A DNA stretch of 63,706 nucleotides from Alistipes sp. (GTDB taxonomy: Bacteria > Bacteroidota > Bacteroidia > Bacteroidales > Rikenellaceae): positions 1 to 63,706 of the forward strand of contig JAFULF010000035.1 of NCBI GenBank assembly GCA_017483225.1, in the 5' to 3' direction. The stretch's first letter is position 1; every line of letters begins with the position of its first letter. Positions 1 through 63,706 of this stretch are shown piece by piece. Position numbers and translations under genes: made by a program. Below the pieces are notes generated by a model. That model saw nothing but the letters and a program-made list of their open reading frames with translations, was not told the origin of the DNA and did not search any database.

Positions 1-139
1 ACAAAATATATTTAAAATTGAGTTCATATACCCACAAAAAAAACTGTCGAAATAATCTCTCGACAGTCTGTTTAGGTCTCATTTTTGACCATTAAACAAT
101 TTTACCCCCTTTCGCAGGTCTCTTTTTGACCATTAAGCC
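1..139 (+). mobile_element. Right end of an insertion sequence (partial, IS copy 1)
   Basis: The 39 bases at 101-139 are an exact reverse complement of 63554-63592, where they precede a transposase start. Read inward from 139 they begin GGCTTAATGGTCAAAAAG. A second, subterminal copy of the motif lies at 74-95 (AGGTCTC-TTTTTGACCATTAA core, also at 116-136), as expected for transposase binding sites. The element would extend left of the window, so its body is not seen. Identity as an IS is inferred from the match to copy 2. Confidence 0.75.
36..66 (-). terminator. Rho-independent terminator inside the IS end, reading inward
   Basis: CTGTCGA (44-50) pairs with TCGACAG (60-66), and on the minus strand the stem is followed by eight T (36-43). 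It would stop transcription entering the IS from the neighbouring chromosome, a common way for IS elements to limit impinging transcription. Confidence 0.7.
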
Positions 140-309
140 GAGAAAACAAAACAGCGATGAGGGATTGGCTACTGCGCAAGCGTTGCTTGCTCCGCTTAAC
201 GCCGTTGACTTTGTCTTCTTCCTCACGGCTCGGCATAGTTCAAATAAATTTGCACTCTGCGCTCGCTCCGTATCGTCAGTTCCCCTCTGCTTGCCGCAGG
301 GGCCCCTGC

Positions 310-352
310 AAAATAGACTTCGCAAGAAGATTGCTGCGCAATCTATTTTTGT
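310..352 (+). terminator. Terminator-like hairpin, plus strand
   Basis: AAAATAGA near 310 pairs imperfectly with TCTATTTT near 340, and a T-rich run follows on the plus strand. It could stop transcription leaving the IS copy. The rest of 140-395 holds no supportable gene. Confidence 0.4.
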
Positions 353-394
353 TTTCTATGCACTCCGGCTGCAAGTAAACTTGCGCCATCGGCA

Positions 395-428
395 TAAAAA
401 ACAAAAAGATGCCGCTTTGCGACATCTT
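395..428 (-). terminator. Terminator of tRNA-Ser
   Basis: AAGATG (406-411) pairs with CATCTT (423-428). On the minus strand a T-rich run follows directly. It sits 20 bases past the 3' end of the tRNA. Confidence 0.75.
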
Positions 429-447
429 CTTGCTTCGTTTTATTTTG

Positions 448-532
448 CGGAAAGAGAGGGATTCGAACCCCCGGAGCCTCGCAGCTCAACGGTTTTCAAG
501 ACCGCCGCAATCGACCACTCTGCCATCTTTCC
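448..532 (-). tRNA. tRNA-Ser(UGA)
   Basis: Minus-strand cloverleaf with acceptor GGAAAGA / TCTTTCC, discriminator G, T-arm GGTTCGAATCC and a 7-base anticodon loop CTTGAAA giving anticodon UGA. The long variable arm (GAGCTGCGAGGCTC region) is typical of class II tRNAs. CCA is not encoded. Confidence 0.93.
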
Positions 533-537
533 GAGCG

Positions 538-567
538 CAAAGGTAGTATTTTTTTTTCGATTGCCAA
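538..567 (-). promoter_or_regulatory. Promoter of tRNA-Ser
   Basis: On the minus strand TACCTTTG (538-545) matches the Bacteroidota -7 consensus TAnnTTTG, with TTG at 565-567 about 19 bases upstream. It lies six bases before the tRNA. Confidence 0.75.
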
Positions 568-588
568 ATTTTATTCCCCATAAATGGA

Positions 589-624
589 AAAAGGTTGTCA
601 TATTTTCGCATACGACAACCTTTT
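589..624 (-). terminator. Terminator downstream of the FKBP-like lipoprotein pair
   Basis: An 11-bp stem AAAAGGTTGTC / GACAACCTTTT with T-tracts on both sides, so it could work in both directions. It separates the lipoprotein operon from tRNA-Ser. Confidence 0.75.
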
Positions 625-648
625 GACCCTTAAACTACCCCCGTAAGA

Positions 649-2193
649 TTACTCCTCGCTCTCGGTTGGCTCCACGAAGATGTAGAACACCAGCGGCGTA
701 TAAGGCTGCACCTCGGTACTGATGCTACCCGTATCGCCATCGTAGGTGTATGACGGCGTATCGTAGATAGGGTAACTCATATAGTATGGGTACGAGTAGG
801 AGTTGTAATAGTTATAGTAGTCGTAGTATCCGTAGCCATAGCCATAATCGTAATAGCCCACGTTGCTGCTCGTGCTGCTCGACGATGTGGAGCCGGAGAT
901 TCCCTCGGCACCATAGGCATAGCCTGAGGTGGTGATGATAGCACCCCAACGACCATATTTGAGTTTAGGGATGCAGTGATACCAAGCACCCACGTAGTCA
1001 TCCTTGTTTGTCGAGGCGGTATATGTGAGTGACGAGGTGCTGTCGTCGGATGAGTCGAAGACAAGCTCCCTAACCTCCGGAATATTCGTATCGAGGATAA
1101 AGCCGTCGAGGAAGCGTGCGATATACCATATCGTCGTGGAGCCATCCTTGCCTATCACCTTCGCATTCTCGTCATCTGCCGCAAGCTCCATATCTGCAAA
1201 CTTCTCGTCGAGAGCCTTGACGATTGCCTCGTCCAGAGCCTTCATATCGGCATATCGGCCCGTATCGAAGCTGTCCTCGTAGCAGGTACCTACCTCTGCG
1301 TCTGCGACGGTCATATATGCCGGCGAGAGGGTTTCGTTACCCGGCTCATACTCCGTAGTGTAGTAGAGGCCCGTATAGGTCTCCGTCTCGGTGGAAGAGG
1401 AGGATGAAGAGTCCTCCGACTCCTCGCTGCTATCCGTATTGCTCTCGGTCTGCACCGTCAGCCATATATCCTTGCCGGCACGGGTGTTGGCATCCTTGAC
1501 CACCGTCTCAACCATACTGACCTCCAAGTCGGAAGGGTTCTTGACCACACGGACCACCTCCACGTCCATAATCACAGGCACGTTTGTATCAAGATGGAAC
1601 TGACCTTCGTAGCCACCCTCCTGCGTGGTGCCCGTAGCGCCATAGCCCACCGACGAAGGGAGGTAGAGGCGCACCTTTGCACCCTTGCGCATTGCGAAGT
1701 CAGAGCTTGGGAAGCCCTTGCTCTGAACATACTCCTCGTCGAGTTTGAGCACATTGCGGGTGGAGAGGTAGGTACCCTCCAACAAGCTGTACATATTGGT
1801 CGAGCCGCAGTAGTTCAGGTATGGAACATAGTGCGTATTCTTCGAGAAGGTGTTCTGCATTCGTGCCGTGAGCGACTCTCGTGTGACGCACACGTCACCC
1901 GTGAGGTCGTAGCCCGTGAAGTTGTATATCATCCAGCAGGTATCCTGCTCCATAATAGGCTCGCCGCCAAAGTCGTTGTCGTCCTTCGCCACGGAGGCAT
2001 CGCCCCACTCCAACACATCCACATAGTAGTCGCCCGTGGCCTGATGGTTTTTGAGCAGTTCGGGTCTATTCTTCTTTATCCAGGCACGCAGAGCACGGCT
2101 TTCGAGGTCGGCACCCGACACCTCCGGCTCCTTGACACAAGAGCCGAGCGAGAGTGTGCACAAGAGAGCAAATATTGCCAGAAGTTGTTTCAT
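649..2193 (-). CDS. Lipoprotein with two FKBP-like domains and a tyrosine-rich insertion
   Basis: The 514-residue product starts with a lipoprotein signal (lipobox LGSC, Cys19), so it is probably anchored in an outer-compartment membrane. Residues about 50-215 end in an FKBP-like pattern (KGAKVRLYLPSSVGYG, then a V-DVEVVRVV strand). After a Ser/Glu-rich linker (about 250-275), residues about 300-514 show a second such domain: DGFILDTNIPE, IPKLKYG, AYGAEG, PLVFYIFVE. A Tyr/Ser/Gly-rich stretch of about 55 residues interrupts the second domain between AYGAEG and the last strand. FKBPs are peptidyl-prolyl isomerases, but the catalytic pocket is poorly conserved here, so activity is uncertain. 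The next gene upstream encodes a single-domain relative, ten bases away; they likely form one operon ending at the 589-624 terminator. Confidence 0.7.
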   Translation of the reverse strand: MKQLLAIFALLCTLSLGSCVKEPEVSGADLESRALRAWIKKNRPELLKNHQATGDYYVDVLEWGDASVAKDDNDFGGEPIMEQDTCWMIYNFTGYDLTGDVCVTRESLTARMQNTFSKNTHYVPYLNYCGSTNMYSLLEGTYLSTRNVLKLDEEYVQSKGFPSSDFAMRKGAKVRLYLPSSVGYGATGTTQEGGYEGQFHLDTNVPVIMDVEVVRVVKNPSDLEVSMVETVVKDANTRAGKDIWLTVQTESNTDSSEESEDSSSSSSTETETYTGLYYTTEYEPGNETLSPAYMTVADAEVGTCYEDSFDTGRYADMKALDEAIVKALDEKFADMELAADDENAKVIGKDGSTTIWYIARFLDGFILDTNIPEVRELVFDSSDDSTSSLTYTASTNKDDYVGAWYHCIPKLKYGRWGAIITTSGYAYGAEGISGSTSSSSTSSNVGYYDYGYGYGYYDYYNYYNSYSYPYYMSYPIYDTPSYTYDGDTGSISTEVQPYTPLVFYIFVEPTESEE

Positions 2194-2202
2194 ATCGTCT
2201 TA

Positions 2203-2814
2203 TTACTTTATTACGTTCAAAATCTTAATATACCACGCCACGGCAGACTTCTTCGGCACCGTACCCACCAACTGCTTGCCATAGGCCATATTGTAACTCA
2301 TATAGAGTTGTACGGAGTCTTGGTCGTGACACCCCACCAGTGCCTGGTCAAGCCCCTCGATAACGTCGCCGTTGCCCACCTTGAAACTGAGCGGCTCGGT
2401 GCTCCACGTGAGCGACACCTGCTTATTGCTCGACGAGTTCTCGATGCGGGAGATTGTGGTCGGGATATTCGACCAATAGAGGGCGGTAGCCGAGGTCGAA
2501 GGCTCGGAGCCCGAGAAGACGTAGGCATCGAAGATTATCTCCACCGTAGAGCCCACCTCTACCGTAGCCCAATCCTCTCTACCCTCCTCGTAATAGTTCG
2601 GGATGTAGCGGTATGTTGAGCGACCAAAGGTGGTGTAGAACTTGGGGTTCTCCTCGATGACATTAGGCACCTCAGCCTCGGCAACAAGACGGCGGGAAGA
2701 TTCCAGATACCTGACCAGCGTATCCTGCTGCGAGGTGAAGTAATCCTCATCGTCAGCACACCCTGCGGCAAGCATCGCCAGCACCATTACCGATATGTAG
2801 AGAAGCCTTTTCAT
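2203..2814 (-). CDS. FKBP-type peptidyl-prolyl isomerase lipoprotein
   Basis: This 203-residue protein has a lipobox (LAAGC, Cys19) and an N-terminal segment of about 80 residues ahead of one FKBP-like domain. The domain signature is clear: VEVGSTVEIIFDAYVF, then VIEGLDQALVGC, DSVQLYMSYNMAYG, VGTVPKKSAV and a final hydrophobic strand. FKBP lipoproteins are expected to assist folding of exported proteins in the periplasm. It lies directly upstream of the larger two-domain FKBP-like lipoprotein on the same strand, so the two are likely co-transcribed. Whether it is catalytically active cannot be judged from the sequence. Confidence 0.78.
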   Translation of the reverse strand: MKRLLYISVMVLAMLAAGCADDEDYFTSQQDTLVRYLESSRRLVAEAEVPNVIEENPKFYTTFGRSTYRYIPNYYEEGREDWATVEVGSTVEIIFDAYVFSGSEPSTSATALYWSNIPTTISRIENSSSNKQVSLTWSTEPLSFKVGNGDVIEGLDQALVGCHDQDSVQLYMSYNMAYGKQLVGTVPKKSAVAWYIKILNVIK

Positions 2815-2882
2815 AGTCGTATAACGTGCAAAGGTATGAAATATTACGTTAAAACGAAATATTTAGGGAAGAATCTTACGCT

Positions 2883-3476
2883 CTACAAATGTTTTAGTGC
2901 CAGACGCACCGCCTCCTCGACCGTAATTGACGGCTGCTCCTTGAAGAGTTTTCGCAGCACCTTCTCGGAGGCCGCCTTCTGGAAGCCGAGCATCACGAGG
3001 GCTGCCAGAGCCTCGTCGAGCACCGGATTTGCCACCCCTGCCGCAATAGCCGCAGAGGCTGCATCGTCGCCTTTGAGGTCGAGCATACGACCGCTCAAAT
3101 CGACGATAATCTTCTGCGCCGTTTTGAGCCCCAGCCCCTTCACATTTTTCAGCAGCACGGCATTACCCGTGGCGATGATGTTGCGCAACTCCGACGGGGA
3201 GTATGTCGATTGAATCATTCGTGCCGTATTGCCACCCACGCCCGACACGCCGATAAGCAGGCGGAAGAGTTCACGCTCCGACTTGGTCGCAAAGCCGTAG
3301 AGGGTCTGCGCATCCTCCCTGACCACGTGGTGCAGGTAGAGCATCACCTGCTCGCTCTTCTCAATCTCGGAGAAGGTCTGCAAGGAGATATTGACAAAAT
3401 AGCCGATTCCCGCCGCCTCAACAACGGCGTAGGCAGGAGCCACCTCGGCAAGTCGTCCGGTAATATATTCGTACAT
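2883..3476 (-). CDS. ruvA: Holliday junction branch migration protein RuvA
   Basis: RuvA binds four-way DNA junctions as a tetramer and loads the RuvB motor during homologous recombination and fork repair. The 197-residue length is normal. The N-terminal OB domain starts MYEYITGRLAEV. Two helix-hairpin-helix motifs follow (GVSGVGGNTA near residue 78 and VKGLGLKTAQKI near 113), and a C-terminal helical domain (about 150-197) should contact RuvB. ruvC and ruvB are not nearby. The gene is separated by only 36 bases from the acetyltransferase gene upstream on the same strand. Confidence 0.95.
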   Translation of the reverse strand: MYEYITGRLAEVAPAYAVVEAAGIGYFVNISLQTFSEIEKSEQVMLYLHHVVREDAQTLYGFATKSERELFRLLIGVSGVGGNTARMIQSTYSPSELRNIIATGNAVLLKNVKGLGLKTAQKIIVDLSGRMLDLKGDDAASAAIAAGVANPVLDEALAALVMLGFQKAASEKVLRKLFKEQPSITVEEAVRLALKHL

Positions 3477-3512
3477 AATTATCTATTTTTCAACAAAATA
3501 CACATACACAGT

Positions 3513-4067
3513 TTACAGCAGTTTTCGCTTCACCACGGCAGGATTACCTGCGGCGAGCGAATCATCCGGAATATCCTTCACCACGACACTTCCCGCCCCA
3601 ATGACACACCTGTTACCGATGGTTACTCCGGGACAGATGGTCACTCCTCCGCCAATCCAGCAATCCTCGCCGATACGAATCGGCATTCCCGTCTCGACAG
3701 GCTCTCGGCGCTCGACGTGCGAGAGCGGGTGTTGCGGCGTATAGAGACCACAATTAGGGCCTATCTTAGTGCGGTCGCCGATGGTGATGCCTCCCGAGTC
3801 GAGGAAGGTGCAATTCTTGTTGATGAAGCAATCCTCGCCAATCTTTATACGGAAGCCCAAGTCGCAGTAGAAGGGCACCGAGATAGCCGAACTCTCCGGC
3901 ATATCGGGGATAAGGCGGCGCAGCAGCGGCAGAAACTCCGCATCACGGCGTGTCATAGCGTTCAGGCGCACAAGCAGTTGTTTGCAGCGGGCAAAGGCGG
4001 CATCAATCTCCGGGTCGTGGAAATTGTACAACTCGCCATCCATCATCTTCTGAAACTCTCTCTTCAT
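3513..4067 (-). CDS. Sugar O-acetyltransferase, maltose/galactoside acetyltransferase type
   Basis: A 184-residue left-handed beta-helix acyltransferase. The start shows the Mac-type helical lead (MKREFQKMMDGELYNF), followed by hexapeptide repeats (NCTFLDSGGITIGDRTKIG, GVTICPGVTIGNRCVIGAG) and the usual ending GNPAVVKR. The active-site His is likely in TPQHPLSH. Enzymes of this group move acetyl from acetyl-CoA to a sugar hydroxyl; the substrate cannot be read from sequence. It lies upstream of ruvA on the same strand and is divergent from recQ. Length matches the family. Confidence 0.85.
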   Translation of the reverse strand: MKREFQKMMDGELYNFHDPEIDAAFARCKQLLVRLNAMTRRDAEFLPLLRRLIPDMPESSAISVPFYCDLGFRIKIGEDCFINKNCTFLDSGGITIGDRTKIGPNCGLYTPQHPLSHVERREPVETGMPIRIGEDCWIGGGVTICPGVTIGNRCVIGAGSVVVKDIPDDSLAAGNPAVVKRKLL

Positions 4068-4164
4068 AATTTACGCTGTTTTACGATACAAAGATACAAT
4101 TTTCCGTAAAAAAATCTTGCATCCGCAAAAAAATCAATACCTTTATGGTGCAAAATGTGCAACT

Positions 4165-6090
4165 ATGCGCAACCCTATGGAGAAAAAACTCTATGCAACG
4201 CTAAAAAAGTATTGGGGCTACGACACCTTCCGTCCCAAGCAATGCGAGATTATCCGGTCGATACTCGCAGGGCGGGACACCCTTGCGCTGATGCCTACGG
4301 GTGGCGGAAAGTCGCTCACATACCAGATACCTGCGCTGCTCTCGGAGGGGTTGTGCATCGTCGTCACACCGCTCATTGCGCTGATGAAGGACCAAGTCGA
4401 TTCGTTGCGCCGCAAGGGTATCGCCGCCGTAGCCATCCACGCAGGTATGGGGTCACGGCAGGTGACCAACACGCTGGATAACTGCGCCTATGGCGACGTG
4501 AAGTTCCTCTACATCGCTCCGGAGCGACTCTCCTCCGATATATTCCGTATGCGTCTTGCCGATATGAACGTCGCCCTCGTAGCGGTGGATGAGGCGCACT
4601 GCATATCACAGTGGGGCTACGACTTCCGCCCCTCGTACCTGCGCATTGCCGAGATTCGCTCCATACACCCGACAGCACCCATACTTGCCCTGACGGCCTC
4701 CGCCACAGAGCGTGTAGCACAGGATATTATGGTGAGACTCAACTTCGCCGAGCCCAACACCATCCGCACCTCATTCTCCCGCCCCAACCTGACCTACGTA
4801 GTGCGCCACGTTGAGGATAAGAGCGAGCACCTGCTGCGCATCATCGGCAGCGTCGAGGGGCAGGGTATCGTCTATGTCCGCACCCGAGAGGCGGCGGAGC
4901 AGGTGGCGCAGATGCTTCAAAATGAGGCTCTCTCGGCAACCTTCTACCACGGAGGCCTGCCAAGCGAGGAGCGCAACATACGCCAAGACGAGTGGGTATC
5001 CGGCAAGGTACGTATAATGGTGGCTACCAACGCCTTCGGTATGGGTATAGACAAGAGCGACGTGCGCTTCGTCATCCACTACACGATGTGCGACTCGTTG
5101 GAGAGCTACTATCAGGAGGCGGGACGTGCCGGCCGTGACGGCAGGCGCAGTTACGCCGTGCTTCTGGTTGGCCCGAAGGACAACTCTATGATACGCCGCC
5201 GTTTCGAGCGGTCGTTCCCCAAGATTGAGTTTGTCAAGAGTGTTTACGAGAAGGTCTGCAACCAGCTGCAAGTGGCGATAGGCGACGGTAAGCACTGCGC
5301 CCACCTGTTCAACCTCCACGAGTTATGCCGCAACGAGCACCTCTACCCGCTCGATGTGAGCAGCGCATTGGAGCTGCTGCAACAGAACGGCTACCTGACC
5401 TATACCGACCAAGTAGATAGCCCCTCACGCCTGATAATAACCGTGCAGCCGTCGCAACTCTACGGCATAAAACTACCACCACGTGAAGAGGCTGTGCTAC
5501 AAGTCATTATGCGCCAATATCCGGGCATATTTACCGATATGAAGGCCATCGACGAGATGGAGATTGCACACCTATCCCGACTCTCGCTCGAAGAGGTCAG
5601 CGAGGCACTCAAACAGCTGCGCCGTATGCACGTCGTGGGGTATATCATATCGGCCCGCTCGCCGATGATATACTTCGACGAGGAGCGACTGCCTACCTCC
5701 GACATATACATCACACCGGAGACCTACACCCGTCGCAAGGAGTTGATGCACGAGCGATTCGACCAGATGCTGCGCTATGCCGAGAACGAGAGCGAGTGTC
5801 GCAGTATGATTATCGAGAACTACTTTGGCGACACGCATTCCGAGCCGTGCGGGGTGTGCGACCTCTGCATCGCCCGCCGCAAGGCCGAGGGCTCGATTCC
5901 CCCGCTTGCGCACAACTATCGGGAGCAGATACTCTCGCTCCTTGCCTCCGAGCCGATGACCCCGAAGCGTCTGGCAGAGGCGATATCCGGGAATGACGAC
6001 GACATAACCGCCGAGATATGCCGCCTCACCGACGAGGGCATTGTGGAGGCGAGGGATTTGAGCGGCAAACTCTCCATCAAAAAGCGTTAA
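4165..6090 (+). CDS. recQ: ATP-dependent DNA helicase RecQ
   Basis: RecQ is a 3'-5' DNA helicase of recombination and replication repair. Motif I (TGGGKSLTYQIP, about residue 45), motif II DEAHCISQWGYDFRP (about 141), the RecQ C-terminal zinc site (Cys in ECRSMI, CGVCDLC, about 547-567) and a winged-helix region are present. I start it at 4165 (MRNPMEKKLY) rather than the longer frame at 4117, because a near-consensus -7 box (TACCTTTA, 4138-4145) lies just upstream and the extra 16 residues have no family counterpart. The HRDC domain common in longer RecQ proteins is not obvious; 641 residues is fairly typical of Bacteroidota. Divergent from the acetyltransferase gene. Confidence 0.93.
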   Translation: MRNPMEKKLYATLKKYWGYDTFRPKQCEIIRSILAGRDTLALMPTGGGKSLTYQIPALLSEGLCIVVTPLIALMKDQVDSLRRKGIAAVAIHAGMGSRQVTNTLDNCAYGDVKFLYIAPERLSSDIFRMRLADMNVALVAVDEAHCISQWGYDFRPSYLRIAEIRSIHPTAPILALTASATERVAQDIMVRLNFAEPNTIRTSFSRPNLTYVVRHVEDKSEHLLRIIGSVEGQGIVYVRTREAAEQVAQMLQNEALSATFYHGGLPSEERNIRQDEWVSGKVRIMVATNAFGMGIDKSDVRFVIHYTMCDSLESYYQEAGRAGRDGRRSYAVLLVGPKDNSMIRRRFERSFPKIEFVKSVYEKVCNQLQVAIGDGKHCAHLFNLHELCRNEHLYPLDVSSALELLQQNGYLTYTDQVDSPSRLIITVQPSQLYGIKLPPREEAVLQVIMRQYPGIFTDMKAIDEMEIAHLSRLSLEEVSEALKQLRRMHVVGYIISARSPMIYFDEERLPTSDIYITPETYTRRKELMHERFDQMLRYAENESECRSMIIENYFGDTHSEPCGVCDLCIARRKAEGSIPPLAHNYREQILSLLASEPMTPKRLAEAISGNDDDITAEICRLTDEGIVEARDLSGKLSIKKR

Positions 6091-6206
6091 TTCCCCGACA
6101 GGGTGTCGGAAGCGGAACCAAAACGCCGTAAAAACGGCTAAAAAGGGGCTTAAATCACAAGAAAATAAAAAAGAGCTGCGATAAAGAGCACTTTTTCGTG
6201 ACAAAA

Positions 6207-6265
6207 TTGCTTTATTCGGAAAATAAATGCTATTTTTGTGCGTGTATATTATAGGTCGAAAGACC
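6207..6265 (+). promoter_or_regulatory. gyrA promoter and leader hairpin
   Basis: TTG (6207-6209) and TATTTTTG (6231-6238), 21 bases apart, fit the Bacteroidota primary-sigma promoter. The predicted 5' leader of about 60 bases holds a small GNRA-capped hairpin, GGTC-GAAA-GACC (6254-6265). The rest of 6091-6206 shows nothing clear. Confidence 0.65.
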
Positions 6266-6302
6266 GTAAAGCAGATAACGAAGAAACTTTAACAAATAAA
6301 TT

Positions 6303-8876
6303 ATGCTTACTGAAGAAGAAAAGAATGCAGGTTTGCTCGGACGTATTGACCGTGTCAATATCGAGGAGCAGATGAAAACTGCCTACATCAACTATTCGAT
6401 GTCGGTAATCGTATCACGTGCCTTGCCGGATGTAAGGGATGGTTTGAAACCGGTACACCGTCGTATCCTCTACGATATGAGTGCGGAGCTCAACCTCTCG
6501 TCGGACAAGCCGACACGTAAGTCCGCCCGTATCGTCGGTGACGTGCTCGGTAAGTTCCACCCGCACGGCGACTCGTCTGTCTATGATGCAATGTGTCGTA
6601 TGGCACAGGATTGGGCTATGCGCTACCCGCTCGTTGAGGGTCAGGGTAACTTCGGTTCAATGGACGGCGACTCCCCTGCGGCGATGCGTTACACCGAGGC
6701 CCGTATGCAGAAGATTGCCGATGAGGTGCTGGCCGATATCGACAAGGAGACTATCGACTGGACACTCAACTTTGACGACACGATTCCGGAGCCGACCGTG
6801 CTCCCTACCAAGATTCCGTTGTTGCTGGTAAATGGTGCCAGCGGTATCGCCGTAGGTATGGCGACGAATATGGCTCCTCACAACCTCGGCGAGGTTATTG
6901 ATGCCTGCGCCGCATATATCGACAATCCGGAGTGCGAGTGCGAGGATTTGCTCCACTTTGTCAAGGGTCCCGACTTCCCTACCGGCGGTATCATCTACGG
7001 ATATGCCGGCGTGAAGGAGGCGTTGCTCACGGGTCGTGGCCGTGTGATTATCCGTGCCAAGTACGAGATTGAGACCGCCGCAAACGGCCGCCAGTCAATC
7101 GTATTTACCGAGATGCCTTATATGGTGAACAAGAGCGAGCTCATCAAGAGCATCGCCGCCCAAATAAAGGAGGGCCGCATCGAGGGTATCTCCGACGTAA
7201 ACGACGAGTCGGACCGTCAGGGTATCCGTGTCGTTGTCCACTTGAAGCAGGATGCCGTAGCCAACGTTGTAGTGAATACGCTCTTCAAGAATACGGCACT
7301 TCAATCGTCGTTTGCCGTGAACAACATCGCTCTGGTGAACGGCCGTCCGATGCTGCTCAACCTCAAAGACCTTATCAAGCACTTCGTAGGACACCGTCAC
7401 GACGTGGTTGTACGCCGCACACGTTACGACCTGCGCAAGGCCGAGGAGCGTCTGCACATCGTTCTGGGCTTGCTCATAGCGCAGGACAACATCGACGAGG
7501 TGGTACGCATCATCCGCAACGCCAAGAATGTCGAGGAGGCAAAGCAGACCCTCTCGGAGAAGTTCGGCCTGAGCGACTTGCAGACCGCAGCCATCGTGGA
7601 TATGCGTCTGCGTGCGCTCGTTGCTCTGGAACACGGCAAACTTACCGCCGAGCGTGACGAGTTGCAGCGCAGCATCGCATACTTCAACGACGTGCTCTCG
7701 AGCGAGGCGTTGCAGTTGCAGATTGTCAAGGAGGAGCTTATCGAGGTCAAGGAGAGCTACGGCGACGAGCGCCGCTCGGAGATTGTTTACTCCTCGGAGG
7801 AGTTCAATCCGGAGGACTTCTACGCCGACGAGGATATGGTTATCACCATCTCCCACTTGGGCTATATCAAGCGCACATCGCTCGCCGAGTACCGCACACA
7901 GAATCGTGGCGGCGTAGGTGCCAAGGGAAGTGCTACACGTGACGAGGACTTCATCGAGCATATCTACGTGGCATCGATGCACAATACGATGCTCTTCTTC
8001 ACGGAGAAGGGCCGCTGCTTCTGGTTGAAGGTTTACGAGATTCCGGAGGGCACACGCACCTCGAAGGGTCGTGCCATCCAGAACGTCATCAACATCGAGC
8101 CTGACGACAAGGTACGTGCCTACATCAACTGCAAGCGTCTGAACGATGAGGAGTATGTAAACAACAACTATATCATTATGTGTACCAAGAACGGTACAAT
8201 CAAGAAGACAAAGTTGGAGGCATACTCTCGTCCACGTACTAACGGTGTCAATGCTATCGTTATCAGAGAGGATGACCAGCTCATCGAGGCTAAGCTCACG
8301 AGCGGCAACGCAGAGATTATGATTGCATCCCGTGAGGGTAAGGCTATCCGCTTCAACGAGAGCATCGTTCGTCCTGTGGGCCGTGTAAGTATGGGTGTAC
8401 GAGGCATCGAGCTCGAAGAGGGCAACGAGGCTATCGGTATGATTTGCATCGAGCCGGATTCGCAGCAGGATGTGCTTGTACTCTCGGAGAATGGATATGG
8501 TAAGCGTACCAACCTCGACGAGTACCGCATCACCAACCGAGGCGGTAAGGGTGTCAAGACCATTGCCATCACGGAGAAGACTGGCAAGCTCGTATCCATT
8601 CAGGCCGTGACCGACGAGAACGACCTGATGATTATCAACCGCTCGGGACTTACGATTCGCACGCTGGTAGAGCAGATTCGTGTTGCGGGCCGTGCTACGC
8701 AGGGTGTGAAAATCATCAACCTGCGTGAGGGCGATGCCATCGCATCGGTTATGGCTGTACCGAAGAGCGAAGACGAGGAGGCTGCCGAAGGGGTGGTTGT
8801 CAACGAGAACGCCGAGCAGAGCGTAGCCGAGGGTGTTGAGCCACAGAGCACCGAGCAGGCAAACGAAAAGGAATAA
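6303..8876 (+). CDS. gyrA: DNA gyrase subunit A
   Basis: GyrA forms the A2B2 gyrase that introduces negative supercoils. The breakage-reunion domain is complete, with catalytic Tyr130 in MRYTEARM. The quinolone-determining region reads [10 protein letters not shown], keeping Ser91 and Asp95, the residues that match Ser83 and Asp87 of E. coli, so no classic resistance substitution is present. The GyrA-box appears as [10 protein letters not shown] near residue 533, and a six-bladed C-terminal wrapping domain follows. The last 40 residues are acidic and Gln/Glu-rich. Length 857 is normal. gyrB is not in the window; a TPR protein gene follows 38 bases downstream on the same strand. Confidence 0.97.
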
Positions 8877-8914
8877 ACACAATAAAAAAATAAATTAACA
8901 AACCGTTTACGATT

Positions 8915-10258
8915 ATGAAAAAATCAATCTTAATGGTGATGGCTTTGATGGTGCTGGCAGTACCAACCGTCACAGGTCAGAAAATCAATCAGGAGGCTGT
9001 GCTTGCAAAGCTTACGAAGTGCGACGCTGACTCCGAGAATGCGAAGAAGGCAGGCAAGGCCGCTACGTGGGTAAACCGCACAAAGGGCTACGCTGATGCC
9101 ATCTTGGAGCCTACCAAGAGCCTCTTTATCGGCCTTGATGCCACGATGCTCCGCTACACTATGGGCGAGCCGGAGGAGACTTCTGCCGACAAGAGCGGCC
9201 GTCAGGTATGGGACTACGAGTGGGTGAATGTCTATATCAAGGATAACCGAGTAGCATCCTGGACCCAGAAGAAGGAGATTAAGGAGGGTGCCTTCGAGGC
9301 TGTTGTGGAGTCTGCAAACAAGGCTCTGTCGCTCGATGCAAAGAGTGGTGCGAAGTTGAAGACTATCCTCGATGGTCTTATCACCTACTACTCACAGTCG
9401 GGTAGCGCAAGCATCGACATTCCGGACTACCGTGCTGCCGTTGATGCATACGTTAAGGCTGCGCTGTTGCAGGAGATTCCTGTATATGAGAAGGTGGACC
9501 CACAGTACTACTTCTTCGCAGGTCAGTTGGCTGCGTTCCTCGGTGCCGAGGATGCGAAGTACTACGCCGATGGCGAGAAGTACCTCAACAAGTCGAAGGA
9601 GCTGGGCTATATGGACGAGAGCGGTAACACCTACTACTTCCTCTTCCACTGCTACTATGGCCAGAAGGATATCGATAAGGCAAACCTCATCAAGGCGAAG
9701 GATGCTCTGTTGGAGGGTATCCAGAAGTTCCCAAAGAACGACCGCATCCTCGATGGTCTGATGTCGCTCTACACCGCAGAGGACAACGTGGGCGACCCTG
9801 CTGACCTCGTGGAGCTTATCGACAAGGCGTTGGCCGAGACTCCTGACAGTCCGGACCTTTGGTTTGGTCGTGGCCGTGTATTCTTCAAGCTCAAAAACTA
9901 TGACGAGTGTATCGCTTCGTTCAAGAAGATTGACGAGCTCAAACCAAACGATTTCGACACCAACTTCTACATCGGCTACTTCTACATCGCCAAGGGTGAT
10001 GGTCTGAACCAGAAGCTCAACGAGAAGGTTGACAGCATCAGCAGTATGGAGGAGTATCAGGCTGAGCAGGCAAAGGTACACGCCGTATATAAGGAGGCTG
10101 TTCCTTACTTCGAGAAGGCGTTTGATTTGAAGCCGGACAACCTCGACTGCGCACAGTCGCTCAAAGAGTTGTGCTTCCGTCTGCGCAACGAGGAGGGTAT
10201 GATGGAGAAGTACAACAAGTACAACGCCGCATACAAGAAGCTCAAAGGCATCGAGTAA
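8915..10258 (+). CDS. Exported tetratricopeptide-repeat protein
   Basis: A 447-residue protein with a signal peptide (MKKSILMVMALMVLAVP, probable cleavage before QKINQE), no lipobox Cys. The C-terminal two thirds hold TPR-like helix pairs (PDSPDLWFGRGRVFFKLKNY, KPNDFDTNFYIGYFYIAKGD, AVPYFEKAFDLKPDN). The N-terminal half is of unknown type. TPR proteins usually act as scaffolds; no enzyme motif is visible. It follows gyrA by 38 bases and ends at a strong terminator, so it may share gyrA transcription. Function unknown. Confidence 0.8.
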   Translation: MKKSILMVMALMVLAVPTVTGQKINQEAVLAKLTKCDADSENAKKAGKAATWVNRTKGYADAILEPTKSLFIGLDATMLRYTMGEPEETSADKSGRQVWDYEWVNVYIKDNRVASWTQKKEIKEGAFEAVVESANKALSLDAKSGAKLKTILDGLITYYSQSGSASIDIPDYRAAVDAYVKAALLQEIPVYEKVDPQYYFFAGQLAAFLGAEDAKYYADGEKYLNKSKELGYMDESGNTYYFLFHCYYGQKDIDKANLIKAKDALLEGIQKFPKNDRILDGLMSLYTAEDNVGDPADLVELIDKALAETPDSPDLWFGRGRVFFKLKNYDECIASFKKIDELKPNDFDTNFYIGYFYIAKGDGLNQKLNEKVDSISSMEEYQAEQAKVHAVYKEAVPYFEKAFDLKPDNLDCAQSLKELCFRLRNEEGMMEKYNKYNAAYKKLKGIE

Positions 10259-10280
10259 CGATACCCCAAGCAAAAGAGAT

Positions 10281-10312
10281 AGAGGGCTGTCGCAATGACA
10301 GCCCTCTGTTTT
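10281..10312 (+). terminator. Terminator after the TPR protein gene
   Basis: Perfect 11-bp stem AGAGGGCTGTC / GACAGCCCTCT with a 5-base loop, followed by GTTTTT. Confidence 0.9.
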
Positions 10313-10353
10313 TGGGAGCACAGGCCTCCGCCCACTACCCATCCACCACCACC

Positions 10354-11208
10354 CTATTTCAGCTCCGTAGGCGTATGTCCCGTATGCTTCTTCACAAACT
10401 GCACAAACGCAGACGGGCTCGAAAAGTTGAGTTGCTCGGCAATCTGCTGCACGGTAAGCTCCGTTGTACGCAGCAGCATCTTTGCATCAATAAGTATAGC
10501 CTCGTGTATCCAGTCAAGTATCGGGCGACCGCTCTTGCGCTTGACCACCGTCGATAGGTACTTCGGCGTAAGGTTCATCTGCTCGGCATAGAACTGCACC
10601 GAGCGATACTTCCGGTAGTTTACGGCGAGCAGCTTGAAGAACCTGTCGGTAAGATTGTCCGCCTTTATATTATTGGTCGTATCGAAGACAAACATCTTCT
10701 CGTACTCGGCAATAATTTCGAGTATCAGGGCGTAGAATATCGAGTGGATAATCTCCGCCTTGTATTTACTCTCCTGCAACGTCTCCTTATAAATAAACCG
10801 ATAATAACTCATCAGGTCATCAAACTTATCATCCGCCACCTTGATTGCGGAGATATATCTCGAATAGCCGAATATGTTGGTATCAATGGGTGACGGCATA
10901 TTCAAAATATAATCTACCGATACCGCTATGATACTCACCCGCTCCATCAACGCCGGGGTTATAGGCTCTATTATATGATTCTCCGGCAGGATTATCACAT
11001 TATTGTTTGCCAACCTATACTGCTTGCCATCAATTACGATAACGCCATTGCCACTCTTGCACAAGATTATGAGTACACCGTTACGAATCAGCATATTGTC
11101 GGATATGCTCGTATCGGGGAAGGGGATATTAAGGTCTATCATAAAATCTCGTCCGCCCTCTCTCTCAATCATCTCTGCGATGTCTAATTCCTTGATTTTT
11201 TCCATCAT
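10354..11208 (-). CDS. AraC-family transcriptional regulator
   Basis: A 284-residue regulator. The C-terminal ~100 residues contain the two helix-turn-helix motifs of the AraC/XylS family (AEQMNLTPKYLSTVVKRKSG and VQQIAEQLNFSSPSAFVQFVKKHTGHTPTELK in part). The N-terminal part is cupin-like (LIILCKSGNGVIVIDGKQY) and should sense a ligand. It is divergent from the P-type ATPase gene with 103 bases between starts, so it may control that gene or itself; this is inference. The ligand is unknown. Confidence 0.9.
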   Translation of the reverse strand: MMEKIKELDIAEMIEREGGRDFMIDLNIPFPDTSISDNMLIRNGVLIILCKSGNGVIVIDGKQYRLANNNVIILPENHIIEPITPALMERVSIIAVSVDYILNMPSPIDTNIFGYSRYISAIKVADDKFDDLMSYYRFIYKETLQESKYKAEIIHSIFYALILEIIAEYEKMFVFDTTNNIKADNLTDRFFKLLAVNYRKYRSVQFYAEQMNLTPKYLSTVVKRKSGRPILDWIHEAILIDAKMLLRTTELTVQQIAEQLNFSSPSAFVQFVKKHTGHTPTELK

Positions 11209-11277
11209 TACAGCAAAAAGCGAAATATGATAAATTTATTTGCCTACAAATGTAACAAATTTCCACCAATAAGGCTC

Positions 11278-11285
11278 TAACTTTG
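11278..11285 (+). promoter_or_regulatory. -7 box of the P-type ATPase promoter
   Basis: TAACTTTG fits TAnnTTTG, 27 bases ahead of the ATG. The divergent AraC gene starts 70 bases away, so an operator could lie here, but I see no clear inverted repeat. Confidence 0.6.
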
Positions 11286-11311
11286 CACAGAAAATAAAAA
11301 CAACGACACAA

Positions 11312-13921
11312 ATGTATCATTATCAGCAGTCGGTCGAGCAGATAGTTCGACTATTAAAAACAGACATTGAGAAGGGTCTCACCCAAGGCGATGTATCCGA
11401 GCGTCTGAATCGGAATGGCTACAACGAGTTTGCAAAGAAGAGGCACACCTCGCTGTGGCATAAGTTCGTCTCGCAGTTCAAGAGTTTTATGATTATCGTG
11501 CTGCTTGTGGCGGCGGCGATTTCGGGCGTTACGGGTTATATGAATGGCGAGGGCATAACCGATGCCATCATCATCCTCTCGATACTTATCGTAAATGCCA
11601 TTATCGGCGTATTTCAGGAGGCGAAGGCGGAGAATGCGCTCGATGCACTCGAAAGGCTCTCTGCTCCGCACTGCAAGGTCATCAGAGATGGTGAGCATCA
11701 GGTCATAGAGTCGAGGGAGCTCGTCGTAGGCGACATCGTCGAGATAGAGACGGGCGACAGCGTACCTGCCGACCTGCGTCTTATCGAGAGTGTCAATCTC
11801 AAAATTCAGGAGGCCGCTCTTACGGGCGAGTCGCTGCCGGTGGAGAAGGGTACCGACACCATATTGGACACCGTCGGCATCGGCGACCGTGTGAATATGG
11901 CTTTCAGCTCTTGCAGCGTTACCTATGGTCGTGGCTTGGGCGTTGTCGTTGCAACGGGCGAGCAGACCGAGGTGGGCAAGATTGCTGCTATGATTAAGTC
12001 TGTACCCGATATGCGTACCCCTATGCAGGTGCGCCTCGATAAGTTGGGCAAAGTGCTTGCGGTAATCAGCCTTATCGTCTGTGCCGTAATCTTCGTCATT
12101 GGTCTATGCTATGGCCGTGGCCTTTTGGAGATGTTTATGACCGCCGTAAGCCTTGCTGTGGCAGCCATTCCGGAGGGTCTGCCTGCGGTATCGACCGTAG
12201 TGTTGGCACTTGGCGTGCAGCGACTTGCAAAGCAGAATGCCATTGTGCGCAACCTGCCATCGGTCGAGACTCTCGGCAGCACAACCGTCATCTGCTCCGA
12301 CAAGACGGGCACTCTTACTCAAAACAAGATGACCGTGGTAGAGGCATACCCTGCAACCTCTGATATGCTCCTTGCTATTGGCACGCTCTGCAACGACACA
12401 ACCCAAAGTGGCGAGGGCGAGTTGATTGGCGACCCGACGGAGACAGCGCTGGTGGCATACGCTGAAAGCAACGGCAATAGTCAAGAGAGACTAAATGCAG
12501 ATTGCCCTCGTATTTCGGAGATTCCTTTCGACTCGGAGCGCAAGCTGATGACCACGCTCCACCGCAAAGACGAGCAGACTATCCTCATCGCCACCAAGGG
12601 AGGGTTTGACGAGTTGCTTACCCGCTGCAACCGCATCGTGGGCGAGGAGGGCAATGTTCGCCCAATAGAGAGCGCAGACAAGGAGAGGCTCGCCGCAAAG
12701 AATAATGCAATGGCACAAAATGCGTTGCGTGTGCTCTGTATGGCATACTCCGAGGTAATCATCGACAAGGAGCCGAGCGAGGAGGAGTTGGCCGAGATTA
12801 CCGCAGGGGCCGAACAGGAGTTGATTTTCGTGGGTATGGTCGGTATGATAGACCCTCCTCGTGAGGAGGCAAAGGTTGCCGTTGAGCAGTGCAAGGTGGC
12901 AGGCATCAAGCCCGTGATGATTACCGGCGACCACAAGATTACCGCCTCGGCCATTGCGCAGAGCCTCGGCATTATGTCATCATCGGACTACGTGCTTACG
13001 GGTAGCGATGTAGAGCAGATGAGCGACGAGCAGTTGCGACAAGTTGCAGGCAGCGTTTCGGTCTTTGCACGTGTTGCTCCGGAGCATAAGGTGCGTATCG
13101 TCAAGGCATACCAGAGTCTGGGCAATGTCGTAGCGATGACGGGGGATGGCGTGAACGATGCCCCTGCACTGAAACTTGCCAACATCGGCGTTGCGATGGG
13201 CATCACGGGTACAGACGTGTCGAAAGAGGCTGCCGACGTGGTGCTTGCCGACGACAACTTTGCCACTATCGTACAATCTGTGCGTGAGGGTCGCCGCATC
13301 TACAACAACCTGATAAAGTCTATCCAGTTTATGATTTCGACCAACCTCGGCGAGATTGTACTGCTGCTGGTTGCCGTGCTCTGCAACCTCGATATGCCGC
13401 TGTTGCCTATCCAGCTGCTCTTTATCAACCTCGCGGGAGATAGCCTGCCATCGTTGGCTCTCAGTGTTGACCACGCCGCAAAAGATATTATGCGACGTAA
13501 GCCAATAGAGCCAAATCAGGGCATATTCACCCGCCCGTTCACGACAAGGATAACCATTCAGGCCCTGATTCTCGGCGCAGCAACCATTGCAGCATATATC
13601 ATTGGACACGACACCTCGTTGGATACGGCTCGCACAATGACCTTTGCGGTGATGATATTCTCGCAGTTTGTGATGATATTCTCCATCCGCTCGGGCAACA
13701 AGTTCTTCACCAACCGCTTTTTCAGCAACCGTTGGCTCTGGCTCACAATCTTTATCGTCGTAGGATTGACCCTTATGGTGATGCTTGTGCCAAGTATGCA
13801 GTCGCTCTTCCACCTTTCATCTCTCTCTGCCGAGCAGTGGTGGATAACCATAGGCCTGACCTTGGGAGTTCTGCTGCTGAGCGAGTTCTCGAAACTCTTC
13901 ACCGCCAAGGAGCAGAAGTAG
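11312..13921 (+). CDS. Cation-transporting P-type ATPase, calcium (SERCA/PMCA) type
   Basis: An 869-residue inner-membrane pump. It has the actuator motif [10 protein letters not shown], the M4 motif PEGLP, the phosphorylation motif [13 protein letters not shown] (Asp about 330) and the hinge [11 protein letters not shown]6 reads [12 protein letters not shown], which keeps the Asn and Asp that contact calcium in SERCA, so calcium export is the best guess; Mn or other divalent ions remain possible. There is no N-terminal heavy-metal CXXC domain. The N-terminal cation-ATPase domain begins at [11 protein letters not shown]. The gene stands alone, divergent from the AraC regulator. Confidence 0.9.
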
Positions 13922-13954
13922 AAGGCTCCCTCACAGAGTGCACGCCTAAACAAG

Positions 13955-13992
13955 TTAGAGGCTGTCCGCAAAAAATGTCGGACAGCCTCTAA
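13955..13992. repeat. GAGGCTGTCCG palindrome between convergent genes
   Basis: A perfect 14-bp stem TTAGAGGCTGTCCG / CGGACAGCCTCTAA around a 10-base A-rich loop. It lacks a good T-tract on either strand, yet sits between convergent genes and probably ends both transcripts. The same arm sequence recurs at 20560-20592 and in part at 31353-31449. A run of eight C follows at 13996. Confidence 0.75.
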
Positions 13993-14022
13993 TGTTACCC
14001 CCCCCTATATTATATAAAGGTA

Positions 14023-14859
14023 TCACGCCTGCTTACGGCACTCGAACCACGGGTTGTGCAAATCCTCCTTGTTGTACCTCAACGGCTCATAGTCGGGCAG
14101 CGAGCGTGTCACTCCGCCCGCCTCGGCGAGAATCAACTCGGCAGCCGCCGTATCCCACTCGTAGGTGTGCGTGGTGCGTGGGTAGTAGTCGATGGCTCCC
14201 TCGGCAAGCAGGCAGAACTTGTAGGAGCTGCCCTGCTCGACAATCTCCAAGTCGGGGTGCTGCTCTCGCACCTTGTCGATATACGCTCTGGTCTCGGCGG
14301 TCTGGTGCGAGCGTGACACCGCCACACGGAATCGCTCGTGCGACTGCTCGGCAAGCGGCAGACGACGACGCTTGGCACATATCTCCTCATATGTATAGAG
14401 GGCATCCGCCGCAGGAGCAACGCCAGTAATAAGGTGTGAGCCAAGACCTTGGCTCGCCACATAGGCCTTCTGCAAGTATGGCACATAGACCACCGAGCAG
14501 ATGCACACACCATCCGACATAAGGGCTATGTTTACCGTAAATTCGTTATTCCCCTTGATAAACTCCACCGTACCATCGAGCGGGTCCACCAGCCAGAAGA
14601 GCTCCCAATTGCGACGCTCCTCGTAGAGCATCTCACGCCCCTCCTCCGAGAGTATCGGAATACGTGTCTCGCCGAGCACCTCCTTGATGCGGTTGTGTGC
14701 CAGACGGTCGGCGATGGTTATCGGCGTATGGTCGCTCTTGACCGTGATATCGTAGTCGTCGCTATTCTTATACACGGTCATAATCTCCCACCCGGCACGC
14801 ACCGCAGCATTAAAGGCACGTGGCAGCAGGTAGGCTCTGATATCTTCGTTTAATTTCAT
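14023..14859 (-). CDS. cysQ: 3'(2'),5'-bisphosphate nucleotidase CysQ
   Basis: CysQ hydrolyses adenosine 3',5'-bisphosphate (PAP), the by-product of sulfate assimilation and sulfotransferases, to AMP. This 278-residue protein belongs to the inositol-monophosphatase fold: the metal site is made by PILSEEG, the signature WLVDPLDGTVEFIKG and TYEWDTAAAELIL near the end. Length fits the family. It lies at the end of a same-strand run with the receiver-HEAT-glycosyltransferase trio (5 bases from the next gene upstream), although no functional link is known. Related inositol-phosphatase activities cannot be excluded. Confidence 0.88.
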   Translation of the reverse strand: MKLNEDIRAYLLPRAFNAAVRAGWEIMTVYKNSDDYDITVKSDHTPITIADRLAHNRIKEVLGETRIPILSEEGREMLYEERRNWELFWLVDPLDGTVEFIKGNNEFTVNIALMSDGVCICSVVYVPYLQKAYVASQGLGSHLITGVAPAADALYTYEEICAKRRRLPLAEQSHERFRVAVSRSHQTAETRAYIDKVREQHPDLEIVEQGSSYKFCLLAEGAIDYYPRTTHTYEWDTAAAELILAEAGGVTRSLPDYEPLRYNKEDLHNPWFECRKQA

Positions 14860-14864
14860 TCGTT

Positions 14865-15698
14865 TTAAGGTTTTATCAAAGATACAAACTTTTTTCTATA
14901 TTTCATAATATTAAACAGCAAAAAGTCATAAAAATTATAGGTACGCATCCGAGCAAACACAAAAAAATCTTTTTCAGATAGTTGCGCTGCGGGCAGGGCT
15001 ATCGGATGGCGCAGGGTGAGGGTGCGCATTCTGCTCTGCGGGGAGGCTCGCTTGGAATAGGCGGCACGCAGAGGGCCGAAGCCTCCGCAGGCGGCTACCC
15101 TATCCCCCGAAACGGCATAGATGCCCCGTGTAGCGCACTCGACATACTCCACCCGAGGCAACTCCGCAGCGGCAATCTCCACGGCAAGGCGGCACAGCGC
15201 ATCGGGCAGGAGCCGACAGGTGGAGGGTATGGGCATAAGGTAGTCATACGAGCACACCGAGGCGGCAACGTCGAGCATCGAGCTCTCGGTCGAGATAAAG
15301 CCATCCACGACAACAAGGCGGCGGAAGGCCCTATGGCGTGAGCGGTAGAGGGCCTTGACGGCGGCTCGGTCGCACCTCACATTACAGAGGGCGTAGCGAC
15401 GGCGCAGCACGGCGAAGAGTTCGCTATCGGAGTCGAGCATCACCACCGCCTCGGTAGCGGGATATCGGGAGGCGAGCATAGCCTCCACGACACGCACATC
15501 GCTCGGATGGAGACAGAGGAGCGAGATGCCGATATTCGCCACCCCATCCTGCTCCGCAACGAGCGAGAGGCTCATCAGGCGGTCGTACCACAACGCCTCA
15601 CGACGACGGCGCACGCAGAGCCCTGCATACCGTCCTGCGGTCACCATCACACAAAAACCGAGAGTAATCCAGAGAGCAAGCATCAGGCAATACGGCAT
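14865..15698 (-). CDS. Short glycosyltransferase-2-like membrane protein
   Basis: A 277-residue protein with one N-terminal membrane segment (about residues 3-25). The middle resembles the nucleotide-sugar half of GT-A family 2 enzymes: ALLSLHPS-type start ISLLCLHPSDVRVVEAM, VVMLDSDSELF, and RRLVVVDGFISTESS, where GT2 enzymes carry the diphosphate-binding Asp. The usual acceptor-side catalytic region and C-terminal membrane helices seem to be missing or much diverged, so activity is doubtful. It overlaps the HEAT gene by 16 bases, and with the receiver gene forms a coupled trio. Rich in Arg and Ala, unlike neighbours. Assignment is tentative. Confidence 0.5.
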   Translation of the reverse strand: MPYCLMLALWITLGFCVMVTAGRYAGLCVRRRREALWYDRLMSLSLVAEQDGVANIGISLLCLHPSDVRVVEAMLASRYPATEAVVMLDSDSELFAVLRRRYALCNVRCDRAAVKALYRSRHRAFRRLVVVDGFISTESSMLDVAASVCSYDYLMPIPSTCRLLPDALCRLAVEIAAAELPRVEYVECATRGIYAVSGDRVAACGGFGPLRAAYSKRASPQSRMRTLTLRHPIALPAAQLSEKDFFVFARMRTYNFYDFLLFNIMKYRKKFVSLIKP

Positions 15699-16582
15699 TT
15701 ATAGGTGTTCAACATACGCTCCGCCTCGTTGCACTCCTCCGCCCCGAAGAGGGCACGCAGGGTGTGTATCGAGTAGCCGGAGCGGACAAAGTGGCGGCAC
15801 AGCGAGCGTCGCTCGGAGCGTGGGCGGTGGTAAATCCAGCGTCGCAGAGCCACGCCGGAGAGGTTGCCACGCAGCGAGGCCAGCACATAGACCGCCTCCA
15901 AGCGCAGGCATCCCGTCCCCTCGACGACCACACGTCGCAACTCACGCTCCGCCTCCACGGCATCCATACGCCGCACGAGGCTGATGCCGAGCATACAGAG
16001 GTTGTAGTTATGCGAGCGCACAAGGGGCGTATATGCCACGGCACACACCTCTCGGCAGAGCAGGGCGACCACCTCCGCCATCTCGTAGCGGGTAAAGCGG
16101 GGTCGAAAGGCGGCGACATAATGAACGAAGTCCCTATCCCCTGCCACGCCACACAGCAGGGCGTAGAAACGCACACGACGGTCGTCATCCTCGCCAAAGA
16201 GGGCGTAGGCACGCTCCGAGGTCGCACGGCTCAACGGCATACGGGCCAGCAGGGCGAGGGCATAGGCCCGCTCCACGCCCCGCCGACGTGATGCCCTATC
16301 CACAAGCCGCCGTTCCAGAGCATAGTGCTCCATAACCTCACGCAACGGCTTAACGCCCGTGCCCCTGACCCGCTCCGAGACGTAGGCGACAGCCTCCGCA
16401 AGCAGCACGAGGTCGGTCGGCGAGGCTATATTGCGCAGCGTGAAGGTGCCGAACTCATACCCCACCGAGACGTATATGGATATGCGTCGCACATACTCGG
16501 CTCGGCGCACGGCACGTTGGCGGCGTGGCAGCAACAGAAGAATCAGCGAGCCGAAGAGCGTAGAGAGCAGAAACAGAATCAT
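15683..16582 (-). CDS. HEAT-repeat membrane-anchored protein
   Basis: I start this at 16582 (MILFLLSTLFGSLILLLL), because that ATG overlaps the stop of the receiver gene in an ATGA arrangement; the longer frame begins at 16672. The 299-residue product has one N-terminal membrane helix and then helical repeats of HEAT type (for example EAERELRRVVVEG, CLRLEAVYVLASLRGN), probably a cytoplasmic protein-binding scaffold. In other Bacteroidota, HEAT proteins with a short receiver protein and a GT2 enzyme form a recurring set linked to surface polysaccharide; that link is from memory and unverified here. Confidence 0.6.
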   Translation of the reverse strand: MILFLLSTLFGSLILLLLPRRQRAVRRAEYVRRISIYVSVGYEFGTFTLRNIASPTDLVLLAEAVAYVSERVRGTGVKPLREVMEHYALERRLVDRASRRRGVERAYALALLARMPLSRATSERAYALFGEDDDRRVRFYALLCGVAGDRDFVHYVAAFRPRFTRYEMAEVVALLCREVCAVAYTPLVRSHNYNLCMLGISLVRRMDAVEAERELRRVVVEGTGCLRLEAVYVLASLRGNLSGVALRRWIYHRPRSERRSLCRHFVRSGYSIHTLRALFGAEECNEAERMLNTYKCRIA

Positions 16583-16932
16583 ACGCCAAAGACTTTGCGC
16601 CGCAGCCGTGCAGGGACCACCGGCAGTGAGACGTATTGATTGACTCCTCGTTCCAACAGCGACATCACGCACTCCTCCGTAATATCGGGGGCAAAGACCA
16701 GAATCTCCGGCTCACGTGCTCCGCAGGGACGTATGCGCTCCACCGTATCGCACCCCTCCATAAAGAGTGCCGTCTCGCCGACCACCACCTTATCGAAACG
16801 CTCGGCGGCACAGCGGTCGAAGAGATTTTGGCGGGAGGTTGCCACGCATACCTCCGCCCCGCAGTCATAGAGCAACCCTTCGAGCAGAGCACGCATACAT
16901 AGCGACGAAGAGTATATGATAATCTTTTGCAT
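16579..16932 (-). CDS. Stand-alone degenerate response-regulator receiver protein
   Basis: Start at 16932 (MQKIIIYSSS) gives 117 residues, the size of one CheY-like receiver. The fold pattern is clear (FDKVVVGETALFMEG, EILVFAPDI, NQYVSLPV), but the hallmarks are gone: the acidic pair after strand 1 is replaced by SSS, the phospho-acceptor Asp position reads Gly/Glu (VVVGET), and the conserved Lys before Pro is Leu (SLPV). It probably acts as a phosphorylation-independent protein switch. Its stop overlaps the next start (ATGA), so it is translationally coupled to the HEAT protein. Confidence 0.65.
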   Translation of the reverse strand: MQKIIIYSSSLCMRALLEGLLYDCGAEVCVATSRQNLFDRCAAERFDKVVVGETALFMEGCDTVERIRPCGAREPEILVFAPDITEECVMSLLERGVNQYVSLPVVPARLRRKVFGV

Positions 16933-17221
16933 AGGGCATCTGTTTTTATTGTGAATATATTTTGCACAGGAGCAAACTACACAAGCCAAAAATATGCCAA
17001 ATAGCATCCTCCGTACAGACTTGAATATGCTATAAATATAAGTATAGGGGGGGGTGGATGTTTTTTACTCAAAATATGCACAATTTTGCATAAAAACGGG
17101 AGGTTTTTAATTTTTTTTACTATATTTGCAAATCGTCATTCGATAAAAATGACAAGACACAACATTAGTTTAATTACAGATTTGAACATTTACTAATTAT
17201 TTAACTTCAAAATTTAAGGTT
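16933..17221 (+). promoter_or_regulatory. Intergenic region with promoter of the large lipoprotein gene
   Basis: TATATTTG at 17121-17128 fits the TAnnTTTG box, giving a leader of about 95 bases. A run of eight G lies at 17047-17054. No gene or RNA structure is apparent otherwise. Confidence 0.55.
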
Positions 17222-19789
17222 ATGAAGAAGATTTTATTATCATTCGCAACTTTTGCGCTGGCCTTGGGCCTCGCAGGTTGTAAGCCGGGCCCGGAACCGG
17301 GAGGTGAGAATGGCGGAGGTACTCTTCCTCCGCAGGACGGACTCTCCGTATCTGTAACAGCAGGCGAGAGCACCGTTTCGTCAATCTCTTTTAGCGTAGA
17401 TGCAGACAACGCCGAGGAGGTAAAATATTTGGTTACTCTGGCAGACGGAACACTGCTGGCAGACGACAACTCCACGTTGGACGACAAGATACCAAGCGAG
17501 GCTGCCGAGGCTATGTCGCCGGTTGAGCAGCCGGAGGTAAGCCCTGAGCACGTATGGGAGAATGGTACCGCATTGAGCGATTTGCCTGCAAAGGTTACCG
17601 TCGGCGACCTCAAACCACACGTAGAGTACAGCGTATGGGCTGTGGCATCGGCCAAGGAGGAGGGTTCAGAGTTGAAGCTCTCCGAGAAGGTGGTTATGCA
17701 GACCAGCCAGGGCTCGTTGGAGCTCTCCGGACTGGGTAACTACGACTATTTCGACGTTTCGCCAAGCGGAGCGACTGCCAACTGGATTGTACAGGATGCC
17801 AGCCAGTTGAAGTCTTGGTGTCTGGCGTTCCACAACGTAGCTGCATTGAGCGAGCTCGACGGCAAGTACTACTTCTGCACCTCGCAGGCCGAGGCTGATA
17901 AGTTGGCCGGCAAGGAGAATGCTCCGTGGATTGACGTTGACGGCTCGGTACTCATCTGTGACGGCGTAACCGCACACTTTGCCCCTAACTCGGCAGAGAA
18001 CTACTTGGAGGCCAACAAATCGACCGAGAGCAACTCCACTTCGTATCGCCTGAATGCCCTCTCTTACTCGGGCAAGTATGTGCTCACAGCACTCTACCTG
18101 AAAGGCGGCGAGGCCGAGGTTGAGGATGTGAAGGCATACCGTGCTATGGACCCATACTATATGGTTGAAATCGTGAAAAATGGCAACACATACACGCTGA
18201 AACTCACCGCTCACTCCGGTACATTTACCTGCGAGTTGGAGACCGAGGATGGCGTACTCTCGAAGGATGGCTTCACCGAGTATGTTATGACAGAGGATGG
18301 CACCGGCTCGTGGAAGAGCGGCGTTATCGTAGAGGATGTGTACCGCCTGAACATCACCAGCGGCTCGCTCTTTGTTCGTAAGATTGACGAGACCACATAC
18401 CGTTTCATCATTGATGCGAAGGGTAGCGGTAGCGGCGTTGACGTAACCGTAGGTTGCGACTCGAAGAACGGCTGGGATGCTACCGTAGTAAGTTTCACCG
18501 ACGAGGAGAAGCCTGCCGAGAAGGTTGTTCTCGAATTGACATCTGTCGATGTATCGGTTCCTGCTTACGACGCAGCAAGTGGCGACTACACGATGACTTT
18601 CACTGCTACCGACAGCAGCAGCAACAAGGTGGTTCTCTTCTGCCACAGCACAAAAGATTACCTACTTTACAGCTCTTACATCGGTCCTAATACTACCGAG
18701 GTGGCAAAGATGAACAACAACCTGCCACACCTCTACTGGGTTGAGTCGGGCAAGAGCTACATTGAGTATCAGGGTACAAAGTACAACTTGTTGAACAACA
18801 ACCCTAACTCGTACTTCCGTGTTGTAAGCCACCAGATGCCTTACGCCGACAACAACTCGGCTATGTTCCTGGCTTGGGACGAGGCAGCAGAGAAGGAGTT
18901 CAGCTTCAACTACTCGGGTGCGTTCAACTACAAGAACGTAATCGAGAAGGTGGCCCTCACACTCTCGTCGCTCTCCTACAACAAGGCAAGCGATACGGGT
19001 CGTGTACTTTCGGGCGAGGATAGCAATGGCAACAAGGTATGTCTCCACTGCGAGTTGGATGGCAAGTATGCCGAGAATGACTTTGTTCGCAAGGCTCGCT
19101 ACCCATTCCGCTCGGAGGCTGATGCCAACGCTTCGAACAAGAACTGGACAGATACCACGAAGAGCTACGTTGAGTATCAGGGTACCAAGTACTACTTCTC
19201 GACCGAATCTACGGCTCATTACCTGCAAGTAGCTGCGTGCGAGATGCCTACAACCAACTTCACCTCGATTAAGCTCACCGCTGTTTCTACCGAGGGACAC
19301 AAGGAGTTCACGGTTGATTACTCGGGTGAGGTTAACGGCTACACCGGAAGCCCTGTCGAGATGAAGAGTGTACAGATTAGCGGTTGGGTATCTTCGGGTC
19401 TCTATGCTGACTCTAACAACGCTTCATTCTACTCGTTTATGGCACAGGCCAACGTGGCAACGTCAACATACCAGATTAAGTTCAACGTGCCTTACAGCGC
19501 ATCTGCACTCAAAACCGGCAAGCACTATGTTGCTTCGTCGCAGGCAGAGGCTAACGAGTTCGCAGGCTCTACCGAGGATGTTCTCTGGATGGATGCAGCG
19601 TCGAGTACATTCTACTACAACAGCGCATTCTACTCGTTGAAGCCGGACAAGGATAGCTACTTCACCGTGAAGGAGGATGGTTCATTCGAGTACTCGGTAA
19701 AGACCAGCAACGGCCTCTACAACTTCCACGGAACAGGTTCTGCCGAGATTCCGGAGGCAAGTGAGGAGGTAGGTCAGACTTCGAAATAA
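17222..19789 (+). CDS. Large surface lipoprotein with about four repeated domains
   Basis: An 855-residue lipoprotein (lipobox LAGC, Cys20) with a Gly/Pro-rich linker (KPGPEPGGENGGG) of the kind found on outer-leaflet lipoproteins. After an N-terminal Ig-like part (about 40-150), a unit of about 135 residues recurs. Matching segments are YFCTSQAEADKLAG...APWID (about 220), SYIEYQGTKYNL (about 512), SYVEYQGTKYYF (about 647) and YVASSQAEANEFAG...LWMD (about 770). All units are strand-rich. No enzyme motif is visible; ligand binding or adhesion at the cell surface is the simplest inference. I do not recognise the family. It is monocistronic, with its own promoter and terminator. Confidence 0.7.
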   Translation: MKKILLSFATFALALGLAGCKPGPEPGGENGGGTLPPQDGLSVSVTAGESTVSSISFSVDADNAEEVKYLVTLADGTLLADDNSTLDDKIPSEAAEAMSPVEQPEVSPEHVWENGTALSDLPAKVTVGDLKPHVEYSVWAVASAKEEGSELKLSEKVVMQTSQGSLELSGLGNYDYFDVSPSGATANWIVQDASQLKSWCLAFHNVAALSELDGKYYFCTSQAEADKLAGKENAPWIDVDGSVLICDGVTAHFAPNSAENYLEANKSTESNSTSYRLNALSYSGKYVLTALYLKGGEAEVEDVKAYRAMDPYYMVEIVKNGNTYTLKLTAHSGTFTCELETEDGVLSKDGFTEYVMTEDGTGSWKSGVIVEDVYRLNITSGSLFVRKIDETTYRFIIDAKGSGSGVDVTVGCDSKNGWDATVVSFTDEEKPAEKVVLELTSVDVSVPAYDAASGDYTMTFTATDSSSNKVVLFCHSTKDYLLYSSYIGPNTTEVAKMNNNLPHLYWVESGKSYIEYQGTKYNLLNNNPNSYFRVVSHQMPYADNNSAMFLAWDEAAEKEFSFNYSGAFNYKNVIEKVALTLSSLSYNKASDTGRVLSGEDSNGNKVCLHCELDGKYAENDFVRKARYPFRSEADANASNKNWTDTTKSYVEYQGTKYYFSTESTAHYLQVAACEMPTTNFTSIKLTAVSTEGHKEFTVDYSGEVNGYTGSPVEMKSVQISGWVSSGLYADSNNASFYSFMAQANVATSTYQIKFNVPYSASALKTGKHYVASSQAEANEFAGSTEDVLWMDAASSTFYYNSAFYSLKPDKDSYFTVKEDGSFEYSVKTSNGLYNFHGTGSAEIPEASEEVGQTSK

Positions 19790-19808
19790 GTCACCACAAA
19801 TCAAGAAA

Positions 19809-19846
19809 GCAACCGTCCCTTCTTCGGAGGAGACGGTTGCTTTTTT
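19809..19846 (+). terminator. Terminator of the large lipoprotein gene
   Basis: Perfect 9-bp stem GCAACCGTC / GACGGTTGC followed by six T. Confidence 0.92.
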
Positions 19847-19857
19847 GGGTATAAATG

Positions 19858-19888
19858 TTGCATAATCAAAAAACTATTTCTATCTTTG
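19858..19888 (+). promoter_or_regulatory. rplU-rpmA promoter
   Basis: TTG (19858-19860) and TATCTTTG (19881-19888), 20 bases apart, match the Bacteroidota consensus. The leader is about 45 bases. Confidence 0.75.
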
Positions 19889-19939
19889 CAAGCCGATTGC
19901 AGTAAAAAGTCGGCAAAACAGATAAATTTTATAGTATAA

Positions 19940-20251
19940 ATGTTTGTAATTGTAGAGATTGCAGGTCAGCAGTTCAAGGCTGAGAAAGGTCGAAAACTCT
20001 ATGTTCACCGTCTTGAGGGAGAGGTTGACTCTACCCTGAGTTTCGACAAAGTCCTGCTTGTAGAGAACGGCGGTCAGGTTAAGGTAGGTGCACCTGTTGT
20101 AAAAGGCGCCTCGGTAAAGGTAAAGATTCTTAAACACTTGAAGGACGACAAAGTTCTCGTGTTCAAGAAGAAGCGCAGAACCGGTTATCAGAAATGCAAC
20201 GGTCACCGTCAGTATCTGTCGCAGATTTTAGTAGAAGACATTGTTGCATAA
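19940..20251 (+). CDS. rplU: 50S ribosomal protein L21
   Basis: A 103-residue L21 protein, which binds 23S rRNA in the large subunit. Typical pattern: MFVIVEIAGQQFKAEKG, then a basic end VFKKKRRTGYQKCNGHRQYL. It forms the standard pair with rpmA (L27), 21 bases downstream, under the promoter at 19858-19888. Confidence 0.96.
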   Translation: MFVIVEIAGQQFKAEKGRKLYVHRLEGEVDSTLSFDKVLLVENGGQVKVGAPVVKGASVKVKILKHLKDDKVLVFKKKRRTGYQKCNGHRQYLSQILVEDIVA

Positions 20252-20272
20252 CCTAAAAAACTGTAAAGAAGT

Positions 20273-20530
20273 ATGGCACACAAGAAAGGTGTAGGTAGTT
20301 CGAAGAACGGTCGTGAGTCAGAGAGCAAACGACTCGGCGTTAAACTTTACGGTGGTCAGGTTGCTAAGGCAGGCAACATCATCGTACGTCAGCGTGGTAC
20401 AGTACATAACCCTGGCGAGAATGTAGGTATGGGTAAAGACCACACCCTCTTCGCTTTGGTTAATGGTACCGTAGTCTTCACAAAGAAGGCATCCGGCAAG
20501 TCATATGTAAGCGTTACCCCGCTCGCATAA
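20273..20530 (+). CDS. rpmA: 50S ribosomal protein L27
   Basis: An 85-residue L27, located near the peptidyl-transferase centre. It starts [16 protein letters not shown], so the N-terminus is already in the mature form, without the cleavable extension found in many Firmicutes. Length and sequence are ordinary. Second gene of the rplU-rpmA pair. Confidence 0.97.
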
Positions 20531-20552
20531 GGCTCGCTCAGAAAGCAGAACG

Positions 20553-20599
20553 ACAAATAGAGGCTGTCCGACACAAGTTTGCGGACAGCCTCATTTGTG
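20553..20599. repeat. GAGGCTGTCCG palindrome after rpmA
   Basis: GAGGCTGTCCG (20560-20570) pairs with CGGACAGCCTC (20582-20592), and the stem extends with ACAAAT / ATTTGT. The loop is ACACAAGTTTG. It probably ends the rplU-rpmA transcript, and directly precedes palindromic element A. Confidence 0.7.
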
Positions 20600-20602
20600 T
20601 TA

Positions 20603-20798
20603 GAAGTTGTATAACAAGAGCTAATTTTAGGCTTAATCCATCTACGATGGCTTTTAGTTGCTTCGGCTCAAAAAACGCACTTGTTTTCATTCGCCTTAAT
20701 CGCAACCTTGCGAAGTCCGAGAAACCGCAGCATACTTGGGCGTATGCGAGGATTTCGAGGACGAGCATAACGACAAAGTAGCCTTGTTAGACAGCTTC
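20603..20798. repeat. Intergenic palindromic element, copy A (MITE-like)
   Basis: A 196-base element with imperfect terminal inverted repeats: GAAGTTGTATAACAAG (20603-20618) and CTTGTTAGACAGCTTC (20783-20798), 14 of 16 matching. Inside is a long hairpin GTCC...GGAC (20715-20762) topped by CATAC-TTGGGC-GTATG (20731-20746). Copies B and C share flanking sequence, ends and fold. It carries no gene. Confidence 0.75.
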
Positions 20799-20860
20799 TT
20801 TTTTGTACTCATTTGTAGGTATTTTTATGATTTACCCTCTCTTTTGCAGGAGAATAGGCG

Positions 20861-20888
20861 TTGCTTTCATATCTTTTTATTACCTTTG
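20861..20888 (+). promoter_or_regulatory. Promoter of the S1/P1 nuclease operon
   Basis: TTG (20861-20863) and TACCTTTG (20881-20888) precede the first nuclease gene, whose ATG is 42 bases downstream. This position also argues against the longer reading frame starting at 20736. Confidence 0.65.
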
Positions 20889-20930
20889 TTTGGTAAACAA
20901 ACAACAATAACAAAAAACCTAAACCTCACT

Positions 20931-21704
20931 ATGAAAAGATTTATCTTAACGATGTTGCTCTGCATTGTGGCAGGCGGCAACTCGTGGGCTTGGGACAATC
21001 GTGGGCACGCAACAATCGCCCGCATAGCCGAGCGTCACCTCACGCCTCGTGCCAAGGCCAACATCGAGAAGTATCTCAACGGGCAATCCATCGTCTATTA
21101 CGCCTCGTGGATGGATTTCAACCGCAAGGACGCTCCGTTTGATGTCACCAACGACTGGCACGTGGACTATTGGAGAGATGACCAACGCAAGGATGCCGAG
21201 GGCAACCCTCTGCCGCCTATCTCCGTGAGCCAAATCAAGCGTATCGTGGCCGAGATGTCCGATTTCAGGACGTTGAGCGACTCGCTGGTTAATGTAAACA
21301 TCAAGTATCTGGTACATCTGGTAGGCGATATGCACTGCCCCGTACATATCGACTTCCCGACATATCGCCCTGTGAAGGTTAAGTACAAGGGCAAGAGCGT
21401 GAAGTACCACAAACTCTGGGATGGAATAATCGTTGCCGACACCCGCTACGGAGCCTCGCCGCTATCGTTGGCGGAGGAGCTCGACCGTGCGACCGAGAAG
21501 GAGCGTGAGGAGCTGTCATCCGGAACTCCGGACTATTGGTACGCCGAGTCGGTGGCCTTTGCCGGCACTGCATACTCTCTCCTGCCGGAGAGCAAGGAGG
21601 TGGACAGGGAGTACATCACGAAGGCCAACGACATCATCAACCACATCTTCCCTGCCGCAGGCTATCGTCTGGCGAAGATTCTCAACACCATATTTGACAA
21701 ATAA
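20931..21704 (+). CDS. Secreted S1/P1-type zinc nuclease, first of four
   Basis: S1/P1 nucleases cut single-stranded DNA and RNA and remove 3'-phosphates, using three zinc ions; they act outside the cytoplasm. The start at 20931 gives 257 residues. The signal peptide ends SWA, so the mature protein starts at Trp21, whose free amino group is a zinc ligand in this family. All nine ligand positions can be matched: Trp21 and His26 (WDNRGH), Asp in YASWMD, His in DWHVDY, HLVGDMHCPVH (His, Asp, His) and HKLWD (His, Asp). It heads a five-gene operon with gaps of 12-25 bases; three paralogues and a PHP phosphoesterase follow. Confidence 0.88.
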   Translation: MKRFILTMLLCIVAGGNSWAWDNRGHATIARIAERHLTPRAKANIEKYLNGQSIVYYASWMDFNRKDAPFDVTNDWHVDYWRDDQRKDAEGNPLPPISVSQIKRIVAEMSDFRTLSDSLVNVNIKYLVHLVGDMHCPVHIDFPTYRPVKVKYKGKSVKYHKLWDGIIVADTRYGASPLSLAEELDRATEKEREELSSGTPDYWYAESVAFAGTAYSLLPESKEVDREYITKANDIINHIFPAAGYRLAKILNTIFDK

Positions 21705-21716
21705 CGACACGCAACC

Positions 21717-22562
21717 ATGAAAAAGATTCTGTTATCAATAATTGCCGTGCTCGCTCTTACGCCGGCAGTCAAGGCGTGGAACGGCGCACTGCACACTGCC
21801 GTTGCAGCCATTGCCGATGCCAACCTCACGGCGGAGGCCCGCAAGAGTATAGAGGCGGCACTCGACAACCATAGCATTGCCTACTACGCATATTGGATGG
21901 AGGAGGTCAGCGACACCGAGCAGTACCGACACACCGAGAATTGGCACAACGTAGCCCTCACGCCGAAGGGTAAAATCATCGCTGCCAAGAAGGCCGACAA
22001 GTCGGATGCCGGCGTAGTGCGCCGTGCCGACGCTCTGGAAGGGCTGAGCCTTGCGGTGGCGGCGTTGCAAAATCGTGCCTCACTCTCGAAGCAGGAGGTG
22101 GCGGACAACATCCGCTTCGTAGTACACATTATGGGCGACCTCCACTGCCCATCGCACTACGTCTTTACCGACCTGTTGGAGGAGCGCAAAATCAAGTACC
22201 GCTACGACAAGGAGAGCAAGACCCGCTCCTATATGAAGTTCTGGGAGGGGGATGTCGTGCACCACACCTTCGGATGGAAGGTCAATGAGTTCGTGCACCA
22301 GCTCAACCGTTTAAGCCCCGAGAAGGTTGCGGAGCTGACCAAGGGCAGCGTATGCGACTGGGTGACGGCCAATGCGAAGGTATATCGCCCGATATACTCC
22401 TACATAGAGCCTAACCAGCACCTGACGGCAAAGACCTACCGCCCGTGGCTAAACAAGAGTTTCGAGATGGCTACCGACCAGATTGGCGTGGCAGGCTACC
22501 GCCTGGCGGCACTGCTCAACGGTCTGTTTGACGAGTCGGCACCAAAGAAGAGTGTAAAATAA
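21717..22562 (+). CDS. Secreted S1/P1-like protein with altered zinc ligands, second of four
   Basis: A 281-residue paralogue. The signal peptide ends VKA, exposing Trp21, and WNGALH keeps the Trp1-His6 pair. HIMGDLHCPSH is intact and WHNV gives the His60 equivalent. Two sites differ from the other three copies: YASWMD is YAYWMEE (Asp to Glu) and HKxWD is MKFWEGD (His to Met, Asp to Glu). Zinc binding at two of the three metals should be changed, so it may be inactive, use other substrates, or act as a binding partner. There is also an extra loop around residues 80-110. It lies 12 bases after the first copy. Confidence 0.82.
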   Translation: MKKILLSIIAVLALTPAVKAWNGALHTAVAAIADANLTAEARKSIEAALDNHSIAYYAYWMEEVSDTEQYRHTENWHNVALTPKGKIIAAKKADKSDAGVVRRADALEGLSLAVAALQNRASLSKQEVADNIRFVVHIMGDLHCPSHYVFTDLLEERKIKYRYDKESKTRSYMKFWEGDVVHHTFGWKVNEFVHQLNRLSPEKVAELTKGSVCDWVTANAKVYRPIYSYIEPNQHLTAKTYRPWLNKSFEMATDQIGVAGYRLAALLNGLFDESAPKKSVK

Positions 22563-22587
22563 CACATCACACAAGGAGGAAAAAGTT

Positions 22588-23391
22588 ATGAAATCAAGAG
22601 TTATCATATTATCAGCGTTGCTATCCCTCTTCATCGGAGGTAACGCTTGGGGCTGGGGTCGTGACGTACACGCCACCATCACCTACATTGCCGAGCGACA
22701 CCTTACGCCGGAGGCAAAGGCAAATATCGAGGCCTGCATCGACGGCCGCTCCATCGTCTATTACGCATCGTGGATGGACAACTTCCGTGAGGAGTCGAAG
22801 CAGTGGCGACACTCGGCATACTACTACGTCGAGACGGGCAAGCCTGCCGGCACGGCATATCCGGAGCTGAGCACCACAATCAAGAAGCTCGGCAACTACA
22901 AAGCCCTCAGCGAGAAGGAGTTGAAGGAGCGCATCTACCACTTGGCGCACGCCCTCGGAGACTTCCACTGCCCGGGACACACCTACTCGCAGAACGAGGA
23001 CCGCAGCTGGAAGCTCAACTCACACTACGACGTGGTATTCGTCGATGGCAAGGTTATGTCGTACCACAAGATTTGGGACACCAACCTCATGCGCTACCTG
23101 CACCCATCGTTTGGCTATATGGACTTTGCGCACTCGCTCGACTGCAACATCTCGCAGGAGTATATCGACCGAGTGACCGCAGGAGGTCTGTACGAGTGGC
23201 TGTGCGACACCTACCAGTGCAGCAAGTACATCTACGACGTGATGAAGAAGATGCCGAAGGGCACTCCGAAGGAGGAGTTGAGCCGTATGACGCTCGACCA
23301 AGTGCAGGAGTTCAACACTCTGGCCGACGAGCAGATACTCAAAGCGGGCCTGCGTATGGCAAAGGTCATAAACGAGGCTTTCGGAAAGTAA
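22588..23391 (+). CDS. Secreted S1/P1-type zinc nuclease, third of four
   Basis: A 267-residue paralogue with the expected signal peptide (MKSRVIILSALLSLFIGG...AWG) and Trp23 at the mature N-terminus (WGRDVH). The remaining ligands are present: YASWMDN, WRHSAYY, HALGDFHCPGH and YHKIWD. A good ribosome-binding site (AGGAGG-like, AAGGAGGAAAAAG) precedes the ATG, which is stronger than at the other copies. Compared with copy 1 it has a longer segment between the last two metal motifs and the C-terminus (KKMPKGTPKEEL). Same operon, 25 bases after copy 2. Confidence 0.88.
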   Translation: MKSRVIILSALLSLFIGGNAWGWGRDVHATITYIAERHLTPEAKANIEACIDGRSIVYYASWMDNFREESKQWRHSAYYYVETGKPAGTAYPELSTTIKKLGNYKALSEKELKERIYHLAHALGDFHCPGHTYSQNEDRSWKLNSHYDVVFVDGKVMSYHKIWDTNLMRYLHPSFGYMDFAHSLDCNISQEYIDRVTAGGLYEWLCDTYQCSKYIYDVMKKMPKGTPKEELSRMTLDQVQEFNTLADEQILKAGLRMAKVINEAFGK

Positions 23392-23411
23392 ACATCTAAA
23401 ACAAGAGCGAT

Positions 23412-24209
23412 ATGAAGATTAAAGTAACTATCCTTACCCTCGCACTTGCCCTAATGGCAAGTTATGAGGTTTCGGCGTGGGGCCGTCTGGGCCACCGCAC
23501 CATTGCAGAGATTGCCGAGCGACACCTCACACCACAGGCAAAGGCGAACATCGAGAAATACACGCACGGCACACCTCTGGCCGACTACTCTCTGTGGATG
23601 GATGAGGTGCGCAATACGCCGGAGTACAAGAAGCCTACATCGGGTTGGCACGCCTCGATTGTAGATGAGAAGTGCCACACAAGCCAGGAGTTGCGCAACA
23701 AGCACCGCAAGGGTCGTGACTCGGTCACCGGAATCATCGACCTCTCCGAACTGTTAAAGAATCGCCAAGAGTTGAGCGACTCGACGGTTATGTTTGCTAT
23801 CAAGTGCTTGGTGCATATGGTTGGCGACTTCCACTGCCCGTCGCACCTGCGATACACCGACTTTGCCAACAAGGGTCATCAGAAGATAACATATCTGGGC
23901 CGTGAGACGACGTTGCACAAGGCGTGGGATACGGGCATCATCGCCTACAACCACAAGAAGTGGTCATATCAGCGCTATGCCGACAAGCTCGACTGCTACA
24001 CCAAGAAGCAGATTAAGGCTGTAACGAAGGGCGATGTCGAGCGATGGATGGAGGATGCAGCACGTGACGTGCGCCCATCAATCCATTGGGTGAAGGATGG
24101 CGACGTGCTGGGCGAGGAGTTCACAAAGAAGGCTCTGCCGCTGGCCGAGCAGCAGATTCAGAAGGCTGGCTACCAGCTTGCAAAGGTACTTAATACACTA
24201 TTCAAATAA
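23412..24209 (+). CDS. Secreted S1/P1-type zinc nuclease, fourth of four
   Basis: A 265-residue paralogue, signal peptide ending VSA with Trp23 at the mature start (WGRLGH). All ligand motifs are seen: SLWMDE, GWHASI, HMVGDFHCPSH and LHKAWD. The N-terminal block IAEIAERHLTPQAKANIEKY is nearly shared with copies 1 and 3, which indicates fairly recent duplication, while the substrate-facing middle (residues 75-115) differs in each copy. This fits divergence in substrate choice. It is 20 bases after copy 3 and 19 bases before the PHP gene. Confidence 0.88.
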   Translation: MKIKVTILTLALALMASYEVSAWGRLGHRTIAEIAERHLTPQAKANIEKYTHGTPLADYSLWMDEVRNTPEYKKPTSGWHASIVDEKCHTSQELRNKHRKGRDSVTGIIDLSELLKNRQELSDSTVMFAIKCLVHMVGDFHCPSHLRYTDFANKGHQKITYLGRETTLHKAWDTGIIAYNHKKWSYQRYADKLDCYTKKQIKAVTKGDVERWMEDAARDVRPSIHWVKDGDVLGEEFTKKALPLAEQQIQKAGYQLAKVLNTLFK

Positions 24210-24228
24210 ATAACCAAACTACCCTACA

Positions 24229-25419
24229 ATGAAACGATTACTTTTTCTTGCACTGCTACTTGTGGGCTCCTCCGCAGCCTATGCGCAGTATGACAATCCG
24301 GACATCATCCATACCGAGATGTCCAAGACCAAGGCTCCACACCGCCTCGGCATCATACTCCCGCAGGTAAACGGCTACACCCCTTACAAGGCCGACCTGC
24401 ACACCCACTCCATCTACTCCGACGCCGAGGTTACGGCGGCATACCGAGTTCGTGAGGCGTGGTCCGACGGGTTGGATGTTATGGCTGTGACCGAGCATAT
24501 CGAGTACCGCCGTATCGAGCCTTGTATGCTCAAATTCCTCAAAGGCTACACCGACGGGGAGGTCAAGAAGCCGGTAAACCACGCCGTGAACTACAAGGAT
24601 GCTGACGAGCGTGGCATCCCTGCCGACCTCAACTACCCTGTCAAGGAGGCGCAGAAGGAGGCAAAGAGGTACGGTCTGCTCATCATCCCGGGAGCCGAGA
24701 TTACACGTGCTCCGGAGACTATCGGCCACTACAACGCCCTCTTCACTACGGACAACAACACAATCTATACGCAGGATGCCTTGCAGGCTATCCGCAATGC
24801 TCGTGCGCAGGGTGCTCTCGTTATGCACAACCATCCCGGATGGAAGCGCAAGAGCGTCGAGATGCTCGAATTTGAGAAGAAGGCCTATGGCGAGGGTCTG
24901 ATTGACGGCGTAGAGATTATGAACGGAGGTCAGTTCTATCCGAAACTCATCGACCGCTGCAAGGGAGGCAAGCACTTTATGTCGGCAACCACCGACATCC
25001 ACACCACCACGCAGGAGGTATATGGACACCGTGGTCTGCACCGTAATATGACCTTTATATTTGCGAAGGAGAAGAGCTTGGAGAGCATCCGTGAGGCCCT
25101 CGAAGCACGCCGTACCATAGCGTATAGCGCAGGTCAGCTCGCCGGCGAGGAGCAACTTCTGGCCGACTTCTTCAAGGCTGCCATAGAGGTAAAGGTTGTG
25201 CAGGCGGACAAGAAGAAGAAAACACAGCGTGTGGAGATTCGTAACCTCTCCTCTATCGACTTCCAGATTCGTCAGGCAGGCGATATCGTGCAGGATGTAC
25301 ACGGCTTGGAGTCAATAATTCTCTCCGTCAAGGCGGGTTCGAGCGTTAAATTCGTCGTAGAGAATATGTGGATTGGCGACCACCTCCACCCTACCGTAGA
25401 GGTTGAGATTAAGAAGTAG
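24229..25419 (+). CDS. Secreted PHP-domain phosphoesterase, last gene of the nuclease operon
   Basis: A 396-residue protein with a signal peptide (MKRLLFLALLLVGSSAAYAQ). The PHP metal-binding motifs are in order: DLHTHSIYSD, TEHIEY, GAEITR, HNHPGW and TTDIHTT. The last 90 residues form a strand-rich domain. PHP enzymes hydrolyse phosphoesters, including nucleotides and oligonucleotide ends, so together with the four nucleases it plausibly finishes digestion of nucleic acid in the periplasm or outside the cell; substrate is not proven. Two paralogues lie at 31451-33829. A terminator follows at 25454-25492. Confidence 0.82.
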   Translation: MKRLLFLALLLVGSSAAYAQYDNPDIIHTEMSKTKAPHRLGIILPQVNGYTPYKADLHTHSIYSDAEVTAAYRVREAWSDGLDVMAVTEHIEYRRIEPCMLKFLKGYTDGEVKKPVNHAVNYKDADERGIPADLNYPVKEAQKEAKRYGLLIIPGAEITRAPETIGHYNALFTTDNNTIYTQDALQAIRNARAQGALVMHNHPGWKRKSVEMLEFEKKAYGEGLIDGVEIMNGGQFYPKLIDRCKGGKHFMSATTDIHTTTQEVYGHRGLHRNMTFIFAKEKSLESIREALEARRTIAYSAGQLAGEEQLLADFFKAAIEVKVVQADKKKKTQRVEIRNLSSIDFQIRQAGDIVQDVHGLESIILSVKAGSSVKFVVENMWIGDHLHPTVEVEIKK

Positions 25420-25453
25420 CACGCCACTGCAAGAGAGCACTACGAAACACAAT

Positions 25454-25492
25454 GAGCGTGTCCAACAAGTTTTCGGACACGCTCTTTCTTTT
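25454..25492 (+). terminator. Terminator of the nuclease-PHP operon
   Basis: Perfect 10-bp stem GAGCGTGTCC / GGACACGCTC with loop AACAAGTTTTC, then TTTCTTTT. Loop and flank match the hairpin at 39321-39359, and element B follows directly. Confidence 0.88.
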
Positions 25493-25494
25493 CA

Positions 25495-25614
25495 GAAGTT
25501 GTATAACAAGTGCTAATTTTAGGCCTATGAAGCCCGAAAAAGCGCAGTTTACTCGGCGTAAATGAGCATTTTGAGGGCGAGTATAACGACAAAGTAGCCT
25601 TGTTAGACAGCTTC
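25495..25614. repeat. Intergenic palindromic element, copy B (short form)
   Basis: 120 bases, with the same ends as copy A (GAAGTTGTATAACAAG at 25495, CTTGTTAGACAGCTTC at 25599). About 75 internal bases on the left arm are missing relative to A and C. The hairpin is kept: GCCC (25532) with GGGC (25575), tip TTTAC-TCGGC-GTAAA (25548-25562). Confidence 0.75.
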
Positions 25615-25635
25615 ACTTTATAGATTAAGTCGCAA

Positions 25636-27279
25636 CTACTTATTATCCTTGGCGCCTCGGTTATTATAGAGGAAGCGGCGAATTTTCTTCGACGGAGTCT
25701 TTACAAACTCCTCTTCCTCCTCGACAACCTCGGTGATGCGGGAGTAGCGGTTTACTCGTGCATTGACATACTCCTTAATCTCCGCCATCATCTGGTCACG
25801 GAACTTAACCCATTCATCCTTCTTCTGGTTCCACTCATCGACCATCTCTGCGTAGCGAGCCTCGATAGCCGCCTTGTCGAAGTGTACCAGAGCCACCAAA
25901 TGTCCCTCGTGCTCGGTAACAACCGACTCCGAGATAAAGACGTGCTGGTTGAGAACACTCTCGATATCCTCCGGATAGATATTCTCTCCACTTGGGCCCA
26001 GAATCATATTCTTCAAGCGACCACGTATATAGAGCCATCCGTCCTTGTCAAACGAGGCCAAGTCGCCGGTGCGGAACCAGCCATCCTCGGTAAACACCTC
26101 CTTGGTAGCCTCCTCATTCTTGTAGTAGCCAACCATCTGGCTTGGGCTCTTAACGACCAACTCGCCGATACCCTCCTCATTAGGATTCTCGATACGAGCC
26201 TCGATACCCTGCAACACAGGGCCCGTAGAACCGAGGCGCAACATACCATCCACAGCACCTGCAATAAGCGGAGCCGTCTCGGTCAGGCCGTAGCCGATAT
26301 CGTAGATAAACTTGGCATCCAGCAGGAACTGCTCAACCGTAGAGTCGAGTTTCGCACCACCGATACCGAAGAAGCGCACACGACCTCCGAAGGTCTTGGT
26401 AAGCGTTTTACCTGCCACACGGTGCAACATACGGCGGATGAATCCCACCTTGTAGAGGGTTGCGATAAAGGCGTTGGAGGTAAACTTCTTCAACACGGCA
26501 CCTCGGTAAATCTTCTCGATGATGAGCGGCACCGTAAGCATAATCGTAGGGCGCACCTCCTTCAATGCAGGCAGCAGGGTCGATACGGTAGGGGCCTTGT
26601 CAAGATATACGACGTGGCTACCGTGATAGAACGCCAGCACAAGGCCTATGGTACACTCGTAGGTATGAGCCAGTGGCAACACCGAGAGGAAAATATCGGT
26701 CTCGTGAACGAGGAAGAGCTTGTCAATCATCCACAACTGCGAGCAGAGGTTGTAGTGCGTAAGCATAACGCCCTTTGGCTGCGAGGTTGTTCCCGACGTG
26801 TAGATGATGGCCGCCAAATCCTCCGGCTGCGGAGTGCGGGTTGCACCCTTGCCACCCTTGACATTCTGCGAGATGATGCCGAGGTTCTTGGTACGTACCA
26901 CGAGGTTCAATTTATCGGCCGTGGTCTTCGAGAGTTTCGAGAAGAGTTTATCGGACACAAAGAGAGCCTTCGACTCCGAGTGTTCTACAATACGGTCGAT
27001 ATCCTCCGACGAGAAGTCCGGCATAATAGGCACCACAACATATCCTGCGGAGGTAATTGCGAAGTACGCCACACCCCAGTTAGGTACGCTGCTACTGAGA
27101 ATTGCCACACGGTCACCCGGCTGAACATCTGCATCCATTAGCATCTCCTGAATCTGCTGCACTCTCTCTCCGACCTCCTTATAGGTCACCTCTGCTCCAC
27201 GCCACAACGAGAACGCTACTCGGTCTGAGAATTTTTCAAGACTCTGGTGCAACACCTCTCTTAAAGTGTTAATTTTCAT
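25636..27279 (-). CDS. AMP-dependent acyl-CoA synthetase (long-chain type)
   Basis: A 547-residue member of the acyl/aryl-CoA ligase (ANL) family, which activates a carboxylic acid with ATP and transfers it to CoA or another thiol. Motifs: P-loop IIYTSGTTSQPKGVM, GYGLTETAP, and the hinge region GDLASFDKDGWLYIRGRLKNMIL. The C-terminus is basic (TPSKKIRRFLY) and carries the catalytic Lys candidate. Length and the fatty-acid-ligase look of residues 180-300 suggest a long-chain fatty acid substrate. It stands alone, convergent with the nuclease operon and divergent from queG. Confidence 0.88.
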   Translation of the reverse strand: MKINTLREVLHQSLEKFSDRVAFSLWRGAEVTYKEVGERVQQIQEMLMDADVQPGDRVAILSSSVPNWGVAYFAITSAGYVVVPIMPDFSSEDIDRIVEHSESKALFVSDKLFSKLSKTTADKLNLVVRTKNLGIISQNVKGGKGATRTPQPEDLAAIIYTSGTTSQPKGVMLTHYNLCSQLWMIDKLFLVHETDIFLSVLPLAHTYECTIGLVLAFYHGSHVVYLDKAPTVSTLLPALKEVRPTIMLTVPLIIEKIYRGAVLKKFTSNAFIATLYKVGFIRRMLHRVAGKTLTKTFGGRVRFFGIGGAKLDSTVEQFLLDAKFIYDIGYGLTETAPLIAGAVDGMLRLGSTGPVLQGIEARIENPNEEGIGELVVKSPSQMVGYYKNEEATKEVFTEDGWFRTGDLASFDKDGWLYIRGRLKNMILGPSGENIYPEDIESVLNQHVFISESVVTEHEGHLVALVHFDKAAIEARYAEMVDEWNQKKDEWVKFRDQMMAEIKEYVNARVNRYSRITEVVEEEEEFVKTPSKKIRRFLYNNRGAKDNK

Positions 27280-27388
27280 CTGTTTCTCTAATTTAAGTTA
27301 TACTTGTTTTGTTGGTTTATCGTGTTGTTTTTCGATAAATCGGTAATATACAATTATTTGCAAATATAATGTATTTCCCCATATTTTC

Positions 27389-27396
27389 ACTATTTT
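27389..27396 (+). promoter_or_regulatory. -7 box upstream of queG
   Basis: TATTTTTG fits TAnnTTTG and lies 12-20 bases ahead of the two possible start codons (27408, 27417), so the leader would be very short. Confidence 0.45.
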
Positions 27397-27407
27397 TGGG
27401 ACTAAAT

Positions 27408-28313
27408 ATGGATAAAATGTTGAATAATGGACGTATCAAGCAGTTGGCGAAGGAGGTCGGATTCGACCTCTGTGGCGTTGCACGCTGTCGGCAAATGGGG
27501 CCCGACGGCACATTCCTGCGCAAATGGATTAAGCAGGGATACGCCTCCTCGCTCGACTATATGGGGCGAAATATCGAGAAACGCACGGATGCTGCAAAGC
27601 TTATGGAGGGGGCAAAGAGTGTCATCGTCTGCGCCCTCGCCTACAAGAACGACATCAGCGAGGGGTACCCCGCCGACTGCCGCACCAAGATAGCCTCCTA
27701 CGCCACGATGCGTGACTACCACCTCACCATAAAGCAGATGTTGCGCACGCTGGCCGAGAGGCTCAAAGAGGAGGATCCGGAGTTGAGCGGACGCATCTTC
27801 GTAGATTCAGCACCGCTCTTCGAGAAGCGATACGCCGTCGAAGCGGGGCTGGGGTGGATTGGTCGTCAATCGCTGCTTATAACACCACAATTCGGCTCAT
27901 TTGTCCTGCTCGGGGAGATTCTCCTCTGCGGGGAGTGCGACACCTACGACGCCCCATACTCGGGCGTAGGGTGTGGCGAGTGTCGCCGTTGCGTGGAGGC
28001 GTGCCCGAATGGTGCGATACTCGACTACCACATAGATACCCGCCGCTGCATATCCAGAGCCACCATCGAGCGAGAGTTCGACTTGCAGACGGAGTGTCAC
28101 GGTTGGATATTCGGATGCGACGAGTGCCAGAGCATCTGCCCATACAATCTCCATGCACCAAAGGCCTCCAACCCCCACACCACGCCGCTTTTCGACCCAC
28201 GCATCCTCTCCGTCCAAAAGTGGAAGGAGATGAGCGATGAGGAGTTTGCAGAGCGTTTCGGTGACACCCCTCTGTCACGCACATCACTCGACAGAGTCAA
28301 AAAAATGTTATAA
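27408..28313 (+). CDS. queG: Epoxyqueuosine reductase QueG
   Basis: QueG makes the last step of queuosine synthesis, reducing epoxyqueuosine in tRNA with a cobalamin cofactor and two 4Fe-4S clusters. The C-terminal half shows both clusters' cysteines: CGECRRCVEACPNGAI and CDECQSICPYN. The N-terminal part has the expected GFDLCGVAR and DYMGRNIEKR. I place the start at 27408 (MDKMLNNG) or 27417, after the promoter-like box, rather than at 27369. Length of about 300 residues fits the short form without the HEAT-like tail of the E. coli enzyme. Confidence 0.92.
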   Translation: MDKMLNNGRIKQLAKEVGFDLCGVARCRQMGPDGTFLRKWIKQGYASSLDYMGRNIEKRTDAAKLMEGAKSVIVCALAYKNDISEGYPADCRTKIASYATMRDYHLTIKQMLRTLAERLKEEDPELSGRIFVDSAPLFEKRYAVEAGLGWIGRQSLLITPQFGSFVLLGEILLCGECDTYDAPYSGVGCGECRRCVEACPNGAILDYHIDTRRCISRATIEREFDLQTECHGWIFGCDECQSICPYNLHAPKASNPHTTPLFDPRILSVQKWKEMSDEEFAERFGDTPLSRTSLDRVKKML

Positions 28314-28350
28314 ATAGTCACCAAATGTGCAACTCTATCACATTTTTTAT

Positions 28351-28358
28351 TAAATTTG
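28351..28358 (+). promoter_or_regulatory. -7 box of the lipid/glycan cassette
   Basis: TAAATTTG, 34 bases before the ATG at 28392. It overlaps the earlier in-frame ATG at 28356, which argues for the later start. Confidence 0.6.
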
Positions 28359-28391
28359 TACACTATACTTACAAACAACACACCAAAGAAG

Positions 28392-29123
28392 ATGAACAAA
28401 AGTGCAAATTACAACCTGACAATCATTGTCCCCGTATATAACGAGTCGGAGAATATGCCTCGCTTGGAGGAGGCTTTCTCTGCATATTTGGCAAAGGCCT
28501 CGGTTCCGTGTTGCGTGCTCTTTGTAAACGACGGCTCGACGGACGACGGTCGAGAGAAGATTATGGATATGTGCTCACGTCACGGCGACTTCTTCTACCT
28601 CGACTTCGCCCGCAATGCAGGCCTGAGCGCAGCAATCAAGGCGGGCATAGACTACGCAGAGTCGCCTCTGGTCGGATATATAGATGCCGACCTGCAAACC
28701 TCGCCGGAGGATTTTGAGCTGCTGCTCCCCTACACCAAGGAGTTTGCACTCGTGACGGGCATTCGTGCCAACCGCAAGGATACAAGTTTCAAGCGTTTCC
28801 AGTCAAAGTTTGCCAACGGATTCCGCCGCTCGATGACGCACGACGATGCCACCGACACCGGCTGTCCGCTCAAAATACTGCACACCTCAGCGGCCAAGCG
28901 CATCCCTTTCTTCAAGGGTATGCACCGCTTCCTGCCGGCACTTATCCGTCTGCAAGAGGGGCAGAACTACAAGGAGACCCCCGTGCGTCACTTCCCTCGC
29001 ACGGCAGGTGTATCGAAGTTCAACCTCTGGAATCGTCTTATCGCACCGCTGGTCGATTGCTTTGCATATCGCTGGATGCGTTCACGATACATCAACTACA
29101 CCGTTGCACAAAACAATCTCTAA
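28392..29123 (+). CDS. Glycosyltransferase family 2, dolichol-phosphate-mannose-synthase type
   Basis: A 243-residue soluble GT-A enzyme. It shows IIVPVYNESENMPRLEE, the nucleotide-binding NDGSTDDG and the metal-binding DADLQTSPED. There are no C-terminal membrane helices, unlike ArnC/GtrB. Such enzymes load a sugar from a nucleotide donor onto a polyprenyl phosphate. The next two genes (a LAB_N membrane protein and an ArnT-like transferase) overlap or nearly touch, so the three probably build and use a lipid-linked sugar to decorate lipid A or another periplasmic glycan; the sugar is unknown. Confidence 0.85.
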   Translation: MNKSANYNLTIIVPVYNESENMPRLEEAFSAYLAKASVPCCVLFVNDGSTDDGREKIMDMCSRHGDFFYLDFARNAGLSAAIKAGIDYAESPLVGYIDADLQTSPEDFELLLPYTKEFALVTGIRANRKDTSFKRFQSKFANGFRRSMTHDDATDTGCPLKILHTSAAKRIPFFKGMHRFLPALIRLQEGQNYKETPVRHFPRTAGVSKFNLWNRLIAPLVDCFAYRWMRSRYINYTVAQNNL

Positions 29124-29129
29124 ACAAGG

Positions 29130-29768
29130 ATGTCAAACGAGTGGTGGATATACGTCATTGGATTTACGGCACAAGCCTTCTTCTCGGCCCGAATCCTCAT
29201 TCAGTGGATTCTCTCGGAGCGTGCCAAGAGGGTCGTCTCGCCCGTAACCTACTGGGTATGCAGCATCGCAGGCTCGTGGCTGCTCTTCATCTACGGGTGG
29301 CTGCGTGACGACTTCGCCATAATCCTCGGGCAGTCGGTATCGTACTACATCTATCTTTGGAACCTCCACCTCAAAGGTGCGTGGCGTACCGCCGCAGCAC
29401 GCTACGTGGCCCTGCCCGTGCTGATACTCACGCCGATAGCCGTATTTTGCGCCATAGGCAACAATGCCGCCGAGTTCTTCTCGACCTTCATCAGCAACGA
29501 CGAGGTGCCTCTGTGGCTGCTCATCTTCGGTTCGAGCGGACAGGTAATATTCACCCTGCGCTTCGTCTATCAGTGGTACGTGTCGGTCAAGCTGCACCGC
29601 TCGGTAATGCCGGCGGGCTTCTGGGCGCTCTCGCTACTCGGCTCCGGAATGATTGTCCTCTACGGCATAATACGCCACGACCCCGTGCTTATTCTGGGGC
29701 AATCGGTGGGCTTTGTCGCCTACATACGCAATCTTCTAATAGGTAAGAAAGAGAAACAACAACGATGA
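29130..29768 (+). CDS. Membrane protein with two LAB_N (lipid-A-disaccharide synthase N-terminal) domains
   Basis: A 212-residue integral membrane protein containing two copies of the small LAB_N domain: residues about 5-85 (GFTAQAFFSARILIQWILSE, GWLRDDFAIILGQS) and 125-205 (GSSGQVIFTLRFVYQWYVS, GIIRHDPVLILGQS). Despite the name it has no LpxB catalytic part. LAB_N proteins commonly sit next to GT2 and ArnT-like genes, as here, and may handle a lipid-linked sugar in the membrane. Six bases follow the GT2 gene, and it overlaps the next gene by four bases (ATGA). Confidence 0.85.
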   Translation: MSNEWWIYVIGFTAQAFFSARILIQWILSERAKRVVSPVTYWVCSIAGSWLLFIYGWLRDDFAIILGQSVSYYIYLWNLHLKGAWRTAAARYVALPVLILTPIAVFCAIGNNAAEFFSTFISNDEVPLWLLIFGSSGQVIFTLRFVYQWYVSVKLHRSVMPAGFWALSLLGSGMIVLYGIIRHDPVLILGQSVGFVAYIRNLLIGKKEKQQR

Positions 29769-31336
29769 AACGCAAACTCTCACTCCTTGCAATCGCCATC
29801 TTCGTAGCACTGCTTCCGATAATGGTGTTGCGTGACTATACCCCGTCTAACGAGCTGCGCTATTTGAGCATCGCCGACGAGGCAATCGAGCAGGGCAACA
29901 TCTTCGCCTTCACAAATCAGGGGGCAGCCTATGCCGACAAGCCCCCCGTATATTTCTGGTACGTGATGCTGGGCAAGGTGCTCTTTGGCGAGCATCTGAT
30001 GTGGTTCCTGTCGCTCCTGTCGATAGTTCCGGCGCTTGTGATTCTGTGGGTAATGAGTCGCTGGACCGCACCGTGGCTTGACGAGCGCACACGCATAAGT
30101 GGTGCGCTGATGACTATGTGCAGCGGGCTGTTCCTCGGTCTGGCCGTCGTGCTGCGTATGGATATGCTGATGTGTATGTTCATCACGCTCGCTCTCTACG
30201 CCTTCTGGCAGGAGTATAGCAGCGAGGGCAACTCCTCGAAGCCACTGTGGCTATTCCCGCTATACACCTTCCTCGCCCTCTTCACCAAGGGCCCCGTGGG
30301 GGTGCTTGTGCCGATACTCTCCGCCCTACTCTTCTGCGCAATCAAGAGGCGCTGGCAGACAATGGGCCGCATCTTCGGATGGCGTTTCTGGCTGGTGCTT
30401 CTGTCGGGGTGTGGCGTATGGTTTGGTGCCGTATATATAGATGGCGGAGCCGACTACCTGAACAATCTGCTCTTCCACCAGACCATAGACCGTGCCGTGG
30501 ATGCCTTCCACCACAAGGAGCCGTGGTACTACTACCTTATCTCGGTGTGGTACTCCGTTGCGCCATTCTCGCTGCTGGCTGTGGGCGTTGTGCTCCTGCA
30601 CTGGGCGTGCCGCAAGCCTATGAGCGACATCGAGCAGCTCTTCTCGGTCATCATCGCCTCAACATTCGTGATGCTCTCCGTATTCAGCTCCAAACTGGCC
30701 GTATATCTCGCCCCTACCTTCCCGTTCATCATCTTCCTTGCACTGCTCTTTATGCAGGGCGAGCGGGTCAAGAGGTGGCACCGCATAGCAGTAACCCTTC
30801 CGGCAGCAATCTTTGCCCTTGCACCCGTGGCTGCTCTGGTGGCTCCCCACGTTGCAGAGTTGCCGATACGGCTCTCCGTGACGCTGTGGGCGGCTATCAT
30901 TCTGCTCGGCGCAGGAGGCCTTGGTACCATACTGCTTGTGTGGCGTAGAGAGAGCCTGCACGCAGCAACAGATGCCCTCTCGGCGACGCTCCTTGCGGCG
31001 GCATTTGTCGGGGGTATGGCCCTGCCACAACTCAACCCCGAGATGGGTTACGGAGCACTCTGCCGTGAGGCAATGCGTATGGCCGAGAGCCACGAGGCGG
31101 AGGAGTTCTTCACGTGGAATATACGCCGCCCGGAGAATATGGATGTCTATCTGGGTCGTGATATCGTGCAGGTCAGCACCGCCGAAATCCTATCGGGCCG
31201 CTGCAACGGCTCAGTGGTGATGCTCTCCAAGCGACACCTCGCCTCAGAGACGGAGCTGCGGGAGGCCCTCGATTCACTTCCTGCAACCGACACGGGCGGC
31301 TATCGTACAATATACATCCCGACGACCTCGGAGTAG
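29765..31336 (+). CDS. ArnT-like integral membrane glycosyltransferase (GT-C)
   Basis: A 523-residue multi-pass protein. The first periplasmic loop has the GT-C hallmarks: SNELRYLSIADEAIEQGN with the acidic catalytic-type residue and ADKPPVYFWYV. At least ten hydrophobic segments follow, then a short periplasmic tail. ArnT-family enzymes move a sugar from polyprenyl phosphate to lipid A; here the upstream GT2 would supply the donor. The specific sugar (aminoarabinose, mannose, galactosamine or other) cannot be told. No aminoarabinose synthesis genes are near, so the name arnT itself is not warranted. Confidence 0.85.
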   Translation: MKRKLSLLAIAIFVALLPIMVLRDYTPSNELRYLSIADEAIEQGNIFAFTNQGAAYADKPPVYFWYVMLGKVLFGEHLMWFLSLLSIVPALVILWVMSRWTAPWLDERTRISGALMTMCSGLFLGLAVVLRMDMLMCMFITLALYAFWQEYSSEGNSSKPLWLFPLYTFLALFTKGPVGVLVPILSALLFCAIKRRWQTMGRIFGWRFWLVLLSGCGVWFGAVYIDGGADYLNNLLFHQTIDRAVDAFHHKEPWYYYLISVWYSVAPFSLLAVGVVLLHWACRKPMSDIEQLFSVIIASTFVMLSVFSSKLAVYLAPTFPFIIFLALLFMQGERVKRWHRIAVTLPAAIFALAPVAALVAPHVAELPIRLSVTLWAAIILLGAGGLGTILLVWRRESLHAATDALSATLLAAAFVGGMALPQLNPEMGYGALCREAMRMAESHEAEEFFTWNIRRPENMDVYLGRDIVQVSTAEILSGRCNGSVVMLSKRHLASETELREALDSLPATDTGGYRTIYIPTTSE

Positions 31337-31352
31337 AGGTGTAAATAACAAG

Positions 31353-31449
31353 GAGCTGTCTAACAAGTCTTCAAAAATAAAAATTACCCCCGTCAGATGC
31401 ACTTCTGGCGGGGGTAAAATCGTTAAAATTAGACTTGTCGGACAGCCTC
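31353..31449. repeat. Nested hairpin between convergent genes
   Basis: Outer arms GAGCTGTCTAACAAGTCT (from 31353) and AGACTTGTCGGACAGCCTC (to 31449) pair, with an inner hairpin TTACCCCCGTCAGA / TTCTGGCGGGGGTAA (31384-31417). The outer arms belong to the GAGGCTGTCCG/AACAAGT family seen elsewhere. It probably terminates both convergent transcripts. Confidence 0.7.
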
Positions 31450-31450
31450 T

Positions 31451-32623
31451 TTATCTTGTTGCCTTTACCGAGAATGTCAGAGGCTTCGACGGCCCTACAA
31501 GGAAGTTATCAACGTAGAAATTAACCGAAACCTCCTTGGTCGAGGCATCGAACTTCGGCTGCTTATTATCCACCAGAAGCAACTTCGCCGACACGCTGAT
31601 ACTGCTCATTGGAGGGATGGTAATCACACGTGGATACCAGATGTGCTCCGAGCCGGGTGCCTTGGTCAGCGTTACCGGAATGCTCGACTTGTTCTCCAAC
31701 GTGAACGACACCTGCTTATCCGTGAATTTCAGTCCCTTGACTCTCACGCAAGCCTTGAAGAGCGGCTCCAACTCCCTCTCTCGGCCATAGACCATACCCT
31801 CGGCAAATACCGCCGTGCGCTGATTATCCAGCGCATCACGCACTCCCGACAGCGACTTCTCGGTAGCGAATACGAGCGTCACAGGGCGGTGTGCTCCGTG
31901 CAGGTAATCGACCTCATACATAAACATATGGTGAACATCCGAGTTGCCGAACATCGTGATATTGCGCTCCAAAGCCCACTGGTGAGCCTCTGGCGAGTAG
32001 CCCGTATATTTATTGTAAATCTCGATGCCGTTCATATAGCCCGCCTTGTATAGCTTCTCGTGCTCCTTCCACCACTTCGTCTTGTTTGGAGCCTGCTTCT
32101 CCCAATTCGGGTGGTTCCACATCGTGAAGGCACCCTGCTCGTGAGCCTTGGCAAGGCCACCCTTCATAGCAAGGAAGTGGTCGTGGTCGTTAGCCTCGGC
32201 AGCGGCGGTAATATCGTCGTTATCCTTCACAAAGAGGCAGTTCCAATGTCCCGGAGGCATACCTCGTGAAATCTCTCCACCGTGGATGACCAGCAGCTTC
32301 TTGCCGGCCGCCTTCTTGGCTACACGGTACGACTCGTCACGGTCACACTTGGAGGTAAAGTAGCCCTCCTTGACCATCTTCTGATGGCGTGTATCGACGT
32401 GGTCGGTGATGGCGATAACGTCGAGACCCTCCCAAACAGCCTCATCAACACGGGTTGCAGGCCACACCGTACCATCCGAGAAGACGGTATGGATATGGAA
32501 GTCGCCCTTCAAGGTCTTGTAGCCCTCGATATGCGGTATCACAATCTTGTTCGGTGTGACGGCGGAGGCTCCCAACACTGCGGAGAGAGCCAGCGCAAAT
32601 AGTAATATCTTCTTCATAATCAT
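31451..32623 (-). CDS. Secreted PHP-domain phosphoesterase (paralogue 2)
   Basis: A 390-residue protein with a signal peptide (MIMKKILLFALALSAVLGASA; Met3 is an alternative start). PHP motifs: DFHIHTVFSD, TDHVDTRHQK, GGEISRG, MWNHPNW and GNSDVHH. The last 90 residues form a strand-rich C-terminal domain like that of the gene at 24229. It is about 21 bases downstream of a close paralogue, and the pair looks like a recent tandem duplication. Expected to hydrolyse phosphoesters outside the cytoplasm; the substrate is unknown. Confidence 0.82.
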   Translation of the reverse strand: MIMKKILLFALALSAVLGASAVTPNKIVIPHIEGYKTLKGDFHIHTVFSDGTVWPATRVDEAVWEGLDVIAITDHVDTRHQKMVKEGYFTSKCDRDESYRVAKKAAGKKLLVIHGGEISRGMPPGHWNCLFVKDNDDITAAAEANDHDHFLAMKGGLAKAHEQGAFTMWNHPNWEKQAPNKTKWWKEHEKLYKAGYMNGIEIYNKYTGYSPEAHQWALERNITMFGNSDVHHMFMYEVDYLHGAHRPVTLVFATEKSLSGVRDALDNQRTAVFAEGMVYGRERELEPLFKACVRVKGLKFTDKQVSFTLENKSSIPVTLTKAPGSEHIWYPRVITIPPMSSISVSAKLLLVDNKQPKFDASTKEVSVNFYVDNFLVGPSKPLTFSVKATR

Positions 32624-32644
32624 TTCGTGTTTAGTTGTTTATGA

Positions 32645-33829
32645 CTACCACTCGCACGGAACACTAACCGAGAACGAGAGAGGCTTGTTTGGCCCTACGA
32701 GGAAGTTATCCACGTTGAAATTGATAACAACCTCCTGCATCGAAGCGTCGAACTTCGGCTGCTTGTTATCCACCAGAAGCGGACGAGCCTTCACAGACTG
32801 CGTGCTGAACGGCGGGATGACAATATAGCGAGGGAACCAAAGACCCTCCGAGCCGGGAGCCTTGGTCAGCACAATCGGAATGCTCGACTTATTCTCCAAC
32901 GTGAAGGTTACGCCGGTCTTGGTAAACTTCCTGCTCTTAACCTTCACGCAGGCCTTAAAGAGCGGAGCCAGCTCCTGCTCACGGCCATAGACCATATCCT
33001 CGGCAAGTACCGCCGTGCGGCGAGCATCCAACGCCTCACGAACACTTTCGAGCGTCTTCTCCGTGGCGAAGACCAGAGTCACAGGGCGGTGGTCACCACC
33101 CAGATAATCTATCTCCGTAAAGAACGGGGCGTGGCAGTCCGAGTTGCCGAGCACGGCCAGATTGTTATCCAGAGCCCACTTGTGCGACTCCGGAGAGTAA
33201 CCGCAGGCCATATTATAAATCTCGATGGCATCCATATAGCCCTCTTTGAGAATCTTCTCGTGAGCGGGCCACATAATGGTCTCATTTGGTGCCTGCTTAT
33301 GCCAATTCGGGTGGTTCCACATCAGGAATGCCCCCTGCTTGCGAGCCTCACGCAGACCGCCCTCCATAGCCAGAACGTGGTCGTGGTCATTCTCCTCGGC
33401 GGCAGCGCATATATCGTCGTTATCCTTCACAAAGAGGCAGTTGAAGTGTCCCGGAGGCATACCTCTGGTAATCTCTCCGCCGTGTATCACGAGGAGCTTC
33501 TTGCCGGCATACTTCGCCGCCACACGGTACGACTCGTCACGGTCGCACTTGGAGGTGAAGTAACCCGTATTTACCATCTTCTGGTGGCGGGTGTCGATGT
33601 GGTCGGTGATGGCGATAACGTCGAGCCCCTCCCAGATAGCCTCTTGCACACGTGTCACAGGCCATACCTTGGCATCCGAGAAGACGGTATGGACGTGAAA
33701 GTCGCCCTTCAAGGTCTTGTAACCCTCGATGTTAGGCACGACAATCTTGTTCGGCGTAACTGCCGATATTGCAGCCGACGAGAGCATACTCACGGACAAG
33801 GCTGCAATAAGTAGAAATAGCCTTTTCAT
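32645..33829 (-). CDS. Secreted PHP-domain phosphoesterase (paralogue 3)
   Basis: A 394-residue protein, highly similar to its downstream neighbour throughout: signal peptide (MKRLFLLIAALSVSMLSSAA), DFHVHTVFSD, TDHIDTRHQK, GGEITRG, MWNHPNW and GNSDCHA. In the last metal motif the neighbour has DVHH and this copy DCHA, so the two may differ in activity. Both keep the metal-binding Asp and His. First gene of a two-gene operon; upstream is plsX on the same strand with a 100-base gap. Confidence 0.82.
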   Translation of the reverse strand: MKRLFLLIAALSVSMLSSAAISAVTPNKIVVPNIEGYKTLKGDFHVHTVFSDAKVWPVTRVQEAIWEGLDVIAITDHIDTRHQKMVNTGYFTSKCDRDESYRVAAKYAGKKLLVIHGGEITRGMPPGHFNCLFVKDNDDICAAAEENDHDHVLAMEGGLREARKQGAFLMWNHPNWHKQAPNETIMWPAHEKILKEGYMDAIEIYNMACGYSPESHKWALDNNLAVLGNSDCHAPFFTEIDYLGGDHRPVTLVFATEKTLESVREALDARRTAVLAEDMVYGREQELAPLFKACVKVKSRKFTKTGVTFTLENKSSIPIVLTKAPGSEGLWFPRYIVIPPFSTQSVKARPLLVDNKQPKFDASMQEVVINFNVDNFLVGPNKPLSFSVSVPCEW

Positions 33830-33929
33830 TTTGTAGAGTTTTTAGTTATGCTTATGCAAAGGTAGAAAAAAAACGATAACCCCGCAACGGATTATCGTCA
33901 AATACCCAAAAATAAGTAATGGTCAGGAG

Positions 33930-34883
33930 CTAACGAAAGCGGCTCTGCAACCGCTCGACAAGGCCGCTGCGTATGGCATCACGTGTGGCGAGAATCATAT
34001 TCCGCACCGCCAGCGGCGTGGACTTGCCGTGACCTATGGTCACAACGCCGTTTATGCCCAACACGGGCGTTCCTCCCGTGCGCTCGTAGTTCATACCCTC
34101 CCAGAAGTCGTTTTTCACCCCCTTGGCGAGGTTTATCGCATAGAGGCCCTCGCAGAGTTTGAGTATGGTGTTGCCCGTGAAGCCGTCGCATACGACAACA
34201 TCTGCCACGTCACCCGTGAAGATGTGCGAGGCCTCGACATTGCCCACGAAGTTGTAGCGTCCCTCGGACGACCCTCTAAGCATCAGGTCGTAGGAGGCCT
34301 TCACCTGCGCATTGCCCTTTGATGGCTCCTCGCCGATATTGAGCAGTGCCACCCTCGGGTGCTCGATACCCAGCACCGCCTCGGCATATACGGAGCCGAG
34401 CAGGGCATATTGTTCCAACACCTCGGCACGACAATCGACATTGAGGCCTATATCGAGGATTACCACCCGTGAGCCGGCGAGCGTCTGCACCGCCGTTGCT
34501 ATGGTTGGTCGCAACACCCCCTCCACAGGCTTCGCCACAAGCATCGAGCCGACCATCATCGCCCCCGTGGAGCCTGCGCTTGCGAAGCCGTCAATCAGCC
34601 CACGACCAAGGTGGTCGAAGCCCACGGTGATACTCGACGATGGTTTGCCCTGAAACGCCTTTGCAGGGTGGTCGCCCATCTCGATAACCTCGCTCGTGGC
34701 GACGATATCGAATCTGTCTGCGGGACAACCCTCCGAGGCAAGTATGTGGAGTATAGGCTCTCTGTCGCCAAAAAGCACCACTCTGCACTCATCACCCAAC
34801 GCTTCGAGGGCCATCACTGCCCCCTTAACCGCCGCCTTGGGTGCGAAATCGCCACCCATAGCATCCAAGCCTACTCTAATCAT
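33930..34883 (-). CDS. plsX: Phosphate acyltransferase PlsX
   Basis: PlsX converts acyl-ACP to acyl-phosphate, the donor for the first step of phospholipid synthesis (with PlsY). The 317-residue length is normal. Recognisable segments: IRVGLDAMGGDFAPKAAVKG at the start, GDHPAKAF, GFASAGSTGAMMVG and VVCDGFTGNTILK. It lies downstream of DUF177 and rpmF, the common bacterial order; fabH, often next, is absent and two PHP genes follow instead. A terminator-like hairpin between rpmF and plsX may reduce its expression relative to rpmF. Confidence 0.95.
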   Translation of the reverse strand: MIRVGLDAMGGDFAPKAAVKGAVMALEALGDECRVVLFGDREPILHILASEGCPADRFDIVATSEVIEMGDHPAKAFQGKPSSSITVGFDHLGRGLIDGFASAGSTGAMMVGSMLVAKPVEGVLRPTIATAVQTLAGSRVVILDIGLNVDCRAEVLEQYALLGSVYAEAVLGIEHPRVALLNIGEEPSKGNAQVKASYDLMLRGSSEGRYNFVGNVEASHIFTGDVADVVVCDGFTGNTILKLCEGLYAINLAKGVKNDFWEGMNYERTGGTPVLGINGVVTIGHGKSTPLAVRNMILATRDAIRSGLVERLQSRFR

Positions 34884-34916
34884 AACAATACCTCTCTAAT
34901 GCAAAAGCACAAAAAG

Positions 34917-34955
34917 AAGAGAGGTTGGCAACATCTGTTAGGCAACCCCTCTCTT
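34917..34955 (-). terminator. Attenuator-like hairpin between rpmF and plsX
   Basis: On the minus strand AAGAGAGGGGTTG pairs with CAACCTCTCTT (one bulge/mismatch) and is followed by CTTTTT. It sits inside the presumed rpmF-plsX transcript, so partial termination is likely. Confidence 0.6.
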
Positions 34956-34973
34956 TCCGAATCTTCCTTCGAA

Positions 34974-35159
34974 CTACTCTGCTACCTTCTTCTCGATAGC
35001 CAACTTGCCACGATAGTAACCGCACTCTGGGCAAACACGGTGATAGAGCACCGATGCACCACAGTTCGAGCAGATTACTACGGTAGGAACAACAGCCTTG
35101 TAGTGAGTTCTTCTTTTGTCACGTCGAGTTGACGAGACTTTGTGTTTTGGATGTGCCAT
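34974..35159 (-). CDS. rpmF: 50S ribosomal protein L32
   Basis: A 61-residue L32 starting MAHPKHKVSSTRRDKRRTH. It keeps the four-cysteine zinc site (CSNCG and CPECG), so it is the zinc-binding form. Placed between DUF177 (yceD) and plsX as in many bacteria. A 190-base spacer with a purine-rich tract separates it from DUF177. Confidence 0.96.
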   Translation of the reverse strand: MAHPKHKVSSTRRDKRRTHYKAVVPTVVICSNCGASVLYHRVCPECGYYRGKLAIEKKVAE

Positions 35160-35352
35160 AACTGTTTATTATTTTTAAGTTTATATTTTAGTTCTCTTTT
35201 CCAGAGTTTTCGTCATTTTTTTCTCTATCCCTCTCTATCCCTCTTTCTTCCTCTTTCTTCCTCCTTCTTCCTCTCTCCTCCTCTATCCCTTTAATCCTCA
35301 CTTCCCCTCTCTCTCGGCCCTTCGGTTTGCACCTCTGCGGCCCTTCTGCGGA
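35160..35352 (-). other. Purine-rich spacer upstream of rpmF
   Basis: About 75 bases (35214-35290) are almost pure pyrimidine on the plus strand, hence GGAGGAAGAAAGAGG-like on the transcribed strand, built from irregular repeats of 9-10 bases (CTCTATCC, CCTCTTTCTT). No reading frame is supportable. It contains many Shine-Dalgarno-like GAGG/GGAGG groups with no start codon near. Confidence 0.6.
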
Positions 35353-35805
35353 CTACTCTTCGGTTACGGGGGTAAAGCGGGACATCATATCGGGGTCGCA
35401 CTCTCCCTCGGCGTGTACTCGGCGATATGGCAACGAGATTATGACGCTCTCGTAGATATACTGCGCCAGCGAGAACTCCTCGCCCGGTGCAATCCACATC
35501 TGCTCGCCATCATACTCGCCCTCCTGCTCCGAGAGGTGAACCGTAAGGTTGCCCTCGTAGTCGATAGGGATATCGCAGTCGTCCAAGCAACGGTCGCACT
35601 CGACAACCGCCTTGCCGCTAATTGCCACGGAGAGTTGAAGAGCCGTCTGCGTGCGCTCCATCTCGACGTGAACGCCACACTCGGCATCCTTAACCTCCAC
35701 CGACTCCATCTCGCCGAAGAGCGAGCCATCAACCGTAAAGTCGAAGGCATAGTGACCGTTCTTCATTGACTGATAGTCGATTATGTATCTTTTACCAATA
35801 CTCAT
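35353..35805 (-). CDS. DUF177 (YceD-like) protein
   Basis: A 150-residue protein, started at 35805 (MSIGKRYIIDYQ) rather than 35814. The DUF177 signature CDRCLDDCDIPI (Cys-x-x-Cys) is clear, followed by an acidic region EFSLAQYIYESVIISLP. In E. coli and plants, YceD/DUF177 proteins are linked to 23S rRNA accumulation or 50S biogenesis. Upstream of rpmF and plsX, the usual neighbourhood. The acidic C-terminus lacks the last zinc-like motif of some relatives. Confidence 0.88.
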   Translation of the reverse strand: MSIGKRYIIDYQSMKNGHYAFDFTVDGSLFGEMESVEVKDAECGVHVEMERTQTALQLSVAISGKAVVECDRCLDDCDIPIDYEGNLTVHLSEQEGEYDGEQMWIAPGEEFSLAQYIYESVIISLPYRRVHAEGECDPDMMSRFTPVTEE

Positions 35806-35912
35806 TGTGCGCAATTAGTCCGCAAATGTACGACAAAAAAGCAAATTGTGCAAAGTTTTCCGTGTAAAGTTATTACATTTGCACAAATTAAGAGTGAAAA
35901 TTCCCGAAAATT

Positions 35913-36323
35913 ATGGCAGAAGCAAAACGATACCGCATAGAGATAGAGGTCGCACATCCGCAACATTGGCGATATAACGTGGTCGTCACCTGCGGGCTCT
36001 TCGACCGTGAGGGCAACCAGATGGGCTTTACCGGTGTGGATGACTCCATCGCTCCGATAGGCAGTGCCCTTACGTCGGCACCCGAGGGCACTCCCGACTT
36101 CCGCTTCATCATCTTCGAGGCGGAGGATTGCCACCACATCCATCTGTTTGCCTACGTCATCCCCAACACCCTGCCGGCGGAGAGCGACGTGATACACGTG
36201 CGCCCCTTCCCCTTTATAATAAAGGTAATGTACGACGGCAAGCTGCTCCTGCGCAAGAAGCTGCGCACCAGCCAGTGGGCAGGTCTGAGCCGGGACTTTG
36301 TCGTCGAGAGGCCGGAGCAGTAG
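35913..36323 (+). CDS. Conserved protein of unknown function
   Basis: A 136-residue protein without signal peptide or membrane segment. It is strand-rich and mostly soluble; His-rich short stretch CHHIHLFAYV lies in the middle. I do not recognise the family and see no catalytic motif. It is divergent from DUF177 and convergent with the 189-residue unknown gene that follows, with only 15 bases between stops. Codon use and composition match the neighbours, which supports it being real. Confidence 0.6.
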   Translation: MAEAKRYRIEIEVAHPQHWRYNVVVTCGLFDREGNQMGFTGVDDSIAPIGSALTSAPEGTPDFRFIIFEAEDCHHIHLFAYVIPNTLPAESDVIHVRPFPFIIKVMYDGKLLLRKKLRTSQWAGLSRDFVVERPEQ

Positions 36324-36338
36324 CCTGCCACGCTGCCG

Positions 36339-36908
36339 CTACGACGGCAGCTCCACCTGCACCTTCTCGTATCGGAAGCCGAGCATAGAGAGTGCGATAG
36401 AGGCACCCAGAACGAACATAACCTTCACGGTGCGGGCAAAGATATGGAACGCCATAACGCTCTGTGGCTCTATGCCCTCCTTGCGGATTGCCGTCTCGGC
36501 CATCTGTGCTGCCGAGCGCAGCACATCCTCCACACGCTCTATCTCCTGCTTCTTGAAGCCGACATCCAGAAGCATATAGTTCACATACTCGTCCATCTCG
36601 TCGAAACCTCGTGCATCACGCAGGTAGAGGTAGGCATTCTGCTTCTGCTCCAACAGCGTCTTATCCCACAAGATAGCGGCACCGATGCCGAAGTATGCCG
36701 CCCAAGCTATGGCCGCCAGCGGGTAGTCGGCAATCTGCGGCACAGCATCCGCCATATAGTCGGGGGCACACTTTCGCCACGTCTCGTCCAACTCCTCCAC
36801 GGTAAAGAGGTATCCGCCAAGGAGCGTGCGCTCCGAGGCATATTTTGTCAGGCTCTCGGTCAGGGCCTGCTCAAATCGCTGCAAATATTCGCTCTGCTGC
36901 TGTTCCAT
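36339..36908 (-). CDS. Unknown protein with two membrane segments
   Basis: Start at 36908 (MEQQQSEYLQRFEQAL) gives 189 residues; the longer frame from 36959 would overlap the upstream gene. Hydrophobic stretches at about residues 66-82 (LAAIAWAAYFGIGAAILW) and near 160-175 (VKVMFVLGASIALSML) suggest membrane association. The middle is Glu/Lys/Tyr-rich. The start lies next to the flavin reductase stop (2 bases apart), so the two genes are likely co-transcribed. No function is evident. Confidence 0.6.
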   Translation of the reverse strand: MEQQQSEYLQRFEQALTESLTKYASERTLLGGYLFTVEELDETWRKCAPDYMADAVPQIADYPLAAIAWAAYFGIGAAILWDKTLLEQKQNAYLYLRDARGFDEMDEYVNYMLLDVGFKKQEIERVEDVLRSAAQMAETAIRKEGIEPQSVMAFHIFARTVKVMFVLGASIALSMLGFRYEKVQVELPS

Positions 36909-36909
36909 A

Positions 36910-37512
36910 TTACTCCTTCTTTTTATCTCGTTTAATCTCCTTGCGCTTGGAAGAGCCACGCACCGTCCATCCGAAGTTGCCGATAAGCTCCCCGACCTTG
37001 AAATACTCGCCGTGCGAGTAGCAAATCAGGCGTGCACGCTCCAAGTCGAACTTACCCGTCTCGGGGTCTATATACTGCTCGTCCACAAGCACATTGACCA
37101 CCTCGGCGATAAACATATCGTGCGAGCCGAGCGCAACCACCTCCCGCACACGACACTCTATGCTCACGGGTGCCTCGGCAATCGCCGGTGCCGACACCAC
37201 GGCACACCTCTCGGCAGTCAGCCCGCAGTGGTCAAACTTGTCGAAGTCACGCCCCGAGCGCACGCCACACCAATCGGTAGCCTCCGCCAGAGCCTCGGTC
37301 GTGAGGTTTATCACAAACTCGCCCGTGCGCTTGACAATCTCGTATGAGTGACGCTCGGGGCGTATCGAGACGTAGCACATCGCCGGCTCCGAGCAGATAG
37401 TACCCACCCAGGCGGCTGTCATTATATTATACTCCTCGGGGGTTGCTCCGCAACTCACCATCACGGCAGGCAACGGATAGACCATTGTCCCCGGCTTCCA
37501 ACTCGCTTTCAT
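36910..37512 (-). CDS. Flavin reductase family protein (FMN-binding)
   Basis: Start at 37512 (MKASWKPGTMVYPLPAVMVS) gives 200 residues. Members bind FMN in a split beta-barrel and reduce flavin or act as NAD(P)H oxidoreductases. Supporting segments: PLPAVMVSCG, NIMTAAWVGTICSEPAMCYVSIRP, FVINL and the C-terminal ICYSHGEYFKVGE. A basic Lys-rich tail (SSKRKEIKRDKKKE) is unusual. The physiological electron acceptor is unknown. Confidence 0.82.
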   Translation of the reverse strand: MKASWKPGTMVYPLPAVMVSCGATPEEYNIMTAAWVGTICSEPAMCYVSIRPERHSYEIVKRTGEFVINLTTEALAEATDWCGVRSGRDFDKFDHCGLTAERCAVVSAPAIAEAPVSIECRVREVVALGSHDMFIAEVVNVLVDEQYIDPETGKFDLERARLICYSHGEYFKVGELIGNFGWTVRGSSKRKEIKRDKKKE

Positions 37513-37566
37513 AATATACACGTATAAATTTAGGTACAAAGGTAAGGCTTTTTTCTGCGAAAATGC

Positions 37567-37574
37567 TATCTTTG
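37567..37574 (+). promoter_or_regulatory. -7 box of the DUF4015 gene
   Basis: TATCTTTG, 26 bases before the ATG at 37600. Confidence 0.6.
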
Positions 37575-37599
37575 CACTCTATTAAACCCAAAATAAGTT

Positions 37600-39300
37600 A
37601 TGAAATATATTTTCAGCACAATTCTTTCTCTCTTGACACTCGCACTGTGCGGCTGTTCAAGCGACGAGATAATCGAAGTCCGCTACCTCGGCTCGGCGAC
37701 ACACACCGCCATACTCTACTCCTTCGACGAGGAGCAGTCGGCAATTCTTCCCGCCGACACGCTGCCACGAGGCACCGAGTTACAGGCAGTCGTAAATCGC
37801 AGCGAGAGGGTCGAGAAGCAGACCTACGTGCAGGTCATACGAGGTAAGCAACGCCTCTACGCCCCCGAGCAGTCGCTGGTGGCAGAGCCTCGTGCCGTAG
37901 TTATGGAGCAGGAGGTATTTGTCCGCACCCCCGCCTCAATCATCGTCGATACCGAGACCTCGAAGATTGGCTCTCTGGCCGACAAGGGGTCGAAGTTGCA
38001 GGTTCTCGACTACGACAGCATCGACGAGCAGGGTGCCGTGAATCGCTACAAGGTGCGTCAGGGCAACATCGAGGGATATATATACGGCAAGTACACGGTA
38101 TTCAGCCACGAGGAGTCGCTCAAACGCTATATGCCGGAGCGATACGACCGTGCGCACAAGGCGGTGAAGAACCCGTTTGGCGGTGGCGAAGCTATGGGTT
38201 GCGACTTCTACCCATACCCGAAGCCGTCGTTTGCGGATAACAAGATGCCGGAGTCGTGCTACGCCCTCTACCTCAACATCTCGCCGAAAGTCATCGGCGG
38301 TATCGAGAAGTATATCGAGTTAGCGAAGCGTACCAAGATAAACACCTTCGTAATCGACATCAAGGATAACGAGTGTCCGGGCTACAAGGCGGAGGCTATG
38401 CGCCTCTACTCGCCGACCAACTACGCCCGTGCCGGAGCCAACAAGGAGGCTCTCTACGCCAAGGCCGTGAAGCGGCTGAAAGAGGAGGGCTTCTACGTCG
38501 TGGCACGTATCACCTGCTTCAAGGACTCTTATCTGGTCAAAGACCACCCCGAGGTGGCAATCACGGAGAGAGCCACAGGCCAGCCATTCCGCCACAACAA
38601 GGCCTACTGGCCAAGTGCCTACGACCGTAAGGTGTGGCAGTTCAACGTAGAGCTGGCGAAGGAGGTTGTGCGCAAGTTCGGCTTCAACGAGATTAACTTC
38701 GACTACGTCCGCTTCCCTGACCGTATGACCCGTGTCGAGAACCTTATCGACTACCACAACCGCTACAACGAGAGCAAGGTACAGGCGATACAGCGCTTCG
38801 TGCAGTATGCCTGCGACGAGATTCACGCTCTGGGAGCATACGTCTCGATTGATGTCTTCGGCGAGGCGGCAAATCCGGGCTACACAACCGCCTACGGACA
38901 GTATTGGCCGGCACTCTCCAACATCGCCGACGTGATGTGCGGAATGCCTTATCCGGACCACTTCTCAAACGGATACTACGGCATCAAGAAGCCGTGGAAC
39001 CACCCTTACGAGATTCTCTACGCTTGGGGACAGCGTGTGCAGGACCGCCAGAGCATCACCCCGCAGCCGGCTGTGGTGCGTACCTGGATTCAGGCCTATA
39101 ACGTGATGCGCCACGTGGATAGAAACGGTATCGCCTACGATGCCGAGAATGTCGAGAAGGAGATTCGAGGTCTGTTTGACGCCGGCCTCACGGGAGGATA
39201 TACCACTTGGCTCTCCTCCTCCAACATCGAGAAATATTACCAGCAGGAGGGAGCATTTGTCCACGACTACTACAAGGAGTGGCAGTCGAGAAACCGCTAA
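37600..39300 (+). CDS. Lipoprotein with DUF4015 glycoside-hydrolase-like barrel
   Basis: A 566-residue lipoprotein (lipobox LCGC, Cys about 19). Residues about 25-170 look like an SH3-type repeat region (SLADKGSKLQVLDYD, EGYIYGKY). From about 215 on it matches the DUF4015 putative glycoside hydrolase family: TKINTFVIDIKDNE, VARITCFKD, INFDYVRFPD and SIDVFGEAANP. The barrel supplies several acidic residues at strand ends, as in GH13/GH18-like enzymes. A cell-wall or polysaccharide substrate is plausible because of the SH3-like domain, but the activity of DUF4015 is not firmly known. Element C follows. Confidence 0.82.
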   Translation: MKYIFSTILSLLTLALCGCSSDEIIEVRYLGSATHTAILYSFDEEQSAILPADTLPRGTELQAVVNRSERVEKQTYVQVIRGKQRLYAPEQSLVAEPRAVVMEQEVFVRTPASIIVDTETSKIGSLADKGSKLQVLDYDSIDEQGAVNRYKVRQGNIEGYIYGKYTVFSHEESLKRYMPERYDRAHKAVKNPFGGGEAMGCDFYPYPKPSFADNKMPESCYALYLNISPKVIGGIEKYIELAKRTKINTFVIDIKDNECPGYKAEAMRLYSPTNYARAGANKEALYAKAVKRLKEEGFYVVARITCFKDSYLVKDHPEVAITERATGQPFRHNKAYWPSAYDRKVWQFNVELAKEVVRKFGFNEINFDYVRFPDRMTRVENLIDYHNRYNESKVQAIQRFVQYACDEIHALGAYVSIDVFGEAANPGYTTAYGQYWPALSNIADVMCGMPYPDHFSNGYYGIKKPWNHPYEILYAWGQRVQDRQSITPQPAVVRTWIQAYNVMRHVDRNGIAYDAENVEKEIRGLFDAGLTGGYTTWLSSSNIEKYYQQEGAFVHDYYKEWQSRNR

Positions 39301-39320
39301 TATAGAGATTGAGATACCAC

Positions 39321-39359
39321 GAGCGGGTCCAACAAGTTTTCGGGCACGCTCTTTCTTTT
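39321..39359 (+). terminator. Terminator of the DUF4015 gene
   Basis: Stem GAGCGGGTCC / GGGCACGCTC with the same AACAAGTTTTC loop as the hairpin at 25454, then TTTCTTTT. The stem carries mismatches, so it is a decayed copy. Confidence 0.7.
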
Positions 39360-39361
39360 CA

Positions 39362-39560
39362 TAAGTTGTATAACAAGTGCTAATTTTAGGCTTAATCCAT
39401 CTACGATGGCTTTTGGTTGCTTCGGCTCAGAAAAAATACACATTTGTTTTCATTCGCCTTAATCACAACCTTACGAAGCCCGAAAAAGCGCAGTTTACTC
39501 GGCGTAAATGAGTATTTTGAGGGCGAGTATAACGACAAAGTAGCCTTGTTAGACAGCTTC
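39362..39560. repeat. Intergenic palindromic element, copy C
   Basis: 199 bases, with ends TAAGTTGTATAACAAG (39362) and CTTGTTAGACAGCTTC (39545). The left arm matches copy A closely (TAATCCATCTACGATGGCTTT) while the hairpin matches copy B: TTTAC-TCGGC-GTAAA at 39494-39508 inside GCCC / GGGC. It lies between the DUF4015 terminator and the porin promoter. Confidence 0.75.
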
Positions 39561-39610
39561 GTTCCTATAAAATAAGTATAAACACCTACGCCAAATCGAG
39601 CATTCATGTT

Positions 39611-39618
39611 TACCTTTG
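39611..39618 (+). promoter_or_regulatory. -7 box of the porin-transporter pair
   Basis: TACCTTTG, 32 bases before the porin ATG. Confidence 0.6.
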
Positions 39619-39649
39619 CGAAGTGAAATACTAATTAAAACTTTTTATT

Positions 39650-40819
39650 ATGAAAAGATTTACACTCCTAACCATCTTCTGTACGTTGTGTACAACCCTC
39701 GCCATCTCGGCGCAGGAGGGTGCCACCACAGAGAAGGCAAACCTCGAAGCGCAGGTGGACTCCTTGAAGCAGTGCCTTGCAAAGGCCGAGAAGCGTGAGA
39801 AGACCAAGGCGAAAGTTAAGGAGGTATTCTCCAAGTACCTCAAATTCTCCGGTTACATTCAGGCAGGATACGACTGGAACGACAAGAAAGACGGAACCTC
39901 GACGTTCCACCTGCGTTGTGCCCGTGTATCGCTCGCCGGCACCGTATTCGACAACAAGAAGGGCGGCAAGGCAGACTATCGTTTGCAGGTAGATTTCGCA
40001 CGAACCCCTACCATCGTAGATTTATACATCCGCTACCAGCCGGTTCATGAGTTCGGCGTTCAGGTGGGTCAGTTCAAGTTACCTATCTCGTTGGAGAACA
40101 CCGACTACAATGCAACCAAGCTCGAATTTGTAAATTACGCTATGCCGGTACAGCGTTTGGCTCGTCTGGGCAGTGGCGATATGACCGGCATCAGCGCAAC
40201 GGGTCGTGATATCGGAGTGAAACTCTACGGAGGATTTATCCACCGTGACGGTTTCAGCATCATCAACTATGAGGTTGGCGCATTCAATGGTGCGGGCATC
40301 AACACAAAGGACAACAACAAGTCGAAGGATATCGCAGCAAGATTGACCATCCAGCCGCTCAAACTCCTCAAAATCGCAGGTTACTACCAGTATGGCGAGG
40401 GTGACGGAGCATCGTTAAGCTCCAAGTATCCGGCAATTCTGGCGGGAGCGGCAGAGAATTACAACCTCAAATACCTGACATATCACCGTTATGGTGGAGG
40501 CTTCGACTACAACAACGACTTCCTCTTCGCACGTGCCGAGTACCTCGGTGGTAAGACCGGCGACCTCTCGTCGGAGGGTGCCTACGGACAGGTGGGCTAC
40601 AAGTTCTTGAAGAAGTGCACCGTAGGTGTTCGTTTCGACTACTTCGACGAGAACAAGCACGCTGCGGGCCACCAGTTCAACTACTCGGTCGCTCTCTCGT
40701 ATCGTCCGTGGAAGTATCTGCGTCTGCAAGCGGAGTACACCTTGGAGCAGTATCGCAATATGTCGGCTCCTCGTCCGTTTGGTAATTGCTTATATTTGAT
40801 GGTAACGGGTATATTCTAA
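39650..40819 (+). CDS. Outer-membrane porin, phosphate-selective OprO/OprP-like
   Basis: A 389-residue protein with a signal peptide (MKRFTLLTIFCTLCTTLAISAQ), a short coiled-coil segment (about 25-60, LEAQVDSLKQCLAKAEKREK) and a beta-barrel with alternating amphipathic strands ending in an aromatic residue (MVTGIF). Segments such as SGYIQAGYDWN and VGQFKLPISLENT resemble phosphate-selective porins O/P, and the coiled coil could form the trimeric periplasmic part. The selectivity is not proven. It is followed after 15 bases by a YeiH-type transporter gene, so an anion such as sulfate or sulfonate could be the shared cargo. Confidence 0.8.
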   Translation: MKRFTLLTIFCTLCTTLAISAQEGATTEKANLEAQVDSLKQCLAKAEKREKTKAKVKEVFSKYLKFSGYIQAGYDWNDKKDGTSTFHLRCARVSLAGTVFDNKKGGKADYRLQVDFARTPTIVDLYIRYQPVHEFGVQVGQFKLPISLENTDYNATKLEFVNYAMPVQRLARLGSGDMTGISATGRDIGVKLYGGFIHRDGFSIINYEVGAFNGAGINTKDNNKSKDIAARLTIQPLKLLKIAGYYQYGEGDGASLSSKYPAILAGAAENYNLKYLTYHRYGGGFDYNNDFLFARAEYLGGKTGDLSSEGAYGQVGYKFLKKCTVGVRFDYFDENKHAAGHQFNYSVALSYRPWKYLRLQAEYTLEQYRNMSAPRPFGNCLYLMVTGIF

Positions 40820-40834
40820 AAAACAAAATATGTT

Positions 40835-42133
40835 ATGAAAAACTTTTTGAAGAAACTTTTGGTAGAGGATTGGGTGGTAACCTTCTTGTCGATTCCTCTG
40901 CTTATCATTGCAGGTTGTGCATCGGTATTGCCTCACGGCGGACCAAAGATTCCGTCTGACTTGGTATCGTATGACTCGTGGGCAAACATCGGCGTTCTGT
41001 TCCTCATTGCGCTGGTGCTCCTATACTTCGGCAACCGACTCCTCTCCCGCCCTTTGAAGGGTCTGTTCTGGTCGTTTGTCGTTGTCTTTGCCGTGTCGAT
41101 GTTGGCACAGCTTGTGGCGAAGATTCCGATTGTGAAGCAGTTTGGCTTCGAGGCGGTATTCTTCTCCGTAATCTTCGGTCTGATTATCCGCAACTGCTTC
41201 CACATTCCGGAGTGGCTCAAACCGGCTATTCAGGGCGAGTTCTTTATCAAGATTGGCGTTGTGTGCCTCGGTGCCACAATCCTCTTCCGTGACTTCCTCG
41301 CAGCAGGTAGCCTCGCACTCGTGCAGGGCTGCATCGTCATCGCCGGCGTATGGTTCTTCGCCTACTGGCTCTCGAAGAAGATGGGCGTGGATGAGCGTAG
41401 CGGTATGACCCTCTCTTCGGGCGTATCCATCTGTGGCGTATCGGCGTGTATCACCGCTGCCGGCGTTACGAATGCCGACGGCAAGAAGCTCTCGTATATC
41501 GTATCCGTAGTGCTCATCATCGTTGTTCCGATGATTTACCTGATGCCTTTCCTTGCAAAGTTCATCGTTCCGCTGGTAACCGACGACCCTGCGGTTGTAA
41601 ACGAGATTGCAGGTGCCTGGATTGGCGGTACGGTAGATACCACCAGTGGCGTAGGTGCCGCATCGGCGATTTTCAGCGACGAGGCCAACAAGATTGCGAT
41701 GATTGTGAAGGCTACCCAGAACGTGCTTATCGGCGTGGTGGCATTCTTCATCGCCCTCTACCTCTCGTCAAAGAGCGCAGGCGACGGCAAGTTGCACCGC
41801 CCATCGTTGCGCATCGTGTGGGAGAAGTTCCCGAAGTTTGTGCTCGGATTCGTGCTCGCATCGCTCGCATTCAGCCTCTTGCAGCAGTATGAGATATTCC
41901 CTGACTTTGCTGCGAAGAAACTCTCGGAGACTGCTATGGCTAAGACCTTCTCGGGCTTCTTCTTCTCGCTGGCATTCGTTTGTATCGGTATGGATACCCG
42001 CTTGAAGGATATCGTGTCGAAGGAGAATCGCAACATTCTCTACACCTTCCTCGGCGCACAGACCTTCAATATTATCCTGACCTTCTTCGTCGCTTGGTTG
42101 CTCTTCGGAGTTGTTAAGCCTATGCTCGGATAG
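40835..42133 (+). CDS. YeiH/UPF0324-family putative sulfate exporter
   Basis: A 432-residue protein with about 10-11 membrane helices. The family-typical glycine-rich stretches are present: SGVSICGVSACITAAGVTNAD and AGAWIGGTVDTTSGVGAAS. YeiH-family proteins have been described as putative sulfate or sulfonate-related exporters. The N-terminus is longer than in E. coli YeiH. It shares a transcript with the upstream porin and ends at the terminator 42169-42206. Direction and substrate of transport are not known. Confidence 0.85.
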   Translation: MKNFLKKLLVEDWVVTFLSIPLLIIAGCASVLPHGGPKIPSDLVSYDSWANIGVLFLIALVLLYFGNRLLSRPLKGLFWSFVVVFAVSMLAQLVAKIPIVKQFGFEAVFFSVIFGLIIRNCFHIPEWLKPAIQGEFFIKIGVVCLGATILFRDFLAAGSLALVQGCIVIAGVWFFAYWLSKKMGVDERSGMTLSSGVSICGVSACITAAGVTNADGKKLSYIVSVVLIIVVPMIYLMPFLAKFIVPLVTDDPAVVNEIAGAWIGGTVDTTSGVGAASAIFSDEANKIAMIVKATQNVLIGVVAFFIALYLSSKSAGDGKLHRPSLRIVWEKFPKFVLGFVLASLAFSLLQQYEIFPDFAAKKLSETAMAKTFSGFFFSLAFVCIGMDTRLKDIVSKENRNILYTFLGAQTFNIILTFFVAWLLFGVVKPMLG

Positions 42134-42168
42134 CAGTCTGCTCGGATAGCTGCGAACAAATAGTCGAA

Positions 42169-42206
42169 AACCTCGCCCGAAACAAGTTCAGGGCGGGGTT
42201 TTCTGT
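42169..42206 (+). terminator. Terminator of the porin-transporter pair
   Basis: AACCTCGCCC pairs with GGGCGGGGTT (one mismatch) and a TTTTCTGTTTT tract follows. Confidence 0.82.
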
Positions 42207-42221
42207 TTTCCCATTTTTTTC

Positions 42222-42229
42222 TAACTTTG
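42222..42229 (+). promoter_or_regulatory. -7 box of the MBL gene
   Basis: TAACTTTG, 25 bases before the ATG at 42254. It overlaps the earlier ATG (42227), supporting the later start. Confidence 0.6.
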
Positions 42230-42253
42230 CATAGAACTAAAACCACAACACCT

Positions 42254-43495
42254 ATGAAAAAGTTCCTGCTCTTGCTGCCCCTTCTGACACTGCTGAGCAT
42301 TGCACACAGCAGCAGTGCCAACCATAGTGGCAACAAAAGGGCCAAAAACAACAAGTCGGCAGTTGCCGAGGTGGGCAAGCCGCTCTCTGCGTGGAGCGAG
42401 GGGTGCCTCGACATCCACTTTATAAACAGCGGGCGGGGCGAGTGCTGCTTCTACATCCTCCCCGACGGCACAACGCTGCTTGTAGATGCGGGCGAGGTTG
42501 CCGGGAGCGACATATCCGTAGCACAACGCCCCAACGAGCAGGTGCGCCCATACATCACCTATGCAACGTATATCAAACACTTCCTCCCCTCGAAGAGGAG
42601 GGCGATTGACTACTGCGCCCCGTCGCACCTGCACACCGACCACATAGGCAGTGCCGATATGGCGACCGAGACATCGCCGGCCGGCTATCGCAAGTCGGGC
42701 CTGCTCTCGCTCTACGACGAGGTTCCGTACAAGCATATCATCGACAGATGCTACCCGAACTACACTGCGGAGAGCATTCAGGGGCAGCTTGCGCAGGATT
42801 GGGCCACGTTTGTCGGTTGGGGAGTCGAGAACGGCCACTTCACCGCCGAGCAGGTGCGCCTTGGCGAGGAGCAAATCAAGATGCTCAACAAGCCCAAGAG
42901 ACACAAGGAGTTCTCCATCCTCAACATCTGCGCCAATGGGCTTGTGTGGGGAAGGGATAAGAGCGGGGCGACGAAGGCCGCCGGCAAACTTGCCGCCAAA
43001 GGGGGAAATCCCGCCTCGTGCGGCTTCCACATCCGCTATGGAGCGTTTGACTATATCGCCTGCGGAGACCTCACAAGCTCCGCCCAGAACCGTGTTGCAT
43101 ACTACTACCGTGATTTTATCGGCAGCGGAAGGCTCGATGCCTTCAAGTGCCACCACCATTTAGCCGGCAACTCATGGGGAACGCAGATGCAAAACTGCAA
43201 CTTCGAGCCACGGGTGATAGTGGGCCACTGCTTTGCCGGCAACAAACCCCACCCCGAGAAACTCGCCTACATCTTGCGCTGGGCAGAGGGCTTCTTTGCG
43301 ACAAATATGCACCCCGACATCATCTCCTGTCCGGAGGTTCGGGAGGGCAAACTTATGGATAAAGTCACAGGTTACAATGGGCATATTGTCCTGCGTGTAG
43401 CACCAAAGGGAGAGAGCTTCTCGGTCTATATGCTTGACGATAGCGACTTTGAGTACAGAGTAAAATCCATCCACGGCCCATACGAATCAAGGTAA
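42254..43495 (+). CDS. Secreted metallo-beta-lactamase-fold hydrolase
   Basis: Start at 42254 (MKKFLLLLPLLTLLS) gives 413 residues with a signal peptide. The metal motif HLHTDHIG (HxHxDH) is clear, plus a later CGDLTS and HHHLAGNSW that can supply the remaining ligands. The core resembles the MBL domain of ComEC/Rec2 (secreted, acting on DNA or nucleotides) more than beta-lactamases or glyoxalase II. An N-terminal Lys/Asn-rich segment follows the signal. Family members can be nucleases or phosphodiesterases; here the substrate is unknown. Convergent with the MATE pump gene. Confidence 0.75.
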   Translation: MKKFLLLLPLLTLLSIAHSSSANHSGNKRAKNNKSAVAEVGKPLSAWSEGCLDIHFINSGRGECCFYILPDGTTLLVDAGEVAGSDISVAQRPNEQVRPYITYATYIKHFLPSKRRAIDYCAPSHLHTDHIGSADMATETSPAGYRKSGLLSLYDEVPYKHIIDRCYPNYTAESIQGQLAQDWATFVGWGVENGHFTAEQVRLGEEQIKMLNKPKRHKEFSILNICANGLVWGRDKSGATKAAGKLAAKGGNPASCGFHIRYGAFDYIACGDLTSSAQNRVAYYYRDFIGSGRLDAFKCHHHLAGNSWGTQMQNCNFEPRVIVGHCFAGNKPHPEKLAYILRWAEGFFATNMHPDIISCPEVREGKLMDKVTGYNGHIVLRVAPKGESFSVYMLDDSDFEYRVKSIHGPYESR

Positions 43496-43592
43496 GCACA
43501 CCCTTGGTGTCATACAGAGAGGCCTCTCCGGCGCAGATTTTCAACAATCGGGGGGGGGCTTCTGTGGCTACGAGAGAGGGGCAATGGAGGCT

Positions 43593-45011
43593 CTATTGCA
43601 GGCGGCGCATACGGCGCAACTCCCTGACAAGGAAGATGGTTGCCAGAACGATAGAGGCGCAATCGGCGATAGGCATCGAGACCCACACGCCCACGGCACC
43701 CAGCGAGCGAGGCAGAATCCAGAGCAGGGGCAGCAGGAAGATGAGCTGTCGGGTCATAGACATAAATATCGCAAGCTTCGCACGGCCTATATATTGAAAG
43801 AAGGCACCTGCGACAATCTGGAAGCCGACGAGCGGGAAGAGTGCCACCACAAGGCGCAGTCCCTGCGTTGCGGCATCGACCATCATCTGCTCATCCATAC
43901 CCTTGCCATTATCGACAAAGAGGCGTGCAATAGACTCCGGGATAAACTGTCCGAGCAGGAATCCGAGCGTTGCGATTGTGACACCGCAGGCGATAGTCAT
44001 AAAGAGAGCCTTGCGCACACGCACATAGTTCTTGGCTCCATAGTTATAGCCCACAATCGGCTGCATACCCTGATTAAGGCCCTGAATGACCATTATGAGC
44101 AGCAGTACCACACGATTCACGATGCCGTATGCGCCGACGTAGAGGTCGCCGGAGCCTGCCGTGCGCACCACGTCCCACTCGCCCGTACCGCCAAATTTGA
44201 GCAGTGCTCCATTGACGAAGGCGGCGACCATCGAGGCGCATATATTGACCATAAACGGCGCAAGGCCGATTGAGAGTATAGCCCAGACAATCTTCCCGTC
44301 AAGCGTGAAGGCCTGACGGCGGAAGCGGATGAAACTGCTCGGCGAGCAGAAGTGCGCAAAGGTTATCAGGAAGGCGATAAACTGCGATATCACCGTTGCG
44401 GCGGCAGAGCCCTTGATGCCCCAGCCGAACTCGAAGATAAAGAGTGGGTTAAGCACAAGGTTGATAGCCACGGCGGTAAGTATCACATACATCGACTTAC
44501 GGGGGTATCCCGAGGCACGAATCTGCTCGTTAAGCCCCAGATACATATGCTGGAAGATGTTGCCGACCATTATTATCTGCATAAACTCCCTCGCATAGCC
44601 GATAGTCTGCTCCGAGGCTCGACCTCCGCTAAACAGGTGCAGTATCGGGTCGAGGAAGGTGAGCATCACCGTCATTATTATTGCGCCGAGGATAAGGTTG
44701 AGCATCACGGCATTGCCGAGCGTCTTCTCCGCCGCCGCCATATTCCCCTCGCCCAGACGTATAGACATACGGGCGGCGGCTCCAACGCCCACCATAGCAC
44801 CGAATGCCGAGGCGATATTCATAATAGGCATCGTGATTGCCATACCTGCGATGGCGGCACCACCTACGCCGTGACCCACGAAGATACTATCTATAATATG
44901 GTATAGCGACGAGGAGGCCATCGAGATTATCGCCGGCGTAGCATAGCGCATCAGCAGAGAGCCTATGCTGTCTGTCCCCAGAGAGAGTGTATTTACCGTC
45001 TTGCTACTCAT
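43593..45011 (-). CDS. MATE-family multidrug/sodium efflux transporter
   Basis: Start at 45011 (MSSKTVNTLSLGTDSIG) gives 472 residues and about 12 hydrophobic segments, the MATE count. Typical features: IISMASSSLYHIIDSIFVG, GVGAAARMSIRLGEG, and the pseudo-repeat in the second half (QGLNQGMQPIVGYNYGAKN). MATE proteins export drugs or metabolites with sodium or protons. It stands alone. A run of nine G follows its stop at 43550 region. Drug range cannot be told. Confidence 0.9.
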   Translation of the reverse strand: MSSKTVNTLSLGTDSIGSLLMRYATPAIISMASSSLYHIIDSIFVGHGVGGAAIAGMAITMPIMNIASAFGAMVGVGAAARMSIRLGEGNMAAAEKTLGNAVMLNLILGAIIMTVMLTFLDPILHLFSGGRASEQTIGYAREFMQIIMVGNIFQHMYLGLNEQIRASGYPRKSMYVILTAVAINLVLNPLFIFEFGWGIKGSAAATVISQFIAFLITFAHFCSPSSFIRFRRQAFTLDGKIVWAILSIGLAPFMVNICASMVAAFVNGALLKFGGTGEWDVVRTAGSGDLYVGAYGIVNRVVLLLIMVIQGLNQGMQPIVGYNYGAKNYVRVRKALFMTIACGVTIATLGFLLGQFIPESIARLFVDNGKGMDEQMMVDAATQGLRLVVALFPLVGFQIVAGAFFQYIGRAKLAIFMSMTRQLIFLLPLLWILPRSLGAVGVWVSMPIADCASIVLATIFLVRELRRMRRLQ

Positions 45012-45044
45012 AAACCTCCAAAATCGTGGCAAAGGTACAAATTT

Positions 45045-45623
45045 CTAATCAAGAGTCACTATGGCGTACCCATCCAAAAACTCTACTTTCATATTCAATT
45101 TATCGCCGTCGAGTATCTCTCCGCAGACTCTGCCCTGCTCCACCTCCGCCTCGACGATGCGCACATCACGCAGCAGGTCGAGCGCACGGCGACGATGATA
45201 CTTATACATACACTCCTTGGCGCACCACGCCACAGCCTTGTAGTGCGGATGGAGCGAGAGTGCCTGCTCCGCCGCCGAGAGGTATCTGGGCAGCACACGC
45301 TCGAAGTTGCGGTCACACCGCTCAACATCCACGACACACGCCCCCTCGCGGCTCATTATGACGGCGACACGGCCCGCCGAGTGCGACACGCCGATATGCC
45401 ACTTCCCGCCACGCTCCCCCTCTACGATGGGTGCACCCCACTCGTCGTAGGCAATACGCACCATCTCGCCCGCCTCTCGGCGCACGATAGCCCTCCACGC
45501 CAAGCTCTCGGCACGGCGGGCGGGTGCGGTCACAGCGGCGACGGCGAGCAGGTCCTGCTCCGTAGCGTCACGCTCCAACACCTCCAACGGGGGTACAGGC
45601 TCAAAGAAGAGGCGACTACTCAT
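45045..45623 (-). CDS. 4'-phosphopantetheinyl transferase superfamily protein
   Basis: A 192-residue enzyme that attaches the phosphopantetheine arm of CoA to carrier proteins. The magnesium motifs appear as WHIGVSHSAG, VVDVERCD and WCAKECMYKYH. Length and motif spacing resemble the Sfp/HetI group. It overlaps gldE by 8 bases, so is translated with it. In several Bacteroidota the order gldE-gldD-PPTase occurs; here gldD is absent between them. Its carrier protein (fatty acid ACP or other) is unknown. Confidence 0.85.
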   Translation of the reverse strand: MSSRLFFEPVPPLEVLERDATEQDLLAVAAVTAPARRAESLAWRAIVRREAGEMVRIAYDEWGAPIVEGERGGKWHIGVSHSAGRVAVIMSREGACVVDVERCDRNFERVLPRYLSAAEQALSLHPHYKAVAWCAKECMYKYHRRRALDLLRDVRIVEAEVEQGRVCGEILDGDKLNMKVEFLDGYAIVTLD

Positions 45624-46896
45624 TACTGCGCAGTATGATTTTTATCTTGTCGATACGGCGGCCTTCGAGCGCAGTGACGATGAAGCGCACCCCGTGCGAC
45701 TCCAACTCATCGCCCTTTTTCAGGAAATTGCGGTTGAGTTCGAGCATCAGTCCTGCGATGGTCTCGGCTCGACCCTGCACATCCTCAAAGAGTTCGTCGT
45801 CGAGGTTCAGCACTCGGAGCATATCGACGATATGTGTCTTACCCTCAAAGATATAGGTATTCTCATTGAGTCGATGGTAGAACGATTCCTCGACATCGCT
45901 CTCGTCGGAAATCTCACCCACGACCTCCTCCAAGATATCCTCCAAGGTCACCAGACCCTGTGTTGCGCCATACTCATCCACGATGATTGCCATATGCACC
46001 TTATCGCTTTGGAAGTCCTCCAACACAGCGTTGATTTTCTTGTGCATAGGCACCATATACGGCTCTCGGATAAGGCTCTGCCAGCCGAAGTCGTTACCTC
46101 GCTTGGCGTGCTCGATAAGGTCCTTGACAAAGAGCGTACCCTTGATATTGTCTATCGAGTCGGCATACACCGGCAGGCGAGAGTATCCCGAGCGGATAAT
46201 CACCTGCTTGACCTCCTCGAAGCTCATCGTCTGCTCCACCGCTACGATATCCATACGTGGGCGCATAATCTCCTCGACCTCTCGTGAGGCGAAGTTCACG
46301 ATACCCGACAGAATCTTCTGCTCCTCCGTCGAGCCCGTGGTTGTCATATCCACGGCATCTGCCAAGTCCTCAATCGAGATATCGCTATTGTGCTGTGTCA
46401 CCTTGTCGCCAATGCGGCCACTCGTGCGCACAAGCACATACGAGAGTGGATAGCAGAGCCAGCGCAACACGAGCAGAGGCTGTGCAAAGGCCTTCGCAAC
46501 GCCTATATTTGCACTCTGCACAAAGACCTTGGGCAGAATCTCGCCGAAGAGCAGGAGCAGGAAGGTTACGAGCACACTATGTATCAGGAACTCGAAGCGT
46601 CGGAACTCAAACATCGTGTTGATAATATCGGTCGAGAGCACTACGATAGCGATGTTTACCATATTATTCACGACAAGAATCGTCGCCAGCAGCATATCGG
46701 GCTTGCCGAGCAGTCGCAACACCGCATCCGAGGCCATAGAGTCCGAGCGGCGCAGACGGCGCATATCGGCAGGCGAGAGCGAGAAGAATGCCGCCTCCGA
46801 GGCCGACATCATCGCCGACATCATTATAAGCAGCAGAGCGACCGCCATCTTGAAAATCGCCTGCGGAGGGCAGCCCAAATAGGTTACAAAATCCAT
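45616..46896 (-). CDS. gldE: GldE-type CorC/HlyC family membrane protein
   Basis: A 426-residue protein: an N-terminal DUF21/CNNM membrane domain (residues about 15-160, with ALLLIMMSAMMSASEAAFFSLS and LLFGEILPK), two CBS domains (about 190-320, with IVNFASREVEEIMRPRMDIVAV and DEYGATQGLVTLEDILEEVVG) and a CorC_HlyC C-terminal domain (to 426). In gliding Bacteroidota GldE is tied to the motility/secretion machinery, but relatives without gliding exist and the protein may be a magnesium-type transporter. It follows ftsZ by 13 bases on the same strand and overlaps the PPTase gene. Confidence 0.82.
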   Translation of the reverse strand: MDFVTYLGCPPQAIFKMAVALLLIMMSAMMSASEAAFFSLSPADMRRLRRSDSMASDAVLRLLGKPDMLLATILVVNNMVNIAIVVLSTDIINTMFEFRRFEFLIHSVLVTFLLLLFGEILPKVFVQSANIGVAKAFAQPLLVLRWLCYPLSYVLVRTSGRIGDKVTQHNSDISIEDLADAVDMTTTGSTEEQKILSGIVNFASREVEEIMRPRMDIVAVEQTMSFEEVKQVIIRSGYSRLPVYADSIDNIKGTLFVKDLIEHAKRGNDFGWQSLIREPYMVPMHKKINAVLEDFQSDKVHMAIIVDEYGATQGLVTLEDILEEVVGEISDESDVEESFYHRLNENTYIFEGKTHIVDMLRVLNLDDELFEDVQGRAETIAGLMLELNRNFLKKGDELESHGVRFIVTALEGRRIDKIKIILRSNE

Positions 46897-46908
46897 ACTG
46901 CGCCTCCC

Positions 46909-48279
46909 TTAAAACAGTGACTGAACGGATGCTCCCGCATTGTTATCCTGCGACGGCTCCTGACCCTCGGCAACCTTCTCCACGGCACGCTTGCCACGTC
47001 CCACGGTCTCGGTAATAAACTCCACCTTACGGGTACGGAATGCCGGCACACTCTTGCGCAGGTGCACCTCCGAGTAGTTACGACGGTGCTTGTCGAGGGT
47101 ATTCGACCCCGAGGCACCGATATTCTGCGGCTTGGAGATACCGACCACCGGCTTGGTTGCTGCCGCCACCGGAGGCAGGGTCGTCACGGGCGTTGCCGGA
47201 GGTGTATCCGCCACCGTCACGGCCGGCTTCGCAACAATCTGTCGAGGCATCGAGTAGGCCTCGGTATAGTATCCCGACGGGAAGCCCGTCACCACGATAA
47301 TAATCTCCAACTTATCGCCGAGTTCCGGCTTGATGCTCGTACCCCAGATAACGTCGGCGTAGCGCATACAGCCATTTTCGTCCTTCTCGCCCGTGAACTC
47401 CTGCACACGGTTTATGGCCGTATCGACCTCCTCGATGGTGAGGATGCCGTCGGCAGCCACGGCGAAGTTGATAAGCACGTTTCGAGCTCCGACGATGGAG
47501 GCACCTCCGAAGAGTGGCGACGAGAGCGACGCCTCAACGGCCTCTATGGCACGGTTATCGCCGGCGGCTGACGACACGCCCATAACGGCGCATCCGCTAC
47601 CCTTCATAACCTTCTTGACATCCGAGAAATCGACGCTCACAAGGTTGCTCTTGGTCATCACAATCTCGGCGATACCCTTTGCCGCCAACGCCAGCACATC
47701 GTGCGCCTTGCCAAAAGCCTGCTCGATAGGCAGCGAGCCGTAGAGTTTTATTATCGACTCATTGCTCAACACGATGAGCGAATCGACCCACTCGCTCATA
47801 CGCTCCAAGCCCGCCTTCGCCTGCGCCATTCGCTTCGGGCCTTCATTCACCGGAGGCATCGTGACGATGGCCACGGTCAGGATACCCATCTCGTGCGCCA
47901 GCTGCGCAATGATAGGCGAGGCTCCCGTACCCGTACCGCCACCCATACCTGCGGCGATAAAGAGCATCTGCGTATTGTGTGCCTGCAAATATTGGCGTAT
48001 CTGCTCGATTGAGCTCTTGGTCTTACGCTCACCCTCCTCTGCCTCGTTACCTGCACCCAGGCCGTCACCCAAGCATATCTTCTGGTCATCCGGCAGAGGG
48101 CTCTTGCGCAGAGCCTTGATATCGGTATTGCATACCACCAGATTCACTCCGCTGATACCCATCTCCCACATATGGTCCACAGCGTTACCACCTGCGCCGC
48201 CGACACCGGCAACCATTATCAGCGCAGGAATACCCGCAACATCGGGCATATCGTCCATTATATTGTCTATCTCTCCCAT
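46909..48279 (-). CDS. ftsZ: Cell division protein FtsZ
   Basis: The tubulin-like GTPase that forms the division ring. The 456-residue protein has the GTP-binding GVGGAGGNAVDHMW and the tubulin signature GGGTGTGASP, plus a T7 loop region. A variable linker (about 330-400) is rich in Pro/Val/Thr. The conserved C-terminal peptide, which binds FtsA and others, reads SVPAFRTRKVEF near residue 415 but is not terminal: about 35 further residues follow (ending DNNAGASVQSLF). It lies after ftsA in the expected order. Confidence 0.96.
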   Translation of the reverse strand: MGEIDNIMDDMPDVAGIPALIMVAGVGGAGGNAVDHMWEMGISGVNLVVCNTDIKALRKSPLPDDQKICLGDGLGAGNEAEEGERKTKSSIEQIRQYLQAHNTQMLFIAAGMGGGTGTGASPIIAQLAHEMGILTVAIVTMPPVNEGPKRMAQAKAGLERMSEWVDSLIVLSNESIIKLYGSLPIEQAFGKAHDVLALAAKGIAEIVMTKSNLVSVDFSDVKKVMKGSGCAVMGVSSAAGDNRAIEAVEASLSSPLFGGASIVGARNVLINFAVAADGILTIEEVDTAINRVQEFTGEKDENGCMRYADVIWGTSIKPELGDKLEIIIVVTGFPSGYYTEAYSMPRQIVAKPAVTVADTPPATPVTTLPPVAAATKPVVGISKPQNIGASGSNTLDKHRRNYSEVHLRKSVPAFRTRKVEFITETVGRGKRAVEKVAEGQEPSQDNNAGASVQSLF

Positions 48280-48285
48280 AGTCTG

Positions 48286-49818
48286 CTACAAAATATCGTT
48301 TCCATCCTCTTCGTTACCTACAATCATATTCACGGTTCGGGCGATGCCGTGCCAAGCACGGGAGAAGAGTCCCGGCCCCTTGTTGCCCTTCTTGCTCTTG
48401 TTGCCCTCGGTGTTTCTCTCCTCCGGTCTCTGCTCCTGCGACTCAACCTTCGACGTGGTGTCGCCCTCATCCGTCACCTCACCCGTCAGTGTCGCAGGGC
48501 CCTTAACCTCTGCAACCTCCGTCACCGGCACCTCGGCCGACTTCGGCACCTCGGCCACTGGTCGCTGCGTTGTCACGCTCGGCTGTGGGCCTCTTACCGT
48601 CTGCGAGTGCGGCTGTGGCTGCACGGGCACAGCACCACGCTGTGCCGTCACGTTGCAGGCCTGACAGGTCGCTCCGTAGAGCATCACCGCCACGGCTGCC
48701 GAGTGCGCAAAGGTGCTGATATTATCGAGCGAACCCTCGGTAACGCCCTCCTTCGCACCGCCCAGACGAGCCGGCAACTTGGTCTCACGACGGAACAGCT
48801 CGTCGATATTCTCCAACGTACTACATCCGCCCGTAATGACGAAACCGCACGGCACCTTGCTCGTCATCTTGGCATACTTGACCTCCGCCATAGCATACTC
48901 GACGATATCTTTGAGGCGGGCCTCGATAATCGAGACGAGGTTACGCTGCGGGAAGTCACGCTTGTGCATACCCGCCAACGCCATAGGGATAACGCTATCG
49001 GCCTCGACCATATCTGCCACGGCCGAGCCATATCGCTTCTTGATGCTCTCGGTCTTGCTCTCGAAGATACCGAAGGCGTGCATATCGGCATTGATACTCT
49101 GTGCGCCGATAGGCACCGTGGCTATATAACGCAGTTTGCCACCACGAGTAACTGACACGTCGGTCGTGCCGCCACCGATATCCACGATGACAACACCCTC
49201 CTCACGCTCCTCCTGCGAGAGCAGCGTGCGTGGCAGTTCGCACGGATTCACACGCACCGCCAACGGCGGTTTGAGCCCCGCATTGAAGAACGACATACGC
49301 ACACGCTCCAACTGGCTCTTCGGGCAGAGTATGAACATAAAGGTCGAGGAGAGAGTGTGGCCAAACGAGCCGACAGGGTCCTCAATCTCTCGCCCCTCAT
49401 CAATGACATAGTTTTGCGGTATGCGTGCGATAATCTCCTCGCCCGAGTCGGCGTGTACATTGTACATACGCTCGTGCAACGAGGCTACATCCTCCTTCGA
49501 GATGCAGTTCGAGGTGCTATCCTTGACGAATACGTGGTCGGTGTAGTAGGCGCAACGTACCGACTCGCTCGAAATACCGGCATAGGCTTCGTTGATACAT
49601 ATGTGGAGCTCCTCCTCCAACTCCTCCTTCGCCTTGCGGATTGCCACTCCCACCGTATTGATGTTGTCAATACGGCCGGCCGAGACACCCGACTCTATCT
49701 CCTGCGAGGATACGCCCTCAATCTCTATCGCTCCGCCGGAACCCTTGCGTGAGCCCACCACCATAACTACGTTGGATGTACCGATATCGACACCCACAAA
49801 ATAACTCTTGCTTTCCAT
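48286..49818 (-). CDS. ftsA: Cell division protein FtsA
   Basis: The actin-like protein that tethers FtsZ to the inner membrane. I use the start at 49818 (MESKSYFVGVDIGTSN), two bases past the ftsQ stop. Segments: VDIGTSNVVMVV, IVDIGGGTTDVS and ITGGCSTLEN (ATP site). The last 120 residues are a long low-complexity Pro/Gln/Glu tail, ending in an amphipathic, membrane-targeting helix (GLFSRAWHGIARTVNMIVG). The tail is longer than in E. coli FtsA, which is common in Bacteroidota. Third gene of murG-murC-ftsQ-ftsA-ftsZ. Confidence 0.95.
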   Translation of the reverse strand: MESKSYFVGVDIGTSNVVMVVGSRKGSGGAIEIEGVSSQEIESGVSAGRIDNINTVGVAIRKAKEELEEELHICINEAYAGISSESVRCAYYTDHVFVKDSTSNCISKEDVASLHERMYNVHADSGEEIIARIPQNYVIDEGREIEDPVGSFGHTLSSTFMFILCPKSQLERVRMSFFNAGLKPPLAVRVNPCELPRTLLSQEEREEGVVIVDIGGGTTDVSVTRGGKLRYIATVPIGAQSINADMHAFGIFESKTESIKKRYGSAVADMVEADSVIPMALAGMHKRDFPQRNLVSIIEARLKDIVEYAMAEVKYAKMTSKVPCGFVITGGCSTLENIDELFRRETKLPARLGGAKEGVTEGSLDNISTFAHSAAVAVMLYGATCQACNVTAQRGAVPVQPQPHSQTVRGPQPSVTTQRPVAEVPKSAEVPVTEVAEVKGPATLTGEVTDEGDTTSKVESQEQRPEERNTEGNKSKKGNKGPGLFSRAWHGIARTVNMIVGNEEDGNDIL

Positions 49819-49820
49819 AT

Positions 49821-50918
49821 CTACTGCGTGCAAACCACTTGATTATTATATCTTAAATCTATCTTACTCCATCGTTCCCATCCCAGACTCGACATAGCAC
49901 TGCGATAGAAACTCATCAGTCGCTCCAACTTCTGCGACGACCCCTTCGGCTCGCCCAACTCTATGCTAAAATTGCCGCTTCGAGGCACTACCGAGAGCGA
50001 CAACGCCCCGTAGGAGGTTGTCGTTGCGCATATCTGCACTATCTCCGCCCGCCAGAAGCTATCCCGTTGCACCTGCTTCACAAATGCCAGCAGGTGGCAC
50101 AGGTCGTCATACTGCATCTGCAAACGCTGCATTCTCTGCTGCTCCGCCCGCTGTCGTGCCGTCACGGCATCGAGTCGGGATTGCACATCACGTCGCTGCG
50201 CCTCTATATCAAGCCTCTTGCGCAGCTTATCGTCCTTAAACTGCTCCAAGCGACGACGATAGTCCGAAGGCTTCTCGTTGCCATACTTCTCAATCGAGGT
50301 CTCGCCGACTTTATCATAACTCTCCTTTAACGCCTTGTCCTGCTCCCAGAGTGGCTTCTTCTCCTTGCCTATCTCCTTAATTTTCTGCTCCGAGGCTCTG
50401 CGCAGGGAGACCATATAGTCGGAGAGCATACCCTCGAAGGCAGGGTCAAACAGCGGCTTGTAGTCGCCCGTGACCACGGGGGCATAGAGCGACGAGGCCT
50501 CCGGAGTCGAGAAGACGAAGCCCTCCTCCGTAATATATACGTTGTAGCCATCCACAAGCAGGCGCAACAGAGGCTGTCGCTGGCTGATATCTATATGCAG
50601 CGTACCCCGATAGGAGGCATAGACGTTCACGTTATCCACGAATCCGTTGCGGGCAATCATATCACGTATGCCCACCACATCGACCCTCGACAGCGGTGCT
50701 CCGATGGTGGCAAATCCCTCCGTGCGCAACCACTCTCGCACACGCTGCGCACCCACCAGACGGCCCGTAGTCATACTATCCACGATAGCGATATCGACAC
50801 GCTCTATGGTCTGTGACTCCAAGTGGCGCTGTACCCTCACACCCGACCAAGCGACGTATGCAATCACGCCTGCCCAGATTGTAAGCATAAGCAATATTTT
50901 ACCAATCTTCTGCCACAT
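49821..50918 (-). CDS. ftsQ: Cell division protein FtsQ with coiled-coil insertion
   Basis: FtsQ is a single-pass membrane protein that recruits FtsB/FtsL and later division proteins. Start at 50918 (MWQKIGKILLMLTIW) gives 365 residues, about 100 more than usual for this group. One membrane helix (about 8-25) is followed by a POTRA-like domain (VDIAIVDSM..., about 40-100) and the start of the beta domain. A highly charged segment (about 165-265, rich in Lys, Glu, Arg, Gln, e.g. QRRDVQSRLDAVTARQRAEQ) then interrupts it; the beta domain resumes (AEIVQICATTTSYGALSLSV). This is an insertion of coiled-coil type. Confidence 0.85.
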   Translation of the reverse strand: MWQKIGKILLMLTIWAGVIAYVAWSGVRVQRHLESQTIERVDIAIVDSMTTGRLVGAQRVREWLRTEGFATIGAPLSRVDVVGIRDMIARNGFVDNVNVYASYRGTLHIDISQRQPLLRLLVDGYNVYITEEGFVFSTPEASSLYAPVVTGDYKPLFDPAFEGMLSDYMVSLRRASEQKIKEIGKEKKPLWEQDKALKESYDKVGETSIEKYGNEKPSDYRRRLEQFKDDKLRKRLDIEAQRRDVQSRLDAVTARQRAEQQRMQRLQMQYDDLCHLLAFVKQVQRDSFWRAEIVQICATTTSYGALSLSVVPRSGNFSIELGEPKGSSQKLERLMSFYRSAMSSLGWERWSKIDLRYNNQVVCTQ

Positions 50919-50932
50919 ACCCTGTCTCTGTT

Positions 50933-52315
50933 TTAAGCCTTTATCTTCAACTGCTCGGCAACCGCCTCGCAGCACGCATCAATATTTCCTGCGCCGAAGG
51001 TCACCACCACGTCGGTATCCATCTGCGCTAACGTCTGCGCCAGCGCCTCACGCTCCACGATACGGCACGGCACCCCCACTCTCTCGGCGATAATCTCCGA
51101 GCAGATGCCCTCTATCGGCTCCTCACGAGCCGGATATATCGGCAGCAGCACCACCTCGTCGGCCTCGCTCAACGCCTCGGCGAACTCCACGTAAAGGTCA
51201 CGGGTGCGGGTGTAGAGGTGTGGCTGAAATACCGCCGTCATACGACGACCAGGCAACATACGCTTCACGGAGGTTATCGTCGCCGACAACTCCCTCGGGT
51301 GGTGGGCGTAGTCATCCATATAGACCTGCTTCGGCGTATTTATGTAGAACTCGAAACGTCGCTTCACGCCCGAGAACTCCTCCAACGCCTCACGTACCAC
51401 GTCTATATGCAGCTGCTTACCCTCGGCACGTGCTGCGCACCAGAACAGAGCCACCGCCGCCACGGTATTCTCGATATTCACCCAGCCCGGTATGCCGAGC
51501 GTACAATCCTCGATGACCACATCCGGAGTAACGATATCGAAGCGGTAGTATCCGCCCTCCATAAGGAAGATGTTGCGGGCGTAGAAGTCGCACGGCTCAT
51601 CATACGAGTAACGATACACCTCTATCTCGGTGTTGCGTATAGCCACATCTACCCCCTGCTTTATAATCAGCGCACCGCCGCTCTGTATCTGCCCTATAAA
51701 CTGCGAGAAGGCCTCCTTCACCGCCTCGTGTGTTCCGTATATGTCGAGGTGGTCGGCATCTGCGGATGTCACCACCGCCACGTGCGGATGCAGGCGCAGG
51801 AACGAGCGGTCAAACTCGTCGGCCTCCACCACCATACGCTCACCAACGCCAAGCGTGAGGTTGCTGCCGAAGTTCTTGGAGATGCCTCCAAGGAAGGCAC
51901 ACCCCTCGCCCGCTGCTCGTGCATTGAGCCACGCCGCAAGGGTCGATGTGGTGGTCTTGCCGTGTGTGCCGGCCACCGCCATCACAAACTTGCCCTCGGC
52001 AAGCAGTCCCAGCATCTGCGAGCGTTTCAGGCACTCGAAGCCTCCGTCGAGGAACATCCTCAACTCGCTATGGTCGGCAGGCACTGCCGGCGTATATACT
52101 ACCACCGTGCGCTCCGCATCACGGAACGGCGCAGGTATCTGCTCCACATCATCCTCGTAGTGAATGGCAGCACCCTCCTCCTCCAAGCGGAGCGTGAGAG
52201 GTGTCTGCGTGCGGTCGTAGCCCGCCACCTGCCACCCCTCGTGGAGGAAGTAGCGTGCCAAAGCACTCATTCCGATACCGCCTATGCCGACAAAATATAT
52301 ATTGTTCTTCTTCAT
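50933..52315 (-). CDS. murC: UDP-N-acetylmuramate-L-alanine ligase MurC
   Basis: MurC adds L-alanine to UDP-MurNAc, the first amino acid of the peptidoglycan stem. The 460-residue protein has the N-terminal nucleotide fold GIGGIGMSALARYFL and the ATP site AGTHGKTTTSTLAAWL. The family order and length are normal. It lies 23 bases after murG and 14 bases before ftsQ, as in a typical division/cell-wall cluster. Confidence 0.96.
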   Translation of the reverse strand: MKKNNIYFVGIGGIGMSALARYFLHEGWQVAGYDRTQTPLTLRLEEEGAAIHYEDDVEQIPAPFRDAERTVVVYTPAVPADHSELRMFLDGGFECLKRSQMLGLLAEGKFVMAVAGTHGKTTTSTLAAWLNARAAGEGCAFLGGISKNFGSNLTLGVGERMVVEADEFDRSFLRLHPHVAVVTSADADHLDIYGTHEAVKEAFSQFIGQIQSGGALIIKQGVDVAIRNTEIEVYRYSYDEPCDFYARNIFLMEGGYYRFDIVTPDVVIEDCTLGIPGWVNIENTVAAVALFWCAARAEGKQLHIDVVREALEEFSGVKRRFEFYINTPKQVYMDDYAHHPRELSATITSVKRMLPGRRMTAVFQPHLYTRTRDLYVEFAEALSEADEVVLLPIYPAREEPIEGICSEIIAERVGVPCRIVEREALAQTLAQMDTDVVVTFGAGNIDACCEAVAEQLKIKA

Positions 52316-52338
52316 CCTCTTTCAGTTCGGGGCAACCC

Positions 52339-53439
52339 CTATTTTGCATATTTTAGAATCTCGTCCGCCACACGCTCCGCCGAGTCGGCAATGGCGAGCT
52401 TCTCTATATTTTTCGAGAGCTTCTGCAACTCCGCCTTATCCGAAACCATACGCAACGCCGTGGAGATAGCGCAATCCACCGCCTCCGAGTCCTTGACCAT
52501 ACGTGCAGCGTGACGCTCCACCAGCGCCATAGCATTCTTGGTCTGGTGGTCCTCCGCCACGTTTGGCGACGGGATAAAGAGCGTAGGCTTGCCCGCCAGA
52601 CACAACTCCGACACGGTGCAGGCACCGCTGCGGGAGATTACCACATCGGCGATGGCGTATGCGTAGTCCATACGCTCGATAAATGCCCCCTGCCAGATGT
52701 TCTGCGTAGGGTACTGGTCGAGGAAGGCTCGCATCTCCGCCTCGTAGTAGCGTCCCGTCTGCCATATCACCTGCACAGGAGCCTTACCCCCGAGGGTCAT
52801 CACCCACGAGCGCATCATATTGTTGAAGGTGCGTGTGCCGAGCGAGCCTCCCACCACAAGCACCACGGGCAACTCCGCATTGAAGCCATAGTGGGCCAAC
52901 GCCTCCTCACGGGAGATATCCTGCGCCGAGAATGCCGAGCGAAGCGGGTTTCCCGTCTTGACAATCTTCTGCGAGTCGAAGAAACGCTCCATACCGTCAT
53001 ACGCCACACATACCGAGCGTGCCGAGCCACCTACGAGCTTATTCACAAGGCCGGCGTAGGAGTTCTGCTCCTGAATCACGGTAGGTATGCCCATACACTG
53101 CGCCGTCCAGAGTATCGGGGCACTGGCGTAGCCTCCGAAGCCGGCGACGATGTCGGGCTTGAAGTTCTTGATGATGGTGCGAGCCTGACGCAGACTGCCG
53201 AGCAGTCGCACCGGCAACGTGAAGTTGCTCCACGCAAAACGTCGCTGCAAACCCACAATCGGCAGACCTACGATACGATATCCCAACTTCGGGATAAGCG
53301 TCATCTCCATCTTGCCCTCGGCACCCACAAAGAGAATCTCCACATCCTCGCCCAGACGGCGACGCAGAGCCTCTGCAACCGATACGGCAGGGTAAATATG
53401 ACCGCCCGTACCACCTCCTGAAAGTATAATTCGCTTCAT
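52339..53439 (-). CDS. murG: UDP-GlcNAc:lipid-I transferase MurG
   Basis: MurG adds GlcNAc to lipid I on the inner face of the membrane, giving lipid II. The 366-residue protein begins MKRIILSGGGTGGHIYPAVSVAEAL; the donor-binding region SRSGACTVSELCLAGKPTLFIPSP near residue 270 fits. It is the first gene of the five-gene cluster here. The genes that usually precede it (ftsW, murD, mraY, murE, ftsI, mraW, mraZ) are not present; 800 bases of repeats lie upstream instead. Confidence 0.95.
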   Translation of the reverse strand: MKRIILSGGGTGGHIYPAVSVAEALRRRLGEDVEILFVGAEGKMEMTLIPKLGYRIVGLPIVGLQRRFAWSNFTLPVRLLGSLRQARTIIKNFKPDIVAGFGGYASAPILWTAQCMGIPTVIQEQNSYAGLVNKLVGGSARSVCVAYDGMERFFDSQKIVKTGNPLRSAFSAQDISREEALAHYGFNAELPVVLVVGGSLGTRTFNNMMRSWVMTLGGKAPVQVIWQTGRYYEAEMRAFLDQYPTQNIWQGAFIERMDYAYAIADVVISRSGACTVSELCLAGKPTLFIPSPNVAEDHQTKNAMALVERHAARMVKDSEAVDCAISTALRMVSDKAELQKLSKNIEKLAIADSAERVADEILKYAK

Positions 53440-53953
53440 AAATTTGGCAATTACCGAATATTAGCTACAAAATTATGGATTATTCCTCGAACTTCAAAGC
53501 ATAATAGCAAGAAACGAGTAATAAAATTACTCGGTAAGGATAGAAAGGGATAGGAGTGGGTGTGCAGGGTGTGGTCGGGAGGGGGGTAGCAACGACTTTG
53601 CGCAGGCTTAAAGTCAAGTAAGGTCAAGTAAAGTCAAGTAAGGTCGCTCCTTTGGAGCTGCGCAACGGGCTTGGCGCAACAGACTTGGCCCAACAGACTT
53701 GGCGCAACATTAGGGAAATTAGGGAGATTAGAGAGATTAGAGAGCGCAAGGCTATTCTCCTTAAACTCATTAAACTCATTAAATTCCCTTTTGCGCAACG
53801 ATAAAGGTTGTTAAAGGCGATTAAAGGTTATTAAGGGGAACGCAGGCGGTTGGGGCAAGGTTGTAAGAGTCCGTAGCGTTTTTTTTTTGCGCACCCTTAA
53901 CAACCCTTAATATCCCTTAACTCCCTTAATAGCCTTTAACTTCTTCGCCCGAC
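53440..53953. repeat. Gene-free region made of short tandem repeats
   Basis: No reading frame is supportable. At least five separate short arrays follow each other: a 10-base unit AAGTCAAGTA/AGGTCAAGTA (53611-53645), a 14-base unit CAACAGACTTGGCG (53663-53704), a 9-base unit ATTAGAGAG/ATTAGGGAA (53709-53744), a 9-base unit TTAAACTCA (53761-53787), and a 10-base unit CCCTTAACAA-type (53893-53940). The last resembles, inverted, the AAAGGTTATT-type stretch near 53805-53840. Confidence 0.75.
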
Positions 53954-54241
53954 CTACCCACCAGCACAACCCCTAAAAATCATTTTAAGTGATGAGTTGC
54001 AACGCTCGCCGATAGGCTCGTCGATGGGCTGTACTTGGCGTACTGCCCATTGACGAGAATGAGGTAGCGGAAGCAAATCGCTCTTAAAATGGTTTTCTAC
54101 CCACCAGCACAACACAAAAAAATCATTTTAAGGAGGCAGTTACAACGCTAACGAGTACGCCACGGTGGGAGCATACTCGGCGTATGTGACCATCGTGGCG
54201 CACGCAAGTTAAGGCAGTAAATGCCCCTTAAAATGATTTTT
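53954..54241. repeat. Two tandem palindromic elements with inverted ends (copies D1 and D2)
   Basis: Two units of about 143 bases each begin CTACCCACCAGCACAAC (53954, 54097). Each has terminal inverted repeats AAAAATCATTTTAAG / CTTAAAATGATTTTT (53975 with 54083; 54118 with 54227, the latter perfect over 15 bases). D1 contains a stem CTCGTC-ATGGGC / GCCCAT-GACGAG (54017-54057) with tip GTAC-TTGGC-GTAC; D2 contains GCCACG / CGTGGC (54159-54099 side, closing at 54099-54199 region 54159-54199) with tip CATAC-TCGGC-GTATG (54072-side of the second unit, 54172-54186). The last inverted repeat overlaps the yifB stop codon. Confidence 0.78.
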
Positions 54242-55778
54242 ATCTCCCCCAGTTATCCCTATCGAGAGCACGATAATTAATAGCCTCCGAGATATGTGAC
54301 ACAGAGATTTGCTCGGCGCCTTCGAGGTCGGCGATTGTTCGGGCAACCTTGATTATGCGGTCGTAGGCTCGTGCGGAGAGGTTCAGCCGCTCCATAGCAC
54401 GTTCCAACAGAGCTCGCACGGGGGCCTCCAACGGGCAGAACTCACGCAACATACGGCTGTTCATCATCGCATTGGAGTAGATGCCGGCCTCCTTGAAGCG
54501 TCGCTGCTGAATCTCTCGGGCCCGCACCACACGCTCCCGAATCTCGGCACTCGTCTCCTCCCTCTGCTCGGAGTTCATCTCGCCGATGCCTACGGGTGTC
54601 ACCTCGATATGCATATCTATACGGTCGAGCAATGGCCCCGAGATGCGTGAGAAGTAGCGGTGTATGGCGTAGGGCTGGCAGGTGCACTCCTTCGTCGGGT
54701 GGTTGTAGTAACCACACGGGCAGGGGTTCATTGCCGCCACGAGAGTAAAGTTCGAGGGGTACTCGACGCTATACTTGGCACGTGATATGGTTATCGTCTT
54801 GTCCTCCAACGGCTGACGCAGCACCTCCAAGACATTGCGGCCAAACTCGGGCAGCTCGTCAAGGAAGAGCACGCCGTTATGTGCGAGGCTCACCTCACCG
54901 GGCTGTGGCGACTGTCCACCACCCACCAGAGCCACCTGCGACGTGAGGTGGTGCGGCGCACGGAAGGGGCGACTGCGCAGGATGCCGCTCTCGCCTCCCA
55001 GCTTGCCCGCCACAGAGTGAATCTTGGTACACTCCACAGCCTCTTCGAGGGTCATCGGCGGGAGTATCGTCGGCAGGCGACGTGCCAGCATCGTCTTACC
55101 GGAGCCGGGTGCGCCTATCATCAGCACATTGTGGCCTCCTGCGGCAGCAATCTCCAAGGCTCGCTTTATGTGAGGCTGACCCTTGACATCGCTAAAATCC
55201 TCCGAGTAGGGGCTCTCCTGCTGTGGTGTCAGGAAGAGGGGTGTAGGCGTCGCCGGCAGAAGAACCTGCGAGCCGTTAAGGTATGCGGTCAGGGTGCGCA
55301 ACGTATCGACACCTATGACCTCCACGCCATCCACGATTGCCGCCTCGGCGACATTCTCCGAGGCGAGGACAACCCGTCGCAGGCCCTGCTCCTTCGCCAT
55401 AATCGTCAGTGGCAGAGCCCCTCGCACGGCCTTCACAGAGCCATCGAGTGAGAGCTCGCCCACGAACATCGTGTCGTGCAGGCAGCTCTCCGGCACTTGG
55501 TCGGTAGCCGCCAGAATACCGACGGCAATAGGCAGGTCGAAGCCCGAGCCCTCCTTGCGCAGGTCGGCAGGAGCCAGATTCACAACCACCTTCTTGGCCG
55601 TCATCCGCAGGTCGGAGTTTTGGAAGGCGGAGCGTATGCGCTGCTCGCTCTCCTTCACGGCATTATCGGGCAGGCCCACAAGGAAGAGGCCCAACCCTCC
55701 GCCAGCAACATTGACCTCGACGGTCACCTTCACGGCTCGGATACCCACCACAGCACCCGCATAGCACTTGGCAAACAT
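54240..55778 (-). CDS. YifB/ComM-family Mg-chelatase-like AAA+ ATPase
   Basis: A 512-residue protein. ComM is a helicase-like branch migration factor that aids integration of transforming DNA, and other members have the same fold; the general role is recombination. N-terminal Lon-protease-like domain (LVGLPDNAVKESEQRIRSAF), Walker A GAPGSGKTMLARRLP, Walker B-like LFLDELPEFG and a C-terminal domain with a zinc-like CPCGYYNHP. Complete length. Gene downstream of dnaB with 18 bases between, so probably co-transcribed. Natural competence is not implied by itself. Confidence 0.88.
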   Translation of the reverse strand: MFAKCYAGAVVGIRAVKVTVEVNVAGGGLGLFLVGLPDNAVKESEQRIRSAFQNSDLRMTAKKVVVNLAPADLRKEGSGFDLPIAVGILAATDQVPESCLHDTMFVGELSLDGSVKAVRGALPLTIMAKEQGLRRVVLASENVAEAAIVDGVEVIGVDTLRTLTAYLNGSQVLLPATPTPLFLTPQQESPYSEDFSDVKGQPHIKRALEIAAAGGHNVLMIGAPGSGKTMLARRLPTILPPMTLEEAVECTKIHSVAGKLGGESGILRSRPFRAPHHLTSQVALVGGGQSPQPGEVSLAHNGVLFLDELPEFGRNVLEVLRQPLEDKTITISRAKYSVEYPSNFTLVAAMNPCPCGYYNHPTKECTCQPYAIHRYFSRISGPLLDRIDMHIEVTPVGIGEMNSEQREETSAEIRERVVRAREIQQRRFKEAGIYSNAMMNSRMLREFCPLEAPVRALLERAMERLNLSARAYDRIIKVARTIADLEGAEQISVSHISEAINYRALDRDNWGR

Positions 55779-55796
55779 TTCGTCGTCGTTTAGAGG

Positions 55797-57362
55797 TTAG
55801 AATGGAGCGATATCATTGGAAGGCATCGCCGACGGCACACTGAACTCGCCGGCACCCGTCATCGACTGCAAGTGCGACCCCGAGGATTGCTGCGACGGCT
55901 CGTAGTCGTCGTACTGCTCTCCCGGCTGTGGCTGCGGATGGGTAGCCGCCTGCATAGTGTCGAGGTCGGCGAAGAGGGCCTGATTCTTGACGAATTTCAG
56001 GCGCACATCGGTAACCTCTCCGTTACGGTGCTTGGCAAGGATAATCTCCGCCAGACCTGCCGTGGAGAGGCCATCCTCGGTAGTCGTAAAGCCGTAATAT
56101 TCAGGGCGGTGGATAAATGCCACGATATCCGCATCCTGCTCGATGGCTCCCGACTCACGCAGGTCGCTCAACTGTGGTCGCTTCGAGCCGCCACGTGATT
56201 CCGTGGTACGGTTCAACTGCGAGAGGGCGATAATCGGCACATTGAGTTCCTTGGCGATGGCTTTGAGCTGGCGGGAGATATATGCCACCTCCTGCTCTCG
56301 GTTACCATTTGCCCCCTGATTGCCGGCCGTCATCAGCTGTAAGTAGTCGATGATGATGAGTTTGATGCCGTTATTGGCGTGCATACGGCGGGCCTTCGAG
56401 CGGAACTCGAAGATGGAGAGTGCCGGCGTATCGTCGATATAGAGCGGAGCATTCGAGAGTGGCTCGGTAGCGACGTAGAGCTGCTTCCACTGCTCGGGCG
56501 AGAGTTTTCCGCTTCGCACCAGCGTACCCTCGAAGCCTGTCTCCGAGACGATAAGACGTGTCATAAGTTGCGTGTCGGACATCTCCAACGAGAAGAATGC
56601 CACGGGAGTATTGTAGCTCACAGCCATATTGCGGGCCATCGAGAGCACGAATGCCGTCTTACCCATCGACGGACGTGCCGCCACGATGATAAGGTCGGAG
56701 GGTTGCCAACCGAGGGTTATATTGTCCAAATCCTTGAATCCGGAGCATACACCGCTATATTTCGAATCGCTCTTTCCCGCCTTCTCAATCTCCTCGATGG
56801 TACGGCGGAGGATATCCGACGACTTCTGCACCGAGCGCTTAACGTGGCCCTCCGTGATTTCGAGAATCTCCTTCTCGGCAAAGCCGATGAGGTCATTCAC
56901 ATCGACCGAGCTGTCATACGAGCGGCGCTGAATCTCCACCGCCGAGCGGATAAGCTCTCGCTGCACATACTTCTGCGCAATGATTCGTGCGTGGAAATCG
57001 ACATTTGCCGCCGAGCCGACCCTTTGGGTCAGCTGCGCCAGATATGCCGCACCGCCCACCTTGGTCAGCTCACGCTTCGATTTGAGGCGGTCGGTCACGG
57101 TGTAGAGGTCCACGGGCTTGTCCGACTGCGCCAACTCATCTATGGCACGATAAATCAGGCGGTGCTCCTCAGTATAGAACGAGACCTCAGTCAGGAACTC
57201 CTGCACGACGGTTATCGAGTCGTTTTCGAGCATCATAGCGCCGAGGATAGCCTCCTCCAACTCCACCGCCTGCGGTGGCACGCTACCGACCTCGGCAGCC
57301 TCGGGGACCAATGCCGCATAGGCATTTCGGTTATTTTGTGATGGTTTGAAATCCTTTGCCAT
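55797..57362 (-). CDS. dnaB: Replicative DNA helicase DnaB
   Basis: The hexameric helicase that unwinds DNA at the replication fork. The 521-residue protein has the N-terminal dimer domain (EEAILGAMMLEND), linker and RecA-like domain with Walker A ARPSMGKTAFVLS and DYLQLM, and an Arg-finger region. No intein interrupts it. The C-terminal ~50 residues are a Gln/Pro/Ser-rich tail ending APF. First of the dnaB-yifB pair; 187 bases separate it from comF upstream, which show no further feature. Confidence 0.95.
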   Translation of the reverse strand: MAKDFKPSQNNRNAYAALVPEAAEVGSVPPQAVELEEAILGAMMLENDSITVVQEFLTEVSFYTEEHRLIYRAIDELAQSDKPVDLYTVTDRLKSKRELTKVGGAAYLAQLTQRVGSAANVDFHARIIAQKYVQRELIRSAVEIQRRSYDSSVDVNDLIGFAEKEILEITEGHVKRSVQKSSDILRRTIEEIEKAGKSDSKYSGVCSGFKDLDNITLGWQPSDLIIVAARPSMGKTAFVLSMARNMAVSYNTPVAFFSLEMSDTQLMTRLIVSETGFEGTLVRSGKLSPEQWKQLYVATEPLSNAPLYIDDTPALSIFEFRSKARRMHANNGIKLIIIDYLQLMTAGNQGANGNREQEVAYISRQLKAIAKELNVPIIALSQLNRTTESRGGSKRPQLSDLRESGAIEQDADIVAFIHRPEYYGFTTTEDGLSTAGLAEIILAKHRNGEVTDVRLKFVKNQALFADLDTMQAATHPQPQPGEQYDDYEPSQQSSGSHLQSMTGAGEFSVPSAMPSNDIAPF

Positions 57363-57550
57363 TCTCTTTTCGTTTTTTGAAATCGAACAACAAAATTAGG
57401 CATTTTTATCGCTACGTCAAAACGCACGCACGTATCCGCACGCCTGCGCCTGTTGAAAACTCTGTTTATAACGCCTCCAACGCCCACTTTTTCAAGGCGA
57501 GAAGGGGTGTTATGACGTATCCTCGCTGTTGATATCTTTTGAAAACTACC

Positions 57551-58285
57551 CTACACACCCATAGCCCTCGGCATAGGCATAGCAAGGGCACCCATATCTA
57601 TCCGAACATCCCCGTCGCACGCCTCAACGATGGCGAGTGCGCAGGAGGAGATGGTCGCTCCCGTGGTGCAGACATCATCCACAAGCAGCACCCTGCGACC
57701 ACGCAGACGCTCCGGATGTGACACCCGAAATATACTATCGACATTGCTCCACCGCACGTAGCGGGATTGTTGCGCCTGACTCGGATTATCCTTGGCTCGA
57801 ACAACAGCCCCGAACTCCACCGGAACGCCCGACACACGACTCATACCCAGCGCAATATACTCCGCCTGATTATACCCTCGGCGGGCCCTGCGTCGCCAAT
57901 GCAGCGGCACGGGGACAATAGCATCCACATCTGCAAGAAGTCCCGCCTCGACAAGGTTATGGGCATACCATTCGCCCATCCTCACGGCGGTCATCCAGCG
58001 ACGACGATATTTGAGCGAGTGTATAACGCTTCGCCACGGACTGCCCTGCGTGTACCACATAAAGGCAGAGGCTCGCTCCACAGGCACAATGCCGTAGAAC
58101 CGCTCCATCATAACATTCTCCGGCTCCTGCCACATCTGCGTAAGCGGAGCCCGACGGCGGCACCTCGTGCAGACCTCCACCTCCGCCTCGGAGAGCAGCT
58201 CGCCACAGCAGATGCAGACCCTCGGCAAAAAGAGCGAGAGCAGGTCGAACAAGATATTTCTAATCCGATTAAAGAACATCGACAT
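57551..58285 (-). CDS. ComF-family phosphoribosyltransferase-like protein
   Basis: A 244-residue protein of the ComF family. It has an N-terminal zinc-type region with CICCGELL and CTRC, and a PRTase signature DDVCTTGATISSCALAI. In Gram-positive competence ComFC binds or processes incoming ssDNA; in Bacteroidota the role is unclear. Its start overlaps the priA stop by 17 bases, an arrangement also seen elsewhere for comF-priA, which ties it to DNA processing. Confidence 0.85.
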   Translation of the reverse strand: MSMFFNRIRNILFDLLSLFLPRVCICCGELLSEAEVEVCTRCRRRAPLTQMWQEPENVMMERFYGIVPVERASAFMWYTQGSPWRSVIHSLKYRRRWMTAVRMGEWYAHNLVEAGLLADVDAIVPVPLHWRRRARRGYNQAEYIALGMSRVSGVPVEFGAVVRAKDNPSQAQQSRYVRWSNVDSIFRVSHPERLRGRRVLLVDDVCTTGATISSCALAIVEACDGDVRIDMGALAMPMPRAMGV

Positions 58286-60491
58286 CGCAGATTATCACCG
58301 TATTACGATACTCCGACCGACCTCTCACGGCATCCACAGCCCGACGCACCAATCCTCTGGCACGACTCATCGAGGCCTCGACCTCCACCTTCAACATTAT
58401 CTCGACGATATGCCACCCTCGCACGCAATCCACCAGAGGTGTTGCGGGACCCACGACCCTCGGCCCGAAGGTCGAGCGCAAGGAGGTTGCCAACTCCACC
58501 GCTGCACGGCTGACCCTCTGCGGGTCGGTATCTCGCAGCGTGATGCGCACAAGGCGTGAATATGGAGGGTACTTGAAGAGGTGCCGCTCGGCAAGCATCG
58601 CCGCCGCCATAGCAGAGTACTCGCCCGCAAGCATCCATCCAAAGAGCGGATGTGCAGGGTCGGAGGTCTGCACCACCACCTCACCACGGCGGTCACGTCG
58701 CCCACAGCGTCCCGCCACCTGCATAAGCATCTGCCAGCCACGCTCCACGGCACGAAAGTCCGGGGCATTGAGCAGGTTGTCGGCATTCAGCACACCGATA
58801 AGCGTAACACGTCCGAAATCAAGGCCTTTCGCCACAATCTGCGTGCCGACCAACACATCTGCCTCGCCACGGGCAAAGGCCTCAATCATTCGTCGGCAGG
58901 CCCCATCGGAGGTCATCGTATCGCCATCCAGACGCATCACCCTCGCCTGCGGAAAGAGGCGGGAAATCTCCTGCTCCACCCGCTCCGTACCGAAGCCCAT
59001 AGGGCGCATCTCGCCCCTGCCACAGCGTGGGCAGAGGTGCGTAATCTGCTGCGTATGACCGCAGTAGTGACATCGCAGAGTACCATTTGAGGTGTGAGGC
59101 GTAAGTGTCACATTGCACTTGCCGCATCGTGGCGTATATCCACACTCCGAGCACTCCATATATGAGGAGTAACCACGTCGATTTTGGAAGAGGATGACCT
59201 GCTCGTGACGCTCTAAACGCTCCCCTATGCGGTCCAGCAACTCCTTATTAAAGTGCGACTTACGCTCGCCTCGCTTTACCGCCCACAGCGTATCCGAGAT
59301 GATAATCTCCGGCTCCGCCACGCCGCCATATCGCTCCGTCAGGCGCACATAGGCATACTTGCCACGCATAACATTCGAGTAGCTCTCCAACGAGGGTGTT
59401 GCACTACCCATCAGGCACTTCGCCCCATAGAGCGAGGCGAGCATCACGGCCACATCACGGCCATTGTATCGAGGTGCCGTATCGCTCTGCTTATACCCTC
59501 CATCGTGCTCCTCATCCACAATCACAAGACCGAGCCGGCGGAACGGCAGGAAGAGTGCCGACCTTGCCCCGACGACGAGGTTTCCGCCATCGGAGGCCGA
59601 GACCTCCATAAAGGTACGTGTGCGCTGCGCAGGCGTAAGTTTCGAGTGGTGCGACACCACCCTCTCGCCAAACATTCCTCGCAGGCGTGACACCAGCTGC
59701 GTCGTAAGCGAAATCTCCGGCACAAGGTAGAGGACATCCTCACCTCGTGCGAGAGTCTGGTCTATGATGTGTGTATATATCTCCGTCTTGCCCGAGCTTG
59801 TAACACCGTGAAGCAGTGCTACTGCGCTCTGTTTCAACCCCTCCCGAACACCTTGCAGAGCCTCACTCTGCGCCGGCGACAGGTCGGGCAGCCGCCGCTC
59901 GGAGGCTACATCCTCCGTCGCCGAGGCCTCCCTCTCCACAACCTCCACGATGCCTGCCTTCACGAGCGCAGCAACCTGCGCCGCATCCGCTGCAACGGCA
60001 CTACGGGGCAGCTCCCCACCCGCCGAGCGCAGTTGCTCGACCACGGCATAGCGACGTGGTGCACGACGGCTCATACGCTCCATCATCGGCTCGTCGTCAA
60101 ACGCCTCATTCAGGCGCAAGAACTTCACCGTGCGTGGCGTATAGGGGTGGTAATCCTCATCCGAGAGGGCGTGGCTCTTAATCAGCGACGGCAGCGCCAC
60201 ACGCATAACCTCGCCGATGCTGCACATATAGTAGTCGGCAATCCACTCCCAGAGGCGGATATGCTCCGCAGGAAGCAGAGGGCGCTCATAGAGGCGTGCC
60301 AGAATAGGCTTCGCACGGCCCCCTTGGGGTGGCGTGTCGTGCAGGCGCAGCACTATGCCCGTATATATCGACCTTGCGCCAAACTGCACCGTCACGGCAT
60401 CACCCACGGCGACACCCTCAACATCGCCTACGCTGAACGTATAGGCAGGTTGAGCCAACGGCAGGACAATATCGGCATAGCGAGCAGGCAT
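58269..60491 (-). CDS. priA: Primosomal protein N' (replication restart helicase PriA)
   Basis: PriA recognises collapsed forks and reloads DnaB. The 740-residue protein has a 3'-DNA-binding domain (about 1-100), Walker A HGVTSSGKTEIYTH, DEEHDGGYK (DEXH) and eight zinc cysteines grouped as CSECG, CGKC, CHYCG and CPRCG. Length and order fit the family. It lies upstream of comF; the start at 60491 (MPARYADIVLPL) is consistent with a near-consensus TATCTTTA on the minus strand at 60508-60515. Confidence 0.95.
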   Translation of the reverse strand: MPARYADIVLPLAQPAYTFSVGDVEGVAVGDAVTVQFGARSIYTGIVLRLHDTPPQGGRAKPILARLYERPLLPAEHIRLWEWIADYYMCSIGEVMRVALPSLIKSHALSDEDYHPYTPRTVKFLRLNEAFDDEPMMERMSRRAPRRYAVVEQLRSAGGELPRSAVAADAAQVAALVKAGIVEVVEREASATEDVASERRLPDLSPAQSEALQGVREGLKQSAVALLHGVTSSGKTEIYTHIIDQTLARGEDVLYLVPEISLTTQLVSRLRGMFGERVVSHHSKLTPAQRTRTFMEVSASDGGNLVVGARSALFLPFRRLGLVIVDEEHDGGYKQSDTAPRYNGRDVAVMLASLYGAKCLMGSATPSLESYSNVMRGKYAYVRLTERYGGVAEPEIIISDTLWAVKRGERKSHFNKELLDRIGERLERHEQVILFQNRRGYSSYMECSECGYTPRCGKCNVTLTPHTSNGTLRCHYCGHTQQITHLCPRCGRGEMRPMGFGTERVEQEISRLFPQARVMRLDGDTMTSDGACRRMIEAFARGEADVLVGTQIVAKGLDFGRVTLIGVLNADNLLNAPDFRAVERGWQMLMQVAGRCGRRDRRGEVVVQTSDPAHPLFGWMLAGEYSAMAAAMLAERHLFKYPPYSRLVRITLRDTDPQRVSRAAVELATSLRSTFGPRVVGPATPLVDCVRGWHIVEIMLKVEVEASMSRARGLVRRAVDAVRGRSEYRNTVIICDVDVL

Positions 60492-60578
60492 AGTTCTAAT
60501 TTTTCGTAAAGATAGAAAGAATTCGGGGATTTACACACCACCAACGGGGGTAAATCTCAAAAAAAGCAGAAACCGACG

Positions 60579-60633
60579 TGTTGTTCATTTACAAAAAGTG
60601 TTCGTTTATTGAATATTGCCACCTGTTCGTTGA
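60579..60633 (+). promoter_or_regulatory. Three TGTTCRTT direct repeats upstream of the candidate sRNA
   Basis: TTGTTCATTTA (60581), TGTTCGTTTA (60599) and TGTTCGTTGA (60624) lie 18-25 bases apart. The last two also read as TTCG...GAA inverted pairs. They precede a -7 box that lacks a good -33 partner, so an activator site is possible. Confidence 0.4.
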
Positions 60634-60662
60634 ATTTATTTTTTCATATCAAATCCCGATAT

Positions 60663-60670
60663 TACTTTTG
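60663..60670 (+). promoter_or_regulatory. -7 box of the candidate sRNA
   Basis: TACTTTTG matches TAnnTTTG. No TTG is found at the usual distance upstream. A start point near 60676 is expected. Confidence 0.5.
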
Positions 60671-60675
60671 TACTA

Positions 60676-60796
60676 CGGATGAGGGGGAGGTCTTCCGCAT
60701 CCGACATAAATTCGGCACTAAAAACTTCAAATAGTGTGTCTCTTATAATGTTTTGTTGAGGAAGGGGTCTGCATTCACACTGCAACCCCTTTTTTC
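60676..60796 (+). ncRNA. Candidate small RNA or leader-peptide transcript
   Basis: About 120 bases lie between the promoter-like box and a strong terminator. The predicted RNA has a 5' hairpin CGGATG / CATCCG (60676-60703), a small ACTA / TAGT hairpin (60717-60734) and the terminator AAGGGGT / ACCCCTT (60762-60791) followed by T6. A short frame ATG (60679) to TGA (60759), 26 codons and serine-rich, fits within it, so a leader peptide is an alternative. It matches no RNA family that I recognise and does not look like 6S, SRP RNA or RNase P. Neighbours are priA and the rpmB operon, both on the other strand. Confidence 0.45.
60762..60795 (+). terminator. Terminator of the candidate sRNA
   Basis: AAGGGGT and ACCCCTT pair, with an inner TGCA / TGCA, followed by six T. 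Confidence 0.75.
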
Positions 60797-60861
60797 GTGT
60801 CGTCATTCGGGCGAGGCGACGGCTCGTGACCCTATACTTATATATATACAATATAAACACA

Positions 60862-60893
60862 CAAAAGGCTTCTCCTCTCGGAAAAGCCTTTTG
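60862..60893 (-). terminator. Terminator of the rpmB-rpmG-DUF4295 operon
   Basis: CAAAAGGCTT and AAGCCTTTTG form a 10-bp stem; a T-rich tail is present on the minus strand, and it could act in both directions. Confidence 0.85.
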
Positions 60894-60928
60894 TATTAAG
60901 AGCAGACTCTTAAATACAACGGAGCATA

Positions 60929-61078
60929 TTATTTCATAAACTCCGCAATCTGGTCATTCGGAACGATAGCCTCCTTGAAAATATAGGCGCCGGTCTTCTC
61001 CGACTTAACCATCTTGATGCACTTGGTAAACTGCTTACCTACACCGGTTTTGAGTGTTGCGACTACTTTCTTTGCCAT
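60929..61078 (-). CDS. DUF4295 small protein
   Basis: A 49-residue protein reading MAKKVVATLKTGVGKQFTKC at the start and ending PNDQIAEFMK. DUF4295 proteins are short, basic and specific to Bacteroidota, and regularly follow rpmB and rpmG. Here it is the third gene, 12 bases after rpmG, and ends at the operon terminator. A ribosome-linked role is inferred from context only. Confidence 0.85.
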   Translation of the reverse strand: MAKKVVATLKTGVGKQFTKCIKMVKSEKTGAYIFKEAIVPNDQIAEFMK

Positions 61079-61090
61079 AACGCACTACAA

Positions 61091-61273
61091 TTATTTAATT
61101 TCACGATGCAATGTAACCCTCTTCAAGTACGGATTGTACTTCTTGCGCTCCAAACGCTCTGGGGTGTTCTTCTTGTTCTTGGTGGTGATGTAGCGAGACA
61201 TACCTGGTACGCCGCTCTCCTTCTGCTCGGTGCATTCGAGAATCACCTGAACTCTGTTACCTTTCTTTGCCAT
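61091..61273 (-). CDS. rpmG: 50S ribosomal protein L33
   Basis: A 60-residue L33 ([20 protein letters not shown]... ending TLHREIK). Only one cysteine is present, so it is the zinc-free form. Middle gene of rpmB-rpmG-DUF4295, 15 bases after rpmB. Confidence 0.95.
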
Positions 61274-61288
61274 TTCGACTTAAAATTT

Positions 61289-61522
61289 TTAGTAAACCTT
61301 TTTCGGAGCGGCAGCCTCTTTCAGAGCAGCTGCAAGTCCCTTCTTGTTAATTGTTTTGATTCCGGCTGCGGACACTTTGAGAGTAATCCAACGACCTTCC
61401 TCCTCCGACCAGAAACGCTTTGTACGCAGATTTGGGCTGAACGTGCGCTTGGTCTTGTGGTTCGAGTGCGAAACATTGTTTCCCACTACGGCAACCTTAC
61501 CTGTAATTTCGCAGACTTTCAT
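61289..61522 (-). CDS. rpmB: 50S ribosomal protein L28
   Basis: A 77-residue L28 ([20 protein letters not shown], then [14 protein letters not shown]). Two cysteines at most, so probably not zinc-binding. It heads the operon with rpmG and DUF4295. Normal for Bacteroidota. Confidence 0.95.
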
Positions 61523-61633
61523 TTTGTTAATACTGTTTTTAATTTAACTCTCGCCGGATTATCCGGAAAGAGCGTGCAAATGTACGAATAAAATATTTAA
61601 TACGCAAAACTCTCTTATACAAAATATAAAAAA

Positions 61634-61675
61634 AGCCCTGCTCGGGAGTAAAAATCCCGTCAGGGCTCAACACCA
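61634..61675 (-). terminator. Terminator of the unknown two-gene operon
   Basis: AGCCCTG pairs with CAGGGCT (with an inner CGGGA / TCCCG), and on the minus strand TTTTTTTT follows. Confidence 0.85.
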
Positions 61676-61693
61676 TAAGGGGGGGGGTGACAG

Positions 61694-62020
61694 CTACCCC
61701 TTGCAGGCAATCTGTATCTGCAAGTCGAACTCGCCCTGCACCTCGACAGCCAGACGCAGGTAGTTGCCGAAGTGGCTGACCTTCACGAAGTAAAGCCCCG
61801 CCTCGTGCATCGGCTCGAAGCGCACGCCCTCGTCGGCCCAATGCACGCCGTCGAGCGAAATCTGCACCCTCGCACGCAGCTCCGCCGACTCGCCCGACAC
61901 ACGGTTTATGTTGATGAAAAATATCGCCTCATCGGCCCAACCGCACTCATAGGGGTGGGTTTCGAAGTTCTCCGCAAAGGTGCGCTTATGTTCCAGATGC
62001 GCAGCATAAAACTGTTTCAT
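61694..62020 (-). CDS. Small protein of unknown function, partner of the next gene
   Basis: Start at 62020 (MKQFYAAHLEHKRTFA) gives 108 residues, all soluble and strand-rich (IFFININRVSGESAELRARVQISLDGVHWADEG). It lies 10 bases downstream of the 315-residue gene on the same strand. Its pattern suggests an Ig- or carbohydrate-binding-like sandwich (LYFVKVSHFGNYLRLAVEVQ), but I do not recognise a family and there is no signal peptide. Nine G lie directly after its stop, then the terminator. Confidence 0.65.
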   Translation of the reverse strand: MKQFYAAHLEHKRTFAENFETHPYECGWADEAIFFININRVSGESAELRARVQISLDGVHWADEGVRFEPMHEAGLYFVKVSHFGNYLRLAVEVQGEFDLQIQIACKG

Positions 62021-62030
62021 AGTCAATACA

Positions 62031-62978
62031 TTACTCTTGTGACACAACAAACGAATCTACATACAGGAATACACGGCGGGAGGTGTCGGCCTCGACCCAA
62101 ATCACCGGATTCACTAATCCGTCGATACGGCGATACTTATCCACCGTGGTTATCGGCGTGCCTCGCAGGTCAAAAACCTTATTCTGGCACTGCACCTCGA
62201 CATACTCCCTACGCTTGACATCGACCTTCAAGCGCAGATACTGCCAGTTAATCTTGCAGTCGGTCTCGTTATACACCAGATTCTGCACGCCTCCCGGCAC
62301 ATCCTTATACCCTGCGTGGGTGCCATCCCCCGAGCGGTGGCCAAACCACCACGGGTCAACACCCCACTTACACCAGTCGCCATCCTGTCCGAAGGCCCAA
62401 TCCTTATCCGTGCCCGGGGTTGCCGAGATATACTGCCACTTACGCATCGGGCGACCATCCACGGCATTGAGGTAGCGCACACCCCAGAAGAAGCGGTTGT
62501 GGTCATCCTGCGTGTCGGAGCCGATGCCAAAGGCTCGGATAGAGTTCTCGTGGAGCCCCGGCTGCTCGCCCTCGCCATCTACCACATCCTGCTCGGCAGT
62601 GTAGGCAAACCAGCACTCCACTTGCAGATACTGCGCCTCGGGGTCGAAGAACGAGAGACGCTTGATGGCGTGGCCCATAGAGCCGGGTGCCGGAGGCATA
62701 TTGTAGGGGTTGGCAACGGGGCGTGTCGAGAGTTTCAGGCTGTATGTGCCCGACATTGAGCCGTGCGTGCCCGGAAAACGATAGGTCGCCGAGGAGAGCA
62801 TCACAGGCGGCCACTGGTCCTTGTTCACCTTCGTCGGCGGAACATCAAAGTCGGGCCCCTCGGTAAAATTAGGCATCAGCACCATCCAGCCGTTGAAGCC
62901 CTTGTCAAACACATCATACGTGAGCACCCTGCGCAGCGGATTGAACCTGCCTGCCAGAGCAATATCTTCCATACTCAT
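62031..62978 (-). CDS. Conserved protein of unknown function (possibly DUF6772-like)
   Basis: A 315-residue protein without signal peptide. It is aromatic-rich and strand-rich, with segments such as DVFDKGFNGWMVLMPNF, SLKLSTRPVANPYNMPPAPG and FGIGSDTQDDHNRFFWGVRYLN. The look is that of a beta-jelly-roll carbohydrate-related protein; DUF6772 is my best memory match but unverified. It is followed by the 108-residue partner under one terminator; a minus-strand TAATTTTG box at 63026-63033 could be its promoter. No catalytic motif can be named. Confidence 0.6.
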   Translation of the reverse strand: MSMEDIALAGRFNPLRRVLTYDVFDKGFNGWMVLMPNFTEGPDFDVPPTKVNKDQWPPVMLSSATYRFPGTHGSMSGTYSLKLSTRPVANPYNMPPAPGSMGHAIKRLSFFDPEAQYLQVECWFAYTAEQDVVDGEGEQPGLHENSIRAFGIGSDTQDDHNRFFWGVRYLNAVDGRPMRKWQYISATPGTDKDWAFGQDGDWCKWGVDPWWFGHRSGDGTHAGYKDVPGGVQNLVYNETDCKINWQYLRLKVDVKRREYVEVQCQNKVFDLRGTPITTVDKYRRIDGLVNPVIWVEADTSRRVFLYVDSFVVSQE

Positions 62979-63025
62979 ACCTTTGACTCTTTAAATTTTA
63001 GTTGAAGTTTTAGCGGTTTGTCAAA

Positions 63026-63033
63026 CAAAATTA
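63026..63033 (-). promoter_or_regulatory. -7 box of the unknown two-gene operon
   Basis: Minus-strand TAATTTTG fits TAnnTTTG, about 48 bases before the start at 62978. Confidence 0.45.
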
Positions 63034-63053
63034 CACATTTTTTTTAATCATTG

Positions 63054-63083
63054 TTGGAAATAAAAAAATAATTTCTACCTTTG
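63054..63083 (+). promoter_or_regulatory. Promoter of tRNA-Leu
   Basis: TTG (63054-63056) and TACCTTTG (63076-63083) lie 19 bases apart, 29 bases ahead of the tRNA. It is the same box as at tRNA-Ser. Confidence 0.75.
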
Positions 63084-63111
63084 CAGTCGCTAATGCATCA
63101 GTGCAGAGCAC

Positions 63112-63195
63112 GCCCGGATGGCGGAATCGGTAGACGCGCTGGTCTCAAACACCAGTAGGTTCACCCCTGTGCCGGTTCGACCCCGGCTCCGGGTA
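63112..63195 (+). tRNA. tRNA-Leu(CAA)
   Basis: Acceptor GCCCGGA / TCCGGGT with discriminator A, T-arm GGTTCGACCCC, class II variable arm and an anticodon loop CTCAAAC giving CAA. CCA is not encoded. The G1-U72 wobble pair closes the acceptor stem. Confidence 0.92.
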
Positions 63196-63197
63196 CT

Positions 63198-63229
63198 AAG
63201 AGAGGAACGTGAGTTTCTCTCTTTTTTTT
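63198..63229 (+). terminator. Terminator of tRNA-Leu
   Basis: AAGAGAGGAA pairs with TTTCTCTCTT (nine of ten), followed by eight T. Confidence 0.88.
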
Positions 63230-63254
63230 GCCTATGTGCAAAGCAAGCCGTTTG

Positions 63255-63270
63255 ACCCGGAGCCGGGGTC
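63255..63270 (-). repeat. Inverted copy of the tRNA-Leu 3' end
   Basis: ACCCGGAGCCGGGGTC is the exact reverse complement of 63179-63194 (T-arm and acceptor 3' strand of tRNA-Leu). The rest of 63230-63553 shows no gene, RNA or repeat that I can support. Confidence 0.7.
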
Positions 63271-63553
63271 AGACGATTCGGTGGCTCCTCGGCCGACTTA
63301 TCTGCGCTACGGTTGTCGTTTGCTTGCGCAAATTCTTGTGCTTGGAAATTATTGGCACGAAAACAAGCTTTCGGCCGCTATTTCCCAACCCCAACAATCT
63401 ACGGTTGCAACAACCTCCGCCGCGGTCCCCTCTCGACTGCGGCGAACGTTCGACCCACGATTACATAAGAATTGAAAGCCGCAATCCTCAACTGCCGCAT
63501 CTGCGCTAAATACTCCAAAACGGGCCGGGAGGCAGCCACCCTCACAAGATTTG

Positions 63554-63706
63554 GGCTTAATGGTCAAAAAGAGACCTGCGAAAGGGGGTAAATATCTGAG
63601 ATATAGTATATTTGCAGTATTTATAATTATTATGGACAAAAAGGTGCTCTCGTTGCGGGAGTTCTGATGTGGTCCGTAAGGGCATTTGGCGGAGTTCACA
63701 GCGTTG
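63554..63706 (+). mobile_element. Left end of an insertion sequence (partial, IS copy 2)
   Basis: The 39-base inverted repeat (63554-63592) matches the left edge of the window, and a TATATTTG promoter box (63608-63615) and transposase start follow. The element is cut by the window edge. Both IS copies would point in the same direction. Confidence 0.75.
63632..63706 (+). pseudogene. Start of a zinc-ribbon transposase with a one-base frame problem (partial)
   Basis: The ATG at 63632 opens a frame that stops after 11 codons (MDKKVLSLREF). The next frame reads KRCSRCGSSDVVRKGIWRSS then QR and the start of a Cys codon, the pattern of the N-terminal zinc ribbon of IS1/IS1595-like transposases (CxxCGS...VVR-G...QR-C). 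Removing one A from the run of five A at 63638-63642 joins both into MDKRCSRCG. So this is either a frameshift mutation, a sequencing slip at a homopolymer or contig edge, or slippage-dependent expression. Only 75 bases are visible. Confidence 0.65.

Follow-up and report, generated by a model that had tools for sequence, protein, structure and literature searches.

The window, as we call the whole 63,706-nt stretch of DNA analysed here, carries five intergenic hairpins on the + strand, all of them at the positions given in the original prediction. They are the tips of five copies of an imperfect palindrome of about 120 nt, a structure with two subtypes: A, whose tips are at 20731, 25548 and 39494, and B, with tips at 54031 and 54172. 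The idea of a new motif made of five hairpins was rejected, as this is an ERIC-like element, of a kind described in enterobacteria in 1990-91. Among the models used, R1 was built from this genome alone and R2 from enterobacterial ERICs alone. The features are:

20603..20798, + strand: ERIC-like element, subtype A, long form; tip CATAC-TTGGGC-GTATG at 20731-20746
25495..25614, + strand: ERIC-like element, subtype A, short form; tip TTTAC-TCGGC-GTAAA at 25548-25562
39362..39560, + strand: ERIC-like element, subtype A, long form; tip TTTAC-TCGGC-GTAAA at 39494-39508; R1 match 39443-39557
53975..54096, + strand: ERIC-like element, subtype B, first of a tandem pair; tip GTAC-TTGGC-GTAC at 54031-54043
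54118..54241, + strand: ERIC-like element, subtype B, second of the tandem pair; tip CATAC-TCGGC-GTATG at 54172-54186
54240..55778, - strand: gene of 512 amino acids whose stop codon touches the element at 54118-54241

The first element is matched by R1 at 20681-20795 and by model R3 at 20707-20770; its long form, as described for this copy, has about 77 nt extra from the left arm to the inner hairpin. The second is matched by R1 at 25498-25611 and by R3 at 25492-25615 (E 3e-12) and lies between convergent genes, the model end being 24 nt from the stop of the gene at 25636-27279 (- strand). R1 matches the first of the tandem pair at 53979-54093. In the second of the pair, the outer arms (54118-54133 and 54226-54241) are complementary at 16 of 16 positions, and the 3' end meets the stop of the convergent gene (TAA, complement of 54240-54242), which we take from its sequence to be ComM or Mg-chelatase-like.

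The hairpins fold far beyond chance. As single-stranded DNA, 54118-54241 reaches -36.3 kcal/mol, compared with -13.8 (sd 2.5) for 200 shuffles (z -8.95), and z is -6.9 for 53975-54095 and -4.5 for 25496-25614. Short-form elements fold end to end on either strand. Covariation was scored on 14 diverse copies, hand-chosen by the analyst, in which 37 pairs span the whole palindrome and 29 of these change on both sides, bearing out the expectation that stem bases and outer arms change in pairs. In this set 88.7% of cells pair, against 34-46% after sliding by 1-3 columns, and the covariation score is 0.560, whereas shuffles give 0.196 and slides no more than 0.146. The strongest covariation lies in the longer outer and inner stems. 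The constant TYGGC loop that had been proposed is present in only 19 of the 44 non-redundant copies of the genome, the five examples having happened to share one loop type; in these 44 copies the loop starts with T in 39, and the commonest tip stem is CATAC/GTATG (28).

About 75 copies are present in the 1.86-Mb genome (78 distinct R1 matches, 75 without a duplicated contig), and none of the 78 is centred inside a predicted gene. At E<=0.01 the element occurs in 28 of 37 genomes of the genus, including this one, and is absent from nine; in the phylum, under strict filters and at E<=1e-4, it is lacking from 262 of the 296 genomes sampled. For the one gene compared across genomes (ComM-like, 54240..55778), the element adjoins it in its own genome only and in none of 29 orthologues from the genus, one of which (G016) has sequence ending 63 nt past the stop. 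In G017 a small similar tip was seen by eye about 190 nt downstream of the orthologue, where R1 has no match at E<=1. In nine relatives belonging to other families, inspection by eye showed no neighbouring gene in common. A terminator alone was rejected as an explanation, since a complete terminator already precedes some elements, for example those after genes presumed from their sequence to be ribosomal-protein-L9-like and GAPDH-like.

Membership in the ERIC-like family

That the hairpins of the window are ERIC-like elements is well supported. The enterobacterial model R2 has one match in the window, at 54118-54240, over 126 of 126 positions (E 1.9e-7), and further matches on other contigs of the same genome; conversely, R1, built from this genome, picks up ERICs of enterobacteria as well as copies from other phyla. 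With one compensated change, the ERIC core GGAGC-TTAC...GTAAG-TGAC (ERIC sequence from a table in PMC2759123) appears as GGAGCATAC...GTATGTGAC in most subtype B and other copies; the variant in subtype A is GCAGTTTAC...GTAAATGAG. Subtype A (AGGC / AACGAC) and the C39 copies keep the order that the internal loop motifs have in ERIC.

The core GGAGCATACT-N(3-4)-GTATGTGAC was found in records labelled with eight phyla, mostly metagenome-assembled genomes. When loci were retrieved by the 19 fixed core letters only and the AAGGC/AACGC motifs then sought outside the core, they were present in 55 of 106 non-redundant loci, against a mean of 1.4 and a maximum of 6 in shuffles. By group, the counts were 17/27 for Enterobacterales, 7/14 for Rikenellaceae, 11/24 for other Bacteroidota, 19/38 for other phyla and 1/3 for viral records. 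A known Rfam family was rejected: in the window only two tRNAs exceeded the gathering score, and when six loci were searched permissively the single match, inside dnaA, stayed below the threshold. Among the titles listed from the open-access literature, none concerned ERIC in Bacteroidota or ERIC and replication direction.

Orientation relative to replication and stop codons

The orientation of the core follows replication rather than genes. In this genome the core is on the C-rich strand at 41 of 44 loci, and 37 of 41 agree when GC3 skew corrected for gene strand is used. Across 14 sister genomes, 49 of 60 windows follow the skew rule (47 of 57 corrected), the poor followers being G001 (4/8) and G030 (10/14). 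The gene majority accounts for only 20 of the 44 loci and 37 of the 60 sister windows. Between convergent genes, where the gene context is symmetrical, 21 of 22 copies follow the rule; copies whose 3' side faces a start codon follow it less well (5 of 7). ERICs proper behave alike on two complete Providencia rettgeri chromosomes (40/41 and 34/38 among the matches listed, which are the best-scoring, include several tandem neighbours and come from chromosomes with the same species name), where orientation flips between the halves, and 15 of 17 Providencia windows with the element agree with the local skew. The term 'lagging strand' is assigned throughout by GC skew rather than from a mapped origin.

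A second polarity concerns stop codons. In this genome the 3' end of the core strand abuts the stop of a convergent gene within 1-7 nt in 18 of 41 cases, with 3 more overlapping, and the 5' side is within 7 nt of a stop in 1 of 33; for Enterobacterales copies the figures are 9/13 on the 3' side and 0/7 on the 5' side. TAA makes up 18 of the 20 adjacent stops but 252 of 452 background stops (Fisher p 0.002). In 2005 De Gregorio reportedly noted a common orientation among ERIC copies that adjoin stop codons, and the copies here show one too.

Proposed mode of movement and rival explanations

We consider it reasonably likely that the best explanation is a non-autonomous ERIC-like element whose movement, as a single-stranded hairpin and by means of a putative enzyme, is coupled to replication. 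In this scenario the hairpin would be made or inserted at the replication fork, with the complement of the core strand on the lagging-strand template by the skew convention, and would be joined to that template immediately 3' of the end of a gene, in many cases a TAA stop. Joining there would produce the stop-codon and the replication polarity at once. The proposed joining step would be akin to that of IS200/IS605 elements, whose insertion on the lagging-strand template takes place 3' of a short target. The putative enzyme, acting in trans, would recognise the tip and the internal loops, and the outer arms would need complementarity only, which may be why they vary between copies. Once inserted, the hairpin is probably transcribed in a 3' untranslated region and, by analogy with ERIC in Yersinia, may alter the stability of the upstream message; there ERIC affects mRNA stability according to its orientation, in passages of PMC10969869 and PMC2229807. 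Alternatively, the strand polarity could stem from selection against one orientation.

The replication polarity fits the single-stranded-DNA mechanism of the original prediction, but the HUH/RAYT enzyme proposed for it was not found: a search for PF01797 gave nothing in the 37 genomes of the genus, 28 of them carriers, while it succeeded in 19 of 24 further genomes from the order. The same 37 genomes gave no IS630-type DDE_3 match over the cut-off, with weak sub-cut-off matches (E 9e-4) in G002 and G018. RVT_1 has no match in 19 of 28 carriers, including G001 (61 element matches, 96% complete), and an element driven by a group II intron or retron through reverse transcription was rejected on this count.

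Several other explanations have to be weighed. A RAYT/REP system, in which a Y1 HUH transposase recognises short palindromes as single-stranded DNA, would be expected to leave palindromic, dispersed, replication-polar elements such as these. We nevertheless find it very improbable, as the PF01797 search gave 0/37 (an enzyme that is too divergent could be missed), the element is about 120 nt and not 20-40, and its layout is common to ERIC. Cut-and-paste movement of an ordinary MITE of a DDE transposon (e.g., IS630, with a TA target) through terminal inverted repeats is decidedly unlikely. It agrees with a table in PMC2229807 that classes ERIC as a MITE with target duplication and terminal TA, and some copies have TAAAAATC...GATTTTTA termini; of 66 copies, 7 carry TA at each outer end. 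However, the outer arms are complementary yet differ between subtypes, the terminal inverted repeats are not conserved while the middle is, and DDE_3, the one DDE family covered, was over the cut-off in 0/37. The polarity of 41/44, and of 40/41 in Providencia among the matches listed, is also unlike that given for BOX, RUP and SPRITE in a passage of PMC3049150. An element acting in the 3'-UTR, the transcript needing the hairpin for stability, RNase processing or termination, would have RNA selection produce both covariation and a place after the stop. The 29 covarying pairs, the stop codons on the 3' side in this genome and other groups, and the Yersinia effect described in passages of PMC10969869 and PMC2229807 speak for this, but orientation tracks replication better than genes, convergent pairs included, the copy compared was not conserved at the orthologous place, and there is no G.U excess on the gene-sense strand, the excess in other records being on the opposite (core) strand. 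We regard this reading as quite unlikely.

Covariation may also arise without selection. Paired change with structure retained is what the original prediction read as selection on the folded form; the structure is indeed kept through paired change, but selection is unproven, as palindrome correction, in which template switching copies changes from arm to arm, could also give pairs. Complementarity does continue into the copy-specific outer arms, and wobble mismatches lack a strand preference in this genome, where an apparent G.T excess of 50:28, due mainly to one fixed position, fell to 25 G.T to 21 A.C once positions were capped (an earlier count limited to 11 common pairs came out even, 21:21). 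A terminator control also lacked an excess (20:17), so the wobble test is weak. Correction would, however, erase the unpaired internal loops, yet these are kept across phyla, and copies of other records have more G.T than A.C (95 vs 55), with the excess on the core strand. We think this reading unlikely; it can act alongside the main explanation. Polar chromosome signals such as KOPS and Chi suggest a further option, in which orientation is selected for segregation or repair. This would account for the strong polarity that two phyla show when measured against GC skew or chromosome half, but an essential signal would not allow so patchy a distribution (absent from 9/37 in the genus at E<=0.01 and, under strict filters at E<=1e-4, from 262/296 in the phylum), and the option is extremely improbable.

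Beyond the single-stranded, replication-coupled hairpin proposed for this genome, ERIC-like elements may form a pan-bacterial family of such mobile hairpins. Orientation would record fork direction, the tip and internal loops would be the recognition sites, and the mover would be a novel enzyme class or the replication and repair machinery, and none of Y1, IS630-DDE or reverse transcriptase; this wider proposal is tentative, and we would sooner doubt it than rely on it. If true, a lock of ERIC to fork direction in distant phyla would make DDE cut-and-paste unlikely and a single-strand, fork-coupled route testable, and the range of ERIC would grow from two families to several phyla. It would also supply a sequence marker of replication direction for draft genomes and, we infer, could partly explain ERIC-PCR bands outside enterobacteria.

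Comparison with known repeat families

YPAL (RU-2), the 168-bp Yersinia palindromic sequence, is likewise a long palindrome and inserts just after stop codons. It differs in being 168 nt long and was rejected as a separate family, because the published RU-2 sequence, inspected by eye, is without the ERIC core; its targets adjoin dyad symmetry according to a passage of PMC2229807. REP and REPIN-RAYT systems also consist of dispersed intergenic palindromes for which a single-strand mechanism is conceivable, but the REP units of 20-40 nt given in a passage of PMC3733652 come with a RAYT gene, whereas the elements here are 119-124 nt, with PF01797 in 0/37. The hairpin recognition and lagging-strand coupling described for IS200/IS605 in a passage of PMC6006769 would look like the pattern here, although the genus has no Y1 (0/37) and no autonomous copy was seen. 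Pneumococcal BOX, RUP and SPRITE are on the leading strand in 61-63% of cases in a passage of PMC3049150, and so differ from the 41/44 here and the 40/41 among the Providencia matches listed.

The closest comparison is with ERIC (IRU, RU-1). Subtype B has AAGGC and AACGC swapped between the sides, the outer arms here are A+T-rich and unrelated in sequence, and the loops have 5 nt where ERIC has 4. The host is of Bacteroidales type, outside the Enterobacteriaceae and Vibrionaceae to which a passage of a 2024 review (PMC10969869) assigns ERIC; this is a limit of the known range and not of structure, and is why we write 'ERIC-like'. The two are alike in length (127 bp for ERIC, 119-124 nt for the short forms here) and in being imperfect palindromes, intergenic and dispersed, with stop codons adjoining one side. 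They have in common the core GGAGC(A/T)TAC-loop-GTA(A/T)GTGAC and a layout of outer stem, internal loop with AAGGC opposite AACGCAG, inner stem, GGAG/TGACC internal loop and CATAC-GTATG tip.

Architecture and folding of the ERIC-like element

All five hairpin tips of the original prediction are present where they were placed (20731, 25548, 39494, 54031 and 54172), but they do not stand alone: each caps an imperfect palindrome roughly 120 nt long. Two subtypes are found in the window.

20603-20798, 25495-25614 and 39362-39560: subtype A copies, with arms like GAAGTTGTATAACAAG / CTTGTTAGACAGCTTC
53975-54096 and 54118-54241: tandem pair of subtype B copies, with arms AAAATCATTTTAAG / CTTAAAATGATTTT

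Either strand of 54118-54241 folds into a single hairpin (z about -8.9). Folding z is -6.9 for 53975-54095, and for 25496-25614 it is -4.5 on the core strand, which reads the core GGAGCATACT-N(3-4)-GTATGTGAC, and -3.2 on the other. The long A forms, 20603-20798 and 39362-39560, have about 77 extra nt, with a small hairpin of their own, at the internal loop; nine or more further matches elsewhere in the genome include this segment, wholly or partly. In subtype B the internal-loop motifs are swapped between sides. One copy on contig C16 of the same genome (152093-152208) carries its tip segment in reverse with respect to the outer arms, as an inversion of the inner palindrome in place would produce.

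The TYGGC loop, noted as constant in the original prediction, occurs in 19 of 44 non-redundant genome copies; whatever its sequence, the loop begins with T in 39/44, and CATAC/GTATG forms the tip stem in 28/44. The paired stem changes noted in the five tips were borne out. In a hand-picked, non-random alignment of 14 diverse copies from this genome, 29 of the 37 consensus pairs vary on both sides. Paired cells amount to 88.7%, versus 67.5 (sd 1.4) in shuffles and 34-46% in slides, and the covariation score is 0.560, versus 0.196 in shuffles and at most 0.146 in slides; the consensus structure comes from the same alignment, so the slide control favours it, although the margin is large. Folding specific to the core strand is supported across records but not in this genome taken by itself, because isolated stem mismatches (G.T vs A.C) favour the core strand 95:55 after capping in 106 contexts from other records, whereas the capped ratio here is 25:21, without strand preference. 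By position, the wobble test in other records gives 31 vs 12 (p 0.005).

Other repeats lie nearby. Terminator-like hairpins near the A elements (31340-31450, 20552-20600 and 25444-25490) resemble subtype A outer arms (GCTGTCYRACAAG), and the loop of one of them encloses another hairpin. Intergenic 53600-53960, next to the tandem B pair, contains short degenerate repeats (TTAAGG / GTCAAGTAAGG / TTGGCGCAACAGAC). A 39-nt perfect inverted repeat at both contig ends (101-139 and 63554-63592) is probably a dispersed repeat at which the assembly stopped.

Relationship to ERIC and distribution

Copies of the core in Serratia and Providencia led us to recognize ERIC. ERIC (RU-1) as printed for E. coli and Salmonella shares this core apart from one compensated change, and is flanked there by AAGGCGGC...AACGC (PMC2759123). 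A covariance model (R2) built from ten Enterobacterales ERICs (E. coli and Salmonella consensus, Serratia, Providencia, Proteus) has a sole match in the 63.7-kb window at E<=10, 54118-54240, which spans the model's full 126 positions with 41.8 bits (E 1.9e-7), missing the three A copies and 53975-54096. Further R2 matches lie on this genome's other contigs and in other phyla. The model built from this genome only (R1) hits 47 of 117 fetched loci, with 56 matches in total at E<=1. All 117 had been selected for containing the core, and sharing outside the core was therefore checked separately. AAGGC-type and AACGC-type motifs flank the core in 55 of 106 non-redundant contexts (200 shuffles: mean 1.4, maximum 6), and in 19 of 38 outside Bacteroidota and Enterobacterales; as defined here, the motifs are absent from about half of copies. 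A 26-sequence multi-phylum alignment, picked for diversity, has an invariant GC of AAGGC and AA of AACGCAG.

From these sequence similarities, we refer to the elements as ERIC-like. Subtype B differs from ERIC in that the AAGGC/AACGC motifs are exchanged between sides. ERIC is already known, and a 2024 review gives its range as Enterobacteriaceae and Vibrionaceae (PMC10969869); Bacteroidales and the other phyla would lie beyond that range. Among the literature search results listed, none reported a wider host range, loop-motif exchange or replication polarity, some of which the main ERIC papers may hold.

R1 matches this 1.86-Mb genome 80 times at E<=1; two of these are the opposite strand of another match, leaving 78. 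Contig C36 repeats part of C28 and holds three, leaving 75 elements in 59 clusters (eight of two, four of three). Three tandem copies closely follow a dnaA-like gene at C28:74277-74655 (L062) and C36:9542-9920 (L061), identical in sequence and opposite in orientation; the duplication is probably assembly redundancy. Contig C16 (174 kb) carries 20 of the 75 elements, about 3.5x the density elsewhere.

Across the genus, this genome included, 28 of 37 genomes have an R1 match at E<=0.01 and nine have none; copies per positive genome range from 2 to 61 or more (61 candidates scored in each). Elsewhere in the order, 8/24 genomes of other families carry between one and eight matches (E<=0.1). In the phylum sample, a broader model (R3) at E<=1e-4 finds 34/296 genomes and 9/140 genera, which are lower bounds given stricter filters and 11 candidates scored per genome. 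The exact core occurs in at least 114 stretches among 84,980 genomes, versus a chance expectation of about 4 for the whole collection (estimated from 19 fixed letters). By record title, it reaches eight phyla, with titles that include Bacteroidota (Alistipes, Rikenellaceae, Porphyromonas, Tannerella, Odoribacter, Leadbetterella); Enterobacterales (Pantoea, Erwinia, Serratia, Providencia, Proteus, Kosakonia, Phytobacter, Klebsiella); Clostridia, Eubacterium and Caproiciproducens; Desulfatibacillaceae and Desulfobacterales; Myxococcales; Arcobacter, Sulfurimonas and Helicobacteraceae; Lentisphaerae and Victivallales; and Spirochaetales. Contamination is possible for single phyla, because most records are MAGs and Myxococcales and Spirochaetales are represented by one MAG each. 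The core is also present in three viral contigs of IMG/VR (L351, L352, L353).

The tandem B pair adjoins a gene at 54240-55778 (-), which we take to be ComM-like. At 29 orthologous loci in the genus, R1 has no match at E<=1; the orthologous proteins are 67-81% identical, so this represents absence of the element rather than an exact empty site.

Orientation relative to genes and replication

Using a home-made gene caller, 51 of the 59 clusters have both neighbours and eight are at contig edges. Beyond the core strand's 3' end, the neighbour's stop codon faces the element in 41/51 clusters, and beyond its 5' end in 33/51; one of the 51 lies between two start codons. On the 3' side, 18 of 41 stops are within 1-7 nt and three more overlap the element, versus 1/33 within 7 nt on the 5' side. 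The 3' side is preferred in other records too (15 contexts inside a long ORF, 20 without a neighbour): stops between -6 and 14 nt from a fixed element edge number, 3' vs 5' side, 9/13 vs 0/7 in Enterobacterales, 3/4 vs 0/7 in Rikenellaceae, 3/13 vs 0/11 in other Bacteroidota and 11/17 vs 1/12 in other phyla. Yersinia ERICs near stop codons are said to favour one orientation. The adjacent stop is TAA in 18/20 cases, versus 252/452 background genes. In Yersinia, ERIC orientation has an effect on mRNA stability (PMC2229807; PMC10969869).

Of the 59 clusters in this genome, 44 have 9 kb or more of context and 15 have less; in 41 of the 44, the core lies on the C-rich strand. With GC3 skew corrected for gene strand, agreement is 37/41; local gene majority predicts 20/44 (26/44 with another gene set). 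Among 60 windows from 14 sister genomes of the genus, hand-picked among the best listed R1 matches, 49 follow skew (p 8e-7; 47/57 corrected) and 37 gene majority; where the predictors disagree, skew is right in 15 and gene majority in three. Agreement is weak in sister genomes G001 (4/8) and G030 (10/14). Convergent neighbours make the gene context symmetrical, and 21/22 elements placed between such genes follow skew.

Complete Providencia rettgeri chromosomes give a similar picture among the ERIC matches listed, some of which are tandem neighbours. In RB151 (41 of 150 listed), 40/41 fit a rule of '-' for the first half of the chromosome and '+' for the second; local skew, whose sign switches between 2.4 and 2.7 Mb, agrees in 15/17 windows. 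In PROV023 (38 of 76 listed), 34/38 fit the half rule with a split at 2.05 Mb of 4.02, and all four exceptions cluster at 3.08-3.16 Mb, as a recent inversion would leave them.

Possible mobilization and comparison with known systems

The proposed HUH/RAYT-type transposase did not materialize: Y1 (PF01797) is found in 0/37 genomes of the genus. DDE_3 is over the cut-off in 0/37, and RVT_1 is present in 14/37, with no match in 19 of the 28 element carriers. With MAG completeness of 71-99%, a gene could escape in single genomes, but hardly in all.

The elements combine conserved internal loops and tip with variable complementary arms and two polarities, one to gene ends and one to replication. 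We suspect that the folded element is recognized and transferred as a single strand at the replication fork, by an enzyme of a kind not known. By skew convention, the core complement lies on the lagging-strand template, where it would be joined 3' of a gene end. Alternatively, the polarity may result from selection for one orientation. If single-strand transfer is correct, the element would resemble IS200/IS605, whose transposition is coupled to the lagging strand (PMC6006769), but without the IS200/IS605 enzyme. Pneumococcal BOX, RUP and SPRITE repeats are on the leading strand in 61-63% of cases, like the coding bias (PMC3049150), whereas the ERIC-like core is on the C-rich strand in 41/44.
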